IMG/VR virus record: IMGVR_UViG_3300050821_002787 | Location: 1 to 40,125 of that record | Strand: one strand, 5' to 3' | Length of the DNA: 40,125 nucleotides | Source of the DNA: a virus | Shown: one piece after another, positions 1 to 40,125 of the stretch | Position numbering within the stretch: the first letter of the stretch is position 1 | Layout of the letters: every line of letters starts with the position of its first letter | Made by a program: the position numbers and the translations under genes | The notes under the pieces: generated by a model | What the model was told of the DNA's origin: nothing | Database searches by the model: none | Seen by the model: only the letters and a program-made list of their open reading frames with translations

Positions 1-115
1 TATTATCTATTTTCTTCATAATCAATCTTATATATAAATTTTATTCAATTTATCGTATTTATAACTAATTGATAATCAATAATTTACAAATACACATATT
101 AATCAATAAATCTAT

Positions 116-146
116 TTTGTTATATAATAATTTATCACTATATTTG
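116..146 (+). promoter_or_regulatory. Bacteroidetes-type host promoter for the first + operon
   Basis: TTTG at 116-119, a 19-base spacer, then TATATTTG at 139-146. This matches the Bacteroidetes primary-sigma consensus (TTTG at -33, TAnnTTTG at -7, spacer 19-21). The start codon at 167 lies 20 bases downstream, room for a short leader. It would let the unmodified host polymerase transcribe the first block of small genes. The rest of bases 1-166 holds no gene I can support. Confidence 0.6.
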
Positions 147-166
147 TAGAAATTAATTTGTGCTAA

Positions 167-796
167 ATGAATACTTGGCTTGATAATTCCCAAATGGATA
201 TTGAAACTTTCTACCGTAGGTTTAGACATAAACCAAAAGTTAGGAACATTGAACAAATTCATGCTTTGTGGCTACGAGCAAACGAGCGAGCGATCCAGAG
301 AAGAAAAGATCTTCACGTGTGCATTAACTATTTAGTTAAAGAAATTTCGCCCAATAACAAAGGTGAACACGTTATATATTATTACGATAACGTCCGTGAA
401 GGAGAGATTTTGTGTCGTAAATTTTCAAAGGATAGTTCTGATGATAAATATTATTACTCACGTTACGATGTGTTAGAATTAAAAAAAAGAAGTGATGTTT
501 TAACTTTTATTCTTGCTAATGACAAGGCATTTGAAATTGGTGATATGTTTAATAAATTAGACAAACTATGTTCATATAGACATCTTCGGGTGTGGCAAAT
601 TTTAACTGAACGTATTTACGAAAAATTACGGGAGCATTATAAGAAGTTGAATATTATACCAGAAGATGTATTTACCATAGAAATATCTGGTATAAAATAT
701 TATGTTAATACCATTGAAAAACATAATACACATGGTTGGTTTAAATTTGAGATGAGAAATATTTGTGCAGAAAACGATAATATTAAAATTTCTTAA
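167..796 (+). CDS. Unknown protein, tandem paralog 1 of 3 (209 aa)
   Basis: I do not recognise the family. It is the first of three adjacent genes of 209-215 residues that are clear paralogs. Near the N-terminus all share an F-x-[RK]-[HK]-K-P-K block followed by an Arg-rich helix (here HALWLRANERAIQRRKDL). Near the C-terminus all share a segment ending in KYYV-type residues, T-I-x-x-H and an acidic-Asn tail (ENDNIKIS). No signal peptide, membrane segment or catalytic motif is visible. It follows the host-type promoter at 116-146 and so is probably expressed early. The basic N-terminal helix could bind nucleic acid, but that is a guess. Confidence 0.8.
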   Translation: MNTWLDNSQMDIETFYRRFRHKPKVRNIEQIHALWLRANERAIQRRKDLHVCINYLVKEISPNNKGEHVIYYYDNVREGEILCRKFSKDSSDDKYYYSRYDVLELKKRSDVLTFILANDKAFEIGDMFNKLDKLCSYRHLRVWQILTERIYEKLREHYKKLNIIPEDVFTIEISGIKYYVNTIEKHNTHGWFKFEMRNICAENDNIKIS

Positions 797-806
797 ATAA
801 GAAACT

Positions 807-1448
807 ATGTCATTTCAACACTATAATGATTTTAGAGTAAATTATAAAGCACCTGAGATATACGAATATAAATTCGGGAAAAAACCCAAAGTATGGACAA
901 TTTCCCAGTTACATGATTTGTATCTTAGATTAAGAGAGCGTTCTTCTAAAAGAACGAAAGAACTTATTAAATATGGTGACTATGTAATTAAAACAATTAA
1001 AGAAAATAAAAAAAAGGAACGTATAATATATTTTACAGACAAAGGAAAAATTTATATGTATTGTTTTACACAGTACTATCATGGTATGATAATGCAATAT
1101 GGTATAACTACAAGAGAATTGTCTTTATCAAATAGAGAAAAAGTATTAGATTATTTACTTGATGGTAACGAAGAAGCATTTGAAATTGGGCAAGAATATT
1201 ATCGTTTAAATATGTTAACTACTCGGCTGCATGGTAAAATACGGAATTTTATATCACAGGAAATAACCCGAAAATTACAAGCACATTTTACAAAAACTGG
1301 CACCACACCGTGTGATACTTTTGTTATTAATTTAGAAGGTGTTAAATATTTTGTAAAAACCATCGATAAGCACAATAGTTATAATGGTTATTTCAGATTC
1401 GAAATTTCAAACGAATACTGTCAGGAAAATGAGATTAATATTAATTAA
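807..1448 (+). CDS. Unknown protein, tandem paralog 2 of 3 (213 aa)
   Basis: Second copy of the family starting at 167. It keeps the FGKKPKVW block with the following Arg-rich helix and the C-terminal KYFVKTIDKH segment, but the middle third is diverged. It starts 10 bases after the previous stop with no Shine-Dalgarno sequence. Retention of length and of both conserved ends suggests a working protein rather than a decaying duplicate. Function unknown. Confidence 0.8.
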   Translation: MSFQHYNDFRVNYKAPEIYEYKFGKKPKVWTISQLHDLYLRLRERSSKRTKELIKYGDYVIKTIKENKKKERIIYFTDKGKIYMYCFTQYYHGMIMQYGITTRELSLSNREKVLDYLLDGNEEAFEIGQEYYRLNMLTTRLHGKIRNFISQEITRKLQAHFTKTGTTPCDTFVINLEGVKYFVKTIDKHNSYNGYFRFEISNEYCQENEININ

Positions 1449-1461
1449 TATTTAAAGTACA

Positions 1462-2109
1462 ATGACATATAAAGAATTTATAAAAATTAGACCTCATACT
1501 GCTAACTTTCAACGCGAAGAAGCTTTTTATAAGTTTTTTAAAAGAAAACCGAAACAATGGTCTCTTGAGCAATTAGATGATCTTAGAATACGTTCTGCTA
1601 TTCGTTCTAAAAAGCGATGGGAGGATTTGTATGACTATATTGATGTTATTGTTGAAAAGGTGCCTAAAAATAAATTTGGTAGGCATGTTGTATATTTTGA
1701 AGATAACGGGAAAATACGACAATACGAATTTCATGAATATTATAATCATCAAACTGAAAAAATAAGTTATGGATTTTCTTGTGGTGATGTGTGTTTAAAA
1801 AGCAGAAAAGAGTTATTGTATTTTTTATTGTTAGACGAAAATTGTCACATGGGTAATAATTTTAAAAATTTAAGAAATTTATGCACAATTTATGGTGATG
1901 TTGTCCACATCATTTTTTGTGATGTACTTTATTCTAAATTACATAAGCATTTTAAAAAAATAAAACAAATTCCTCCGCCAGTTTTTACAATTTGTATAGG
2001 TAAAAATAAGTATTACATAAAAACAGTAAATGATCATGGAAGTATAGATAGTAAATTTGAACTGGTTAGTATTTCAGAACATGATAATATTAATATATCT
2101 GATATTTAA
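1462..2109 (+). CDS. Unknown protein, tandem paralog 3 of 3 (215 aa)
   Basis: Third copy. It has FKRKPKQW, an Arg/Lys-rich helix (RIRSAIRSKKRWEDL) and the C-terminal block HFKKIKQIPPPVFTI followed by KYYIKTVNDH. The gap to gene 2 is 13 bases. Its stop codon lies inside the TTAATATATAG element that precedes the next gene. Function unknown. Confidence 0.8.
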   Translation: MTYKEFIKIRPHTANFQREEAFYKFFKRKPKQWSLEQLDDLRIRSAIRSKKRWEDLYDYIDVIVEKVPKNKFGRHVVYFEDNGKIRQYEFHEYYNHQTEKISYGFSCGDVCLKSRKELLYFLLLDENCHMGNNFKNLRNLCTIYGDVVHIIFCDVLYSKLHKHFKKIKQIPPPVFTICIGKNKYYIKTVNDHGSIDSKFELVSISEHDNINISDI

Positions 2110-2116
2110 TATATAG
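2106..2116 (+). promoter_or_regulatory. TTAATATATAG element before the 2121 gene
   Basis: Exact TTAATATATAG ending 4 bases before the ATG at 2121. The same decamer plus A/G/C precedes the tail sheath, tail tube and several nuclease genes. Likely a phage promoter -10-like box, but only the recurrence is seen. Confidence 0.35.
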
Positions 2117-2120
2117 ATTT

Positions 2121-2426
2121 ATGTCACTTGTTCATCTGCTTACTTACAAACAGTTCGTACTTAGCGAAGATATCATGTTCGGAGGAAATCCATCTTACGG
2201 CAAAGAAATAAATCATCCAGACAAAACATTAAACGATTTATACGAATTTGTCTACTCTGAATACCTTGGACGTGAAGTTTTTTGGGATGAGATAAAAGAC
2301 GTTTACACTAAGTATAAGGCTATTATGATTAACTCTAGACAAGAACCGATCGTTGATGATTTTCATAAAGTAGATGGTAAAACTTTTGATTATATGTGTA
2401 AAATTGTACTTAGCGATAATAATTAA
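2121..2426 (+). CDS. Unknown protein (101 aa)
   Basis: Not recognised. A soluble, acidic and aromatic-rich protein (for example EFVYSEYLGREVFWDEI), without signal peptide or membrane segment. Unlike most small genes in the window it lacks a clear R-xx-I-xx-IL tail. It ends MCKIVLSDNN and is followed 2 bases later by the next gene. Codon use looks like its neighbours. Confidence 0.65.
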   Translation: MSLVHLLTYKQFVLSEDIMFGGNPSYGKEINHPDKTLNDLYEFVYSEYLGREVFWDEIKDVYTKYKAIMINSRQEPIVDDFHKVDGKTFDYMCKIVLSDNN

Positions 2427-2428
2427 AT

Positions 2429-2752
2429 ATGCCAGCTTTATTACAGGATTCTGAAATTTTTCAGATGTATGATTGTTATATTTTTTCTAAGAAGAAATAT
2501 AAACTTATATGTGATTTAATATTATATATGCATACATATAAACATGACCCATCTTTAATATGTGAGTATTACAAAAAACGTACACATGGTGATAAAACAC
2601 TTAAATGGCATAGTTATAACGGTTTGTCAGGTTATACATTTGTCATTGAAGGAAATATTTGTAAATATACAATACGTATAGATTTTAAAAATATGAGTAA
2701 TATAATAAAAGAAGCTCTACGCAAAGAAACTATTTCGTATATTATAAAATGA
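2429..2752 (+). CDS. C-tail small protein (107 aa)
   Basis: Unknown function. Lys/Tyr-rich, with predicted mixed alpha/beta content. The last residues, ALRKETISYIIK, carry the tail pattern shared by about 28 small proteins here (basic residues, then I-xx-II-K). It is part of a tight + strand run, 2 bases after the previous stop and 9 before the next start. Confidence 0.7.
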   Translation: MPALLQDSEIFQMYDCYIFSKKKYKLICDLILYMHTYKHDPSLICEYYKKRTHGDKTLKWHSYNGLSGYTFVIEGNICKYTIRIDFKNMSNIIKEALRKETISYIIK

Positions 2753-2761
2753 TACATAATA

Positions 2762-3061
2762 ATGAATAAGTATATTGTTAAAAAATTATTATTGGAAGCA
2801 TACACTAAGCACTCAACACCTAAAATGTGTAGAATGTTATGTGATAATAATGAAGAAATATTAAATTCTATTTCTGTAAGTATATGTGACGGTGAATTAT
2901 GTTATATAAAAGGAATTAGATTTGATGCTAGTGATAAGGAATTTAGTAAATATTTTTATAAAGATGAGCCAAAAAAATCAAATTTTGTTTATTTTTATAT
3001 AAAAAAAGAATATCGAAAATATATAATTAATTTAATATTAAATAATCATGATTCAGAATAA
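2762..3061 (+). CDS. C-tail small protein (99 aa)
   Basis: Unknown function. The tail block EYRKYIINLIL is followed by six extra residues, so here the motif is slightly internal. The 3' end overlaps the next gene by 14 bases, which suggests coupled translation. No membrane or catalytic motif is seen. Confidence 0.65.
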   Translation: MNKYIVKKLLLEAYTKHSTPKMCRMLCDNNEEILNSISVSICDGELCYIKGIRFDASDKEFSKYFYKDEPKKSNFVYFYIKKEYRKYIINLILNNHDSE

Positions 3062-3335
3062 TTTAATATTTGACTTATTAATGGATTTTTGTGAGCAGCA
3101 TACTATATTGAGTTCTAATTTAGAGTATGATAATAGAAGAAGAAGTGAAATTTTTGCTGAAAGAAGAGGTGTGGTAGCAATTAGTTTTAATTTAAAAAAT
3201 AATAGTGTACATTATATCTATAAACAAGAAGATATTAATGATACATCAAATACTTATAATGATATTGTTTTGTTTATATTAAAAGATGAGTTGGCTAGAT
3301 ATCGTGATAATAAAATTAAAGAAATTTTAAAATGA
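3048..3335 (+). CDS. C-tail small protein (95 aa)
   Basis: Unknown function. The middle has a short Arg/Glu-rich helix (RRRSEIFAERRG). The C-terminus YRDNKIKEILK is a textbook example of the shared tail. Its stop lies in AAAATGA, so the next ATG overlaps by four bases. Confidence 0.7.
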   Translation: MIQNNLIFDLLMDFCEQHTILSSNLEYDNRRRSEIFAERRGVVAISFNLKNNSVHYIYKQEDINDTSNTYNDIVLFILKDELARYRDNKIKEILK

Positions 3336-3850
3336 AAATAAATAATATTACATTCTCAGATAGACAATCGGTTGATGATATGGCTATACACACGGATATT
3401 TATGATTTTTATAAGACTTTAATAAAATCACTTCTTGTAAAAAGTTTTTCAAAGGAAGCTATTTTTACAGTAATTCGGTTAAATTTTAAAACTGACCTTG
3501 TTTTTGTAAAATCAAATGTTTTCACACAAGATAATGTATATAAATATAACATGGATAATATTGACATTAGTGTTGATGGTGTGTCGGAAAATAGTATTAT
3601 ATTTGAGGTGAGTTTAAGAAAAAATAAAAATAATTTAAAAAAACTAAATTATTATAATAAATTTGATACTGACTACACCAAAAAATATACTGATTATAGT
3701 GCCGATCCATTAGTCGAAATGTATAAATATGATAAATTATACCAATCGAATGAACAGTATATCGAATATAGATATGAAGTAGTATTTTATCTTCCGATAA
3801 TACTCGCTGATATTAGGAAAGCAAAAATTGATAGTGTTATAAATGAGTAA
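3332..3850 (+). CDS. C-tail protein, long version (172 aa)
   Basis: Unknown function. Longer than most of the group, with a Tyr/Asp/Lys-rich middle and a late segment EVVFYLPIILADIRKAKIDSVINE whose last part fits the shared tail. It begins by ATGA overlap with the 3048 gene and ends about 30 bases before the methyltransferase gene. Confidence 0.7.
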   Translation: MKINNITFSDRQSVDDMAIHTDIYDFYKTLIKSLLVKSFSKEAIFTVIRLNFKTDLVFVKSNVFTQDNVYKYNMDNIDISVDGVSENSIIFEVSLRKNKNNLKKLNYYNKFDTDYTKKYTDYSADPLVEMYKYDKLYQSNEQYIEYRYEVVFYLPIILADIRKAKIDSVINE

Positions 3851-3881
3851 CAACAATACATAAAAACAAATAAACATACAT

Positions 3882-4619
3882 ATGAATACAATTGAAGAAG
3901 TACTTAAAAATTGCATAGTAGAAGGTAATATTGTCAAATTACCTGACACAATTCTTGACCGTAAATTATATCAAGGTGTTGCTAAAAAACTTGAATTGGT
4001 TGGAGGCAAATGGAAATCTGGTAAAATTAAAGGATTTGTTTTTGAAGAAAATCCAGAATCTCTACTGAAAGAAATATCTAGTGGAGAAACCCGGAATCTT
4101 AAAAAAGAATTTCAATTTTTCGGCACACCAGATGATCTTGCTGATGAAGTTGTCCAGTATGCTGATATTAAACTGCAGCATAAAGTTCTTGAACCATCAG
4201 CAGGTCAAGGAGCACTTATTAAAGCAATTAATCGTGTGTGTTCTGAATTAAAAGTAGACTGTTACGAATTAATGCCTGTTAACAGAACTTTTCTGATGAA
4301 AATACCAACTGTTAATTTAATAGGTGAAGATTTTTTGATAAGAAGTGATAATAAAAAATATGACAGAATCGTTGCTAACCCACCTTTTTCTAAAAATCAA
4401 GACATTGAACATGTTTATCGAATGTTTGAACTATTAAAAACAGGTGGTCGCCTAGTTTCTATAACATCCAGACATTGGGAACATTCGTCGAATAAAAAAG
4501 AAACAGAATTTAGAAAATGGTTGAGTGAAGTCGATGCTCAGATAATTCCTGTTGATGCGGGGAAATTTAAAAAATCTGGTACGATGATAGCAAGTAATAT
4601 TATAATTATAAACAAATAA
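3882..4619 (+). CDS. N6-adenine-type DNA methyltransferase (245 aa)
   Basis: A class I SAM-dependent methyltransferase that probably methylates adenine in DNA. Residues 102-110 (VLEPSAGQG) form the SAM-binding motif I, and NPPF at 166-169 is the catalytic (N/D)PP(F/Y) motif. The first 80 residues form a separate small domain (VKLP...GGKWKSGKIKGFVF) that I associate with methyltransferases annotated in Bacteroidetes and their phages. No restriction partner is adjacent, so protection of phage DNA against host restriction, or gene control, is more likely than a restriction-modification system. It precedes a membrane protein, a CYTH enzyme and a nucleotidyltransferase with spacings of 3, 4 and -4 bases, so it probably belongs to their operon. 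Confidence 0.88.
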   Translation: MNTIEEVLKNCIVEGNIVKLPDTILDRKLYQGVAKKLELVGGKWKSGKIKGFVFEENPESLLKEISSGETRNLKKEFQFFGTPDDLADEVVQYADIKLQHKVLEPSAGQGALIKAINRVCSELKVDCYELMPVNRTFLMKIPTVNLIGEDFLIRSDNKKYDRIVANPPFSKNQDIEHVYRMFELLKTGGRLVSITSRHWEHSSNKKETEFRKWLSEVDAQIIPVDAGKFKKSGTMIASNIIIINK

Positions 4620-4622
4620 CAC

Positions 4623-4826
4623 ATGAAAATTATAAAAGAAATATTTTACAATTTTTTACCTACATTTAAGATAGTATATCCGATGTATATCATGGGTATT
4701 GTATTAGCTGGATATGCTTTTTTAGTGACTCGTTCTCCCGTAAGTAGTATTATGTTTATACTTGGACCGATCACTCATATAATAATAACTATTATCGATG
4801 TGTTAAATAATAAACCTAAAGATTAA
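4623..4826 (+). CDS. Small membrane protein (67 aa)
   Basis: Two hydrophobic stretches are visible: about residues 18-36 (YPMYIMGIVLAGYAFLV) and 42-60 (SIMFILGPITHIIITIIDV), joined by a short loop. This predicts a two-pass inner-membrane hairpin. It sits 3 bases after the methyltransferase and 4 before the CYTH gene. Function unknown. Confidence 0.7.
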   Translation: MKIIKEIFYNFLPTFKIVYPMYIMGIVLAGYAFLVTRSPVSSIMFILGPITHIIITIIDVLNNKPKD

Positions 4827-4830
4827 TTTT

Positions 4831-5331
4831 ATGCCTAAAAATTTAGAAATAGAAAAACGATATCTTCTTAAAAAATTACCAAATATATTGGATACCAAAT
4901 TACTTAAGCATGGATATGATGAAGTGCATTATATTGATCAACATTATGGAAAATCTGGCAGATTTAGACGTTCGGAAATATACTTACCAAATAAACCCAT
5001 ATTATATAAATATGTGAAAACTATCAAGAAAGCTATATCCAGAGGTGTTAATAGTGAAATAGAAAATGATTTAACGGCTCACGAATTTGAAAATGAAATT
5101 GTAAAATGTAATCGGATTATAAGAAAAGTCCGCTGGATTAAAAAAGTAGGAAAATATAAATGGGAAATCGATGTTTTTAAGGATATTAATATGGTTATTG
5201 CTGAAGTAGAAGTAAAAACTAAAAAAGAATTAAAAACAGTAAGCGTTCCGAAATTTATAAAAGAACAATTATTGATTGATATAACAGGTGATAAAATATT
5301 TTCAAATTATAATTTATCTATTAAAAAATGA
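4831..5331 (+). CDS. CYTH-domain (triphosphate tunnel) protein (166 aa)
   Basis: The N-terminal EIEKRYLL fits the CYTH signature E-x-E-x-[K/R]. Later blocks of alternating charged strands include KWEIDVFKD and VIAEVEVKT, typical of the tunnel-lining beta strands. CYTH proteins bind or hydrolyse triphosphates (RNA 5'-triphosphatase, thiamine triphosphatase, inorganic triphosphatase) with divalent metal. Length is near that of small single-domain bacterial members. The substrate cannot be read from sequence. The gene overlaps the next (Pol-beta-type nucleotidyltransferase) by ATGA, which favours a joint role on RNA ends or nucleotides, but that is inference. Confidence 0.82.
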   Translation: MPKNLEIEKRYLLKKLPNILDTKLLKHGYDEVHYIDQHYGKSGRFRRSEIYLPNKPILYKYVKTIKKAISRGVNSEIENDLTAHEFENEIVKCNRIIRKVRWIKKVGKYKWEIDVFKDINMVIAEVEVKTKKELKTVSVPKFIKEQLLIDITGDKIFSNYNLSIKK

Positions 5332-6656
5332 AATTAGATATACAATATTTAAAAGATAATAATTTAATTATTTTCGAAAGCATTTCTGGATCTACAGCAT
5401 ACGGCCTCGCCCGTGAAGGGAAGAGCGATTTAGATATACGAGGAGTGTATATTAGCCCTCTTAGAAATTTATTAGGAACATCTTATGTAGATTCACTTAA
5501 AAAAAATTCATCTGTCGAACAATTTTTAAATTCTTTTAAAGATGATGCAAAAGCTCAAAAATTTTTCACAAAATATAACAGTGAAGAACTATCTTATTTA
5601 ATAGAATCTGTTTTCGGTCAAAATTATGATGAACAAGTATCTGACGATACGAATGATACCATGTATTATGAGGTTGGTAAATTTTTGAAATTGATACAAA
5701 AAAATAATCCGAATATATTAGAGTTATTGAATATGCCTGATGAATTTGTTAAATATAAGCACCCTGTGTATGATTTAATTCTTGAACACAAAGACAAATT
5801 TATAACTAAAAAATGTAAAAATTCATTTATAGATTATGCCTATTCTCAATTGAAGAAAGCTCGTGGAGGCAATAAAAAGGTAGTTCAGAAAGTTGGTAAA
5901 ATTAAAAAAACACCACTAGATTTTTGTTTTGTGCTTATAGACGGTAAATCTAAAAAGTTAAAAGATTATTTAAAAACCAATAATTTAGAACAAAAATTTG
6001 CTGGGCTTGTTAAAATAAAAAATGCACGCGATGTATATGGTTGTTATTACGACCGTTTAGCACATGATCTTTTTTCGAAATATGGTAATAAAGCTGGACA
6101 AAAAGTTAAAATTGCTTCACGTAAAAAGAATGATCTACCATGTGGATTTAAATTTAAAGGTATAATAAATGATACTAGTAAGGATTCTAATGATATTAGA
6201 TTATCGTCTATACCAAAAAATATTGAAAAAGAAAGCTTTCTGTGTAATATTATTTACAATAAAGATGGATATACTAAGTACTGTAATGTGTATACAGATT
6301 ACTGGAAGTGGGTGGAAGATCGTAATGAACAACGCTACATAGATAATGTAGCTAATGGCTATAAAGGATATGATCTTAAAAACGCTATGCATTCTGTACG
6401 TTTAACACGCATGGCGGAAGAAATCCTTGACGGGAAAGGAATAATTGTTAACAGAAAGAATGATCGCGATTATCTACTATCCATAAGAGAAGGTAAAATT
6501 TCCTACGAAGATCTTATAAAGACTGTTGAGGATAGTATTGCCAATCTTGGTGAAAAATTTATGAAATCAACTTTGCCGGAATCTGTTGATAATAAATTAA
6601 TTGATGAAATTCTTTATAATATAAGAATGAGTTTTTATAATATAAATGTTTTATGA
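5328..6656 (+). CDS. Pol-beta-superfamily nucleotidyltransferase, RlaP/YcgL-like (442 aa)
   Basis: Residues 21-26 (GSTAYG) followed by SDLDIRG at 33-39 form the G-S-x(n)-D-x-D nucleotidyltransferase signature; D34 and D36 are the metal ligands. The 'Predicted nucleotidyltransferase' family (COG3541, RlaP) has this same start and has been linked to RNA-repair gene clusters. This copy is longer than the ones I know, with extra basic segments around residues 170-300. Coupling by ATGA to the CYTH gene suggests the pair acts together, perhaps in RNA end repair or tRNA modification during host attack on RNA; this is inference. No kinase or ligase partner is seen in the window. Confidence 0.82.
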   Translation: MKLDIQYLKDNNLIIFESISGSTAYGLAREGKSDLDIRGVYISPLRNLLGTSYVDSLKKNSSVEQFLNSFKDDAKAQKFFTKYNSEELSYLIESVFGQNYDEQVSDDTNDTMYYEVGKFLKLIQKNNPNILELLNMPDEFVKYKHPVYDLILEHKDKFITKKCKNSFIDYAYSQLKKARGGNKKVVQKVGKIKKTPLDFCFVLIDGKSKKLKDYLKTNNLEQKFAGLVKIKNARDVYGCYYDRLAHDLFSKYGNKAGQKVKIASRKKNDLPCGFKFKGIINDTSKDSNDIRLSSIPKNIEKESFLCNIIYNKDGYTKYCNVYTDYWKWVEDRNEQRYIDNVANGYKGYDLKNAMHSVRLTRMAEEILDGKGIIVNRKNDRDYLLSIREGKISYEDLIKTVEDSIANLGEKFMKSTLPESVDNKLIDEILYNIRMSFYNINVL

Positions 6657-7038
6657 TAAAAATTATAACGTAATATTTAGCAAATTATTGAGACGTAAAA
6701 TGGAACCAACTCTGGAAGAATATTACAAAGCAACTAAACATGAGTTATATAAGAACGGTATCAAATTAAATAAAATTGAAGACGATCAGCTTATAGGTCG
6801 TTTAAATAATTTTATTAATAGACGATTTATATCTAATGTTAAATTTTTATATGAAAAAAATAATAGTGCAAAGAAAAGAGAAATACAATGGTTTGTTAAT
6901 GAATACACGGAAACTAATGATAATTATATTGTAAATATGGATAGTAAAGTTTATAGTAAATATGCCTATGTTATTATAACACCTTCTCATCTGATAAGAA
7001 ATTATCGCATCAACAGTATTTTAGATAATATAAAATAA
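6646..7038 (+). CDS. C-tail small protein (130 aa)
   Basis: Unknown function. It overlaps the 3' end of the nucleotidyltransferase gene by 11 bases. A later start at 6700 (MEPTLEEYY) is possible and would remove the overlap. Tail: LIRNYRINSILDNIK, matching the shared pattern. Basic and helical overall. Confidence 0.65.
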   Translation: MFYDKNYNVIFSKLLRRKMEPTLEEYYKATKHELYKNGIKLNKIEDDQLIGRLNNFINRRFISNVKFLYEKNNSAKKREIQWFVNEYTETNDNYIVNMDSKVYSKYAYVIITPSHLIRNYRINSILDNIK

Positions 7039-7053
7039 TTATATATTGTAAAT

Positions 7054-7350
7054 ATGACTGATAAGAAATTTATTAATATTATTAAAAAATCTGTTAATAA
7101 AACTTTACCTGAATTTATTATTTTAGAAAAAGAAATAAAATGGATCGTATATTGCTATAAACGAGAAAATTTAAGCTACGAAAATATCAGATATTTAGTA
7201 CTACGTAAACATAATAATGGCACATTATCATTTTATGATTTTGGTAATGAATTGCTGACGTATGATAAAGAAGATTATTTTTTAATTGATATTAAAAAAG
7301 AAATTAGAAAAAGAAATATTAAGAAAATAATAAAATTCATAACAAAATGA
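7054..7350 (+). CDS. C-tail small protein, paralog pair member 1 (98 aa)
   Basis: Unknown function. Aligns along its whole length with the next gene: K-x-I-K-x-x-[VK]-x-[KR], L-P, E-I-[KN]-W, the YLVLRK/YLIFRK strand, and the basic tail RKRNIKKIIKFITK. The pair is a recent tandem duplication. It ends in AAAATGA, overlapping the next start. Confidence 0.7.
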   Translation: MTDKKFINIIKKSVNKTLPEFIILEKEIKWIVYCYKRENLSYENIRYLVLRKHNNGTLSFYDFGNELLTYDKEDYFLIDIKKEIRKRNIKKIIKFITK

Positions 7351-7655
7351 TTTTTGATAAAGATAAATATATTAAATTAATTAAAGTCGCACTTAAAAGA
7401 GATTTGCCTAAATATACTATACGTAAGGAAGAAATTAATTGGATGATAAAGATTCAACTCAAATATTTAGAAAAATCAATTTCTCATAAATATTTAATTT
7501 TCAGAAAATATAAAAATTATAGAATAGAATTTATTGATGATGGTGATGTTTTATTAGATGTTTATTCAGATCATAAAAATTTCTATGTAATAAATTATGT
7601 AGCCGAGGTTAGTAGAATTAGAATAAATAAAATTAATAATATTCTTAGCTATTAG
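7347..7655 (+). CDS. C-tail small protein, paralog pair member 2 (102 aa)
   Basis: Tandem paralog of the preceding gene. Tail SRIRINKINNILSY. It ends with TAG, rare in this window, and its last 11 bases overlap the 3' end of the converging terminase gene; no terminator lies between them. Confidence 0.7.
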   Translation: MIFDKDKYIKLIKVALKRDLPKYTIRKEEINWMIKIQLKYLEKSISHKYLIFRKYKNYRIEFIDDGDVLLDVYSDHKNFYVINYVAEVSRIRINKINNILSY

Positions 7656-9783
7656 GCGAGATATATTTACCATTATTATCAGTTCTGCTTTTAAATATTT
7701 TATCAAATTTTCTTTTTCTATTAACGTTTATAACTGAACTATAATCTGTCCCTGTCTTAAATTCGTTTAGTTTTAGAATATTATCTATCTTAGCTTTTAA
7801 TGTAGTATCAATCATTTTAGAATATATTTCGTCGCACATATCTACAAAAGATGGTTTTGAGAAAGCAGTTGATAGGTTTACCACAGTCATAGCTAAGTCA
7901 TCATGCGCAGAATCAGCTTTATATACAGCATTACCAGCAGCTGTTTCGTGCTTAACAAAAGTAGTTAATTCTCTAATTGTATCTTCGTTATACACTACAA
8001 TAGATCGGCTCTGCATAGCATCCTGATAGTCTTTTACCATCAAATTTTTAGAGCTAGTAACTTTTAAACCTACTTCATCTTTAACAGCATCTACCCTATG
8101 ACGGTATTTGAAAAATAAGTGAGAACCGTAATTATTATTTCCATCAAAAATATTAGGTAGATGTGCTAGTAGTTCTGGTCCACCACAATTTAATTCCAGA
8201 ACAACTTTGATGTTATCCTCATTAAACAAATCATAACAGATGCAATAAAGCAATTCAGCTACCTGTGATGTGGCTATAACATTACTTCTATAAACGCCAA
8301 CTTGATCAAGTTTAAAAAAATGAGTTAATTTGGTAAACGAATCACCATATAAATCTATTATATTTGAATTTTTAAAATCAACCTTGAATATATTTATAAC
8401 AGTGTAATCCTGTCCCAATCCTTCTGACATATCCACAGAAATTATTATTTTATAATTTTTGGCTTTCTCTAATTCAAACATGTCAGGATTATCTATCCAT
8501 TTCAAATTATCCCACTTGAATCGTAATTTCTCATTAAATTTGTCAATATCATGAAATATGAAATTTTTCTTATTAGAGTTTAGTTCTTCTACTAATTTTT
8601 CATCAAGTAATGATCTGTCTGCAGTTACAAATTGTAACCCATATTCCTGATTGAATGCATCTTCACCACCTATATCTTTTATTGTTTCTTTTTTCCATGT
8701 CGTTATTTCTGAAAATTCTAATAAACGAATATCGTTAAATTCTTCCAATAAAATATCTTCTTCTGAACATTCATTATTATTATAAATATAAATAATATCT
8801 TTATTTAATTCGTTACTATATGACATATCCATTTTTGTAGAAGGATATTTATTTTTTAAATCTTCTAATAAATCATTTTTATCTATATTTAATGTATGTA
8901 GCTTAGATTTATTTAATCTAATGTGTGTACAAAAACGCATTGGAATTTGCCACCAATAAACTCGTTTAGCATGGAAGTTATTTTTTTGTGGGTCACCTTC
9001 TGGTCTTTCTGCATCGGTTAAAATCTTATGAAATAAATTGAATCCTCGGGGTGTAGATATCAAAGTTACTTTTGAGTTATCCATGGATGTGATGGTAGGA
9101 AATACAGATGTGTGAAATTTAACAAGAGTATTAGCTTCTGGTATAGCGTATTCATCTGCAAGCCAATAATCAACGTTAGCACCCACACCAGATGATTTAG
9201 AAACTGTTGCTGATTTTATTCTTGATTTATTGTCTAATAAGATACTACTTTGTGTCCAGTTCATTATACCTTTTTGTAAAAAATAAGGAATATTTATATA
9301 AATTTCTTTTATCTTATCAATTAAATCATATATCGTTGCCCATTGGTTGGCGGTTATTAAGACATTTTTGTTGTTGTTGAAGAGAATGAAATGTAAAATA
9401 TGGATGCCACAGACAATCGATTTGCCCGATTGTCTTGACATCATTAGCACATTAAATCTATTTTTTATCAACATCTCTAAATGTTCTAATTGATAGTCTC
9501 TAAGTTTTATAATTCTATGTTTTCCGTCTTCCGTTTTTACACGACAGTAATTTTGCGCGAAATACATTACATCCATTTTACATTTAATGTATTCAGCCTG
9601 TTCATCTTGTGTCATAGCGAAAGCTAATTTAGCCTTCTTGTGCCTAATTTTACCCATGTAAAATGGATTTTCTCCACGGTGTAATATTAAACCATTATTA
9701 ATTTTTTCTTCCGCTAAATCTATTTTTTCGGTTGACCAAATAATTTCTTTTTCTTGTTTATGTGGTTTAGATTCTTCAGACAT
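7645..9783 (-). CDS. terL: Terminase large subunit (712 aa)
   Basis: The ATP-driven DNA packaging motor with headful nuclease. N-terminal ATPase: Walker A-type SRQSGKS at 116-122, Walker B YWLADE ending at E211, and coupling motif STPRG near 244-248. C-terminal RNase H-fold nuclease: D451 in ISVDMSEGLGQDY, the conserved LELNCGG segment, and AHDDLAMT near the end supplying acidic metal ligands. It is longer than T4 gp17 (610 aa), with an Asn/Asp/Glu-rich insertion at about 285-355 between the two domains; I see no intein. It reads opposite to the sheath and tube genes. The start at 9783 overlaps the 3' end of the nuclease gene upstream by 8 bases, suggesting that nuclease gene arrived beside terL. 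Confidence 0.95.
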   Translation of the reverse strand: MSEESKPHKQEKEIIWSTEKIDLAEEKINNGLILHRGENPFYMGKIRHKKAKLAFAMTQDEQAEYIKCKMDVMYFAQNYCRVKTEDGKHRIIKLRDYQLEHLEMLIKNRFNVLMMSRQSGKSIVCGIHILHFILFNNNKNVLITANQWATIYDLIDKIKEIYINIPYFLQKGIMNWTQSSILLDNKSRIKSATVSKSSGVGANVDYWLADEYAIPEANTLVKFHTSVFPTITSMDNSKVTLISTPRGFNLFHKILTDAERPEGDPQKNNFHAKRVYWWQIPMRFCTHIRLNKSKLHTLNIDKNDLLEDLKNKYPSTKMDMSYSNELNKDIIYIYNNNECSEEDILLEEFNDIRLLEFSEITTWKKETIKDIGGEDAFNQEYGLQFVTADRSLLDEKLVEELNSNKKNFIFHDIDKFNEKLRFKWDNLKWIDNPDMFELEKAKNYKIIISVDMSEGLGQDYTVINIFKVDFKNSNIIDLYGDSFTKLTHFFKLDQVGVYRSNVIATSQVAELLYCICYDLFNEDNIKVVLELNCGGPELLAHLPNIFDGNNNYGSHLFFKYRHRVDAVKDEVGLKVTSSKNLMVKDYQDAMQSRSIVVYNEDTIRELTTFVKHETAAGNAVYKADSAHDDLAMTVVNLSTAFSKPSFVDMCDEIYSKMIDTTLKAKIDNILKLNEFKTGTDYSSVINVNRKRKFDKIFKSRTDNNGKYISPNS

Positions 9784-10774
9784 TGTTTAATATATTATTT
9801 ATAGCAAGTTTTATCTTGATATGTTTTATTATTTTTTTCATCTCAATGTTTAAGTTAACACGATATGATATTCTATATAGTATTATATTGTTGCCTTTGC
9901 AATATTGTGTTTTTATAGAGTCTCGAAGTTTTGTTAACTCTAATCTTTTTATCGCTTCTTCTCCTTTGTAAAATTTCTCTATCGTGTAATGAAATACACC
10001 ATCAAACTCAATACATATATTAAGATCTACTATTTTAAAATCAAATCTTAATTTTCGCATAAATCTACAATCATCAAACATATATTCTCTGATATATTTT
10101 ATATTATTTTTGTCAAGAATTTTTACAATTAATAATTCACTTTTTGATTTATATCTCTTACATTTTGGGCAACCTGATCCTCTTATATGATCAGACCTTG
10201 TTTGTAAAAATTCACCATGTGTAGGTAAAGGACATATAATTGTAGTTTTAGAACTACAAGGTCCGTTAACATCTGATTTACTATAATCATAATAATTATT
10301 GTGAATTTCGTTTGAACGTCGGATAAAATCTTCTAATGTTATTTTAGGTGTACCATAACACTTAGGACAACCTTGTTTGTTATCTATATGTCCAATCGCG
10401 GATTGATAAAAAATGTGTAAACAATAATTACATTTTATTTCTACTTTAGTTCGATTGTTTATATAATTAGCATTATTATAATTATATTTTTCACCATGCA
10501 CAATTTTTGCTTCTGAAATAAATTGTTCAAGAGATTTCTTTTTTTGTAAATTTATAGACTCTTTTCTACATTTAGGGCAAGGATGTTTTGATCTACGCAA
10601 ATGATCAGATATTGATTGACTGAATATATGATTGTGCTTAATACACCTGATTGATATTATTTGATGTTTATTAATATACTCTGTTACTAATGAATAATCA
10701 AATTTATTATTATGTTTAGTATATGCATCTTCTAAAAATTCTTCAAGAGTGCGTTTTACAGTTCTTTTACTCAT
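9776..10774 (-). CDS. Free-standing homing-type endonuclease with zinc modules and Vsr-like nuclease domain (332 aa)
   Basis: About two thirds of the protein is a series of treble-clef-like modules, each with a C-x2-H or C-x2-C pair, a [FY]-x-Q step, a His and a CPKC pair (DUF723-type repeats), expected to read DNA. The C-terminal domain has LRFDFKI, then CIEFDGVFHYT, then K-L-R-D...YC..NNIILYRI. This is the E-x-D-G-x-x-H arrangement of Vsr/EDxHD-type nucleases. Four relatives occur in this window, all beside late genes. This copy abuts terL and overlaps it by 8 bases, and also overlaps the next relative upstream by 4. Likely role: spreading itself by cutting phages that lack it. Confidence 0.82.
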   Translation of the reverse strand: MSKRTVKRTLEEFLEDAYTKHNNKFDYSLVTEYINKHQIISIRCIKHNHIFSQSISDHLRRSKHPCPKCRKESINLQKKKSLEQFISEAKIVHGEKYNYNNANYINNRTKVEIKCNYCLHIFYQSAIGHIDNKQGCPKCYGTPKITLEDFIRRSNEIHNNYYDYSKSDVNGPCSSKTTIICPLPTHGEFLQTRSDHIRGSGCPKCKRYKSKSELLIVKILDKNNIKYIREYMFDDCRFMRKLRFDFKIVDLNICIEFDGVFHYTIEKFYKGEEAIKRLELTKLRDSIKTQYCKGNNIILYRISYRVNLNIEMKKIIKHIKIKLAINNILNNV

Positions 10775-11967
10775 GCATTTAATATATCATTTATAACAAG
10801 CTTAATTTTGATATGCTTGATTATTTTATCCATAACAGGTTTTAATGGGGTAGTATACGGTATTCTATATAGTATTATATTGTTGTCTTTACAATACTGG
10901 GTTTTTATGTTGTCACGAATCTTAATTAATTCTAACCTTTTTTCTGCTTCTTGAATATTTTCATCTTTGTAATTTTTTATCGGATTATAATGATAGATAC
11001 CATCGTATTCAATACATATGTTTAAATTATTAATTTTAAAATCGAACGGTAATTTTCTTTTATATTTACAATCATTAAAAACATATTGCGAACTATATGC
11101 TATATCGTTATTGTTGAGCATTTTAGATATTCTTTTTTCATTTTTTGAATTTTGTGATGCACATTTTGGACATCCTGCACCACGCATATGTTCTTTTCTA
11201 ATCTGTTGAAATCTACCATGTCCTAAATGATTACATATAATTGTGGTTTTTGATTTATTAGATCCGTTAACGTCAGATTCTGAATAATCATATTTATTAT
11301 TGTGTGTAATATTTGAAATTTTTATAAATTCATTTAGCGTTACTTTCTTACTTTTAAAACATTCTGTACATCCACATTTTGATTTTAAAAAAAGTAAAGG
11401 AGTGTTATTAACATAGCCATGTATTTCACAGCCTATTGTTATAGGTGTTGTAAAATTTATATATTTTATTTTTGTTAAATCATGATTAACACCAAATTTT
11501 TCAATAAATATTTTTTTAAAAATTTCCTCTGTGTATGCTACACCACCGTTACATGTAGGACATCCACTTTCATTATTTATATGCTCACTTGGAGTTTGAT
11601 AAAAGACATGTCCATTTTTGCAATGTATTTCTAATTTTGTGCTATTGTTGATATAAATAGAATTATTATAAATATATTTATCACCATGCACTTCTTTTGC
11701 GTCAAATATAAATTGTGTAATAGATTTTCTAAATTTTATTTCTAAAAATTCTTTTACACACTTGTTACAAGCATGTTTAGTCTTATCCCGCAAATGAATG
11801 TGTATTGATTGCTCAAACCAATGATTATGTTTAATACATCTAATTTGTATTATTTGATATTGATTAATATATTTAATTACTTTAGAATAATCAAATTTAT
11901 TTCCAAATTTTTCATATGCATCTTCGAAGAATTCTACTAAAGTACGTCTTTTTGATAGTCTTTTCAT
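10771..11967 (-). CDS. Zinc-module/Vsr-like homing-type endonuclease (398 aa)
   Basis: Close relative of the 9776 and 16225 genes, with one more zinc module than the 332-residue version. Start chosen at 11967 (MKRLSKRRTL) because it matches the start of the 16225 relative (MKRKSVRRTL); an in-frame ATG 24 bases upstream lies in the TATATATAG leader. Nuclease core: LPFDFKI, CIEYDGIYHYN, then NNIILYRIPY. The four-base overlap with the downstream relative suggests the two are expressed together. Confidence 0.82.
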   Translation of the reverse strand: MKRLSKRRTLVEFFEDAYEKFGNKFDYSKVIKYINQYQIIQIRCIKHNHWFEQSIHIHLRDKTKHACNKCVKEFLEIKFRKSITQFIFDAKEVHGDKYIYNNSIYINNSTKLEIHCKNGHVFYQTPSEHINNESGCPTCNGGVAYTEEIFKKIFIEKFGVNHDLTKIKYINFTTPITIGCEIHGYVNNTPLLFLKSKCGCTECFKSKKVTLNEFIKISNITHNNKYDYSESDVNGSNKSKTTIICNHLGHGRFQQIRKEHMRGAGCPKCASQNSKNEKRISKMLNNNDIAYSSQYVFNDCKYKRKLPFDFKINNLNICIEYDGIYHYNPIKNYKDENIQEAEKRLELIKIRDNIKTQYCKDNNIILYRIPYTTPLKPVMDKIIKHIKIKLVINDILNA

Positions 11968-12045
11968 AACTCTATATATAATAAACAACACCTTCCCTCT
12001 TGGTAATCAGCCTCATATTCTACGTAGTAATTTATTAATATTAGC

Positions 12046-12056
12046 TTAATATATAG
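12046..12056 (+). promoter_or_regulatory. TTAATATATAG element before the 12081 gene
   Basis: Exact match 24 bases before the ATG at 12081, in the space between the divergent nuclease and virion genes. Candidate phage late promoter. Confidence 0.45.
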
Positions 12057-12080
12057 ACAAAACAACTCAGCATTTATTAT

Positions 12081-12257
12081 ATGAAACCACTTAACCATTT
12101 AAACGGCCAAATATCAGACGAATTAAAGAATCAATTAGAGTTAATTTTTAAGAATACAAATATTGATGAGGAAAAACAATTAAATCTTGTCGCGCTGATT
12201 AATAAAGTGTATAATTCTGCTAATACTAAGAGAGAGTACTATTCGTATAAAAAGTAA
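12081..12257 (+). CDS. Small unknown protein upstream of tail sheath (58 aa)
   Basis: Starts MKPLNHLNGQISDELKNQ and ends REYYSYKK-stop. A mostly helical, charged protein with no membrane segment. It has its own TTAATATATAG element 24 bases upstream and a probable terminator straight after the stop, which supports a real, separately expressed gene. Its place just before the sheath suggests a late or virion-associated role, but I recognise no family. Confidence 0.6.
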   Translation: MKPLNHLNGQISDELKNQLELIFKNTNIDEEKQLNLVALINKVYNSANTKREYYSYKK

Positions 12258-12286
12258 CTAAAAAACAACCAATTGTTAGTTTTTTT
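12256..12286 (+). terminator. Probable terminator after the 58-aa gene
   Basis: AACTAA (12256-12261) pairs with TTAGTT (12276-12281), with an inner CAA/TTG pair and a following run of seven T. The stem is weak and bulged, but position and T-run fit an intrinsic terminator. Confidence 0.45.
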
Positions 12287-12288
12287 AT

Positions 12289-12299
12289 TTAATATATAA
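12289..12299 (+). promoter_or_regulatory. TTAATATATAA element before tail sheath
   Basis: Exact motif ending 20 bases before the sheath start codon, directly after the upstream terminator. The best-placed candidate for a phage late promoter. Confidence 0.5.
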
Positions 12300-12319
12300 A
12301 CAAAAAAGAATCAATACAC

Positions 12320-15300
12320 ATGCCTAATACAAATCCCTCAAAATACAGCAGACCCGGTATATTTGTTGAAGAGTTTGATAACTCTGTGATAACTACACCG
12401 CAAGTCATCGGAACAACACCATTGGTGATAGGCTTTTCGCGCAAAGGGCCAGTAAATACACCTATTCTGCTTCAAAATCAAAATGATTTGACAAATGTAT
12501 TTGGTATTTTAGATAGAAATCTTGAAAGAAAAGGTAGTTTTTTTCACAGAACAGTATCTAAAATGCTTGAAACAAATAATTGTTTTGCAATAAATCTGTT
12601 AGAAACTGATCCTGTGTTGGATCAAATACAATACATTGGTATGTCTACTGCTGCTCAGTATGATAATGATATTATACGTACTAATTCATATTCGAAGTTC
12701 TTTGATACTACTGGTTTTTGGAAACGCGATACTCTTTCTTTTTTAAATATTGTAAAAAATGACCCTAATGCATCACAACGAGTGCTTAACTTTACTAATA
12801 TGTCAGGTAGTAATATTACTATTTTTACATTCAAGACTGTACTTACTACGTTTGATCAACCTCTTAGTAATTATTATGTTCAGCCTTCAACACCTCCTAG
12901 TTACACAAATCCAACAGATTATGCGTCAGATTATATGATTGACATTCTTGTTATACAAGGAAATTGGACTAATTATCAGAATCTTTCTGTTGATGCTAAG
13001 TATGGAACATATTTTGACGTAACAGGTTTGCGCAAGACACAGGTTCAAAATTTTTTAAATGATCGTTCAGTTAATGTCCTTAAATATTACCAAGGACTTT
13101 CTTTAATTCCTTTTTTCCGTGATTCAAATAACACTAATATTTTCGTAGAAACCGTTGTGAATAGAGATACCGATTTAACCGGATTATTCTGTGCGTTTAA
13201 TGCTGAACTTCTTGAAACAGACTATCCAAATGGATTAATCGATTTAATAGGTAATTCTCTTATAAATGATGAAGATAATATCACAAATATTGATTTTCTT
13301 TCCTATAATGATACCATAATAGAAAGTCTCTCTTATCCTCAGGTTCTTTTAGACACACCAGGTAACGTAATTTCCATGGGTGTTAGTGGATCGAACAATT
13401 TATTCCGTCTGTCAGCATCCGGTTCAACAACAAGAACTGCATATTTTGCAGAAGGGTTTGTTTCGGGTGTTATTAGTTCTGGTACAAGTTCGACATATCT
13501 TAATGTAAGTATCCCAGGACCTTCTTTTTCATCAGTTATAGTTGGCAGTTATGGGGCAACTAGTTCAATATTAGGAGTGACTATTTCCGTTGCGGCTGGT
13601 GCATATTCTGTTGTAGGCGGTGCTGAAATAGACACTGTTCAAGGAACTTATTCTATGACATTTTCAGCTGCTAATTATATTGTAGCTTCTGGCACATCTT
13701 CTAGCTTTATGTCTGTATTTACATTAAATACATCAGGACAAATTGTGCGTGCTGATAATTTATCTAACAATACCAATTTAAGTGTTAATGCCACAGATAT
13801 CGTACTTGGTTATGCCAATGTATCGATATTTAATAACTCAGTTGATAATATTAACTATTTCACACAATTTAATTATACACCAGTGACAGTTAATGCTGCT
13901 GGATTTATTGAATTAAAACAAGGTTCAACACTTGATTATACAATGTCAGGAAATGCTAGTACAGGAGTTGTAACATTTACATTTAATAATACAAACGTAG
14001 TACCTGATACTAGCCAATATGTAGTAAATCGTCGTATTAAAGAATTTAATTATATAAGTAACTTCTTGACTAGTCCTAATGTGGCTGAAATGGTCGTTAT
14101 TGATGATATTGGATCTAAACATTCGTTAGCTGGTATGTCAGTGACAAATGTTGTTACATCAACATCACTTAATAAATCTTTCACACTTAATACTAATATT
14201 TTAGCAGGCATTACTAATTTAGTAAACGGTAATTTGCTTCTTTATATTGTAGACAATGAATTCATCATGGATGCTACATCTTTGATTACTAAAAATACAT
14301 TGTATAATAACACCACTCCTGGTATTGTTGCTAGATATTCTCAATTTTATACGGATTTTGTTGCTGGTAATATTAATACAGGTGATTTTTTCTATGAGAA
14401 TTTATTATCTAAATCTTATAATGTATTGTTTGAAGATATTTCTGGACAATCTTATATTATATTCTCTGGACAAGTAACTGCACCAACAACATTTGTGACT
14501 AATTCTAAAATAATTTTACCTAGTGCAGTCACTAATACTGGTACATTTACAATTGAAGACCCTAATAACTATGCTGCTCCTTTAGGTTTAACAGGAAGTT
14601 TCGCTTACAAAATTGCTGAAGCAGTTACAACAGAAACTGTATTAGATGCGGCATATCTTTATAACGCTCTTAATAAGCATTATTTAGAAATGTACTTAGA
14701 TAGTAATTTGAATTTGACAGTTGATTTTATGGATTCATTGATTCAAACTCCTAATCCTATTGTTAATTTAGCTAATAACACAACTATTTTTGTTTCTTCT
14801 CAAAAATCAAATTACCGTGAGACAGTTGAAATCGCTCAACCTACTACTTATGTACAAACACCAAATAAAGTTCTTGTCAACGGTGCTCGTTATACACAAG
14901 TTAAAATAGGTGATTTCTTAGAAGCGTATGTAGATCCTACAACAGTAGTAGCTGGTGAGATACCTAAACATCTTACACGTATTCTATCTAAGAAAGTTTG
15001 GTCAGGAGATACAACATTAGTTGAAATAACTTGTGATGCTACCGTTAAATTGTATAATTATAATGGTGATTTACAGACTTACAGATTTACAGATATTGGT
15101 GACTATATAAATACTTATAAAGGGGTAACCTTGGCTGGTTTTAGGATTCGTCAAGCATCTATCCCTGACGGTACAGAGACACGTCAAGCATCAATTCTGA
15201 GTTTGTTGGATATCGGAACACCTTTATTTAATGCTATCACAGATAAGGAAAATATTACTTTCCGATATTTGGTAGATTCATTTGGTTTAGGTCTTACTGA

Positions 15301-16162
15301 GTTTTCTAAACAGCAGTTAGCAGATATTTGCGGAACTCGTCTTGATTGCTTTGGTTTCTTAAATATGCCATCTATGCGTTCTTTTAGAGAATCTACGTCA
15401 CCTTCATTTGTTGATGCTAATGGAGTGCTCAGTACTGCGTTCATTGCAGTAGGAGGAGATCCTAGCTCATCGCCTGCGTTCTTATATAGCTTCGCACAAG
15501 GTATAGGTGATACTAGCGTTGGTTATTTTGCACCATATGTAACAACTAATGATAACGGAACTCCTGTATCAGTACCTCCAGCAATGTTTGTCGCAAATGC
15601 TTACTTACGTAAGTTTAATACAACACAAACAAATATTTTTCCATGGACAATTGTTGCAGGTATAACAAATGGTCGTTTAACTGGCATAACTTCTCTTGAA
15701 ATGTCTTTCAACAATCAAGATATTATAAATTTAAATACTATGAAGGCAAATCCATTAGTATTTAAGCGTAATCGTGGATATGTTATAGAAACAGAAAATA
15801 CAGCACAAACACTGTTTACTTCTTCTCTATCTTTCATTCACTCACGTGAAGTTCTTATTGAACTTGAATATCAGTTGTCACAAATGTTGTTAGAATTTCA
15901 ATGGAAATTCAACACACCTGATGTACGTGCTGAAATTAAATTCCGTGCTGATAATATTACAGCACAGTTTATTAATCAGCAAGCATTATACAATGCTTTC
16001 AATAAATGTGATGCTGAAAATAATACACAGGCTATTATTGATCAACAGGCGGGTGTTTTAGATACGTATGTAGAAATTGTGAAGGGAATGGGAATTATTG
16101 TTAACAATATCACTATCTTACGTACTAATACAATTAATTCATCTGGTTTCCAGCCGCTTTAA
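12320..16162 (+). CDS. Tail sheath protein, greatly enlarged (1280 aa)
   Basis: The contractile sheath subunit. The N-terminus has the sheath hallmark (SRPGIFVEEFDNSV, then TTPLVIGFSRKGPVNTP and a FG-type loop). The C-terminal 350 residues resemble the conserved sheath core that links subunits (GITSLEMSFNNQDIINLN, IHSREVLIELEYQL, ending in alternating strands VEIVKGMGIIVNNITIL). It is about twice the length of T4 gp18 (659 aa). The extra material, about residues 330-900, is rich in Ser, Thr, Gly and Asn with many short beta strands, as in surface-exposed decoration domains. Codon use is less A/T-biased than in the small genes, as expected for a highly expressed virion gene. It is followed by a strong terminator. 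Confidence 0.92.
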   Translation: MPNTNPSKYSRPGIFVEEFDNSVITTPQVIGTTPLVIGFSRKGPVNTPILLQNQNDLTNVFGILDRNLERKGSFFHRTVSKMLETNNCFAINLLETDPVLDQIQYIGMSTAAQYDNDIIRTNSYSKFFDTTGFWKRDTLSFLNIVKNDPNASQRVLNFTNMSGSNITIFTFKTVLTTFDQPLSNYYVQPSTPPSYTNPTDYASDYMIDILVIQGNWTNYQNLSVDAKYGTYFDVTGLRKTQVQNFLNDRSVNVLKYYQGLSLIPFFRDSNNTNIFVETVVNRDTDLTGLFCAFNAELLETDYPNGLIDLIGNSLINDEDNITNIDFLSYNDTIIESLSYPQVLLDTPGNVISMGVSGSNNLFRLSASGSTTRTAYFAEGFVSGVISSGTSSTYLNVSIPGPSFSSVIVGSYGATSSILGVTISVAAGAYSVVGGAEIDTVQGTYSMTFSAANYIVASGTSSSFMSVFTLNTSGQIVRADNLSNNTNLSVNATDIVLGYANVSIFNNSVDNINYFTQFNYTPVTVNAAGFIELKQGSTLDYTMSGNASTGVVTFTFNNTNVVPDTSQYVVNRRIKEFNYISNFLTSPNVAEMVVIDDIGSKHSLAGMSVTNVVTSTSLNKSFTLNTNILAGITNLVNGNLLLYIVDNEFIMDATSLITKNTLYNNTTPGIVARYSQFYTDFVAGNINTGDFFYENLLSKSYNVLFEDISGQSYIIFSGQVTAPTTFVTNSKIILPSAVTNTGTFTIEDPNNYAAPLGLTGSFAYKIAEAVTTETVLDAAYLYNALNKHYLEMYLDSNLNLTVDFMDSLIQTPNPIVNLANNTTIFVSSQKSNYRETVEIAQPTTYVQTPNKVLVNGARYTQVKIGDFLEAYVDPTTVVAGEIPKHLTRILSKKVWSGDTTLVEITCDATVKLYNYNGDLQTYRFTDIGDYINTYKGVTLAGFRIRQASIPDGTETRQASILSLLDIGTPLFNAITDKENITFRYLVDSFGLGLTEFSKQQLADICGTRLDCFGFLNMPSMRSFRESTSPSFVDANGVLSTAFIAVGGDPSSSPAFLYSFAQGIGDTSVGYFAPYVTTNDNGTPVSVPPAMFVANAYLRKFNTTQTNIFPWTIVAGITNGRLTGITSLEMSFNNQDIINLNTMKANPLVFKRNRGYVIETENTAQTLFTSSLSFIHSREVLIELEYQLSQMLLEFQWKFNTPDVRAEIKFRADNITAQFINQQALYNAFNKCDAENNTQAIIDQQAGVLDTYVEIVKGMGIIVNNITILRTNTINSSGFQPL

Positions 16163-16177
16163 TTTAATATTAAAATT

Positions 16178-16210
16178 AAAAAGCCACCAAAATAAATTGG
16201 TGGCTTTTTT
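16178..16210 (+). terminator. Strong intrinsic terminator after tail sheath
   Basis: Thirteen-base-pair stem AAAAAGCCACCAA (16178-16190) with TTGGTGGCTTTTT (16197-16209), loop of six. It lies 16 bases after the sheath stop. The A-run on one side and T-run on the other let it work for both strands, also ending transcripts of the converging 16225 gene. Confidence 0.92.
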
Positions 16211-16224
16211 GTTTAGCAGTAACA

Positions 16225-17418
16225 TTAGATAGATAATATATCGTTTATCATTAATTTAATCTTAATGTGCTTAATGATTTTATTCATAATAGGCTTTAAA
16301 GGAACGAAATAAGGTATCCTATAAAGAATTATATTGTTGGTTTTACAGTATTCTGTTTTTATTTTATCACGGAGTTGAGTTAATTGAAGCATTTCCTTTC
16401 TTTTTTCTTCGTTTGTGTAAAATCGTTCAACTGTATAATGAAAAATGCCATCAAATTCAATACATAAGTTAATATTATCTAATTTAAAGTCAAATGGCAA
16501 TTTTCTTTTATGTTTACATTTATCAAAAACATATTGTGTGCTATATTTTATCTCATTTTCGTTGAGCATTTTGGCTATATTCATTTCGCCTTTAGAATTT
16601 TGCGAAGCACATTTTGGACATCCTGCACCACGCATATGTTCTTTTCTACTTTGCGGAAAATCACCATGTCCTAATTTAGAACATGTGATAATAGTTTTTG
16701 AATTTATATCACCGTTAACGTCAGATTCTGGATAATCATAACGATTATCATGTATATCATTTGATCTTTTTATAAAATCTTCAAGTGTCATTTTAATATT
16801 TTTAAAGCATTCAGTACAACCGTTTTTAGAATTTAAAAAATAACGCGGTTCATTGGTAACAAATCCACAATTTATACAACCAATAATTATTGGAGTAAAC
16901 ATGTCTACAAAATTAACTTTAGATAAATCAAAAGTATTACCAAATTTTTCAATAAATCTTCTATTAAAATTTTCTTTGGTATATTCTAATTTGCCATTAC
17001 ATTCTGGACAACCTGTGCCAGTATCTGGTCGTAAGTGATCATTTGGTCTTTGATAAAAAATATGGCCTTTCCAGCAGTGTATTTCTATTTTCGTAGAATC
17101 ATTTATATAATTAACATTATCATAAATATATAAATCACCGTGCACCATTTTAGCATCTATTACAAATTGTGCGAATGGTTTCCTAGTTTTTAGGCTAATA
17201 AACTCTTTTCTACATAAAGGACAAGCATGTTTTGATTTTTTTAAGTGTACTTCTATTGATTGGTTAAACCAATGATTATGTTTAATACAACGAATACATA
17301 TAATCTGACTTCTATTTTTATATTCTGTTACTTTGTTATAATCAAATTTATCGTTATATTTTTCGTAAGCATCTTCTAAAAATTCACTTAATGTCCTTCT
17401 AACACTTTTTCTTTTCAT
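16225..17418 (-). CDS. Zinc-module/Vsr-like homing-type endonuclease (397 aa)
   Basis: Closest in length and sequence to the 10771 gene. It has four zinc modules with C-x2-H/C-x2-C pairs and CP-x-C ends. The nuclease domain has LPFDFKL, CIEFDGIFHYT and NNIILYRIPY. It lies opposite to, and just after, the tail sheath and shares the sheath terminator. Sheath and tube genes are normally neighbours, so this gene and the disrupted relative next to it are probably insertions between them. Confidence 0.82.
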   Translation of the reverse strand: MKRKSVRRTLSEFLEDAYEKYNDKFDYNKVTEYKNRSQIICIRCIKHNHWFNQSIEVHLKKSKHACPLCRKEFISLKTRKPFAQFVIDAKMVHGDLYIYDNVNYINDSTKIEIHCWKGHIFYQRPNDHLRPDTGTGCPECNGKLEYTKENFNRRFIEKFGNTFDLSKVNFVDMFTPIIIGCINCGFVTNEPRYFLNSKNGCTECFKNIKMTLEDFIKRSNDIHDNRYDYPESDVNGDINSKTIITCSKLGHGDFPQSRKEHMRGAGCPKCASQNSKGEMNIAKMLNENEIKYSTQYVFDKCKHKRKLPFDFKLDNINLCIEFDGIFHYTVERFYTNEEKRKEMLQLTQLRDKIKTEYCKTNNIILYRIPYFVPLKPIMNKIIKHIKIKLMINDILSI

Positions 17419-17448
17419 ATTTATTATATATTGAAATCAGACATTTGT

Positions 17449-17459
17449 TTAATATATAG
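17449..17459 (+). promoter_or_regulatory. TTAATATATAG element before the broken nuclease gene
   Basis: Exact motif four bases before the ATG at 17464. It has survived although the gene it served is disrupted, so it may now help transcribe tnpB. Confidence 0.4.
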
Positions 17460-17463
17460 CATT

Positions 17464-17562
17464 ATGTCTAAAAAACTTATATTAGAAGAATTTATTAAAA
17501 ATGCTCGTGCTGTACACGGTGATTTATATGTTTATGATAATTCAAATTATATAGTACTGTAA
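17464..17562 (+). pseudogene. 5' fragment of a zinc-module/Vsr-like endonuclease, cut by the TnpB element
   Basis: Encodes MSKKLILEEFIKNARAVH and on to DNSNYI, then leaves the family pattern (VL-stop). Intact relatives have the same block (for example VIDAKMVHGDLYIYDNVNYI in the 16225 gene) and carry on with a conserved zinc module. The break is at about 17553. The 3' part of the gene resumes at 18891, on the other side of tnpB. This copy seems to have lacked the first module even before disruption. Confidence 0.8.
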
Positions 17563-17618
17563 ATATATACAAAATATTCGAAATAATCTATTTTATGATA
17601 ATAATATATAGTATTAAG

Positions 17619-18878
17619 ATGCAATTAACTGAGAGACACATAGTACGAAATAATGATGTGATGAAAGATTTATGCAATAAATCTGCTATGTTATATAATT
17701 TTTGTTTATATCATATGAGGCAGGTTTGCTTTGGTAAACTAGAGAAATTTTCTGAATTTGAGTTAAGTAATTTATTATGTGAGTTTAAACAAGAAGATTT
17801 TGTAGCATTGCCCGCACCAACTTCTCAACAAGTCATTAAATTAATGTTCAAAAATTGGAAAGCTTATTGGGCTGCTATGCGGGAATACAAAAAATGTCCA
17901 AGTAAGTTTAATGGTAAACCTAAAATTCCAAACTATATTAAAGACAGTAAGACAAAGAATAAACTTAATGTTGTAGTTTTTACGAATCAACAAATAAGAA
18001 TTAAAGATAACTATATACATTTTCCTAAAAAGACAGGATTAAAACCAATAAAAACGAAAGTTAAAACAGCAGATCAAGTACGAATTGTACCACAATCTGG
18101 TGGATTTATAGTAGAAGTTGTTTATACACAACAACCTATCACTCTACCTAAATTAGTACCAGAGAATAAAATGAGTATTGATCTTGGAGTAAATAATCTG
18201 GCTACTTGTACAACAAATATCGAACATCCTTTCATTATTGATGGTAAAGAACTTAAGTCAATAAACCAGTATTACAATAAAGAAAAGGCTCGACTACAAA
18301 GTTACATTAGTGATAAAGGAACTTCTAAAAAACTCACTAATCTAACACACAAAAGGAACAACAAAGTAGAAAACTATATACATCAAGCAAGTAGAATTAT
18401 AATAGATTATTGTATTAAGTATAAAATAAGTGAAATAGTAATAGGTAAGAATGTAGGTTGGAAGGACGGTATCAGTATCGGTAAAGTTAATAATCAAAAG
18501 TTTACTAGTATACCACATGCCAAATTTATTGAAAAAATAGCCTATAAAGCTGAACTGATAGGTATTAAAGTTACAGTTCATGAAAAATCTTATACATCGA
18601 AAGTTGACCATTTAGCTTTCGAAGAAATGAAACATCACGAAAAATACCTCGGGAAACGAGTGTTTCGTGGATTGTTTCAGAGTAGTATAGGTAAGTTACT
18701 AAATGCTGATGTTAATGGAGCAATCGGTATTGGCAGAAAAGTATTCGGGGATTCGTTCGTAAGTTCGATACTCGATAGAGGGTTGGCGTTCAACCCAGTT
18801 AGAGTTAATGTAAAATCAGCTTTCTGTACATTAAATCTACAAAAATCTACACAACTTAAACAGGTTGTTCAAAATTAA
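17619..18878 (+). CDS. tnpB: TnpB RNA-guided nuclease (IS1341-type, 419 aa)
   Basis: Start chosen at 17619 (MQLTERHIV), the usual start of this group; an in-frame ATG at 17595 would add eight residues. RuvC-I aspartate D188 lies in SIDLGVNN and the RuvC-III aspartate D364 in LLNADVNGA. At the usual RuvC-II glutamate place the sequence is IVIGKN, with G276. A conserved glutamate, E322 in VHEKSYTSK, is the likely substitute. The four-Cys zinc ribbon of standard TnpB is missing: after TSK comes VDHLAFEEM with no C-x2-C. In TnpB systems the nuclease is guided by RNA copied from the element's right end and helps the element persist. The gene is complete, so activity is plausible. Confidence 0.9.
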   Translation: MQLTERHIVRNNDVMKDLCNKSAMLYNFCLYHMRQVCFGKLEKFSEFELSNLLCEFKQEDFVALPAPTSQQVIKLMFKNWKAYWAAMREYKKCPSKFNGKPKIPNYIKDSKTKNKLNVVVFTNQQIRIKDNYIHFPKKTGLKPIKTKVKTADQVRIVPQSGGFIVEVVYTQQPITLPKLVPENKMSIDLGVNNLATCTTNIEHPFIIDGKELKSINQYYNKEKARLQSYISDKGTSKKLTNLTHKRNNKVENYIHQASRIIIDYCIKYKISEIVIGKNVGWKDGISIGKVNNQKFTSIPHAKFIEKIAYKAELIGIKVTVHEKSYTSKVDHLAFEEMKHHEKYLGKRVFRGLFQSSIGKLLNADVNGAIGIGRKVFGDSFVSSILDRGLAFNPVRVNVKSAFCTLNLQKSTQLKQVVQN

Positions 18879-18890
18879 TAACGTGATAGA
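18750..18890 (+). ncRNA. Candidate guide (omega) RNA at the tnpB 3' end
   Basis: The last part of tnpB is unusually G/C-rich and folded for this window. GGGTTG (18780-18785) pairs with CAACCC (18791-18796) around GCGTT, and TCGA-TAC-TCGA lies just before. In known TnpB systems the guide RNA scaffold overlaps the tnpB 3' end and runs to the right end, followed by the guide. If so, the guide here would begin near 18885-18891 and match the endonuclease fragment. Inferred from position and hairpins only. Confidence 0.35.
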
Positions 18891-19196
18891 CAGTATAAAT
18901 TTGACGATTGTGCATATAAACGGAAGTTAAAATTTGATTTTAAAATTATAGGAGTTAATATATGCATTGAATTTGATGGTATTTTACATTATAAACCAAA
19001 AAGACTTAAAGACAAAGAGGAAGCTTTAAAAAGATTAGAATTAACTAAAATTCGTGACAAAATAAAAACAGAATATTGTCGAGCTAATAATATTATCTTA
19101 TATCGAATTCCATATTTTATGCCATTAAAAATAGAAGTAGGTAGAATAATAAAGCATATTAAAATCAAACTTGCTATAACTGATATATTATCTTAA
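18891..19196 (+). pseudogene. 3' fragment of the broken endonuclease (nuclease domain)
   Basis: Open frame from Q-Y-K-F-D-D-C to the stop, without its own start codon at the junction. It carries the Vsr-like core intact: LKFDFKI, CIEFDGILHYK, the K-I-R-D step and NNIILYRIPY, then a C-terminal helix as in the relatives. About 120 residues present in relatives between the 5' fragment and this one are missing, so even precise loss of tnpB would not restore the gene. An internal ATG inside GVNICIEF is out of frame; expression is unlikely. Confidence 0.8.
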
Positions 19197-19244
19197 TAAT
19201 AGTAATTTTTCGACTTTTGTTCAGCAAAAATCCATATTTAGTCA

Positions 19245-19255
19245 TTAATATATAA
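19245..19255 (+). promoter_or_regulatory. TTAATATATAA element before tail tube
   Basis: Exact motif 51 bases before the tube start. It is followed by the hairpin AGGGAA-AG-TTCCCT (19261-19274) in the leader and by a second A/T box (ATATAATATATAA). Candidate late promoter with a structured leader. Confidence 0.45.
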
Positions 19256-19306
19256 GAACAAGGGAAAGTTCCCTATATAATATATAATAAAAAGAAAACA
19301 ATAACG

Positions 19307-19900
19307 ATGCCACTACCACATTTTACGCAGTTGCGATCTACGAATACAAACTTCGAACCAGTATATCCTAGTTTATTTGAGATCACGTTCATTTTGCCTG
19401 CAATCTTACAGGCACAAGGTCGTGATCCAATTATGATGTTGGAGAACGCTACCAATATTGATTTTCCAGTAACACCAGATATCACTGCAGTTAGTCAACG
19501 TTTTAAGTATACAACTCGTGTGTATTTAACACCGCCAGAAAAAACTGACACTGAATTTTCCATTAAGTTTAACTTAAATGTGAATGAATCAGGATCTATT
19601 TTTGTTTGGAATACGTTAAAGGCATGGTATGATCTAGTATGGAATTCTCAGAATGGGTCAGTTTCTTATAAGAGGGACATTATAGGAACAATAATCGCTA
19701 ACCAGCATGATAAGAAAGGATTTGTAATAAGACGCGTAACTTATCAAAATGTCCAAATCAATAAACTTGCTCAATTTTCTCTTGATTGGACAAAAAATAC
19801 AGAAATAATGGAACCAATTGAATCAGGATTTGTATCCGACTACTGGATTGATGAGTACATTGATAACAGTTTCCAATTTAATCCACCAAGTATCTATTAA
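19307..19900 (+). CDS. Tail tube protein, T4 gp19-like (197 aa)
   Basis: Structural subunit of the inner tail tube. It opens PLPHFTQLRSTNTNFEPVYPSLFEITF, as in gp19-like tubes, where an N-terminal segment leads into the first strand of the beta-sandwich. It is mid-length for the family (T4 gp19 is 163 aa), with alternating beta strands and no membrane segment. Codon use is richer in C/G than the accessory genes. It should follow the sheath gene directly, but about 3.1 kb of mobile DNA separates the two. A sharp terminator follows the stop. Confidence 0.82.
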   Translation: MPLPHFTQLRSTNTNFEPVYPSLFEITFILPAILQAQGRDPIMMLENATNIDFPVTPDITAVSQRFKYTTRVYLTPPEKTDTEFSIKFNLNVNESGSIFVWNTLKAWYDLVWNSQNGSVSYKRDIIGTIIANQHDKKGFVIRRVTYQNVQINKLAQFSLDWTKNTEIMEPIESGFVSDYWIDEYIDNSFQFNPPSIY

Positions 19901-19913
19901 TAAATATTTTAAA

Positions 19914-20915
19914 TTAAGGAAGACGGCTATTGGCCGTCTTTTTTATTTCTTGCATAAACGTAATAAACCATATAATATAATTCATTTCTACTATGGTGTC
20001 TTGTTTATAATTAATTCTAAATAATGTAATATTATTTTCCATACAGTAATCATTCTTTATTATATCATGTGCCTTAATCAATTTGAGGGCTTCTTCACCA
20101 CCGAAAGTACTAAATGCTCTGGTGTGCTGTTCGCCATCATATTCTATTATAATATCTAAATTAGAGATTTTAAAATCAAACGGTAAAGTATTTTTATCTT
20201 TACAATCACAGTAACGAAAATTGTATATAGAAGAAATATCATTATTTTTTAATATGGAATTAATTAAACTTTCGTTGTAAGACATATTACAATAAGGACA
20301 TCCCTGTTTACCACTAACATGTTTATGTGGTGTTAACCAAAATGAACCATGTGTATTACAGATTATTTCTAATGGTTTTTCGCAATCAACATATATAGAT
20401 CTAGCATAATCATACAAATCAAACCAAACTTTGTTAGCTTTGTATATGAAAATATCTTTGTCTAATTTTCTACCGCCTGCGTAGCCATTTTCTACTGCAC
20501 ATTTGGCGCAGGGGCAAACAGTAACTAAATGCACATTTGGTATTTGTGTGATAGTAATATCATGTATTATGCATCTAAATAATATATTAGTAGTAGCATT
20601 TATATATTTGGTTAATGTGTAATCATAATTTTCATGTCCTTCGATATTTTTAGCTTGTTCTACAAAATATTTAGTATCCATATTCATAGGATAACCATAT
20701 TTTTCAATAAAACACATTTCACAACCAACGTGTCCCTTTGAATGACTCAACGAAGCTTGTGAAAATAATATATTATGTTTTAAACATAATATGCTAATTT
20801 TAGCACTAGCACTTTTGTAATAAAAATTTGGATAACTAAATAAATTTAGTATATTTAATCCCCACGCACTAACAAATCTTTCTAGTATTTCGTGCTTTTT
20901 TAATGGTACTGCCAT
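19914..20915 (-). CDS. Zinc-module/Vsr-like endonuclease, divergent member (333 aa)
   Basis: Fifth member of the family, more diverged: the N-terminal module reads CLKHNILFSQ with GCEMC, later modules use CIIHD/CAKC and CNTHGSFW/GCPYC. The nuclease domain keeps LPFDFKI, IIEYDGEQHTRAF and NNITLFRINY, so the E-x-D-G-x-x-H core is present. It ends inside the tail tube terminator, so its last residues (TANSRLP) are encoded by the terminator hairpin, a sign that the gene was inserted right at the tube's 3' edge. Confidence 0.8.
   Translation of the reverse strand: MAVPLKKHEILERFVSAWGLNILNLFSYPNFYYKSASAKISILCLKHNILFSQASLSHSKGHVGCEMCFIEKYGYPMNMDTKYFVEQAKNIEGHENYDYTLTKYINATTNILFRCIIHDITITQIPNVHLVTVCPCAKCAVENGYAGGRKLDKDIFIYKANKVWFDLYDYARSIYVDCEKPLEIICNTHGSFWLTPHKHVSGKQGCPYCNMSYNESLINSILKNNDISSIYNFRYCDCKDKNTLPFDFKISNLDIIIEYDGEQHTRAFSTFGGEEALKLIKAHDIIKNDYCMENNITLFRINYKQDTIVEMNYIIWFITFMQEIKKTANSRLP
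19920..19944 (+). terminator. Intrinsic terminator after tail tube
   Basis: Eight-pair stem AAGACGGC (19920-19927) with GCCGTCTT (19933-19940), loop TATTG, then a T-run. It lies 20 bases after the tube stop and doubles as the last codons of the converging nuclease gene. Confidence 0.9.
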
Positions 20916-20919
20916 ACCA

Positions 20920-20930
20920 CTATATATTAA
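20920..20930 (-). promoter_or_regulatory. TTAATATATAG element before the 19914 gene
   Basis: Exact motif on the - strand, four bases before the ATG at 20915, the same tight spacing as in the 17464 relative. Confidence 0.4.
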
Positions 20931-20984
20931 TATATATCAGACTCAATTTTTATAATAACTTATTGTTATTAAACTATATATAAC

Positions 20985-21009
20985 AAAAAAACACCCATAT
21001 TCTAGGTGC
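20985..21009 (-). terminator. Probable terminator after the small membrane protein gene
   Basis: On the - strand CACC (21005-21008) pairs with GGTG (20992-20995) around a nine-base loop, with a G-T closing pair, then seven T (20985-20991). Short stem but good T-run, about 20 bases after the 21031 stop. Confidence 0.5.
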
Positions 21010-21030
21010 TTTTCAATTCATTTAACGGCA

Positions 21031-21282
21031 TTATTCTAAGTTTTTATATATCGGATAAGTGATCATATATAATAAAGCAAATGGACCATACAGGAGACTA
21101 ATAAGGTACTTTACGATGGTCTTATCTGTAATCCATTCATATTTCCAGAAAAATAACTGGTACAGTATAGCAATTTCGCCCCACTCTAACCAATTAGCAT
21201 ATCCTTTAGACCATGAATAATCAGTCAATAGTATTGTAGCAGCTAATATAAGCATCCAAACAATCTGTTTCTTTTTCTTCAT
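21031..21282 (-). CDS. Small membrane protein (83 aa)
   Basis: MKKKKQIVWMLILAATILL gives a basic start and a hydrophobic helix. A second and a third hydrophobic stretch follow at about 37-48 (IAILYQLFFWKY) and 60-78 (YLISLLYGPFALLYMITYP). Likely an inner-membrane protein with two or three passes. Lys-rich N-terminus suggests it faces the cytoplasm. Function unknown. Its 5' end touches the truncated RuvC-like gene, so this gene may have replaced that gene's first half. Confidence 0.65.
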   Translation of the reverse strand: MKKKKQIVWMLILAATILLTDYSWSKGYANWLEWGEIAILYQLFFWKYEWITDKTIVKYLISLLYGPFALLYMITYPIYKNLE

Positions 21283-21298
21283 TTTATTACACTATAAA

Positions 21299-21823
21299 GT
21301 GGCGCACTTTGTGCGCGAAGACATTTCGAGTATTGGTAAGAATGAGAAGTTTGTTTCAAAGGAAGGAAATCGTAAGGTTAGAAATGTATGGCATCGCGAA
21401 ATAACAAATTGGCAGATTGAAAAACGATGTACAGAACTTGGTATTGAATTAATAGAAGTAAATCCAGCATATACTTCGTTTATAGGTAATGTGCTTCATG
21501 AAAACTTTGATGCTACGAATGCTGCGGTAGAGATCTGCAGGCGCGGTATGTTTAAATTTGATAAAGATAGTAAGCTGTTTTACCCAGCAGTTATAGGTAC
21601 AATCTCAGACACTATGAGTAAGTTTGCTGCACGTTCAAACGTTCAGCTTAAACCGAGAGATGTTCAAAAGATTAAAGACTGTAGCACATGGCCGGGACTT
21701 TTTAAAATGGCAAAAAACAACGGACTCAGATGGCGTTGGGGTTGGGAGGATCTTGCAAAAGTTCCACCAGTTTTTAGCATGGATACCACGAAAAGTAAAG
21801 TTAAGATCGTCAAGTTTACTTGA
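21299..21823 (+). CDS. C-terminal part of a RuvC/TnpB-like nuclease (174 aa, 5' half missing)
   Basis: The only start near the beginning is GTG at 21299. From its first residues it reads as the back half of a TnpB-like RuvC nuclease. REDISS matches the RuvC-II E-D-L step. A linker with W-x-I-E-K-R-C leads to ELGIELIEVNPAYTS, and FDATNAAVEICRRG matches the RuvC-III D-x-N-A-A-x-x-I-x-x-R-G step. RuvC-I, with its first catalytic Asp, and the whole N-terminal domain are absent. Upstream the frame stays open only to 21221 and lies antisense to the membrane protein gene. So it is a 5' truncation, or one half of a split gene whose other half is elsewhere. The uninterrupted 174 codons argue against long decay. 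It is not closely similar to the TnpB at 17619. Confidence 0.6.
   Translation: MAHFVREDISSIGKNEKFVSKEGNRKVRNVWHREITNWQIEKRCTELGIELIEVNPAYTSFIGNVLHENFDATNAAVEICRRGMFKFDKDSKLFYPAVIGTISDTMSKFAARSNVQLKPRDVQKIKDCSTWPGLFKMAKNNGLRWRWGWEDLAKVPPVFSMDTTKSKVKIVKFT
21302..21316. repeat. GC-rich palindrome at the 5' edge of the RuvC-like fragment
   Basis: GCGCAC (21302-21307), TTT, GTGCGC (21311-21316): a perfect six-pair inverted repeat, strikingly G/C-rich for this window. It sits in the first codons of the fragment and beside the divergent membrane protein gene. It may be chance coding sequence, an operator between the divergent genes, or the scar of the truncation. Confidence 0.35.
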
Positions 21824-21826
21824 TAA

Positions 21827-21958
21827 TTATTTACTGTTTCGTCCTATTCGTGTATCTGAGAGATTAAGCTCTGAAAATTTTCGATAATTTTTATAAATGT
21901 CAAAAGCTGGTTGCTTTTTGAAAATATCTCTCAGGGCATTGCTAATTTTATTAATCAT
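21827..21958 (-). CDS. Very small unknown protein at operon end (43 aa)
   Basis: Begins MINKISNALRDIFKKQ and ends TRIGRNSK-stop. Its ATG overlaps the stop of the 21955 gene as ATGA, the coupling used through this operon, which is the main evidence that it is translated. Basic, probably one amphipathic helix. It ends three bases from the stop of the converging RuvC-like fragment. No family recognised. Confidence 0.55.
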   Translation of the reverse strand: MINKISNALRDIFKKQPAFDIYKNYRKFSELNLSDTRIGRNSK

Positions 21959-22257
21959 TTCAATATATCATTTATAGTATCGCTACGCATTGATTTGATT
22001 TCATTGGATGGAATGAATATGTTGCTTCTTTTATATCCATTAGCTTCTGTATAATCATAACAGGCTTGCCAACCTATGTCCGATATATTATAATCATCGT
22101 CTTCACCAAACCTAAATATTACGCCTAAAGGAGCATTTGAATCTTTATAAAAAGTTTCCCACAATATTTCAATCAAATCGCTATCTTGTTTTAAGCAATA
22201 AGTACCAGTTTTTGACGAATAGTGGACAAATAATTTTTCAAATTCTTTTAGTGTCAT
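21955..22257 (-). CDS. C-tail small protein, FRFG paralog (100 aa)
   Basis: Unknown function. Paralog of the 22877 gene: both start MT-x2-x-F with an aromatic helix, share a GVIFRFG/GLVFRFG strand and a W-x-x-C step. Tail SMRSDTINDILK matches the shared pattern. The upstream gene's stop overlaps its start (ATGA). Confidence 0.72.
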   Translation of the reverse strand: MTLKEFEKLFVHYSSKTGTYCLKQDSDLIEILWETFYKDSNAPLGVIFRFGEDDDYNISDIGWQACYDYTEANGYKRSNIFIPSNEIKSMRSDTINDILK

Positions 22258-22583
22258 TTTAGTAATTCATTAATTAATAATTTTCTGTGTTCCTTCTTAA
22301 AATTATAAACTACATGGACATAATTTGCGTCTTTATTATATTGAACCACTTTAAGATTATTCTTGGTGACCCATATATCTAATACTTCATTACTATTTGG
22401 ACATATTATATTACGAAATATAGGTGATAGTTTATCTTTTAAACATTTTATCGAAACATTAGTGAAATAACGTTCGTCACCAGTAAAATAATGTCCATGG
22501 TCGATTACTACATCTTTTACCGGAATAAGTGGATACAATTCTAATTGTTCAAATATTATTTTTTTATATTCTTCTTCTTTCAT
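22254..22583 (-). CDS. C-tail small protein (109 aa)
   Basis: Unknown function. Middle with His/Tyr-rich strand (VVIDHGHYFTGDERYF). Tail EHRKLLINELLK. Coupled at both ends by ATGA overlaps. No membrane segment. Confidence 0.7.
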   Translation of the reverse strand: MKEEEYKKIIFEQLELYPLIPVKDVVIDHGHYFTGDERYFTNVSIKCLKDKLSPIFRNIICPNSNEVLDIWVTKNNLKVVQYNKDANYVHVVYNFKKEHRKLLINELLK

Positions 22584-22858
22584 TTTAATATCTGTTCGAT
22601 TACTGATTTTCTTTTTTCTTTTAAAAAATTATAAATATAACTCATTTTAGGGACATCACCTACATATATCAGCAAAGTAATTTCATCGTCGTTAAGGTAT
22701 ACTTTACACCTCATATCATACTGCAAAAGTTCTTTGTTAATTTTTTGTGATAAAAGTAAGTTTAAAACTTTGCTATCTAAGAACACAAAATAATTGAAGC
22801 TTATAGAATTGTCTATTAGAAACTTTTCTATAATATCTTTATAATCTTTTTCGCGCAT
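22580..22858 (-). CDS. C-tail small protein (92 aa)
   Basis: Unknown function. Mostly hydrophobic/charged alternation suggesting a small alpha/beta fold. Tail KEKRKSVIEQILK, ending in TTAAAATGA, which also starts the next gene. An 18-base gap separates it from the gene upstream. Confidence 0.7.
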   Translation of the reverse strand: MREKDYKDIIEKFLIDNSISFNYFVFLDSKVLNLLLSQKINKELLQYDMRCKVYLNDDEITLLIYVGDVPKMSYIYNFLKEKRKSVIEQILK

Positions 22859-22876
22859 GTGTTATGAATTTATACG

Positions 22877-23170
22877 TTATGAGTTTAATATGCTGTCAAT
22901 AGTTTCTAAACGATTTTTTTGAATTAATTCAAGTGGGAAAAAATACGAATATGAATCCGGGTGATATTCGCTACCCTGAAAGCAAACATTCCAATTCTTC
23001 TCTATTATTCTATTTTGTCCAAACCTAAATACTAACCCAACAGCACCTTTGGTTTCATAAAAATACTCATACATTTTGCGTCCAAGATATGGATCAGACG
23101 ACTCATCATATAATACATCGTGTTCCTTTGTCCAATGTGTTAAAACTGCCAAAAATTGTTGATATGTCAT
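22877..23170 (-). CDS. C-tail small protein, FRFG paralog (97 aa)
   Basis: Partner of the 21955 gene by the LVFRFG strand and the N-terminal MTYQQFLAVLTHW helix. That F-x2-L-x2-W start recurs in the 28342 and 29361-29926 genes. Tail KNRLETIDSILNS. Function unknown. Confidence 0.72.
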   Translation of the reverse strand: MTYQQFLAVLTHWTKEHDVLYDESSDPYLGRKMYEYFYETKGAVGLVFRFGQNRIIEKNWNVCFQGSEYHPDSYSYFFPLELIQKNRLETIDSILNS

Positions 23171-23176
23171 TAGAAT

Positions 23177-23680
23177 TTATTTATAGTAAGAAACTTTCTT
23201 CAACGGTATGACAGGATTGCCCTTATGTTCGCACGGATTCCGGTATACCTTAGCAAGTTTTTCTACATCATCAGTTATATTATCCGCAGGATTAATAAAA
23301 AATCCTTGATCATAGACCTTCACACCATATGCTGTCATAAGTTCTCTACGAAGAATGTTTAGTTTGTCATAATCAATTTCTTCAACAATCTCTTTTGTTT
23401 TATCAGGCGCATACTCACCCATAGTATTAAAACTTGAAGGCATTGTATATAAAACTTTCTGATAAGAATTTGTTTTGCAAATTTTTTCTTTAGTTGCTAT
23501 AACAAAATTTTTAATATCTACGAATGTTTTAGTGAGGAGAACTTTTGGTACCCAACATTCAAACCAAAGTTGTTTATGCTTTTTGGTAAAATGATTTGTC
23601 GATTCCCAATACGGTACTTTAACAAAAACAGCTTTTTCTGTTTCTTTCAAAATATCGTAATTGAATTCCTTACTTTCCAT
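23177..23680 (-). CDS. Unknown protein, first gene of operon (167 aa)
   Basis: Not recognised. Trp/Phe-rich N-terminal half (KVPYWESTNHF, LWFECWVPKVLL), later EIVEEIDYDKLNIL and a short C-terminus without the shared tail. It directly follows a Bacteroidetes-type promoter (23698-23729), so it is probably made early by the host polymerase, with the small genes after it in the same transcript. Confidence 0.72.
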   Translation of the reverse strand: MESKEFNYDILKETEKAVFVKVPYWESTNHFTKKHKQLWFECWVPKVLLTKTFVDIKNFVIATKEKICKTNSYQKVLYTMPSSFNTMGEYAPDKTKEIVEEIDYDKLNILRRELMTAYGVKVYDQGFFINPADNITDDVEKLAKVYRNPCEHKGNPVIPLKKVSYYK

Positions 23681-23697
23681 GATAGTTATTTATAATA

Positions 23698-23729
23698 CAA
23701 AGGTACAAATAATATATGATATACGCAAA
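23698..23729 (-). promoter_or_regulatory. Bacteroidetes-type host promoter for the 23680-21827 operon
   Basis: On the - strand: TTTG (23726-23729), 20-base spacer, TACCTTTG (23698-23705), then 17 bases to the ATG at 23680. An exact match to TTTG-N19/21-TAnnTTTG. Confidence 0.7.
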
Positions 23730-23751
23730 ATGATAGTAGATTGTTAGTTAT

Positions 23752-23770
23752 TATATTAAAATTTAATATA
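23752..23770. repeat. A/T-only palindrome after the 23776 gene
   Basis: TATATTAAA-A-TTTAATATA, nine-pair inverted repeat just after the stop of the chimeric nuclease gene. It lacks a G/C stem and a clean T-run, so it is at best a weak terminator or mRNA end stabiliser. Confidence 0.3.
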
Positions 23771-23775
23771 AATAA

Positions 23776-25281
23776 TTACTTTTTAATATATTTATCACCT
23801 TCTTTAATATAACCAAAATGGTCAGACCAATATACCATGCCTTTTCTGCTAATACCACCTCTCAGAAAAGTGTAAATTTGTCTATGTGTAGGAAATGTAT
23901 CGAGTTTATTTATTAATAACTGCAATTCCCATTCTACGTTTAAATCATCTTTATAATAATCACCCGGATTACTTTGACTAGGCAAATTTAAATAATCTGC
24001 TATTCGTTGTGTAGAAAAATTATTCTCTCGTAAATAATAAAAATATTTTGTGAATCCAGCTTCGGACAGTTCTGCCTCAGATGGTGTTATTCTTAACTGT
24101 CTATCATCACAATAATTTTTTATATCTTTTAGCCAATTTTCTTCTGTCTGATTATAAAAATCTCTTATTTTATTTATATCTGGGCAGAAATTATCATGTT
24201 TAATATTAAACGTTGTCATCAATTTTGTTAATACATTATTAATATATTCAACAGATTTACGCTCTATATCTTTACGCTCTATTGACATTAATATTTTATT
24301 ACTGTTTAAATACATTTTTTCTTTCATTTTACGTTTACTATCATAATTTTTATATCCCATCATCCCCCATACTTCAACATATACATTATTACCATAAATA
24401 TCTTTAAGTAAAAAATCATATCGATGATCAGAATCGTTCCAAATTAAATCATTATATTTATATCCGATACCATTAATAAATGAATAATTGGAAAATATTG
24501 CTTCATATGTGCTTTCGACAATTTCATTATCAAGTGTTTTGTATTGTCTTTTTAATGGAGGTATTTTGCCCAGCAATTTATACAATTTTTTCCAGCCACC
24601 TATCATTGCTATACCTCTTTGTAATCCCAATACAGTTTTAGTTTCTGTTAGTGTTGGTACGTTACCGTCAAAATATTTAATACACATTTGTTTTACAGTT
24701 TCTTCATTCCATTCATTAACATCTTGATTGCCAAACTTACGAGTATCTATTACCTTAAATCCTAATTTTGCAGCAACTGCTTTCATGCCACCAAATTTTC
24801 TTTTAATAATTTCATACAATAAAGTACCTTCTTCTGAGGAAACCAATTCATCGTAAGTCATCATTACTTTAGATTTATCACAATGTAATTTTAAGTACTT
24901 TGAGATTTTTATCCAGCTATCGTCCAATATTTTAGAATTTAATGCCCAATATAAATTACTCAACGCTAAATTAGATATATTACCATCGCAATAAACGAGT
25001 TCCTTACCATCATTTGGTTTAGGTAAAAAATGACTAATCATTAATGATTCAACTGTTGGTTCATGTTTACTATATCTTGATTTGAATAATCTAACTGATG
25101 GATATATAATTACCCGATTCCTTTTATGTTTAATATATTTATATTCCATAATTCTTTCTTTAGTAAACGGACCTTTTCTACGATAGTTTTCAAAAAACTT
25201 AACGTATTTGACTCTTCCTAAATTTGATATTTGATAACGGCCATTATAACCTTCAATATCTTTCCATATTTCTTTTTCCAT
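23776..25281 (-). CDS. Chimeric homing-type endonuclease: NUMOD4 + degenerate HNH + PD-(D/E)XK (501 aa)
   Basis: Residues about 4-25 (EIWKDIEGYNGRYQISNLGR) are a NUMOD4 DNA-binding motif. About 75-115 have the HNH_3 outline (ISHFLPKP, YCDGNISNLALSNLYWA) but the catalytic His residues are replaced, so that nuclease is probably dead. A later domain has HRYDFLL, then VYVEVWGM, then a Tyr and a Lys (YDSKRKMKEKMY), the D...E-x-W-G...K pattern of PD-(D/E)XK nucleases. Between and after are repeated helical segments (W-x(n)-L-x(n)-P-T) that may read DNA. It seems a homing endonuclease that swapped cutting domains. It reads alone on the - strand with a TTTTATATATAC leader. Confidence 0.72.
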   Translation of the reverse strand: MEKEIWKDIEGYNGRYQISNLGRVKYVKFFENYRRKGPFTKERIMEYKYIKHKRNRVIIYPSVRLFKSRYSKHEPTVESLMISHFLPKPNDGKELVYCDGNISNLALSNLYWALNSKILDDSWIKISKYLKLHCDKSKVMMTYDELVSSEEGTLLYEIIKRKFGGMKAVAAKLGFKVIDTRKFGNQDVNEWNEETVKQMCIKYFDGNVPTLTETKTVLGLQRGIAMIGGWKKLYKLLGKIPPLKRQYKTLDNEIVESTYEAIFSNYSFINGIGYKYNDLIWNDSDHRYDFLLKDIYGNNVYVEVWGMMGYKNYDSKRKMKEKMYLNSNKILMSIERKDIERKSVEYINNVLTKLMTTFNIKHDNFCPDINKIRDFYNQTEENWLKDIKNYCDDRQLRITPSEAELSEAGFTKYFYYLRENNFSTQRIADYLNLPSQSNPGDYYKDDLNVEWELQLLINKLDTFPTHRQIYTFLRGGISRKGMVYWSDHFGYIKEGDKYIKK

Positions 25282-25384
25282 ACTAGTATATATAAAATTA
25301 CAAAAGTGTAAAAATCAATTATATACTATATATAAAATGATATAAAAGCATCAAGGGAGAGAAGTGGTTATTATATATAATGAC

Positions 25385-26374
25385 ATGACACCTACAAACG
25401 TATATAACAACAATGAATCTCCTGAGCAACAAAAAGGAGAGCAATCAAAAAAATCAGAAGCTGATTATCTTAAGCAATATTTAGCTGACACAGATACTAA
25501 TAAAGTAACAAATACTGGTAAGCCTAGTATGGTATTCAATGATAAACCTAAAGAAGCATCACGCACAACCGATTTGCAATATTTCGCATTCGACTGTAAT
25601 TTGCTGCCACTTGGACAATTATATCCAAACGGTGTTGTTATGATGGTACGTGCTGCACAAGTTGTGGAAATTCAAGCATTCTCAACTCTTGATGATACAA
25701 ATTATTTTGATATGATTGAGAAGATGAATGAAATGTTGAGTTCATGCGTGCGAGTTAAGTATCCAAATGGTGAGATGAAACCTTTCACTCACGTATTGGA
25801 TGGGGATCGGCTTTGGCTGATTCTTCTAATTCGTGAGTTAACCTTCCAAGCAGGAAACAGTCTTAGTGTGACCAAAACTTGCTCTTGTAGTAATGAATTA
25901 CACATTGAATTAAAACGTGATAATTTTGTTTATCACAAAACAGATCCTGAAATCTTACCATATTTCGATGCACAGAAAAAGAAATTTGTATTCAAAACTA
26001 TAAATGATAAAGTCTTCGAAATCGCCCCGCCGTCCATCGGACTGCAGAAAAGTTTCACAGCTTTTATCATAAAAGAATTTAATGATAAAAAAACACCTAA
26101 GATGAGTTTCTTAAAAATTCTTCCTTTCCTAATGTCCGATAAATATGATGCTTCTTATGAAGAAATAAAAGCTAAACTTGTTGAATTTGAAAAGATGGAC
26201 GATGTCTCATTTCAGTTTGTCAATGCTGCTGTTGATAAAATGAAATTCGGAATTTCTGAACTTAAAAAACAATGCACGTGTGGTCTGGAGGTCCGCACCG
26301 AGATGATCTTTCCCGGAGGTTCGTCAGCTCTGTTCGTTGTTCATGATGCCTTTTCAAAATATATTAAAAAATAA
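25385..26374 (+). CDS. Probable baseplate hub/assembly protein, gp26-like (329 aa)
   Basis: Start ATG at 25385 preferred over GTG at 25364, which lies in the A/T leader. The first 60 residues are polar and look disordered. Then a folded domain (FDCNLLPLGQLYPNGVVMMV), helices, a C-S-C pair (TKTCSCSNELHIEL), and a C-terminal C-T-C pair (KQCTCGLEVRTEM) followed by FPGGSSALF. Paired Cys strands in this layout occur in T4-like gp26 baseplate proteins that bind zinc, but similarity is by pattern only. Higher C/G in wobble positions resembles the sheath and tube genes, supporting a virion role. Confidence 0.5.
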   Translation: MTPTNVYNNNESPEQQKGEQSKKSEADYLKQYLADTDTNKVTNTGKPSMVFNDKPKEASRTTDLQYFAFDCNLLPLGQLYPNGVVMMVRAAQVVEIQAFSTLDDTNYFDMIEKMNEMLSSCVRVKYPNGEMKPFTHVLDGDRLWLILLIRELTFQAGNSLSVTKTCSCSNELHIELKRDNFVYHKTDPEILPYFDAQKKKFVFKTINDKVFEIAPPSIGLQKSFTAFIIKEFNDKKTPKMSFLKILPFLMSDKYDASYEEIKAKLVEFEKMDDVSFQFVNAAVDKMKFGISELKKQCTCGLEVRTEMIFPGGSSALFVVHDAFSKYIKK

Positions 26375-26594
26375 ACTTCAACTTTTTAAACAAATTCATA
26401 TTTCGGAAAGTGATGTTAATGAGTGGCCATTCTACGTCCTAGAAGAAAACATAAAATTGATCAATGAAATGAATGAAGAGGAAAATAAGGAAAGAAAAAA
26501 ACAAGAAGATAATCAGAAAACCAGTATGCCTAATTTTAACCCATCTTCTTACACAAAAGGTTTAAATGGTATAGGTAATAAATTTAAAAGATAA
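26343..26594 (+). CDS. Small acidic helical protein following the gp26-like gene (83 aa)
   Basis: Start within ATGATG (26343 or 26346); overlaps the previous gene by about 30 bases in another frame, so translation is probably coupled. Residues about 24-60 (EWPFYVLEENIKLINEMNEE and beyond) form a long charged helix of the kind seen in small T4-like baseplate or tail-assembly proteins that follow gp26. The C-terminus is Asn/Gly/Lys-rich and flexible. Role inferred from context. Confidence 0.5.
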   Translation: MMPFQNILKNKLQLFKQIHISESDVNEWPFYVLEENIKLINEMNEEENKERKKQEDNQKTSMPNFNPSSYTKGLNGIGNKFKR

Positions 26595-26909
26595 TTTCTT
26601 TTATTTTATAATTTCGGTAAAGTTTTTCTGGATATAAAATTAATACTTCACCGCTTGTATATCTAAACACAACAGGTAGTATGGCTCAAAAAACATATTA
26701 TTATCACACCAAGGAACATGTGTTGCTAAAATTTTTTTATTCTTAATTTTTATATACATTTCTTTTTTACGATCATCCAATGCTAAATAATGCATTTCAT
26801 TAACAATTACTGCTGGATTATAGTCAATGTCCAATTCATTTAGATATGTAAATACTGCCTGTGTATGATTACTCATTGGTTTGTAGTAATCAGGATGTCT
26901 GTTATTCAT
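26584..26909 (-). pseudogene. C-tail small protein gene broken by a frameshift
   Basis: The plain reading frame (start 26909) stops at 26640 after 89 residues (LCLDIQAVKY) without the family tail. The -1 frame is open from 26685 to 26584 and encodes a sensible ending, VVFRYTSGEVLILYPE then KLYRNYKIKEIIF-stop, with the shared R-xx-I-xx-II tail. One base lost near 26670-26690 would explain it. The repaired gene would be about 107 residues and overlap the converging 26343 gene's end by 11 bases. A sequencing error is possible. Confidence 0.6.
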
Positions 26910-27184
26910 ATAATATCCTCAATTAACAGTTCCTCAATTAACAATTTACGTTTAATCATTCGAACATTAAACCAATATTTACACTTTACATTTACATGCT
27001 GCTTATCATATACTGTTATGATAGCTGTTGTTCTATGTGTTAAATATCTATTATTATTAACATGTGTGGTTATAATGACATATCCATCTGACATATGTAG
27101 AGTATTTTTTACGATCTGATCGATACAATTGTCTTCTTCTATTATTTGATTATCTTTAAAAAATTTAATAACAAATTCTTTCAT
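26906..27184 (-). CDS. C-tail small protein with duplicated tail (92 aa)
   Basis: Paralog of the next gene (27181): both begin MKE-x(3)-KFF-x2-N-x-II. The tail is IKRKLLIEELLIEDII; a 15-base direct repeat (26917-26931 and 26932-26946) has extended it by five residues. It overlaps both neighbours by ATGA. Function unknown. Confidence 0.68.
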   Translation of the reverse strand: MKEFVIKFFKDNQIIEEDNCIDQIVKNTLHMSDGYVIITTHVNNNRYLTHRTTAIITVYDKQHVNVKCKYWFNVRMIKRKLLIEELLIEDII

Positions 27185-27435
27185 CCTAATAATTCTTTAA
27201 GCATCAAATATCGTTTAGCAAATTCTACGTTGAAATAATATATTTTAGATTCTTTAGACATTTCAGGTTTATAATCGCATAATCGGTAATTAATAATATT
27301 TGCTATATTATCTGTATTTATTCTTAAATATTTTCCTTTATTTAAAGTGTCCATGTGTTCTAAAATATTATAAATACGACTGTCTGATATAATTATGTTA
27401 TTTGCATCAAAAAATTTTCTTAATTGCTCTTTCAT
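27181..27435 (-). CDS. C-tail small protein (84 aa)
   Basis: N-terminus MKEQLRKFFDANNIII matches the 26906 gene; tail VEFAKRYLMLKELLG. The ATG overlaps the stop of the decayed stub upstream as ATGA. Function unknown. Confidence 0.68.
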   Translation of the reverse strand: MKEQLRKFFDANNIIISDSRIYNILEHMDTLNKGKYLRINTDNIANIINYRLCDYKPEMSKESKIYYFNVEFAKRYLMLKELLG

Positions 27436-27512
27436 TTTAATAACTCTTTAAGTAAAATATATCAATTGGCTTTAAATAAATCGAAACTATATCTGTAACT
27501 ATCTTTTTTCAT
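27432..27512 (-). pseudogene. Stub of a decayed C-tail gene
   Basis: ATG at 27512 overlaps the stop of the 27509 gene as ATGA. The frame runs 16 codons (MKKDSYRYSFDLFKAN), one TGA, then in the same frame YILLKELLK and a TGA that overlaps the next start as ATGA. So both coupling sites and the family's last residues survive while the middle is gone. Confidence 0.45.
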
Positions 27513-27778
27513 TCCAATATTTCCAATATATTTAAATCACGTAATTCCTTGTGATAATTAAATTTAAGAATTTTCTGATTTTTGGTTATTTTTTGCCCTT
27601 GTCTCTCAGCTAGTGTACCTATAATATAGTTCTCACGACTAATTATAAATGTTGTCACATAACACGGATCGTGTATATCCATAATATTATGAAAATTGTG
27701 AAAATTATTGTATTTAATTTTATATTTTTTTAGAAAATTTTTGAAAATTATTTCTATTTCTGTCATATATTGTTTCAA
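27509..27778 (-). CDS. C-tail small protein (89 aa)
   Basis: Unknown function. Contains a repeated N-F-H-N-F-H-N step near residue 25. Tail KELRDLNILEILE. Begins three bases before the stop of the frameshifted 27782 gene in the transcript order. Confidence 0.66.
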   Translation of the reverse strand: MKQYMTEIEIIFKNFLKKYKIKYNNFHNFHNIMDIHDPCYVTTFIISRENYIIGTLAERQGQKITKNQKILKFNYHKELRDLNILEILE

Positions 27779-27781
27779 ATA

Positions 27782-28059
27782 TTAATCATTGAGAACATTT
27801 TTTATACACTTTGAACGTCTTAATTTGTTGATATATTTTATATTTATAGTAAAGTATTTTTCTTTACTCTCTCGCTTATGTGTTCTGTACGTATATTATT
27901 TCTAAAAGCTACACCAACACTGTTGAATGACCATCTGTTGTCTGAATCTATTATATCTAACATATAACATAAATTTGATATAGATGTTATCATCTTATTG
28001 TTGTTATAAGTGTCCGCTAAATAGTAATTTATAATTTTCCTTATTTCTATATCATTCAT
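27782..28059 (-). pseudogene. C-tail small protein gene broken by a frameshift
   Basis: The plain frame from 28059 stops at 27844 after 71 residues (RVKKNTLL). The -1 frame is open from 27895 to 27782 and reads ESKEKYFTINIKYINK then LRRSKCIKNVLND-stop, a normal family ending. One indel between about 27847 and 27895, perhaps in the run of five A, would join them into a protein of about 91 residues. It may be a real loss, or an error in an A-run. Confidence 0.62.
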
Positions 28060-28337
28060 TTTAAAATATCATCAATTTTATTATACCGCATAGCTATTTT
28101 AATGTCAGGAATATTAAGAATGTAATTTTTAATATCTTTAGGAAGTGTTCTTTTTAAATTTGTACTAATTAATTGTTCCTCTAGGTTGAATTTTCGGCTT
28201 CCTGCGTATGATGATTTTTGTTTGATAATATCAAAATCTTTTTCGTCATCCAATATAATGATAGTATGCATACAAGATAATTTTTCGAATGTTATATGTA
28301 CGGCTATTTTTTTGTATTTAACAAAATATGTTGACAT
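28056..28337 (-). CDS. C-tail small protein (93 aa)
   Basis: Unknown function. Tail AMRYNKIDDILK in ATTTTAAAATGA, where the next gene's ATG overlaps. Centre has an IIILDDEKDFDII strand-loop. No membrane segment. Confidence 0.7.
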   Translation of the reverse strand: MSTYFVKYKKIAVHITFEKLSCMHTIIILDDEKDFDIIKQKSSYAGSRKFNLEEQLISTNLKRTLPKDIKNYILNIPDIKIAMRYNKIDDILK

Positions 28338-28341
28338 ATGA

Positions 28342-28662
28342 TTATTTTAATAAAGAATTAATATTTTGTTTGCGTATTTTCTTAGTAATATAATCTTGTC
28401 CGAAATAATAATAAACATAAGACTTATCTTGAAAAGGCATTATTGTAGTTGTGTAGAAAACGGGTGTCCATGTATTCTCGTATTTTGATATATCATTATT
28501 TTTCAGATAAAGTCCAAAATAATATCCGCGTATTGCTGGGTCATTCTTGAAATTATTATATAAATGTTTTATATCATCTAAGGATGTGCATTTTAATCTT
28601 TGTGATGTGAGCCACTGATTAAATATTTGAATAAATTGATTTTGTGATATTTTACTAACCAT
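28342..28662 (-). CDS. C-tail small protein, F..L/F..W type (106 aa)
   Basis: N-terminus NQFIQIFNQWLTSQ gives the F-x2-x-F-x2-W helix shared with the 22877 and 29361-29926 genes. Aromatic-rich middle (YYFGLYL). Tail KKIRKQNINSLLK. It overlaps the upstream gene by 8 bases. Confidence 0.7.
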   Translation of the reverse strand: MVSKISQNQFIQIFNQWLTSQRLKCTSLDDIKHLYNNFKNDPAIRGYYFGLYLKNNDISKYENTWTPVFYTTTIMPFQDKSYVYYYFGQDYITKKIRKQNINSLLK

Positions 28663-28918
28663 TGGCTAATATAGTATTAATTACAGAATTTCTTTTGAAT
28701 AATTTAAGATTATAATTATGATGGGTTATATAACCTGCTTTGCCATAGTCATACTCTACAATTTGAATAATGTTATCAATATTCCAAACTTCAATATTTA
28801 CTGATTTATGTAATTTATTTAATTTTAATTCAAGTTGCTGTATACCGAATATAGGTAAATTACCATTATTATCAATATACTTTTCGATCAGTGTGTTATA
28901 ATCGTTTACTATAATCAT
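28655..28918 (-). CDS. C-tail small protein (87 aa)
   Basis: Unknown function. Tail KLFKRNSVINTILANG: the motif is followed by three extra residues. ATGA overlap with the gene upstream. Confidence 0.68.
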   Translation of the reverse strand: MIIVNDYNTLIEKYIDNNGNLPIFGIQQLELKLNKLHKSVNIEVWNIDNIIQIVEYDYGKAGYITHHNYNLKLFKRNSVINTILANG

Positions 28919-29364
28919 GCAGTTACATTTTTGATAATTAATTCACGATAATCCGCTGGTGATACATGCTGGATCTCTTCAAATATATTTTTTATCATAT
29001 TATTACTTATTGAATTACCATTTATTAAATTGATAAATGTTACATATTTATCATCAATGGTATGTAAACATGATGACCAAAGACGACTAAATGCTAAATA
29101 TTCTTCTTCAATATGATAACTTGAATATCCAAATTTTTTTTGGACATGTTCTAACGTATCAACAGACAATGAAAAGTTTAAAGAATATTTAGTTTGATTA
29201 TGGAAAATAATATAATATGTATGTCCATTTTTTAATCTTAAATTAAATACATTTTTATGATTAAAAGCATAGTCAGTGTATACGCCTAAATGTATGTCAG
29301 TATCATGTTTTCGGTACGGGGATTTTTTAAAACCGAGTTCTTTTATTTTCTTTAAATGATTCAT
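28915..29364 (-). CDS. Unknown protein, possible C-tail relative (149 aa)
   Basis: Longer than its neighbours. The strand pair NVFNLRLKNGHTYYIIF is clear; the end ADYRELIIKNVTA fits the shared tail only loosely. Coupled by ATGA at both ends inside the ligase operon. Function unknown. Confidence 0.68.
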   Translation of the reverse strand: MNHLKKIKELGFKKSPYRKHDTDIHLGVYTDYAFNHKNVFNLRLKNGHTYYIIFHNQTKYSLNFSLSVDTLEHVQKKFGYSSYHIEEEYLAFSRLWSSCLHTIDDKYVTFINLINGNSISNNMIKNIFEEIQHVSPADYRELIIKNVTA

Positions 29365-29645
29365 TGCATAATATCACTTAATGTTTCTCTGCGTATTGTT
29401 TTAAGAACTTCCACAGGATTAAATACTAATTTTGGATTAATAGGTTCGCCATTAAATCGCCATTCATAATATGGTTTAGAACCAAAATCTTTCCCATTAC
29501 TAGCACTATAAAGTGGGATAAATTCAACATATTTATACTTACTATTCCAGAAACAGTTGTATAAACTTTTCTTACGAAAAGTAAATGAGTGGCCGTTTAT
29601 TTCTGACCAATGTTTAAGAACTATTAAAAATTGAGAATAGTTCAT
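29361..29645 (-). CDS. C-tail small protein, tandem triplet member (94 aa)
   Basis: One of three adjacent paralogs (29361, 29647, 29926). All have an N-terminal F-x2-L-x2-W helix, a YVEF/YIEF strand, a VFNP step and a charged final helix; here VLKTIRRETLSDIMQ. Function unknown. Confidence 0.75.
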   Translation of the reverse strand: MNYSQFLIVLKHWSEINGHSFTFRKKSLYNCFWNSKYKYVEFIPLYSASNGKDFGSKPYYEWRFNGEPINPKLVFNPVEVLKTIRRETLSDIMQ

Positions 29646-29646
29646 T

Positions 29647-29925
29647 TTAATTGTTTAGTAATTCTGTTATTGATTCTTTACGTAATTTTTTAAGTTCTGC
29701 CGAAGGATTAAACACATGGTTTGGATTATCAATTTTGCCATCTATGGCTGAGGTGCCAGTAGTTAAATCGCATACATATTGATCTAATCCATTAAATTCT
29801 ATATATGTATGATTGTTGTAATGAAAAGCATGGTAAATTAGAGTGCACAACGCACGTTCGTTAAATGTGTACCCATATCTGTCTGCCCACCGATCAAATA
29901 AAAATTTTAAAATATCTTTTTCCAT
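29647..29925 (-). CDS. C-tail small protein, tandem triplet member (92 aa)
   Basis: Second of the triplet: DILKFLFDRWADRYGY start, TYIEF strand, HVFNPSAELKKLRKE then SITELLNN. The closeness of VFNP-x-x-ELK-x-x-RKE to the 29926 copy shows recent duplication. Confidence 0.75.
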   Translation of the reverse strand: MEKDILKFLFDRWADRYGYTFNERALCTLIYHAFHYNNHTYIEFNGLDQYVCDLTTGTSAIDGKIDNPNHVFNPSAELKKLRKESITELLNN

Positions 29926-30213
29926 CTAATGGTATAATACATTATTTATTTTTTCTTTTCTGACAAGCTTCAATTCTTCTGTTGGGTTAAACACGTTGAA
30001 TTTATGGAAAATGTGGCTATCATATTTCCATTCAACATTTGTATTACCAATGTCATTTAAACTGTATGGCTCGTTTATATACCTAAATTCAACATATTTT
30101 TTGCCAGTATTAAACTGAGTATATATCTCTGAATAAAAAAATTCAGGACATGCATAGCCACGTTTTTCGAGCCAGTTTTCGAATAATACTACAAATTCCG
30201 TGTATATCATCAC
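29926..30213 (-). CDS. C-tail small protein, tandem triplet member (95 aa)
   Basis: Third of the triplet: EFVVLFENWLEKRGYACP start, KYVEFRY strand, NVFNPTEELKLVRKE then KINNVLYH. It begins by overlapping the stop of the DNA ligase gene, so it is probably translated from the ligase transcript. Confidence 0.75.
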   Translation of the reverse strand: MMIYTEFVVLFENWLEKRGYACPEFFYSEIYTQFNTGKKYVEFRYINEPYSLNDIGNTNVEWKYDSHIFHKFNVFNPTEELKLVRKEKINNVLYH

Positions 30214-32045
30214 TGCAGCATTTCGTTTAATTCATCGAGTGTTATAATTTTACAACCAAGATCAATTGCTTTTTGTTCTTTACTAGAACCACTACCTTTA
30301 GCCTTCATAACAAGGTGTGTGGTTTTCTTAGAAACTCCTGAGCCAATTGTGCCTCCGCGTTCTTGAATCACCATTTCAGCATTCTTATCCCGAACACCAG
30401 TGAATACAAATTGTTTTCCTGTTAATTCTGAGGACGTAGCTTCTACTTTAATAGATTTTTTAACTGTGATAGGAAGTCCTTTGATGAAGTCATTGAAACG
30501 ATCGTACCCATTCAAATATGCGTTGGCCGATATTTCGGAAAATCCTTCAATTTCACAAATTTGTGCCATTGATGGTTTTTCGGTAAAATGTTCGAGCAAA
30601 GCCAATTTTTTTGAACCAAGGGGATTAAAAAATCCGGTGGCGTGTTGTAATTTACTAAGTTCAATATCTTTAAGCTTCGTGTGAATATTCTTTACAGTTA
30701 TTTCAGCTTTGCGCTCACCGAATCCGGGCAGACCATTGATGTCAGATTCTTTTAAATTAAGTATCTTAGCAAGGGTGTCATAACCATGTTCAAAAAGTTG
30801 TGTAATAATACCCGTTGATACGTCTTCAACTTCAATTGTCGAAAAGAATCCAATCAGTTGTTTAAGTCTTCTTCCAGAACATTGCTCATTTTTACACATA
30901 AGCTCTATCTTATTGTCTTTCCACGTTAGCTTAGTTTTACAATGTGGACATTTGTTCGGCAGATCAACTTCTACTTTTTCAAGAACTTTAACGATAAGAG
31001 GTATAACCATACCACTGCGTTTAACTTTAATAAGTGCGCCATTATCCACACCTAGATTAATTACAAATCGTGCATTATTACCAGTTACATTGGTAACATT
31101 GGCACCATCAAGGCGAGTTGATTCTATATGTATAATAGGCTTAAATTGACCAAGTTTAGAAATGTTCCATGTTATACCAGTGCAACGAGCCTCTTTACAT
31201 TCTTCGAAATCTCCTTTGAATGCGCGGGCATACACTGGATTATTTGTGCTGGTCTCTCTACCTAATTTTTTAGCAAGGGCTTTGCTATTTACCTCAATGA
31301 TAATACCGTCTAATTCATAAACTTTTGACCATTTAGCAAAAAGACCTTTCATATAGTCTTCTGTCATGTCAGAAATTTTACATAGAATGTACTGAACTTT
31401 ATTTTTCTGTAGAGTGTTTAGAAATTCAAGTTCTTCCGATTTTGTTTCAAATGTTGAATTTGACATACCGTACCGAACATAATGAACATCTTTCAATGAG
31501 TCAGAGCAGTCATCCTTATTAATAAGACCTGCCATCATATTGCGGGGATTTTCAAAATCCTCAGCAAATTTATCAGCAAAGGTACTACGAGGAATTAGAA
31601 TTTCACCGAAACTAATAAAATCATGATTAAGTTTTTTGTCAATCAATTTCATGTGTTCATTGCTCTTTCTGCCGTTAACACCATCTCCACGTGTGTACGC
31701 ATCGCCTGTATATTCATTCTGGCACATCGAACAACCATCATATTTAGGTGTGAGAACAAACTCAGTTGCTTGTGATATTTTTTTAAGTTCGATCCACTTA
31801 TGAATATCAGCTATTGTTTTTAGTTTGTTCATACTTGCCATAGTGATTGGCAATTTGGTTTTTCTCGGATCAGATTCTGATACAATTTCTCCAATCTTAT
31901 CAAGAAGCTCATCATCAGGATTCAGTATTTTTAGTTCGTCGATAAGCAGATCGTATTCAACATCAGTGATGATGGCTTGTCCCGTTCTGTAAGAATTATT
32001 AGCTTTAATTATTTGTTCCCTGAGAGTTTCGAGTTGTTTGGACAT
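30210..32045 (-). CDS. ligA: NAD-dependent DNA ligase (611 aa)
   Basis: Seals nicks using NAD+. The domains stand in normal order. Ia region with VEYDLLIDELKILNP; adenylation domain with TPKYDG at 100-104, where K101 is the AMP-accepting lysine, and TRGDGVNG; OB fold; four-Cys zinc finger (CPHC...C...C); helix-hairpin-helix region (GLPGFGERKAEI); and a C-terminal BRCT domain (GKQFVFTGVR to the end). Slightly shorter than typical bacterial LigA (about 670 aa). First gene of a long - strand operon whose later genes are all small C-tail proteins, so these may be made together with replication functions. Confidence 0.95.
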   Translation of the reverse strand: MSKQLETLREQIIKANNSYRTGQAIITDVEYDLLIDELKILNPDDELLDKIGEIVSESDPRKTKLPITMASMNKLKTIADIHKWIELKKISQATEFVLTPKYDGCSMCQNEYTGDAYTRGDGVNGRKSNEHMKLIDKKLNHDFISFGEILIPRSTFADKFAEDFENPRNMMAGLINKDDCSDSLKDVHYVRYGMSNSTFETKSEELEFLNTLQKNKVQYILCKISDMTEDYMKGLFAKWSKVYELDGIIIEVNSKALAKKLGRETSTNNPVYARAFKGDFEECKEARCTGITWNISKLGQFKPIIHIESTRLDGANVTNVTGNNARFVINLGVDNGALIKVKRSGMVIPLIVKVLEKVEVDLPNKCPHCKTKLTWKDNKIELMCKNEQCSGRRLKQLIGFFSTIEVEDVSTGIITQLFEHGYDTLAKILNLKESDINGLPGFGERKAEITVKNIHTKLKDIELSKLQHATGFFNPLGSKKLALLEHFTEKPSMAQICEIEGFSEISANAYLNGYDRFNDFIKGLPITVKKSIKVEATSSELTGKQFVFTGVRDKNAEMVIQERGGTIGSGVSKKTTHLVMKAKGSGSSKEQKAIDLGCKIITLDELNEMLQ

Positions 32046-32088
32046 TGTGATTTTGATTAATTGTTTATAATTATAAAGATATGAATTA

Positions 32089-32490
32089 TTATTTTACTGG
32101 TATCAATTTAGATAAGAATTCACTTGTGCTCATATTACTTCCTTTTTCAGAATAAGCCAGAATATTCTTCATGTTCATGGTTATCCATGATTGAATTTTA
32201 TTTAATACTTTGCTAGTAATTAATTTCGAGTTAACATTTCCTATTATTTCAAAATCGGGGATAGTTAAAGTAAATGTATTATCTTCACTAAATTTATTAG
32301 GAATATTGCATATTTTTACACGTTTCCAATGATAACCCGGATTCGGCCCTATCCACATATGGACACTTGATATACCAGTGTCCACTGGTGTTAATTTAGC
32401 CATTTCTAGTAGTTCAGTCTCAGAAAATTCTGTATGTTTATATTTATGGAACTCCTTGAATTTCTGAATATGTGTAGTTTTGTTCTTCAT
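32089..32490 (-). CDS. Unknown protein (133 aa)
   Basis: Start chosen at 32490 (MKNKTTHIQKF); an in-frame ATG 33 bases upstream lies in the A/T leader, which contains ATAATATATAC. Features: FKEFHKYKHTEFSETELLEM, then VHMWIGPNPGYHW and a strand-rich middle. No known motif or membrane segment. Confidence 0.65.
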   Translation of the reverse strand: MKNKTTHIQKFKEFHKYKHTEFSETELLEMAKLTPVDTGISSVHMWIGPNPGYHWKRVKICNIPNKFSEDNTFTLTIPDFEIIGNVNSKLITSKVLNKIQSWITMNMKNILAYSEKGSNMSTSEFLSKLIPVK

Positions 32491-32520
32491 CTTAATGTAT
32501 ATATTATATACGATAATTAA

Positions 32521-32528
32521 CAAAGATA
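32521..32528 (-). promoter_or_regulatory. Possible host-type -7 box before the 32490 gene
   Basis: TATCTTTG on the - strand fits TAnnTTTG, 30 bases before the chosen start, but no TTTG lies at the right distance upstream. A weak candidate. Confidence 0.25.
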
Positions 32529-32562
32529 ATGGTTATTTACCAAATATCCTATCACACAAAAA

Positions 32563-32946
32563 TTATTTAACAAATACTCGTAAATTGCTTGTGAAAAAAT
32601 TTGTTTTATAAGAATATTTTTTTATAAGTTTACGCCAAATGTATTGAGCTTCTTTGGTGGCGGAATGATAATCCGTTGATATAATTTTATTATCTAATAA
32701 TGCATATTCATATAAATAACTACCAATGCCTTTTCCTCTATCCAATTTTCTATAAATCTCTGATGTTACTACAAACTTTTCCTCACCTTCCAATTCTAAC
32801 TCTGCTATTTTTCTACAATATCCTCTTGGACATTTTCCTTTTTTGTAAGATAAATTGTATATTACATTACTACCACGATCAGATTTAATAATTTCGATGC
32901 GATCTAAAATATCAGTAATTTTATCAAAGGATTGGTTAGTTTTCAT
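32563..32946 (-). CDS. GNAT-like acetyltransferase (127 aa)
   Basis: Start at 32946 chosen because the GTG 18 bases upstream falls inside the -7 box of the promoter. KLDRGKGIGSYLYEYAL has the R-x2-G-x-G-[IA] acetyl-CoA loop of GNAT motif A followed by the expected helix. The preceding strand (EEKFVVTSEIY) and later ATKEAQYIWRKL (motif B-like) fit. Substrate unknown. It has its own exact Bacteroidetes-type promoter, so it is probably made early, where acetylation of a host target would be useful; that is inference. Confidence 0.65.
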   Translation of the reverse strand: MKTNQSFDKITDILDRIEIIKSDRGSNVIYNLSYKKGKCPRGYCRKIAELELEGEEKFVVTSEIYRKLDRGKGIGSYLYEYALLDNKIISTDYHSATKEAQYIWRKLIKKYSYKTNFFTSNLRVFVK

Positions 32947-32963
32947 TATATGAAATATATCCA

Positions 32964-32995
32964 CAAAGATAGAAAAAATTTACAACATATACAAA
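32964..32995 (-). promoter_or_regulatory. Bacteroidetes-type host promoter for the GNAT-like gene
   Basis: On the - strand: TTTG (32992-32995), 20-base spacer, TATCTTTG (32964-32971), then 17 bases to the ATG at 32946. Same geometry as the 23698 promoter. Confidence 0.7.
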
Positions 32996-33035
32996 TATAT
33001 TATATTTAATTGTTATATAACTACTTGATTATCAA

Positions 33036-34217
33036 TTACTTAATTTTTACATTATAAAATATCCAAAGACCATTTTCCTTTACAGAATATATCACTTTTG
33101 ATTTCCAAGAATTATTTAATATAAATAAATTAAATCGTTCTTTTTCTGATAAAAATTCTTCTTTTTTGATTACTCCCTTGTAGAAAAAGTCTGGAACATA
33201 ATAACCCATAGTGATTATATCATTTTCAATTTTTGGCATACTTTTTTCGATAAAAAATTCTGGTTTGAATTTTTCCATATCACCAATTATTTTTATCACC
33301 AATTTTAATTTGCTATAATCAATATTTTCTAACTGTTTTTGTAAATGTTTAAGATTAGAATTTTTGAGTTCTTTTATATAATTAATATTGCCTGTACTTA
33401 ATTGAAATTCTCCGACAAGACACATTTTTTCGCCCATAAGAATACCATATTCGAATTTTATATCGCCTTTTTTAATACCAAAATAAATACCAAATTTAGT
33501 GCTTTTATTATCTTCTACTTTACCCAACAAAGTTATTGCCCAATGTAGTGAAGGAAATCTTTCTAAAACATTACTTAGTACATCATGGTTAATATTCTTC
33601 ACATCATAATACCAAACAAAATCAGGTTCCTGTTTTTTACTCACCGTTAAATCTTTTATACCTAGTGCTGATATAACTTTCAAAAATGAATTAAGTGCCC
33701 ATTTACCATTTGGAGTAGTACTATTTTTTATATCTTTTATTAAATCATTGCCCGCAGTTTCTACACTTTCTTTTATATCAAATTCGTTACGAAGATCTGT
33801 TACTAACAATTTTTGATCAACTTCTGGCAACAAATTAACTGAGTTAGCAACTCTAATGTCTGCAGATGTGCCATTCAAATATTTACCAAGAATTTGCATA
33901 AAACGATCTGTCTTTTCTTCGGGTACTAATTTGCCGATATATTCTACATATTCACCTAGACTATGCCATTTTTTATCTAAAATATTGACCATAGACTCCT
34001 TCATGAACTCAGTATATTTAAGAATTCTGTTTTCTGTGAGTGGTTTTCCTGTTTTTAGCAAAGTTGATAAATGTTTATATTGATTTTCTGTTAAACTTTT
34101 TTTGTTTAATGCAGTATTATAAAGGTCAGAATAAAATTTACTGACACGATATTTTTCGGGAGTATTTTTCCACATTTGTTTAAGCCATATTAAACGGCCA
34201 TCATCAAAACTGATCAT
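33036..34217 (-). CDS. Unknown protein (393 aa)
   Basis: Not recognised. N-terminal half is helical (MISFDDGRLIWLKQMWKNTP onward); the C-terminal half is beta-rich with several aromatic strands (KFGIYFGIKKGDIKFEYG). No signal peptide or membrane segment. It starts 11 bases after the 34229 gene, with TTAATATATAC overlapping that gene's stop. The two form a pair; a late or virion-accessory role is possible but unsupported by motifs. Confidence 0.72.
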   Translation of the reverse strand: MISFDDGRLIWLKQMWKNTPEKYRVSKFYSDLYNTALNKKSLTENQYKHLSTLLKTGKPLTENRILKYTEFMKESMVNILDKKWHSLGEYVEYIGKLVPEEKTDRFMQILGKYLNGTSADIRVANSVNLLPEVDQKLLVTDLRNEFDIKESVETAGNDLIKDIKNSTTPNGKWALNSFLKVISALGIKDLTVSKKQEPDFVWYYDVKNINHDVLSNVLERFPSLHWAITLLGKVEDNKSTKFGIYFGIKKGDIKFEYGILMGEKMCLVGEFQLSTGNINYIKELKNSNLKHLQKQLENIDYSKLKLVIKIIGDMEKFKPEFFIEKSMPKIENDIITMGYYVPDFFYKGVIKKEEFLSEKERFNLFILNNSWKSKVIYSVKENGLWIFYNVKIK

Positions 34218-34221
34218 ATGT

Positions 34222-34232
34222 GTATATATTAA
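34222..34232 (-). promoter_or_regulatory. TTAATATATAC element before the 33036 gene
   Basis: Exact motif on the - strand, four bases before the start at 34217 and overlapping the preceding gene's stop. Confidence 0.35.
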
Positions 34233-34936
34233 TAATCGTTTTCATTAATAACATCTTCTTCATCGAATTCATCAAATTTTTTAATTTTATTTTTATCAAT
34301 TTTAAGATGATCAAGAGTATCAGCGTTTTTTAAATCTAATTTTTTAATCAGTTCTTTAAGCATTTTTAAACCATCCAGAGATGTTAAATTTTTATTCAAC
34401 TTATTAAAAGCTGAATTAAACATATCAATGTTGAAATTGTATTTTTTGATCAATTTGCCTAAATTTTCTAATAATACAGTTATAATGTTCTCTTTAGCAA
34501 ATACATCTTTTATCTCCTTAGCATGATGATTATCAAATAAATTGTAAAGTGCAACAAATGATAATAACAATTCTCTAATTTTAGCAATATAATCATATAC
34601 ACCACGTAACCTTAATTCTTCAAATATTTTTTTGCTTTCTTGTTTAGACTCTCCGAAAAGAACAGCAAAAGTAGCTAATGTTAATAAAGCAGTTGTCTCT
34701 TTACTAATACTTTTATCAGTATTTCTGATAAGGGTATTAACGATAGGGTAAAACAATTTAACTGGGTGGTTAAATACTTCTCGATATTCTAATTTGAATT
34801 TTTCTTCATATTCTTCTTCCACCTGTGTATAATAATTGACAGCATCTTTACTTTCTGTCAAAGATGGTACAAAATTGACAAAATCTTTAAGAATTTCTTG
34901 ATTTATATGTGTATTATACTGAGCATTTTTTAACAC
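34229..34936 (-). CDS. Unknown helical protein (235 aa)
   Basis: Almost wholly alpha-helical by residue pattern, with long Lys/Glu-rich helices and a strongly acidic C-terminus (KKFDEFDEEDVINENDY). Around 85-100 a more hydrophobic helix (TTALLTLATFAVLFG) is probably a buried core helix rather than a membrane segment. Coupled with the 33036 gene. Family not recognised. Confidence 0.7.
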   Translation of the reverse strand: MLKNAQYNTHINQEILKDFVNFVPSLTESKDAVNYYTQVEEEYEEKFKLEYREVFNHPVKLFYPIVNTLIRNTDKSISKETTALLTLATFAVLFGESKQESKKIFEELRLRGVYDYIAKIRELLLSFVALYNLFDNHHAKEIKDVFAKENIITVLLENLGKLIKKYNFNIDMFNSAFNKLNKNLTSLDGLKMLKELIKKLDLKNADTLDHLKIDKNKIKKFDEFDEEDVINENDY

Positions 34937-34940
34937 AGAT

Positions 34941-34951
34941 TTATATATTAA
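34941..34951 (-). promoter_or_regulatory. TTAATATATAA element before the 34229 gene
   Basis: Exact motif on the - strand, four bases before the start at 34936. The + strand gene at 34977 has its own TAATATATAC copy in the same 40-base divergent gap (34963-34972). Confidence 0.38.
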
Positions 34952-34962
34952 TTTTCAAAATC

Positions 34963-34972
34963 TAATATATAC
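34963..34972 (+). promoter_or_regulatory. TAATATATAC element before the 34977 gene
   Basis: One base shorter match to TTAATATATA[AGC] (preceded by TC), four bases before the ATG. Confidence 0.33.
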
Positions 34973-34976
34973 AGCT

Positions 34977-35546
34977 ATGAAAACACTCTTAACCATACTA
35001 TTAACTTTTTTCTTATTATCCTTAACTGGTGATAATTGTCCTGTAAAAGGAAATTCGAAACAACCAAGACTGCAACATCTGGATAGTCTTAAAAATAGAA
35101 CTGTTATTAGCGGAAAAATCCACGAATTAACATGGGATTCTATTTTAATGTCAGGAAATGATGAAAATAGATTTAAAGTAAATGAATACGTATCTTTAAC
35201 TGGATATGTTTTATTGGTTATTCCGGGCCAACCAGAAACATGTAATTGTAAGTCTTCAGATAAAAGTGACTTAGATGTACATATTGAAATAGTTCAAATA
35301 TTAACAGATAAAAGCGACAAAAAAGATGCTATGATAATTGAGGTTACTCGTTTTTTCTCACAAAAAGATGATAGACTTACTCTTGATGCTATTAAAAAAT
35401 TTAAAGAAAAGAAAGTAACTGTTACCGGACTTATGTTTTACGACGAAGAACATAAACATAATTCAGTTAATTTTGGTGGTACTAACTTATGGCGTAGAAC
35501 AGCGTGGGAAATTCATCCGTGTATTTCGATTATAGAAGTAAAATAA
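34977..35546 (+). CDS. Exported OB-fold-like protein of Bacteroidetes type (189 aa)
   Basis: MKTLLTILLTFFLLSLTG is a clear signal peptide. C21 follows TGDN, so no proper lipobox is present and it is probably periplasmic. The mature part has strands YVSLTGYVLLVIPGQPETC and KKVTVTGLMFYDEEHKH and ends WRRTAWEIHPCISIIEV. I associate the W-E-I-H-P ending with OB-like exported proteins of Bacteroidetes, suggesting capture from a host. It is the only gene on the + strand between 26.6 kb and the window end, lying between divergent and convergent phage genes. A weak stem (AAGTAA/TTACTT) lies at its end. Possible role: superinfection block or envelope change; inference. Confidence 0.68.
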   Translation: MKTLLTILLTFFLLSLTGDNCPVKGNSKQPRLQHLDSLKNRTVISGKIHELTWDSILMSGNDENRFKVNEYVSLTGYVLLVIPGQPETCNCKSSDKSDLDVHIEIVQILTDKSDKKDAMIIEVTRFFSQKDDRLTLDAIKKFKEKKVTVTGLMFYDEEHKHNSVNFGGTNLWRRTAWEIHPCISIIEVK

Positions 35547-35554
35547 CGTTACTT

Positions 35555-36649
35555 TTACACATGTGTCCATATTTTGTTATTTTTAATATCCAAAATAGTA
35601 GACTTATTCATATTATATATTTTTGCTACTTTTCTACTTGACATTGTTTTTACTAATTTTCTTATTACTAATACATCATCTTCTGTTAATTTAGATGCTG
35701 AATTATTCGAACCTCGTAAAATTTTTTTAAACTTAACCGCGTGTGAATTATTTTCTGATGATGTACACCATTCTAATTCTGATACTCTATTGTCATGTTT
35801 ATTTCCATTTTTGTGATTAACGAATAGTTTATTATTAGTATTAGGTATAAATGTCTCCGCAACTAACCTATGCACTAATTTATTTTTACGTATCTTATTG
35901 TTGGTTAAAACGACTCTTCGGTATTCACTTGATTGTGTTTGCGATAATATAATATTATTTAATAATGATTTTACTCTACCTAAATTAGAGATTTCATATA
36001 ATAATTCATAACCAACTATTGGTAGCCATATTTCATTTAATTGGTTTTCCAAAGAAGTCTCAGTTTTCTTTTTTGATTTAACGTATTTCCATTTAAATCC
36101 CCCTGTACTTTGTAATTTTCCAAGTGCAACAGCACTTATGCTTTGTGCGTGTATATTTAATTCTCTGCCTGCTAGTCTACAAGAATTCCATATTTTTATC
36201 ACATTTGAATTCATATCCATTTGAATAACTTTTTTCTGGCGTGGTGGAATCTTTCTCTTTGTTTCATATGCGTGGTTATTATTTTCACTTTGTGTAGACC
36301 ATTCTATTTCAGATATTCTATTATCTAATTTATTACCTTTATGATTAATTGTTTTCTTATCATAAGGATTTGATATAAATGCCTTTGCTACTAAAATATG
36401 TACTTTAAACATATATTTTTTATTATTTCGATCTAAACCAATACAGCAATAACCAGTATTTGTGTTTTGTTTTAATATCTTACCTTTTATAACATATTTT
36501 CCACCATTACCACCGTTTATATTTATAATTCTGTCCAAAGATTTTATTCTGCCAAATGAACTTATTTGATAAGTGTTCTCAAATCCTATAATGTCTTTCC
36601 ATATTTCCCCTTTTATATCTTCTGGTGACAAATTTAAATATCCATACAT
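35555..36649 (-). CDS. NUMOD4-HNH homing endonuclease, internally duplicated (364 aa)
   Basis: Two units in one protein. First: NUMOD4 (EIWKDIIGFENTYQISSFGR), HNH_3 (VHILVAKAFISNPYDKKTINH, then GNKLDNRISEIEW) and a NUMOD1-like helix-turn-helix region (about 143-190). Second: NUMOD4 (EIWLPIVGYELLYEISNLGR) and HNH_3 (LVHRLVAETFIPN, VNHKNGNKHDNRVSELEW), then a C-terminal helix-turn-helix (SRKVAKIYNMNKSTILDI). His and Asn residues of the HNH seem kept in both, so both may cut. Free-standing, downstream of its own TTAATATATAC element. Confidence 0.86.
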   Translation of the reverse strand: MYGYLNLSPEDIKGEIWKDIIGFENTYQISSFGRIKSLDRIININGGNGGKYVIKGKILKQNTNTGYCCIGLDRNNKKYMFKVHILVAKAFISNPYDKKTINHKGNKLDNRISEIEWSTQSENNNHAYETKRKIPPRQKKVIQMDMNSNVIKIWNSCRLAGRELNIHAQSISAVALGKLQSTGGFKWKYVKSKKKTETSLENQLNEIWLPIVGYELLYEISNLGRVKSLLNNIILSQTQSSEYRRVVLTNNKIRKNKLVHRLVAETFIPNTNNKLFVNHKNGNKHDNRVSELEWCTSSENNSHAVKFKKILRGSNNSASKLTEDDVLVIRKLVKTMSSRKVAKIYNMNKSTILDIKNNKIWTHV

Positions 36650-36653
36650 ATAT

Positions 36654-36664
36654 GTATATATTAA
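36654..36664 (-). promoter_or_regulatory. TTAATATATAC element before the NUMOD4-HNH gene
   Basis: Exact motif on the - strand, four bases before the start at 36649 and just past the terminator of the upstream operon. Confidence 0.4.
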
Positions 36665-36667
36665 ATT

Positions 36668-36693
36668 AAAAAATCGTTATTTTTAAATAACGA
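36668..36693 (-). terminator. Intrinsic terminator of the helicase/small-gene operon
   Basis: On the - strand TCGTTATTT pairs with AAATAACGA (36674-36693) around two bases, followed by six T (36668-36673). About 30 bases after the stop of the 36725 gene. Confidence 0.75.
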
Positions 36694-36724
36694 CTTAAAA
36701 TTAATTATATACAATGTTTATTAT

Positions 36725-37045
36725 TCATTCCAAAATTCTGTTAATTATTATTTCACGAACCCACCCTTTGATTATAGTATAAACTTCAAATACATGTTCT
36801 GATTCTCCCATAAAAAATAAAACATATTTTAAATTCAATTCTTTTGCGGCAATCGTTGAATAAGAAACATACTGCAGTTCGTAATTTTTAGCTTGAATAT
36901 GATCACGCAATCTTACACAAGTGTCATAAATATATTTATCAAATAGCACACTATTTTCTAAAAAAGTATCAGGTGGAGGATATATACCTTTCTTTTTAAT
37001 ATATGCCTTTAAATAATCATCTACTTCTTTCGCCGTTTTTAACAT
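36725..37045 (-). CDS. C-tail small protein, YPP paralog (106 aa)
   Basis: Paralog of the 37039 gene: both have YL-x(4)-IKKK-x-[IL]-YPP, a V-x-FD-[KN]-YI step and an I-x-GW-[VL]-R ending. Tail KGWVREIIINRILE. Last gene before the terminator. Function unknown. Confidence 0.74.
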   Translation of the reverse strand: MLKTAKEVDDYLKAYIKKKGIYPPPDTFLENSVLFDKYIYDTCVRLRDHIQAKNYELQYVSYSTIAAKELNLKYVLFFMGESEHVFEVYTIIKGWVREIIINRILE

Positions 37046-37368
37046 TCTTGTAATATATTTTTAATTTTTTCGTCACGAAGCCACCCAACAATAGTATTAT
37101 ACACATATAAATTACAAATAATATTGGTAGAACCGCTAACTATTATATATTCTATAACTTTATTAGTTATACTATTATTATGAAAATGTGAAAAACGTGC
37201 TCCCATATAATTATTATTACGTATTTCATCTGCTACTTTATGACAAACTTTTGTTATATAATTATCAAACATAACAGGATTATCAAGATCTTTAGCCGTA
37301 GGTGGGTACAATCTTTTCTTTTTTATAAATTCACATAAGTAACTATTAATTTTATCTTCGACACTCAT
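37039..37368 (-). CDS. C-tail small protein, YPP paralog (109 aa)
   Basis: Tandem partner of the previous entry (SYLCEFIKKKRLYPP start). Tail VGWLRDEKIKNILQEC. It overlaps the downstream gene by 7 bases and the upstream one by ATGA. Confidence 0.74.
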   Translation of the reverse strand: MSVEDKINSYLCEFIKKKRLYPPTAKDLDNPVMFDNYITKVCHKVADEIRNNNYMGARFSHFHNNSITNKVIEYIIVSGSTNIICNLYVYNTIVGWLRDEKIKNILQEC

Positions 37369-37646
37369 TTTAAAATACTATTTAATATTTCTTTCCTATT
37401 ACATGATATTATTTGTGGAAATATTTCTAATAAATTAATTGTAATATCTTCTCCTAGATAGGAATATCTAACACCACAAATATTGTTGCTGTTCATGATG
37501 ATAACATGTATACTATTAAAATCCAAGTCAATCTCATAAGTTTTTAACTTATCATACAATAAAAATGCAACATAACCAATATAATTATCATTTAATATTG
37601 GCTCAAAATTATCTTTAATATAGTAAATAACTTCTTGTTTAGTCAT
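37365..37646 (-). CDS. C-tail small protein, paired paralog (93 aa)
   Basis: Paralog of the 37643 gene: both begin MT-[KQ]-[QE]-E-x3-YI-[KD]-x-NFE and share an I-[TR]-INL-[LF]-[ED]-IF strand near the end. Tail CNRKEILNSILK. Function unknown. Confidence 0.74.
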   Translation of the reverse strand: MTKQEVIYYIKDNFEPILNDNYIGYVAFLLYDKLKTYEIDLDFNSIHVIIMNSNNICGVRYSYLGEDITINLLEIFPQIISCNRKEILNSILK

Positions 37647-37912
37647 CTTAACAATTCATCCAAAGTTTGTTGCCTTAATTTTTTAGAGAAAATATCAAAT
37701 AAATTAATACGTACAGGTTTATTGTTATACATATATGTTAATGTAGTATATTCTGATTTAAGAGGATCTTTAATTACCCTACAAAGATGTGTAACATTTA
37801 AATTGAATGTTAAAATTCTAAATAATTCATTATTCTTGTCTATCACATAATCAGGATAAGTAATAACTTCAAAATTTTTATCAATATAATTATTAATTTC
37901 CTCCTGTGTCAT
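37643..37912 (-). CDS. C-tail small protein, paired paralog (89 aa)
   Basis: Start MTQEEINNYIDKNFEVI; strand VRINLFDIF; tail KKLRQQTLDELLR. Its ATG overlaps the stop of the helicase gene, so it is probably translated along with it. Confidence 0.74.
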   Translation of the reverse strand: MTQEEINNYIDKNFEVITYPDYVIDKNNELFRILTFNLNVTHLCRVIKDPLKSEYTTLTYMYNNKPVRINLFDIFSKKLRQQTLDELLR

Positions 37913-39552
37913 TTAACTGTTGGTCTTTTAATAGCCATTGCTACATATGGAGGGAACATATGGCTAGAATATCTCATGACATCAGAAAAACATTCATCAA
38001 GAATAATAAAATCAGCAAAATCATTGTAAGATCTAACGGCTCTTCCATATGCTTGAATTATTGTCACAATTGTTCGCCATGTGTACCAATCTGGCCGTAA
38101 TTGTTGTCTTAATTTATTTTTTTCTGATTGTAATGATGGGTATGGTATCTTCAGTAAGATTTGAAATCGAGCACGATCATGCTTCAAATCAAGTCCTGTT
38201 GTCATTGACGGCGAAACTAAAACAGTATCTTCTTCTGAATCATAATGTTCAGTTAAAGTTATATTTCTATTGCTTGAATCAGAATATAAAAGTCGCTCAT
38301 CTTTAACTTTAGTCTGCATCCATTGAGCTAATTCATAATTTACAGTATGTATAATCCCTTTTTTTCCTTTATACTTTTTAAGTATTTTATTAATGACAGG
38401 CACATACCCTTTAAAAGTTTCTTCTTTGCTACGATAATTCATTTTACCGGATGGTATGTAATAGATTGGCCTATTCTCCACAGGGAATGGTGAGGACATA
38501 CCCATATATGAAGTTTTATTAACATCTAAACCATTTAAGAAACAAAATAACTCTTTATTCAAAATAGTCCCAGACATCATAATAACATGATCATATCTAC
38601 TCCATACATATTCATTTAGGTATTCAGAAGACCATACTGGGGTCATTTGTAGTTCGATGGCATTATCTTTAAGAAAAGATTTTTCCATGACCCAAATGTT
38701 TGGATTTTTTTCGTGCTCAGATAAAAACCAAACAATTTTTTGTCCTAAATCTTTCAGCATAGACATAATCTGAACAATTTTTAGTTTGGGATTTTTATTT
38801 CCGTTAATGTTATCTATTTTTAAGCTTCTATTTATTGATAGATGCGAACCTTCTAATTCTTTTGAAAGTTCATCCATTGTTTCTGTAATACCTTCTGATA
38901 CATGCTTAATGAATTCTAAATAATCATTTTTATCCTTAACACCTCTAAATCTAGTAACAAGTTCATTTTCATTTATAAATTTCAAACGTTTAAAGGTGTT
39001 TTCATTTATATTAATTGATATGAAATCAGAAAAAACTGTATCAAAATCATGTGCCTCATCAACTATTAAAATATTTGCCTTTCTCTCATCTTTAAAACGT
39101 GGGTTATATAACGTCATTAATATATATAGATGAAAATTAGTAAGACTTATGTCGCCTTGCATATAATAACTTTTAGCTGCTTGATAAGGGCATGCTTCAC
39201 AGGATTTAGCTCGATTTAAGGTGTTAAATTCACTTCCCCCTGCACAAGAACAAGCATAAGTGTCACACTGATAATTATCTTTACCTGATAATGAATCAAT
39301 GGATTTAAATTCATTTGTATATTGGTCTTGTAAAATTTTCTGATTTGTGAGTATATCAAATTTGGCGTTTTTTCTTTTATTATTTATATACCAATCGGAA
39401 ATCATTAAAGCAAGATAAGATTTTCCTATACCTGGCGGCAAATCTAGTAATATAAACTTTTTATCGTGATTAATACTTTTCTTTACAAATTCAAGAGCAG
39501 AAACTTGTTGATCACGAGGTGTTAATTTTAAATCATTTGATAATCTAGTCAT
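37909..39552 (-). CDS. XPD/DinG-type superfamily 2 DNA helicase with Fe-S cysteines (547 aa)
   Basis: An ATP-driven helicase, expected to be 5'-3' like its family. Walker A PPGIGKS (39-45), then C96, C101/C103, C118 and C121 in the position of the Fe-S cluster of the XPD/DinG/Rad3 group, then DEAH at 165-168 (ILIVDEAHDFD). In the second helicase domain: VIMMSGTIL, then SPSMTTGLDL and the arginine-finger motif QAYGRAVRS. Shorter than DinG (about 700 aa). It probably acts in phage replication, recombination or R-loop removal. Its stop overlaps the following small gene by ATGA. Confidence 0.9.
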   Translation of the reverse strand: MTRLSNDLKLTPRDQQVSALEFVKKSINHDKKFILLDLPPGIGKSYLALMISDWYINNKRKNAKFDILTNQKILQDQYTNEFKSIDSLSGKDNYQCDTYACSCAGGSEFNTLNRAKSCEACPYQAAKSYYMQGDISLTNFHLYILMTLYNPRFKDERKANILIVDEAHDFDTVFSDFISININENTFKRLKFINENELVTRFRGVKDKNDYLEFIKHVSEGITETMDELSKELEGSHLSINRSLKIDNINGNKNPKLKIVQIMSMLKDLGQKIVWFLSEHEKNPNIWVMEKSFLKDNAIELQMTPVWSSEYLNEYVWSRYDHVIMMSGTILNKELFCFLNGLDVNKTSYMGMSSPFPVENRPIYYIPSGKMNYRSKEETFKGYVPVINKILKKYKGKKGIIHTVNYELAQWMQTKVKDERLLYSDSSNRNITLTEHYDSEEDTVLVSPSMTTGLDLKHDRARFQILLKIPYPSLQSEKNKLRQQLRPDWYTWRTIVTIIQAYGRAVRSYNDFADFIILDECFSDVMRYSSHMFPPYVAMAIKRPTVK

Positions 39553-39567
39553 ATATTATTATATTGT

Positions 39568-39879
39568 TTATTTAATTAATTCTTTTAAACGCATACCTCT
39601 TTTTTTATTTTCTTGAAAAAGTTCGTACTTTCCTATTATATCAATTAATTGCTTATAGTTTTTAAATTTTTTTCTTTCTATTATTGTGTAATTATCATCA
39701 TCTACCCAGAAATATATTTTATAATTATTATTTTTAAAATTTATTTCTAAATCAATGTGTTCATATTCGGGCATGTATGATGGTACACATATATAATAAG
39801 TGTCGATATAATCAGGATAGTCAATTATTTTATAATATCCCAATTCTACTATATGCTTTACAAATTGATGTTTAGTCAT
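39568..39879 (-). CDS. C-tail small protein (103 aa)
   Basis: Partner of the next gene by FKNYKQLIDII versus FKTYKQVIKHI. Tail KKRGMRLKELIK. It ends 15 bases before the helicase start, so it may share that transcript. Function unknown. Confidence 0.72.
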   Translation of the reverse strand: MTKHQFVKHIVELGYYKIIDYPDYIDTYYICVPSYMPEYEHIDLEINFKNNNYKIYFWVDDDNYTIIERKKFKNYKQLIDIIGKYELFQENKKRGMRLKELIK

Positions 39880-40125
39880 TTAAAATATTAGTTATTAATA
39901 CTGAGCGATATAATTTAACATTGTAAAATTTATTTTCAATTATATGTTTTATTACTTGCTTATATGTTTTAAATCCTGAAAATGTTTGATGTGTTTTAAC
40001 AAAATTATCATACATAATTCTTTCAATTCTTAAATTATTAAAATAAACATAGGTAAATTCATCATATCTTCGATATAAAAAATACATTCCTTCAGTTATG
40101 CCTTGATGTTCAACATATCCTATTT
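39872..40125 (-). CDS. C-tail small protein, 5' end beyond the window (partial, at least 84 aa)
   Basis: An ATG exists at 40087, but the frame stays open to the window edge and reads like protein (IGYVEHQGITEG before MYFLYRRYDEF), so the true start probably lies outside. Shares the FKTYKQVIKHI block with the next gene downstream. Tail KLYRSVLITNILND. Confidence 0.65.
   Translation of the reverse strand, partial: IGYVEHQGITEGMYFLYRRYDEFTYVYFNNLRIERIMYDNFVKTHQTFSGFKTYKQVIKHIIENKFYNVKLYRSVLITNILND

Follow-up and report, generated by a model that had tools for sequence, protein, structure and literature searches.

A portable C-terminal tail on many small proteins of a megaphage clade: a candidate docking motif

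The tail in the window

The window, meaning the whole 40,125-nucleotide stretch of viral DNA analyzed here (IMG/VR record IMGVR_UViG_3300050821_002787), represents part of the genome of a megaphage with LR745206, LR756502 and LR756504 (635-642 kb) as relatives. The proteins that carry the shared tail (tagged proteins), together with one internal motif copy, are listed below. Alignment and matrix scoring served as the basis, and figures in brackets are tail scores.

2429..2752, +, tagged small protein, 107 aa, tail LRKETISYIIK (21.3)
2762..3061, +, tagged, 99 aa, tail YRKYIINLILNNHDSE (20.0)
3048..3335, +, tagged, 95 aa, tail YRDNKIKEILK (25.0)
3332..3850, +, tagged, 172 aa, tail IRKAKIDSVINE (18.6)
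6646..7038, +, tagged, 130 aa, tail IRNYRINSILDNIK (20.3)
7054..7350, +, tagged, 98 aa, tail IRKRNIKKIIKFITK (15.0)
7347..7655, +, tagged, 102 aa, tail SRIRINKINNILSY (20.5)
21955..22257, -, tagged, 100 aa, tail MRSDTINDILK (22.8)
22254..22583, -, tagged, 109 aa, tail HRKLLINELLK (25.7)
22580..22858, -, tagged, 92 aa, tail KRKSVIEQILK (22.8)
22877..23170, -, tagged, 97 aa, tail NRLETIDSILNS (22.2)
26906..27184, -, tagged, 92 aa, tail KRKLLIEELLIEDII, LL then five residues (6.7)
27181..27435, -, tagged, 84 aa, tail KRYLMLKELLG (17.6)
27509..27778, -, tagged, 89 aa, tail LRDLNILEILE (21.5)
28056..28337, -, tagged, 93 aa, tail MRYNKIDDILK (23.3)
28342..28662, -, tagged, 106 aa, tail IRKQNINSLLK (25.0)
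28655..28918, -, tagged, 87 aa, tail KRNSVINTILANG (17.3)
28915..29364, -, marginal member, 149 aa, tail YRELIIKNVTA (6.5)
29361..29645, -, tagged, 94 aa, tail IRRETLSDIMQ (20.0)
29647..29925, -, tagged, 92 aa, tail LRKESITELLNN, within C-terminal helix 74-91 of the AlphaFold model (24.6)
29926..30213, -, tagged, 95 aa, tail VRKEKINNVLYH (23.9)
36725..37045, -, tagged, 106 aa, tail VREIIINRILE (19.2)
37039..37368, -, tagged, 109 aa, tail LRDEKIKNILQEC (26.2)
37365..37646, -, tagged, 93 aa, tail NRKEILNSILK (23.1)
37643..37912, -, tagged, 89 aa, tail LRQQTLDELLR (22.4)
38806..38832, -, degenerate internal motif NRSLKIDNI in the DinG/XPD-like helicase (37909-39552)
39568..39879, -, tagged, 103 aa, tail KRGMRLKELIK (15.6)
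39872..40087, -, tagged, 71 aa, tail YRSVLITNILND (20.2)

The C-terminal pattern R-x3-[ILMV]-x2-[ILMV]-[ILMV] (regular expression R...[ILMV]..[ILMV][ILMV].{0,3}$) was found in 22 of the 61 mechanically called ORFs of the window, compared with 0.44 expected when the last 15 residues were shuffled and 0.18 in internal windows. This is far above the level of shuffled C-termini, at which an earlier sequence-only reading of this DNA would have considered itself refuted. In a MAFFT alignment of 26 members, the Arg is invariant and is followed by I/L at +4, +7 and +8. A matrix trained only on LR745206 and LR756502 recovered 24 tails in the window (0.1-0.3 expected), indicating that the motif does not result from fitting to the window itself. 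The common tail is confirmed and is more extensive than that reading had noticed. All nine tails that it quoted are present in the genes it named, and its count of about 28 divergent small proteins becomes 26 clear members and one marginal one (28915-29364), with three paralogous endonuclease-like proteins (9776, 10771 and 16225), whose tail-like ends lack the Arg, excluded. The N-terminal F-x2-[LF]-x2-W helix that it described is real in about six tagged window proteins, so that part of the set is paralogous. Searches of Pfam and PHROGs with ten window carriers gave no convincing match.

Distribution across megaphages

The search of related phages that had been proposed revealed the tail on 14-17% of all genes in three complete megaphages (159 of 997 in LR745206, 164 of 1034 in LR756502 and 141 of 1002 in LR756504; FDR about 2%). 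The regular expression alone matched 93, 101 and 86 tails in these genomes, with 4-5 expected. Tagged genes tend to adjoin each other (54 neighbor cases vs 25 expected). The form of the tail is R-[DEN]-x-K-[IL]-x2-[IL]-L in LR745206 and LR756502 and R-K-x2-I-x2-L-L in LR756504, and scoring matrices transfer between genomes (116 matches vs 5 when the window matrix was applied to LR745206, labeled W01 below; W02, W03, W04, G001 and G002 denote further phages of the analysis). An unbiased scan of all 5-residue gapped patterns also recovered the tail as one of the highest-ranking motifs of the whole proteome in W01, W02, W03 and G001. In IMG/VR, it is carried by contigs of 476 kb (101 of 563 vs 1.7 expected) and 385 kb (35 of 357 vs 1.2), and it is present in five further loci.

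By matrix search, the tail was at chance level in four more distant phages. It was likewise at chance level near structural genes (3/1031 tails in 80 TerL loci); an IMG/VR search for TerL returned no relative with a single sequence and 232 with an alignment. A profile of whole carriers (A1) gave only weak matches to the megaphages, because the tail alone is common to the carriers. Within the open-licence literature, to which the search was limited, no account of such a tail and no described counterpart of a short helical C-terminal peptide on about one-sixth of genes were found.

Unrelated carriers and position of the motif

When the bodies of 326 tagged proteins from four genomes were clustered (E 1e-4), 290 clusters resulted. 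Carriers range from 46 to 731 aa and include a riboflavin-kinase-domain protein, a DUF6011 protein, zinc ribbons and proteins with N-terminal TM anchors. A protein search with a zinc-ribbon carrier returned matches in its own genome only. Some orthologs of tagged proteins lack the tail; when both members of an ortholog pair are tagged, it stands in register (99 of 99 pairs), with an identity at K+3 of 0.76 compared with 0.48 for the body. In most TM-anchored carriers, positive charge follows the TM segment, so that the tag is probably cytoplasmic. The tail is scarce on proteins longer than 300 aa, which disfavors compartment import of replication enzymes as its role.

The motif is mostly C-terminal: W01 has 52 strict copies in that position and 10 internal ones, and W02 has 46 and 11. 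Across four genomes the internal copies number 10, 11, 5 and 6, compared with 0-2 for permuted motifs. They sit in inserted loops of two helicases, UvsW-type and DinG, and the motif-bearing insert of the UvsW-type helicase is missing in three relatives. A free C-terminus is therefore not required. Where the DinG/XPD-like helicase of the window has NRSLKIDNI, relatives carry the full motif RDLKIxK[IL][LI]. Even among tails, the distance from the IL pair to the C-terminus varies from 0 to 8 or more residues. Tail-less orthologs, helicase loops, the riboflavin-kinase and DUF6011 carriers and the many body clusters all support the portable signal proposed by the sequence-only reading.

Structure prediction, which had been suggested for all members, yielded one fair and one poor model. 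The fair AlphaFold model (window protein 29650-29925; pLDDT 77, pTM 0.73) includes the tail helix in its fold, and Foldseek returned no significant PDB or viral match for it; the second carrier was poorly modeled (pLDDT 55). Since the tail helix lies within the fold in the sole acceptable model, the tail may additionally serve folding in that paralog group.

A second, almost disjoint gene set

These phages also carry an N-terminal motif resembling the T4 capsid-targeting sequence (CTS), on a different, almost disjoint gene set. The two motifs were found on the same protein once vs 18.3 expected (p = 2e-8) and once vs 19.7 expected (p = 5e-9); in LR756504, the overlap of 2 vs 5.5 expected was not significant (p = 0.15). 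Promoter classes A and B divided 117:33 among tagged genes and 16:107 among CTS-like genes (p = 2e-28), with 34:9 and 4:11 in LR756504, where the class of tagged genes did not differ from that of other small genes (p = 1). The link between the tail and host-type promoters holds in LR745206 and LR756502. Both CTS and promoter calls relied on simple patterns, and the majority of operons had neither promoter pattern. Taken as observations, the tail is real, clade-wide, modular, selected at the protein level, and almost mutually exclusive with the CTS-like motif.

Alternative explanations

The constancy of the tail had partly been ascribed to the DNA itself, and the 3' end of a gene could be constrained because translation of the following gene starts there or because it marks a boundary for recombination. 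Tagged small genes do overlap the next start more often in W01 (47% vs 29%), and both W01 and W02 favor the ATA codon for the +7 Ile (p = 3e-5 and 5e-6); no Arg codon preference exists there, so the DNA-level contribution survives only in slight form. In three of the four genomes, the Arg codons are chosen as elsewhere in the genome (p = 0.18, 0.996 and 0.17; mild departure in LR756504, p = 0.007), indicating that selection acts on the peptide. The same-codon fraction barely exceeds expectation (0.60 vs 0.52, W01), and nucleotide conservation beyond the peptide, as expected of a DNA-level element, was not observed. Nor is the tail confined to stop/ATG overlaps: among 97 small tagged genes of LR745206, 46 run into the start of the next gene on the same strand, 21 end 0-40 bases short of one, 11 end farther off, and 19 have no such start. 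As the main cause, a DNA- or RNA-level signal is refuted, with next to no probability left. A single family that evolves very fast while its last helix stays constant, with no separate signal, accounts for local features such as the clustering of tagged genes, the six window proteins sharing the F-x2-L-x2-W helix, and a paralogous group of seven tagged members in LR756504. Genome-wide it lacks the homologous bodies that it demands, given carriers with distinct domains and motif insertions inside helicases; it is already largely refuted and appears quite improbable. A packaging signal resembling the T4 CTS has a precedent in the T4 internal proteins, which are likewise diverse and small and have only a short terminal peptide in common (PMC3012670). 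Such a signal should be N-terminal and mark a virion-destined late set. The motif is C-terminal or internal, and CTS-like exclusion and promoter class, which are indirect evidence without virion proteomics, contradict the second expectation, as do the chance-level tails near structural genes and the TM anchors on some carriers. A packaging role was therefore rejected as very unlikely.

A destruction tag for a phage ClpC-ClpP pair, clearing early takeover proteins on time, has more in its favor, as has a variant in which the tail is the docking end of an adaptor and delivers variable small proteins, every one bound to a target from the host, to the phage ClpCP; SspB demonstrates that adaptor docking through a short C-terminal motif is possible (PMC7226468). 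The carriers are small and early. Each of the six tested phages that bear the tag or a variant encodes a ClpC-type unfoldase, and none of the four lacking the tag does; the ClpC of W01, W02 and G001 lacks the adaptor-binding N domain and has a VGF loop, and ClpP copies occur in W01, W02, W03 and G001. This co-occurrence, promising at first, was weakened by nine contigs of other large phages (130-370 kb) that encode N-domain-less ClpC with only 0-1 motif matches each, so that the tag cannot be predicted from ClpC alone. ClpP was not found in W04 or G002, and the variable distance from the end and the internal copies fail the expectation of a classical C-degron, a free C-terminus at fixed distance. 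We thus regard the degron, in either form, as unlikely. It is also unlikely that the tail is an oligomerization or scaffold helix by which carriers associate with one another or assemble into a common intracellular body, without a separate receptor. Its amphipathic pattern, its presence on 14-17% of the proteome in clustered early genes and on soluble and membrane-anchored proteins alike, and the comparison with bacterial microcompartment encapsulation peptides would fit; direct evidence is lacking, and an invariant Arg with near-fixed spacing is easier to reconcile with a single defined pocket than with a generic coiled coil. Of the functions suggested by the sequence-only reading, packaging is thus disfavored and a simple C-degron weakened, while docking or localization remains.

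Proposed role

The best explanation, with a probability of roughly two in three (0.68), is that the tail is a portable docking or address motif by which cytosolic, non-virion proteins of the early phase reach one common partner, which is itself inferred without binding data. The expectations for a short linear docking motif, namely unrelated folds, position tolerance and protein-level conservation, hold for the tail. The motif R-[DEN/K]-x-[K]-[IL]-x-x-[IL]-[LI] would probably fold as a short amphipathic helix, usually at the extreme C-terminus but sometimes in a surface loop, and would bring many unrelated, mostly small, early phage proteins to one partner in the host cytosol. The cytosolic location and contact through the Arg and the I/I/L face are inferred, and, given such diverse carriers, so is a single shared partner. 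No receptor has been found; candidates are the phage chaperone and protease proteins ClpC-ClpP and DnaK, among 74 clade-restricted core genes.

A broader reading, for which the odds are somewhat below even, is that these megaphages use two addresses: a T4-type N-terminal motif sending late proteins to the virion and a clade-specific docking motif sending early proteins to one intracellular hub. The hub would receive some 150 unrelated proteins, most of them unique to each phage, and a 735-kb relative would use a diverged form of the tail plus a second proteome-wide motif, DPYGEExW. If so, a gain of about ten residues could be enough to bring a new gene to the hub. Most giant-phage genes are small orphans without a functional handle; a shared peptide would give some 150 of them per genome a common, testable mechanism, serve as an annotation marker for a functional class invisible to sequence homology, and suggest that these viruses use peptide labels to sort their proteins, with separate addresses for the virus particle and the infected cell.

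Comparison with known systems

Bacterial microcompartment encapsulation peptides are short amphipathic helices, terminal or internal, that recruit unrelated proteins to one body. The megaphage tag is similar as a probable short amphipathic helix, terminal or internal, on unrelated proteins; it differs in its invariant Arg and phage-wide use, and no shell protein has been shown. Degrons of the ssrA and MuA type are likewise short C-terminal peptides acting on unrelated proteins, whereas the megaphage tag has internal copies and a variable distance from the C-terminus, with no degradation shown. In the adaptors SspB and RssB, a short C-terminal motif in the ClpX-binding region has been proposed to be common to different adaptors and to dock them to one partner, although the RssB copy was found not to be functional (PMC7226468); the tag differs in its sequence, its roughly 150 carriers per genome, the absence of a demonstrated partner, and the poor predictive value of ClpC alone. 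The T4 internal proteins are similar in being many, small and diverse phage proteins whose only common part is a short terminal address peptide (PMC3012670). However, the T4 CTS directs proteins into the head, whereas the megaphage tag is C-terminal or internal, belongs to 14-17% of genes with host-type promoters, and is nearly missing from the very proteins that bear the N-terminal CTS-like motif.

Origin and relatives of the window

The window record, a fragment of a virus genome (40,125 bases), carries a terminase nearest to those of LR745206 (W01; 634,780 bases; 48% identity), LR756502 (W02; 642,428 bases; 47%) and LR756504 (W03; 636,363 bases; 37%), and the same three genomes also encode relatives of its sheath, tube, ligase and DinG-type helicase at 41-61%. 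LR756502 and LR745206 have been described as megaphages, from a lake in France and a subsurface sample in Japan, and were placed in one group with marine Mar_Mega_1 (PMC9723777). W01-W03 were read in tiles, while the outgroups, the 735-kb relative LR756501 and two further tag-bearing genomes (G001 and G002) were sampled only in part. Gene calling was mechanical, with stop codons and hence C-termini robust and start codons less so.

A C-terminal tail shared across proteomes

The sequence-only reading held that about 28 small window proteins share an R/K-rich end of the form xxIxx[IL][LI]. Such tails are present: the expression R...[ILMV]..[ILMV][ILMV].{0,3}$ matched 22 of 61 window ORFs, where shuffled C-termini would give 0.44 and internal windows 0.18. 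In a MAFFT alignment of 26 window members the Arg is invariant, with I/L after it at +4, +7 and +8 (counted from the Arg). The endonuclease-like paralogs at 9776, 10771 and 16225 were excluded as members, since their similar end lacks the Arg.

Several other window features were also recorded. The endonuclease-like proteins at 9776-11991, 16225-17418 and 19914-20915 are four in number, related to one another and built with repeated blocks that contain Cys; three of them have the Arg-less, tail-like end IKHIKIKLxINxIL in common. Inspection by eye alone suggests a TnpB/OrfB-type transposon protein for the ORF at 17595-18878. Three tandem paralogs of ~210 aa without the tail occupy 167-2109, the first having a single match among phages (LR756502, 35%).

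The tail observation also extends beyond the window to megaphage genomes. The same expression matched 93, 101 and 86 tails in W01, W02 and W03, respectively, compared with 4-5 from shuffles, and a position-specific matrix (score of at least 8) detected 159, 164 and 141 genes, compared with 2-3 expected. Matrices proved transferable, with the window matrix recovering 116 genes in W01 (5 expected) and a W01+W02 matrix recovering 24 in the window. Tails of W01/W02 follow the consensus R-[DEN]-x-K-[IL]-[ND]-x-[IL]-L-x(0-4) and those of W03 R-K-x-[KI]-I-x-x-L-L. When 5-residue gapped patterns were scanned without bias, the motif ranked with the top proteome-wide ones of W01, W02, W03 and G001. In addition, IMG/VR contigs of 476 kb and 385 kb carry the tail on 101/563 genes (1.7 expected) and 35/357 genes (1.2 expected), two smaller ones on 6/25 and 10/107, and five loci retrieved via two tagged families have 3-5 tails apiece. 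Four phages showed the tail at chance level only (one of 462 kb, Tenacibaculum phage PTm1, Sphingomonas phage PAU and Chryseobacterium phage MA9V-1), and 50-kb samples of T4, Bacillus phage G and Lak-A1 contained none. LR756501 has a diverged tail, RT[KE]LIDK[MIV]L, on small proteins. A variant, R-[DE]-x-K-[IL]-x-x-[LI]-G-I, was seen on further genes of LR745206, LR756502 and G001, some of which have orthologs bearing the ordinary tail.

LR756501 also contains 52 copies of DPYGEExW in the 400 kb sampled (tiles L111-L130), located N-terminally, internally and C-terminally, up to 4 per protein (including 1233-aa and 843-aa proteins with repeats) and in 48 distinct 24-mers. Proteome-wide peptide motifs therefore look like a habit among these viruses rather than a single accident. 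In LR756504, SLxNSCMRxxxCxxYFxVY is repeated across 13 large proteins (466-772 aa), perhaps an expanded family.

Portability and level of selection

Two origins had been proposed for the tail: a single, rapidly evolving family or a C-terminal signal that is portable. Portability is supported and the single family is not: after removal of the last 16 residues, 326 carriers from four genomes fell into 290 BLAST clusters, of which 264 held one carrier each. Carriers are short proteins, with a median length of 87-100 aa once the tail is excluded, and those of W01 and W02 have orthologs more rarely than other small genes (37/141 vs 158/436 in W01; 31/140 vs 157/480 in W02). They include a DUF6011 protein, whose terminus is the tag, and a riboflavin-kinase domain fused to a Cys-rich extension with the tag at its end (LR756502, 38954-39448), a possible auxiliary metabolic gene. 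The tail is missing from one member of some ortholog pairs (W01_619581/W03_51800, W02_324074/W01_296841 and W01_27959/W02_587676, named by genome and gene position); where both members have it, 99/99 pairs are in register. Lys at +3, not demanded by the expression, is identical in 76% of tailed pairs, compared with 48% for the body.

Codons of the invariant Arg match genome usage in the window (p = 0.18), W01 (p = 0.996) and W02 (p = 0.17), with all six used in the window and W01, and deviate mildly in W03 (p = 0.007). Selection on the tail acts at the protein level. In W01 and W02 the +7 Ile favors ATA, which leaves room for a minor DNA-level contribution close to the following start, but more than half of tagged genes have no overlap with a gene downstream.

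For the window protein at 29650-29925, taken together with five paralogs, a model (pLDDT 77, pTM 0.73) placed the tail within a C-terminal helix (residues 74-91) and had no significant match among PDB or viral structures; the model of a second carrier was poor.

Inferred timing and destination

Another short motif of the same phages, MK[YH]LK-x-[FY]-N-E with its variants, lies at the N-terminus and resembles the T4 capsid-targeting sequence (CTS). This CTS-like motif was noted on roughly 115 (LR745206), 124 (LR756502) and 39 (LR756504) genes, and ranks with the top patterns of LR756500 and Sphingomonas phage PAU as well. The tail and the CTS-like motif are close to mutually exclusive: proteins bearing both number 1 in W01 (18.3 expected, p = 2e-8), 1 in W02 (19.7 expected, p = 5e-9) and 2 in W03 (5.5 expected, p = 0.15).

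Upstream of operons in W01-W03 are two promoter-like motifs: A, TATATTTGTA with TTTG further upstream, and B, TTTTAATATATA, phage-type and linked to CTS-like genes. Motif A fits the Bacteroidota vegetative type, and this host-type character suggests a Bacteroidota host. The A:B ratio is 117:33 for tagged and 16:107 for CTS-like genes (W01-W03 pooled; odds ratio 24, p = 2e-28). Relative to other genes, tagged genes shift to A (pooled p = 2e-5), clearly in W01+W02 but not in W03. Only simple patterns underlie the CTS and promoter assignments, and most operons have neither promoter pattern. Near terminase genes (80 loci), tails occur at chance level only. An N-terminal TM segment is present in about 5-10% of carriers; in most of these, positive charges come after it, an arrangement that would make the tag face the cytoplasm. 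Without expression or localisation data, tagged proteins are inferred to be early and intracellular, and CTS-like ones late and virion-bound.

Internal copies and candidate partner

Matches to the strict motif are found within proteins as well (10 in W01, 11 in W02, 5 in G001 and 6 in G002, with 0-2 for permuted or reversed motifs), and several such copies are kept between orthologs. In the UvsW-type helicase W01_120830 it lies within an insert missing from W03, PTm1 and MA9V-1 homologs, and in the DinG-type helicase within a loop missing from W03:

Window 38806-38832: degenerate internal motif copy of the DinG-type helicase

The internal copies imply that a free C-terminus is not required, which favors a docking motif over a C-degron. 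The best explanation is that the tail is a portable docking or address motif on early cytosolic proteins, which would share one partner, so far unidentified; binding, degradation and localisation data are lacking.

A set of 74 W01 genes, present in W02, W03 and G001 and missing from four outgroup samples, includes a ClpC-type unfoldase and, by eye, DnaK. ClpC lacks an N domain in W01, W02 and W03, with a UVR motif in W01 and W02, and W03 additionally encodes a ClpX-like protein. AAA_2 unfoldases were found in 6/6 tag-bearing phages tested and 0/4 others, and ClpP in 4/6 tag-bearing phages, but other large phages commonly encode a similar ClpC, and nine of them show 0-1 motif matches. ClpC-ClpP is a candidate partner and not a conclusion. 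ClpC-type unfoldases were also frequent in large phage contigs (IMG/VR loci L307-L378), many of those of 650-690 aa appearing N-domain-less.

Comparison with known systems

T-even internal proteins are a diverse set with only a conserved CTS in common (PMC3012670). Tested against the position and destination features of the T4 CTS, its closest known counterpart, the tag fits neither, and its membership among C-degrons fails on position. No described proteome-wide tag of such a kind was found in the open-licence literature.

What the first reader, a model, noticed from the sequence alone, without database searches (positions are those of the whole stretch)
17464..19196. TnpB element nested inside a homing-type endonuclease gene, with part of the target lost
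Bases 17464-17553 and 18891-19196 are the two ends of one zinc-module/Vsr-like nuclease gene, as shown by alignment with four intact relatives in the same window. A complete tnpB lies between. About 120 codons of the target are missing, so the event was insertion plus deletion, or insertion into an already shortened gene. One selfish nuclease has inactivated another between two virion genes, a direct record of competition among mobile elements in a phage.
Basis: partly seen in the sequence, partly recalled or inferred. Interest (0 to 1): 0.72.

Follow-up and report, generated by a model that had tools for sequence, protein, structure and literature searches.

The report
TnpB nested in broken phage endonuclease
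In a large bacterial virus, an RNA-guided nuclease gene (tnpB) sits inside the remains of another DNA-cutting selfish gene; the broken gene is real, but the inserted tnpB itself seems to have lost a residue it needs to cut, so this looks like layered genetic debris rather than an active weapon.

Summary
Bases 17464-17553 and 18888-19196 look like the 5' and 3' ends of one zinc-module endonuclease gene, with a complete tnpB (start probably 17619, stop 18878) between. In 12 related endonucleases just upstream of the same virion gene in other phages, 117-124 codons separate the two matching stretches, so about 120 codons are probably missing (in 7 of the 12 the 5' match is weak). A second contig repeats the arrangement at 100% identity. 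No empty allele was found.

The tnpB belongs to an IS607-type lineage lacking the canonical RuvC-II glutamate. It carries a strongly covarying hairpin inside its last codons, and its guide would be read from the broken gene. No transposase gene adjoins it. At the inferred alternative catalytic glutamate, E in 149 of 149 aligned relatives, it has lysine. So both nucleases are probably inactive now; 'one inactivated the other' is only partly supported, since the order of insertion and deletion is not recoverable. The nesting was not seen elsewhere (0 of 167 other TnpB loci), but the site often holds endonucleases.

An ordinary kind of event, a clean example. The most novel open reading, a nuclease-dead RNA-guided blocker of rival alleles, is unlikely (about 6%).

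The parts
17464..17553 (+). 5' remnant of the endonuclease gene: ATG and first part of a zinc module
   Evidence: Scores against endoA-C far above shuffles; DNA match 17512-17553 to endoA, 88% over 42 nt
17554..17618 (+). spacer of unknown origin before tnpB
   Evidence: No similarity to endonuclease DNA above shuffles (143 of 300 reach it)
17619..18878 (+). tnpB, 419 aa with probable start at 17619; lysine at position 323
18780..18796 (+). covarying hairpin of the predicted reRNA (guide-RNA scaffold) inside the last tnpB codons
   Evidence: 114 of 117 core cells paired in 39 distinct sequences, shuffle maximum 91;
18877..18887 (+). right border zone of the tnpB unit: AATAA (18877-18881) and six bases that may be element or target
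   Evidence: Related element pairs lose similarity at or shortly after AATAA; endonuclease similarity resumes at 18888
18882..18907 (+). predicted guide region, start somewhere in 18882-18888, read from the broken gene
   Evidence: Inference from the border and from known TnpB biology; 20 nt from 18888 have 5 or more mismatches to every other place in the window
18888..19196 (+). 3' remnant of the endonuclease gene (nuclease domain without its start and without the conserved glutamate seen before it in relatives); 102 codons still open
16225..17418 (-). endoA, intact relative, 397 aa, divergent neighbour
9776..10774 (-). endoB, intact relative, 332 aa
10771..11991 (-). endoC, intact relative, 406 aa
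19914..20915 (-). endoD, more distant intact relative, 333 aa
12320..16162 (+). tail sheath gene
   Evidence: phrog_34521 tail sheath, E 3.9e-79
   Evidence: phrog_32623, unknown function; some relatives annotated as baseplate

Best explanation
An endonuclease gene with zinc modules and a C-terminal nuclease domain came to lie on the plus strand between endoA and the virion gene at 19307. A tnpB unit (coding region plus overlapping guide-RNA scaffold, without a transposase gene) now occupies it, and about 120 codons of the target are gone from the left side. In an active unit of this kind the RNA would take its guide from the DNA just right of the element, here the broken gene, and TnpB would cut the uninterrupted allele so that repair copies tnpB in, which is homing in effect. 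In this phage the endonuclease is a pseudogene and TnpB probably cannot cut, because the alternative RuvC glutamate is replaced by lysine. Shown: both gene ends, the nesting, the hairpin, the substitution. Inferred: that the two ends were one gene, the guide, the homing route, the loss of activity. Not known: whether the deletion came before, with or after the insertion.
For: Both ends in order, on one strand, above shuffles. Interval of 117-124 codons in 12 of 12 tube-linked relatives aligned, weak 5' match in 7. The site is often occupied by this family: 14 loci besides the window's virus, plus L025. Right border from related tnpB pairs (AATAA, 18877-18881) lies within 7 bases of where endonuclease similarity resumes (18888). 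Covarying hairpin. Position 323 is E in 149 of 149 relatives and K here; canonical position is G in 151 of 151. Serine recombinase beside 28 of 80 viral and 17 of 80 genome relatives but not here.
Against: No empty allele found. The broken gene lies on the opposite strand to the 14 tube-linked relatives. The 65-nt spacer is unexplained. Position 322 is still glutamate and might substitute; only 3 of 50 conserved columns deviate, so the protein is not generally decayed. No structure model was made.
Confidence: 0.65

Rival explanations
1. The endonuclease gene was already shortened by a deletion, and tnpB landed later at or near the scar; TnpB inactivated nothing.
For: About 120 codons are absent, more than simple insertion would remove. 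L025 shows an endonuclease of this family cut to a 111-residue ORF at the same site without any TnpB.
Against: The 3' piece is still open over 102 codons, which suggests a short time since the gene was broken; that does not order the two events.
Confidence: 0.4
2. The two pieces come from two different endonuclease genes brought together by turnover at this hotspot.
For: The phage carries four other genes of this family in the window, and the site accumulates such genes and fragments.
Against: The pieces are on one strand, in order, next to each other and both most similar to the endoA-C group.
Confidence: 0.15
3. TnpB still cuts, using the neighbouring glutamate 322 or another residue, and is an active homing unit.
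For: E322 is present, and 47 of 50 conserved columns agree. The hairpin is intact.
Against: Position 322 varies among relatives (E in 131 of 151; also D, N, Q, G, T), while 323 is E in 149 of 149 relatives.
Confidence: 0.2
4. Nuclease-dead TnpB kept as an RNA-guided repressor or blocker of the uninterrupted endonuclease allele in competing phages, similar in kind to TldRs.
For: Loss at one inferred catalytic position with the rest of the protein and the hairpin intact. Phage-encoded TldRs exist (PMC13418256, passages).
Against: One virus only, no evidence of selection; the guide would come from the phage's own flank; simple recent loss explains it as well.
Confidence: 0.06

Closest known systems
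IS607-type TnpB with adjacent guide RNA (for example ISFba1 TnpB, PMC11061315; passages seen)
   Same: TnpB family by curated cut-off; relatives adjoin serine recombinases; guide-RNA scaffold at the 3' end
   Different: No transposase gene here; canonical RuvC-II glutamate position is glycine and the alternative one is lysine; no match to a known RNA family; scaffold overlaps the coding region
Prokaryotic TnpBs and Fanzors with the alternative RuvC glutamate (PMC10711439, PMC11423790; passages seen)
   Same: The lineage keeps a glutamate at the alternative position (149 of 149 relatives)
   Different: This lineage has DLG or similar, not DPG, and no CxxC zinc motif at the usual place; this copy has lysine at the alternative position
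TldR, nuclease-dead TnpB-like repressors in prophages (PMC13418256; passages seen)
   Same: Predicted loss of RuvC cleavage with an intact guide-RNA hairpin
   Different: No regulated partner gene, no repression shown, a single virus
Phage homing endonucleases of the PHROG 559 / 9084 groups
   Same: Repeated treble-clef-type modules plus C-terminal nuclease domain; between virion genes
   Different: This copy is broken and holds a tnpB
Nested mobile elements in homing endonuclease ORFs, such as a group II intron interrupting a homing endonuclease ORF in Chaetomium mtDNA (PMC4801052; abstract start in listing)
   Same: One mobile element inside the ORF of another
   Different: There an intron that can splice out; here an RNA-guided nuclease gene with loss of target DNA, in a phage

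Membership tests
TnpB (RNA-guided endonuclease family) | Match to the curated family model | tested here: met
   NF040570 150.6 bits, cut-off 100; Pfam OrfB_IS605 above its cut-off
TnpB (RNA-guided endonuclease family) | Guide-RNA scaffold at the 3' end of the gene | tested here: met
   Covarying hairpin at 18780-18796; that it is part of the guide RNA is inferred
Active TnpB nuclease | RuvC D-E-D triad | tested here: not met
   D188 and D364 kept; canonical E position is G276, alternative position 323 is K, E in 149 of 149 relatives. E322 remains, so inactivity is predicted, not shown
IS607 element | Serine recombinase TnpA beside tnpB | tested here: not met
   No hit beside the window's tnpB (L130), hits beside 28 of 80 viral and 17 of 80 genome relatives
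IS200/IS605 element | Y1 TnpA transposase beside tnpB | tested here: inconclusive
   ORFs of 30 aa or more around tnpB in the window show only endonuclease, sheath and virion genes and short overlapping ORFs; no search with a Y1 profile was run
Pro-Fanzor | DPG motif plus alternative glutamate (PMC10711439, passages) | tested here: not met
   DLG in this protein and K at position 323
TldR | RuvC site inactivated while guide-RNA scaffold is kept | tested here: met
   Sequence prediction only
TldR | RNA-guided repression of a target promoter | not testable with these tools
   Needs an assay
Phage homing endonuclease of this module type (target gene) | Similarity to families annotated as homing endonuclease | tested here: met
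   3' piece: phrog_9084 homing endonuclease E 6e-18; best model phrog_559 is labelled HNH endonuclease
Vsr-like / EDxHD nuclease (target gene) | Vsr-like fold and catalytic residues | not tested
   Label recalled; no structure or profile of that fold was compared
Homing element (tnpB unit) | Cleavage of the empty allele and copying into it | not testable with these tools
   No empty allele found; no assay

The most novel reading that the evidence does not exclude
A phage tnpB took its guide from a rival endonuclease gene by lodging in it, then lost cleavage and is kept as a nuclease-dead RNA-guided blocker that silences uninterrupted alleles of that rival in co-infecting phages.
Probability: 0.06. 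Interest if true: 0.75.

Novelty: new member of a known kind. Interest (0 to 1): 0.36.

Why it matters
It is a clean case of one mobile nuclease lodged in another at a site where large phages often carry endonucleases, probably with both now inactive: a snapshot of the decay end of a homing cycle. Two side results may be of wider use: a hairpin whose pairing constrains the last codons of this TnpB lineage, and a natural substitution at the inferred alternative RuvC glutamate, which would test whether that residue is essential.

Tried and rejected
Empty-site search: among the 80 kept loci around the virion gene (132 found) only L006, the same virus, has TnpB there. The 3' piece found 35 loci: itself, another gene of the same virus (68%), then 51-53% for the next best. 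So no empty allele was seen in the kept lists.

Recurrent TnpB-in-endonuclease association: not seen, 0 of 167 other TnpB loci (flanks up to 1.5-5 kb, shorter at contig ends; some contigs are near-duplicates; these are the closest 80 of 215 viral and 80 of at least 525 genome relatives).

Gene conversion between endoA and the 5' piece (88% over 42 nt): not needed, the match is the conserved module core. Known RNA family: only a chance hit in the window stretch, and only tRNAs in one of 10 relatives. Target-adjacent motif: not determined, because the left border is undefined; three related tnpB pairs share nothing further than 0-11 nt before the start codon. Homology of 17554-17618 to endonuclease DNA: rejected. 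Guide match to intact paralogues: 5 or more mismatches in 20. Promoter-like sites: 18 found, 13.6 expected; terminator-like sites: 3 found, 0.6 expected, none used. Solved structures gave TnpB/Cas12f-type relatives only, no Fanzor.

Literature: no TnpB nested in a homing endonuclease gene was seen in the listings (listings and starts of abstracts only; open-licence library). Other searches. PMC10691335 was not held.

Full report
What is there. The window is a 40,125-base virus record, possibly a fragment. A 419-residue tnpB (17619-18878, plus strand; the mechanical ORF starts at 17595) lies between the 5' and 3' ends of an endonuclease gene. Profiles identify the tnpB clearly (Pfam; NCBIfam guided_TnpB 150.6 bits against a cut-off of 100). 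The 5' piece scores far above shuffles against endoA, endoB and endoC but not convincingly against endoD; the 3' piece matches all four. At DNA level the 3' match begins at base 18888. A second contig (L006) is 100% identical over window 11307-27232, including the whole arrangement; it may come from the same sample.

Was a piece lost? The number of codons between the matching stretches depends on the relative: 123 (endoB), 189 (endoA), 187 (endoC), 56 (endoD). The best yardstick is the family at the same place. I examined 82 loci around the virion gene at 19307 and its relatives (80 of 132 found, and two phage records); 65 hold at least 1 kb upstream of it. Apart from the window's own virus (L006), 14 have an endonuclease reading frame of 243-287 aa on the minus strand 75-254 nt upstream; two of these (L040, L041) run to the contig end, and L062, L064 and L066 look like copies of one virus. 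L025 has one on the plus strand at 488 nt. In the 12 of the 14 that I aligned the interval is 117-124 codons. In 7 of these 12 the 5' match is weak (scores 37-44, like shuffle maxima); in the other 5 it is 50-76. In L025 the 5' piece aligns to the last module and the interval is 54 codons. So a missing part of about 120 codons is likely, for a two-module ancestor.

History of the site. In the 14 loci the endonuclease is divergent from the virion gene. In the window, endoA (16225-17418, minus) would hold that place if the plus-strand broken gene with tnpB were absent; this is inference. L025 shows independent debris: a 111-residue ORF that looks like the N-terminal part of an endonuclease, beside an intact plus-strand endonuclease. 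L007 carries a different gene there, with a DUF7487 match (576 aa). L039 has none of these endonucleases between sheath and virion gene.

The TnpB lineage. Serine recombinases lie beside 28 of 80 viral and 17 of 80 genome relatives, so the lineage is IS607-type, but the window copy has none. In 151 aligned proteins the canonical RuvC-II glutamate position is glycine in all, and the alignment to a Cas12f chain puts that chain's glutamate there. PMC10711439 (passages) describes an alternative glutamate six residues before the first zinc-finger cysteine. Counting back from the first cysteine of the aligned solved chains gives position 323. PMC11423790 (passages) places the Fanzor glutamate in the loop before the TNB domain, which agrees. 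Position 323 is glutamate in 149 of 149 relatives and lysine in this virus. Three of 50 conserved columns deviate in this protein (median 1 in relatives, maximum 11), so it is not generally decayed. Loss of cleavage is a prediction from sequence; E322 next to it could compensate.

The guide RNA. The last tnpB codons hold a hairpin (18780-18796). In 39 distinct sequences with the motif (of 169 reading frames, 126 without it and untested), 114 of 117 core cells form standard pairs when two registers are allowed, against a mean of 78.1 and a maximum of 91 in 5000 deals of the 3' arms. In 25 sequences of one register, chosen by eye, 72 of 75 pair, against a shuffle mean of 54%. Related sequences are not independent, but single positions show GC, AT, TA and CG pairs, so RNA pairing constrains these codons. 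Folding of 18640-18887 has z = -2.59. Related element pairs stop being similar at or shortly after AATAA on the right (L131/L175, L088/L147, L185/L197; for L126/L135 similarity runs about ten bases further) and 0-11 nt before the start codon on the left in three pairs. In the window AATAA is 18877-18881 and endonuclease similarity resumes at 18888, so the guide would be read from the broken gene. Rfam gave no real match.

How it most likely works. An active unit of this kind would cut the uninterrupted allele at the guide match and be copied in by repair, which is homing in effect; this rests on established TnpB biology, and PMC11061315 (passages) reports motifs at the left ends of IS607 TnpB loci that match those needed for cutting. 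For this copy the machinery is probably inert: no transposase gene, lysine at the alternative glutamate, target gene broken. Whether deletion preceded or followed insertion cannot be told. A repressor-like role after loss of cleavage is possible, as described for phage TldRs (PMC13418256, passages), but one virus gives no sign of selection for it.

The nesting was seen once: 0 of 167 other TnpB loci have this endonuclease in the fetched flanks. The gene of 14 tube-linked relatives lies on the other strand. No empty allele is among the loci kept. The claim that one selfish nuclease inactivated the other needs an order of events that the data do not give.

Verdict. Real observation, ordinary kind of event, modest interest; the natural substitution and the covarying hairpin are the parts worth following.

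Noticed in passing
window 21299-21823 (+): A 174-aa ORF matches the TnpB-related domain TIGR01766 at its cut-off (32.1 vs 32 bits) and looks like a C-terminal TnpB-type fragment; 17 phage records hold relatives, mostly Prevotella Lak phages, and in IMG/VR only the same virus was found.
   Followed up: partly
L025:1511-2942: At the same place upstream of the virion gene, an endonuclease reduced to a 111-residue ORF lies beside an intact 353-aa plus-strand endonuclease: an independent case of debris without TnpB.
   Followed up: partly
L132, just after the tnpB, and window 18877-18890: Both share AATAACGTGATAGA at the putative right end although the DNA beyond is unrelated; chance or a longer shared end.
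   Followed up: no
L126 and L135, right flank of tnpB: Similarity of these two tnpB units runs about ten bases past AATAA, so they may sit at similar target sequences.
   Followed up: no
L131:2098-2191: A tnpB unit ends within a few bases of a tRNA gene, which would make its guide point into the tRNA.
   Followed up: no
window 23776-25281 (-) and 35555-36649 (-): Two further homing-type genes with NUMOD4 motifs, the second with HNH_3; the window is rich in such genes.
   Followed up: no
window 19307-19900 (+): The best named phage relatives of this virion protein are in uncultured phages of 635-642 kb (60-61%), so the 40 kb window may be a piece of a far larger genome.
   Followed up: no
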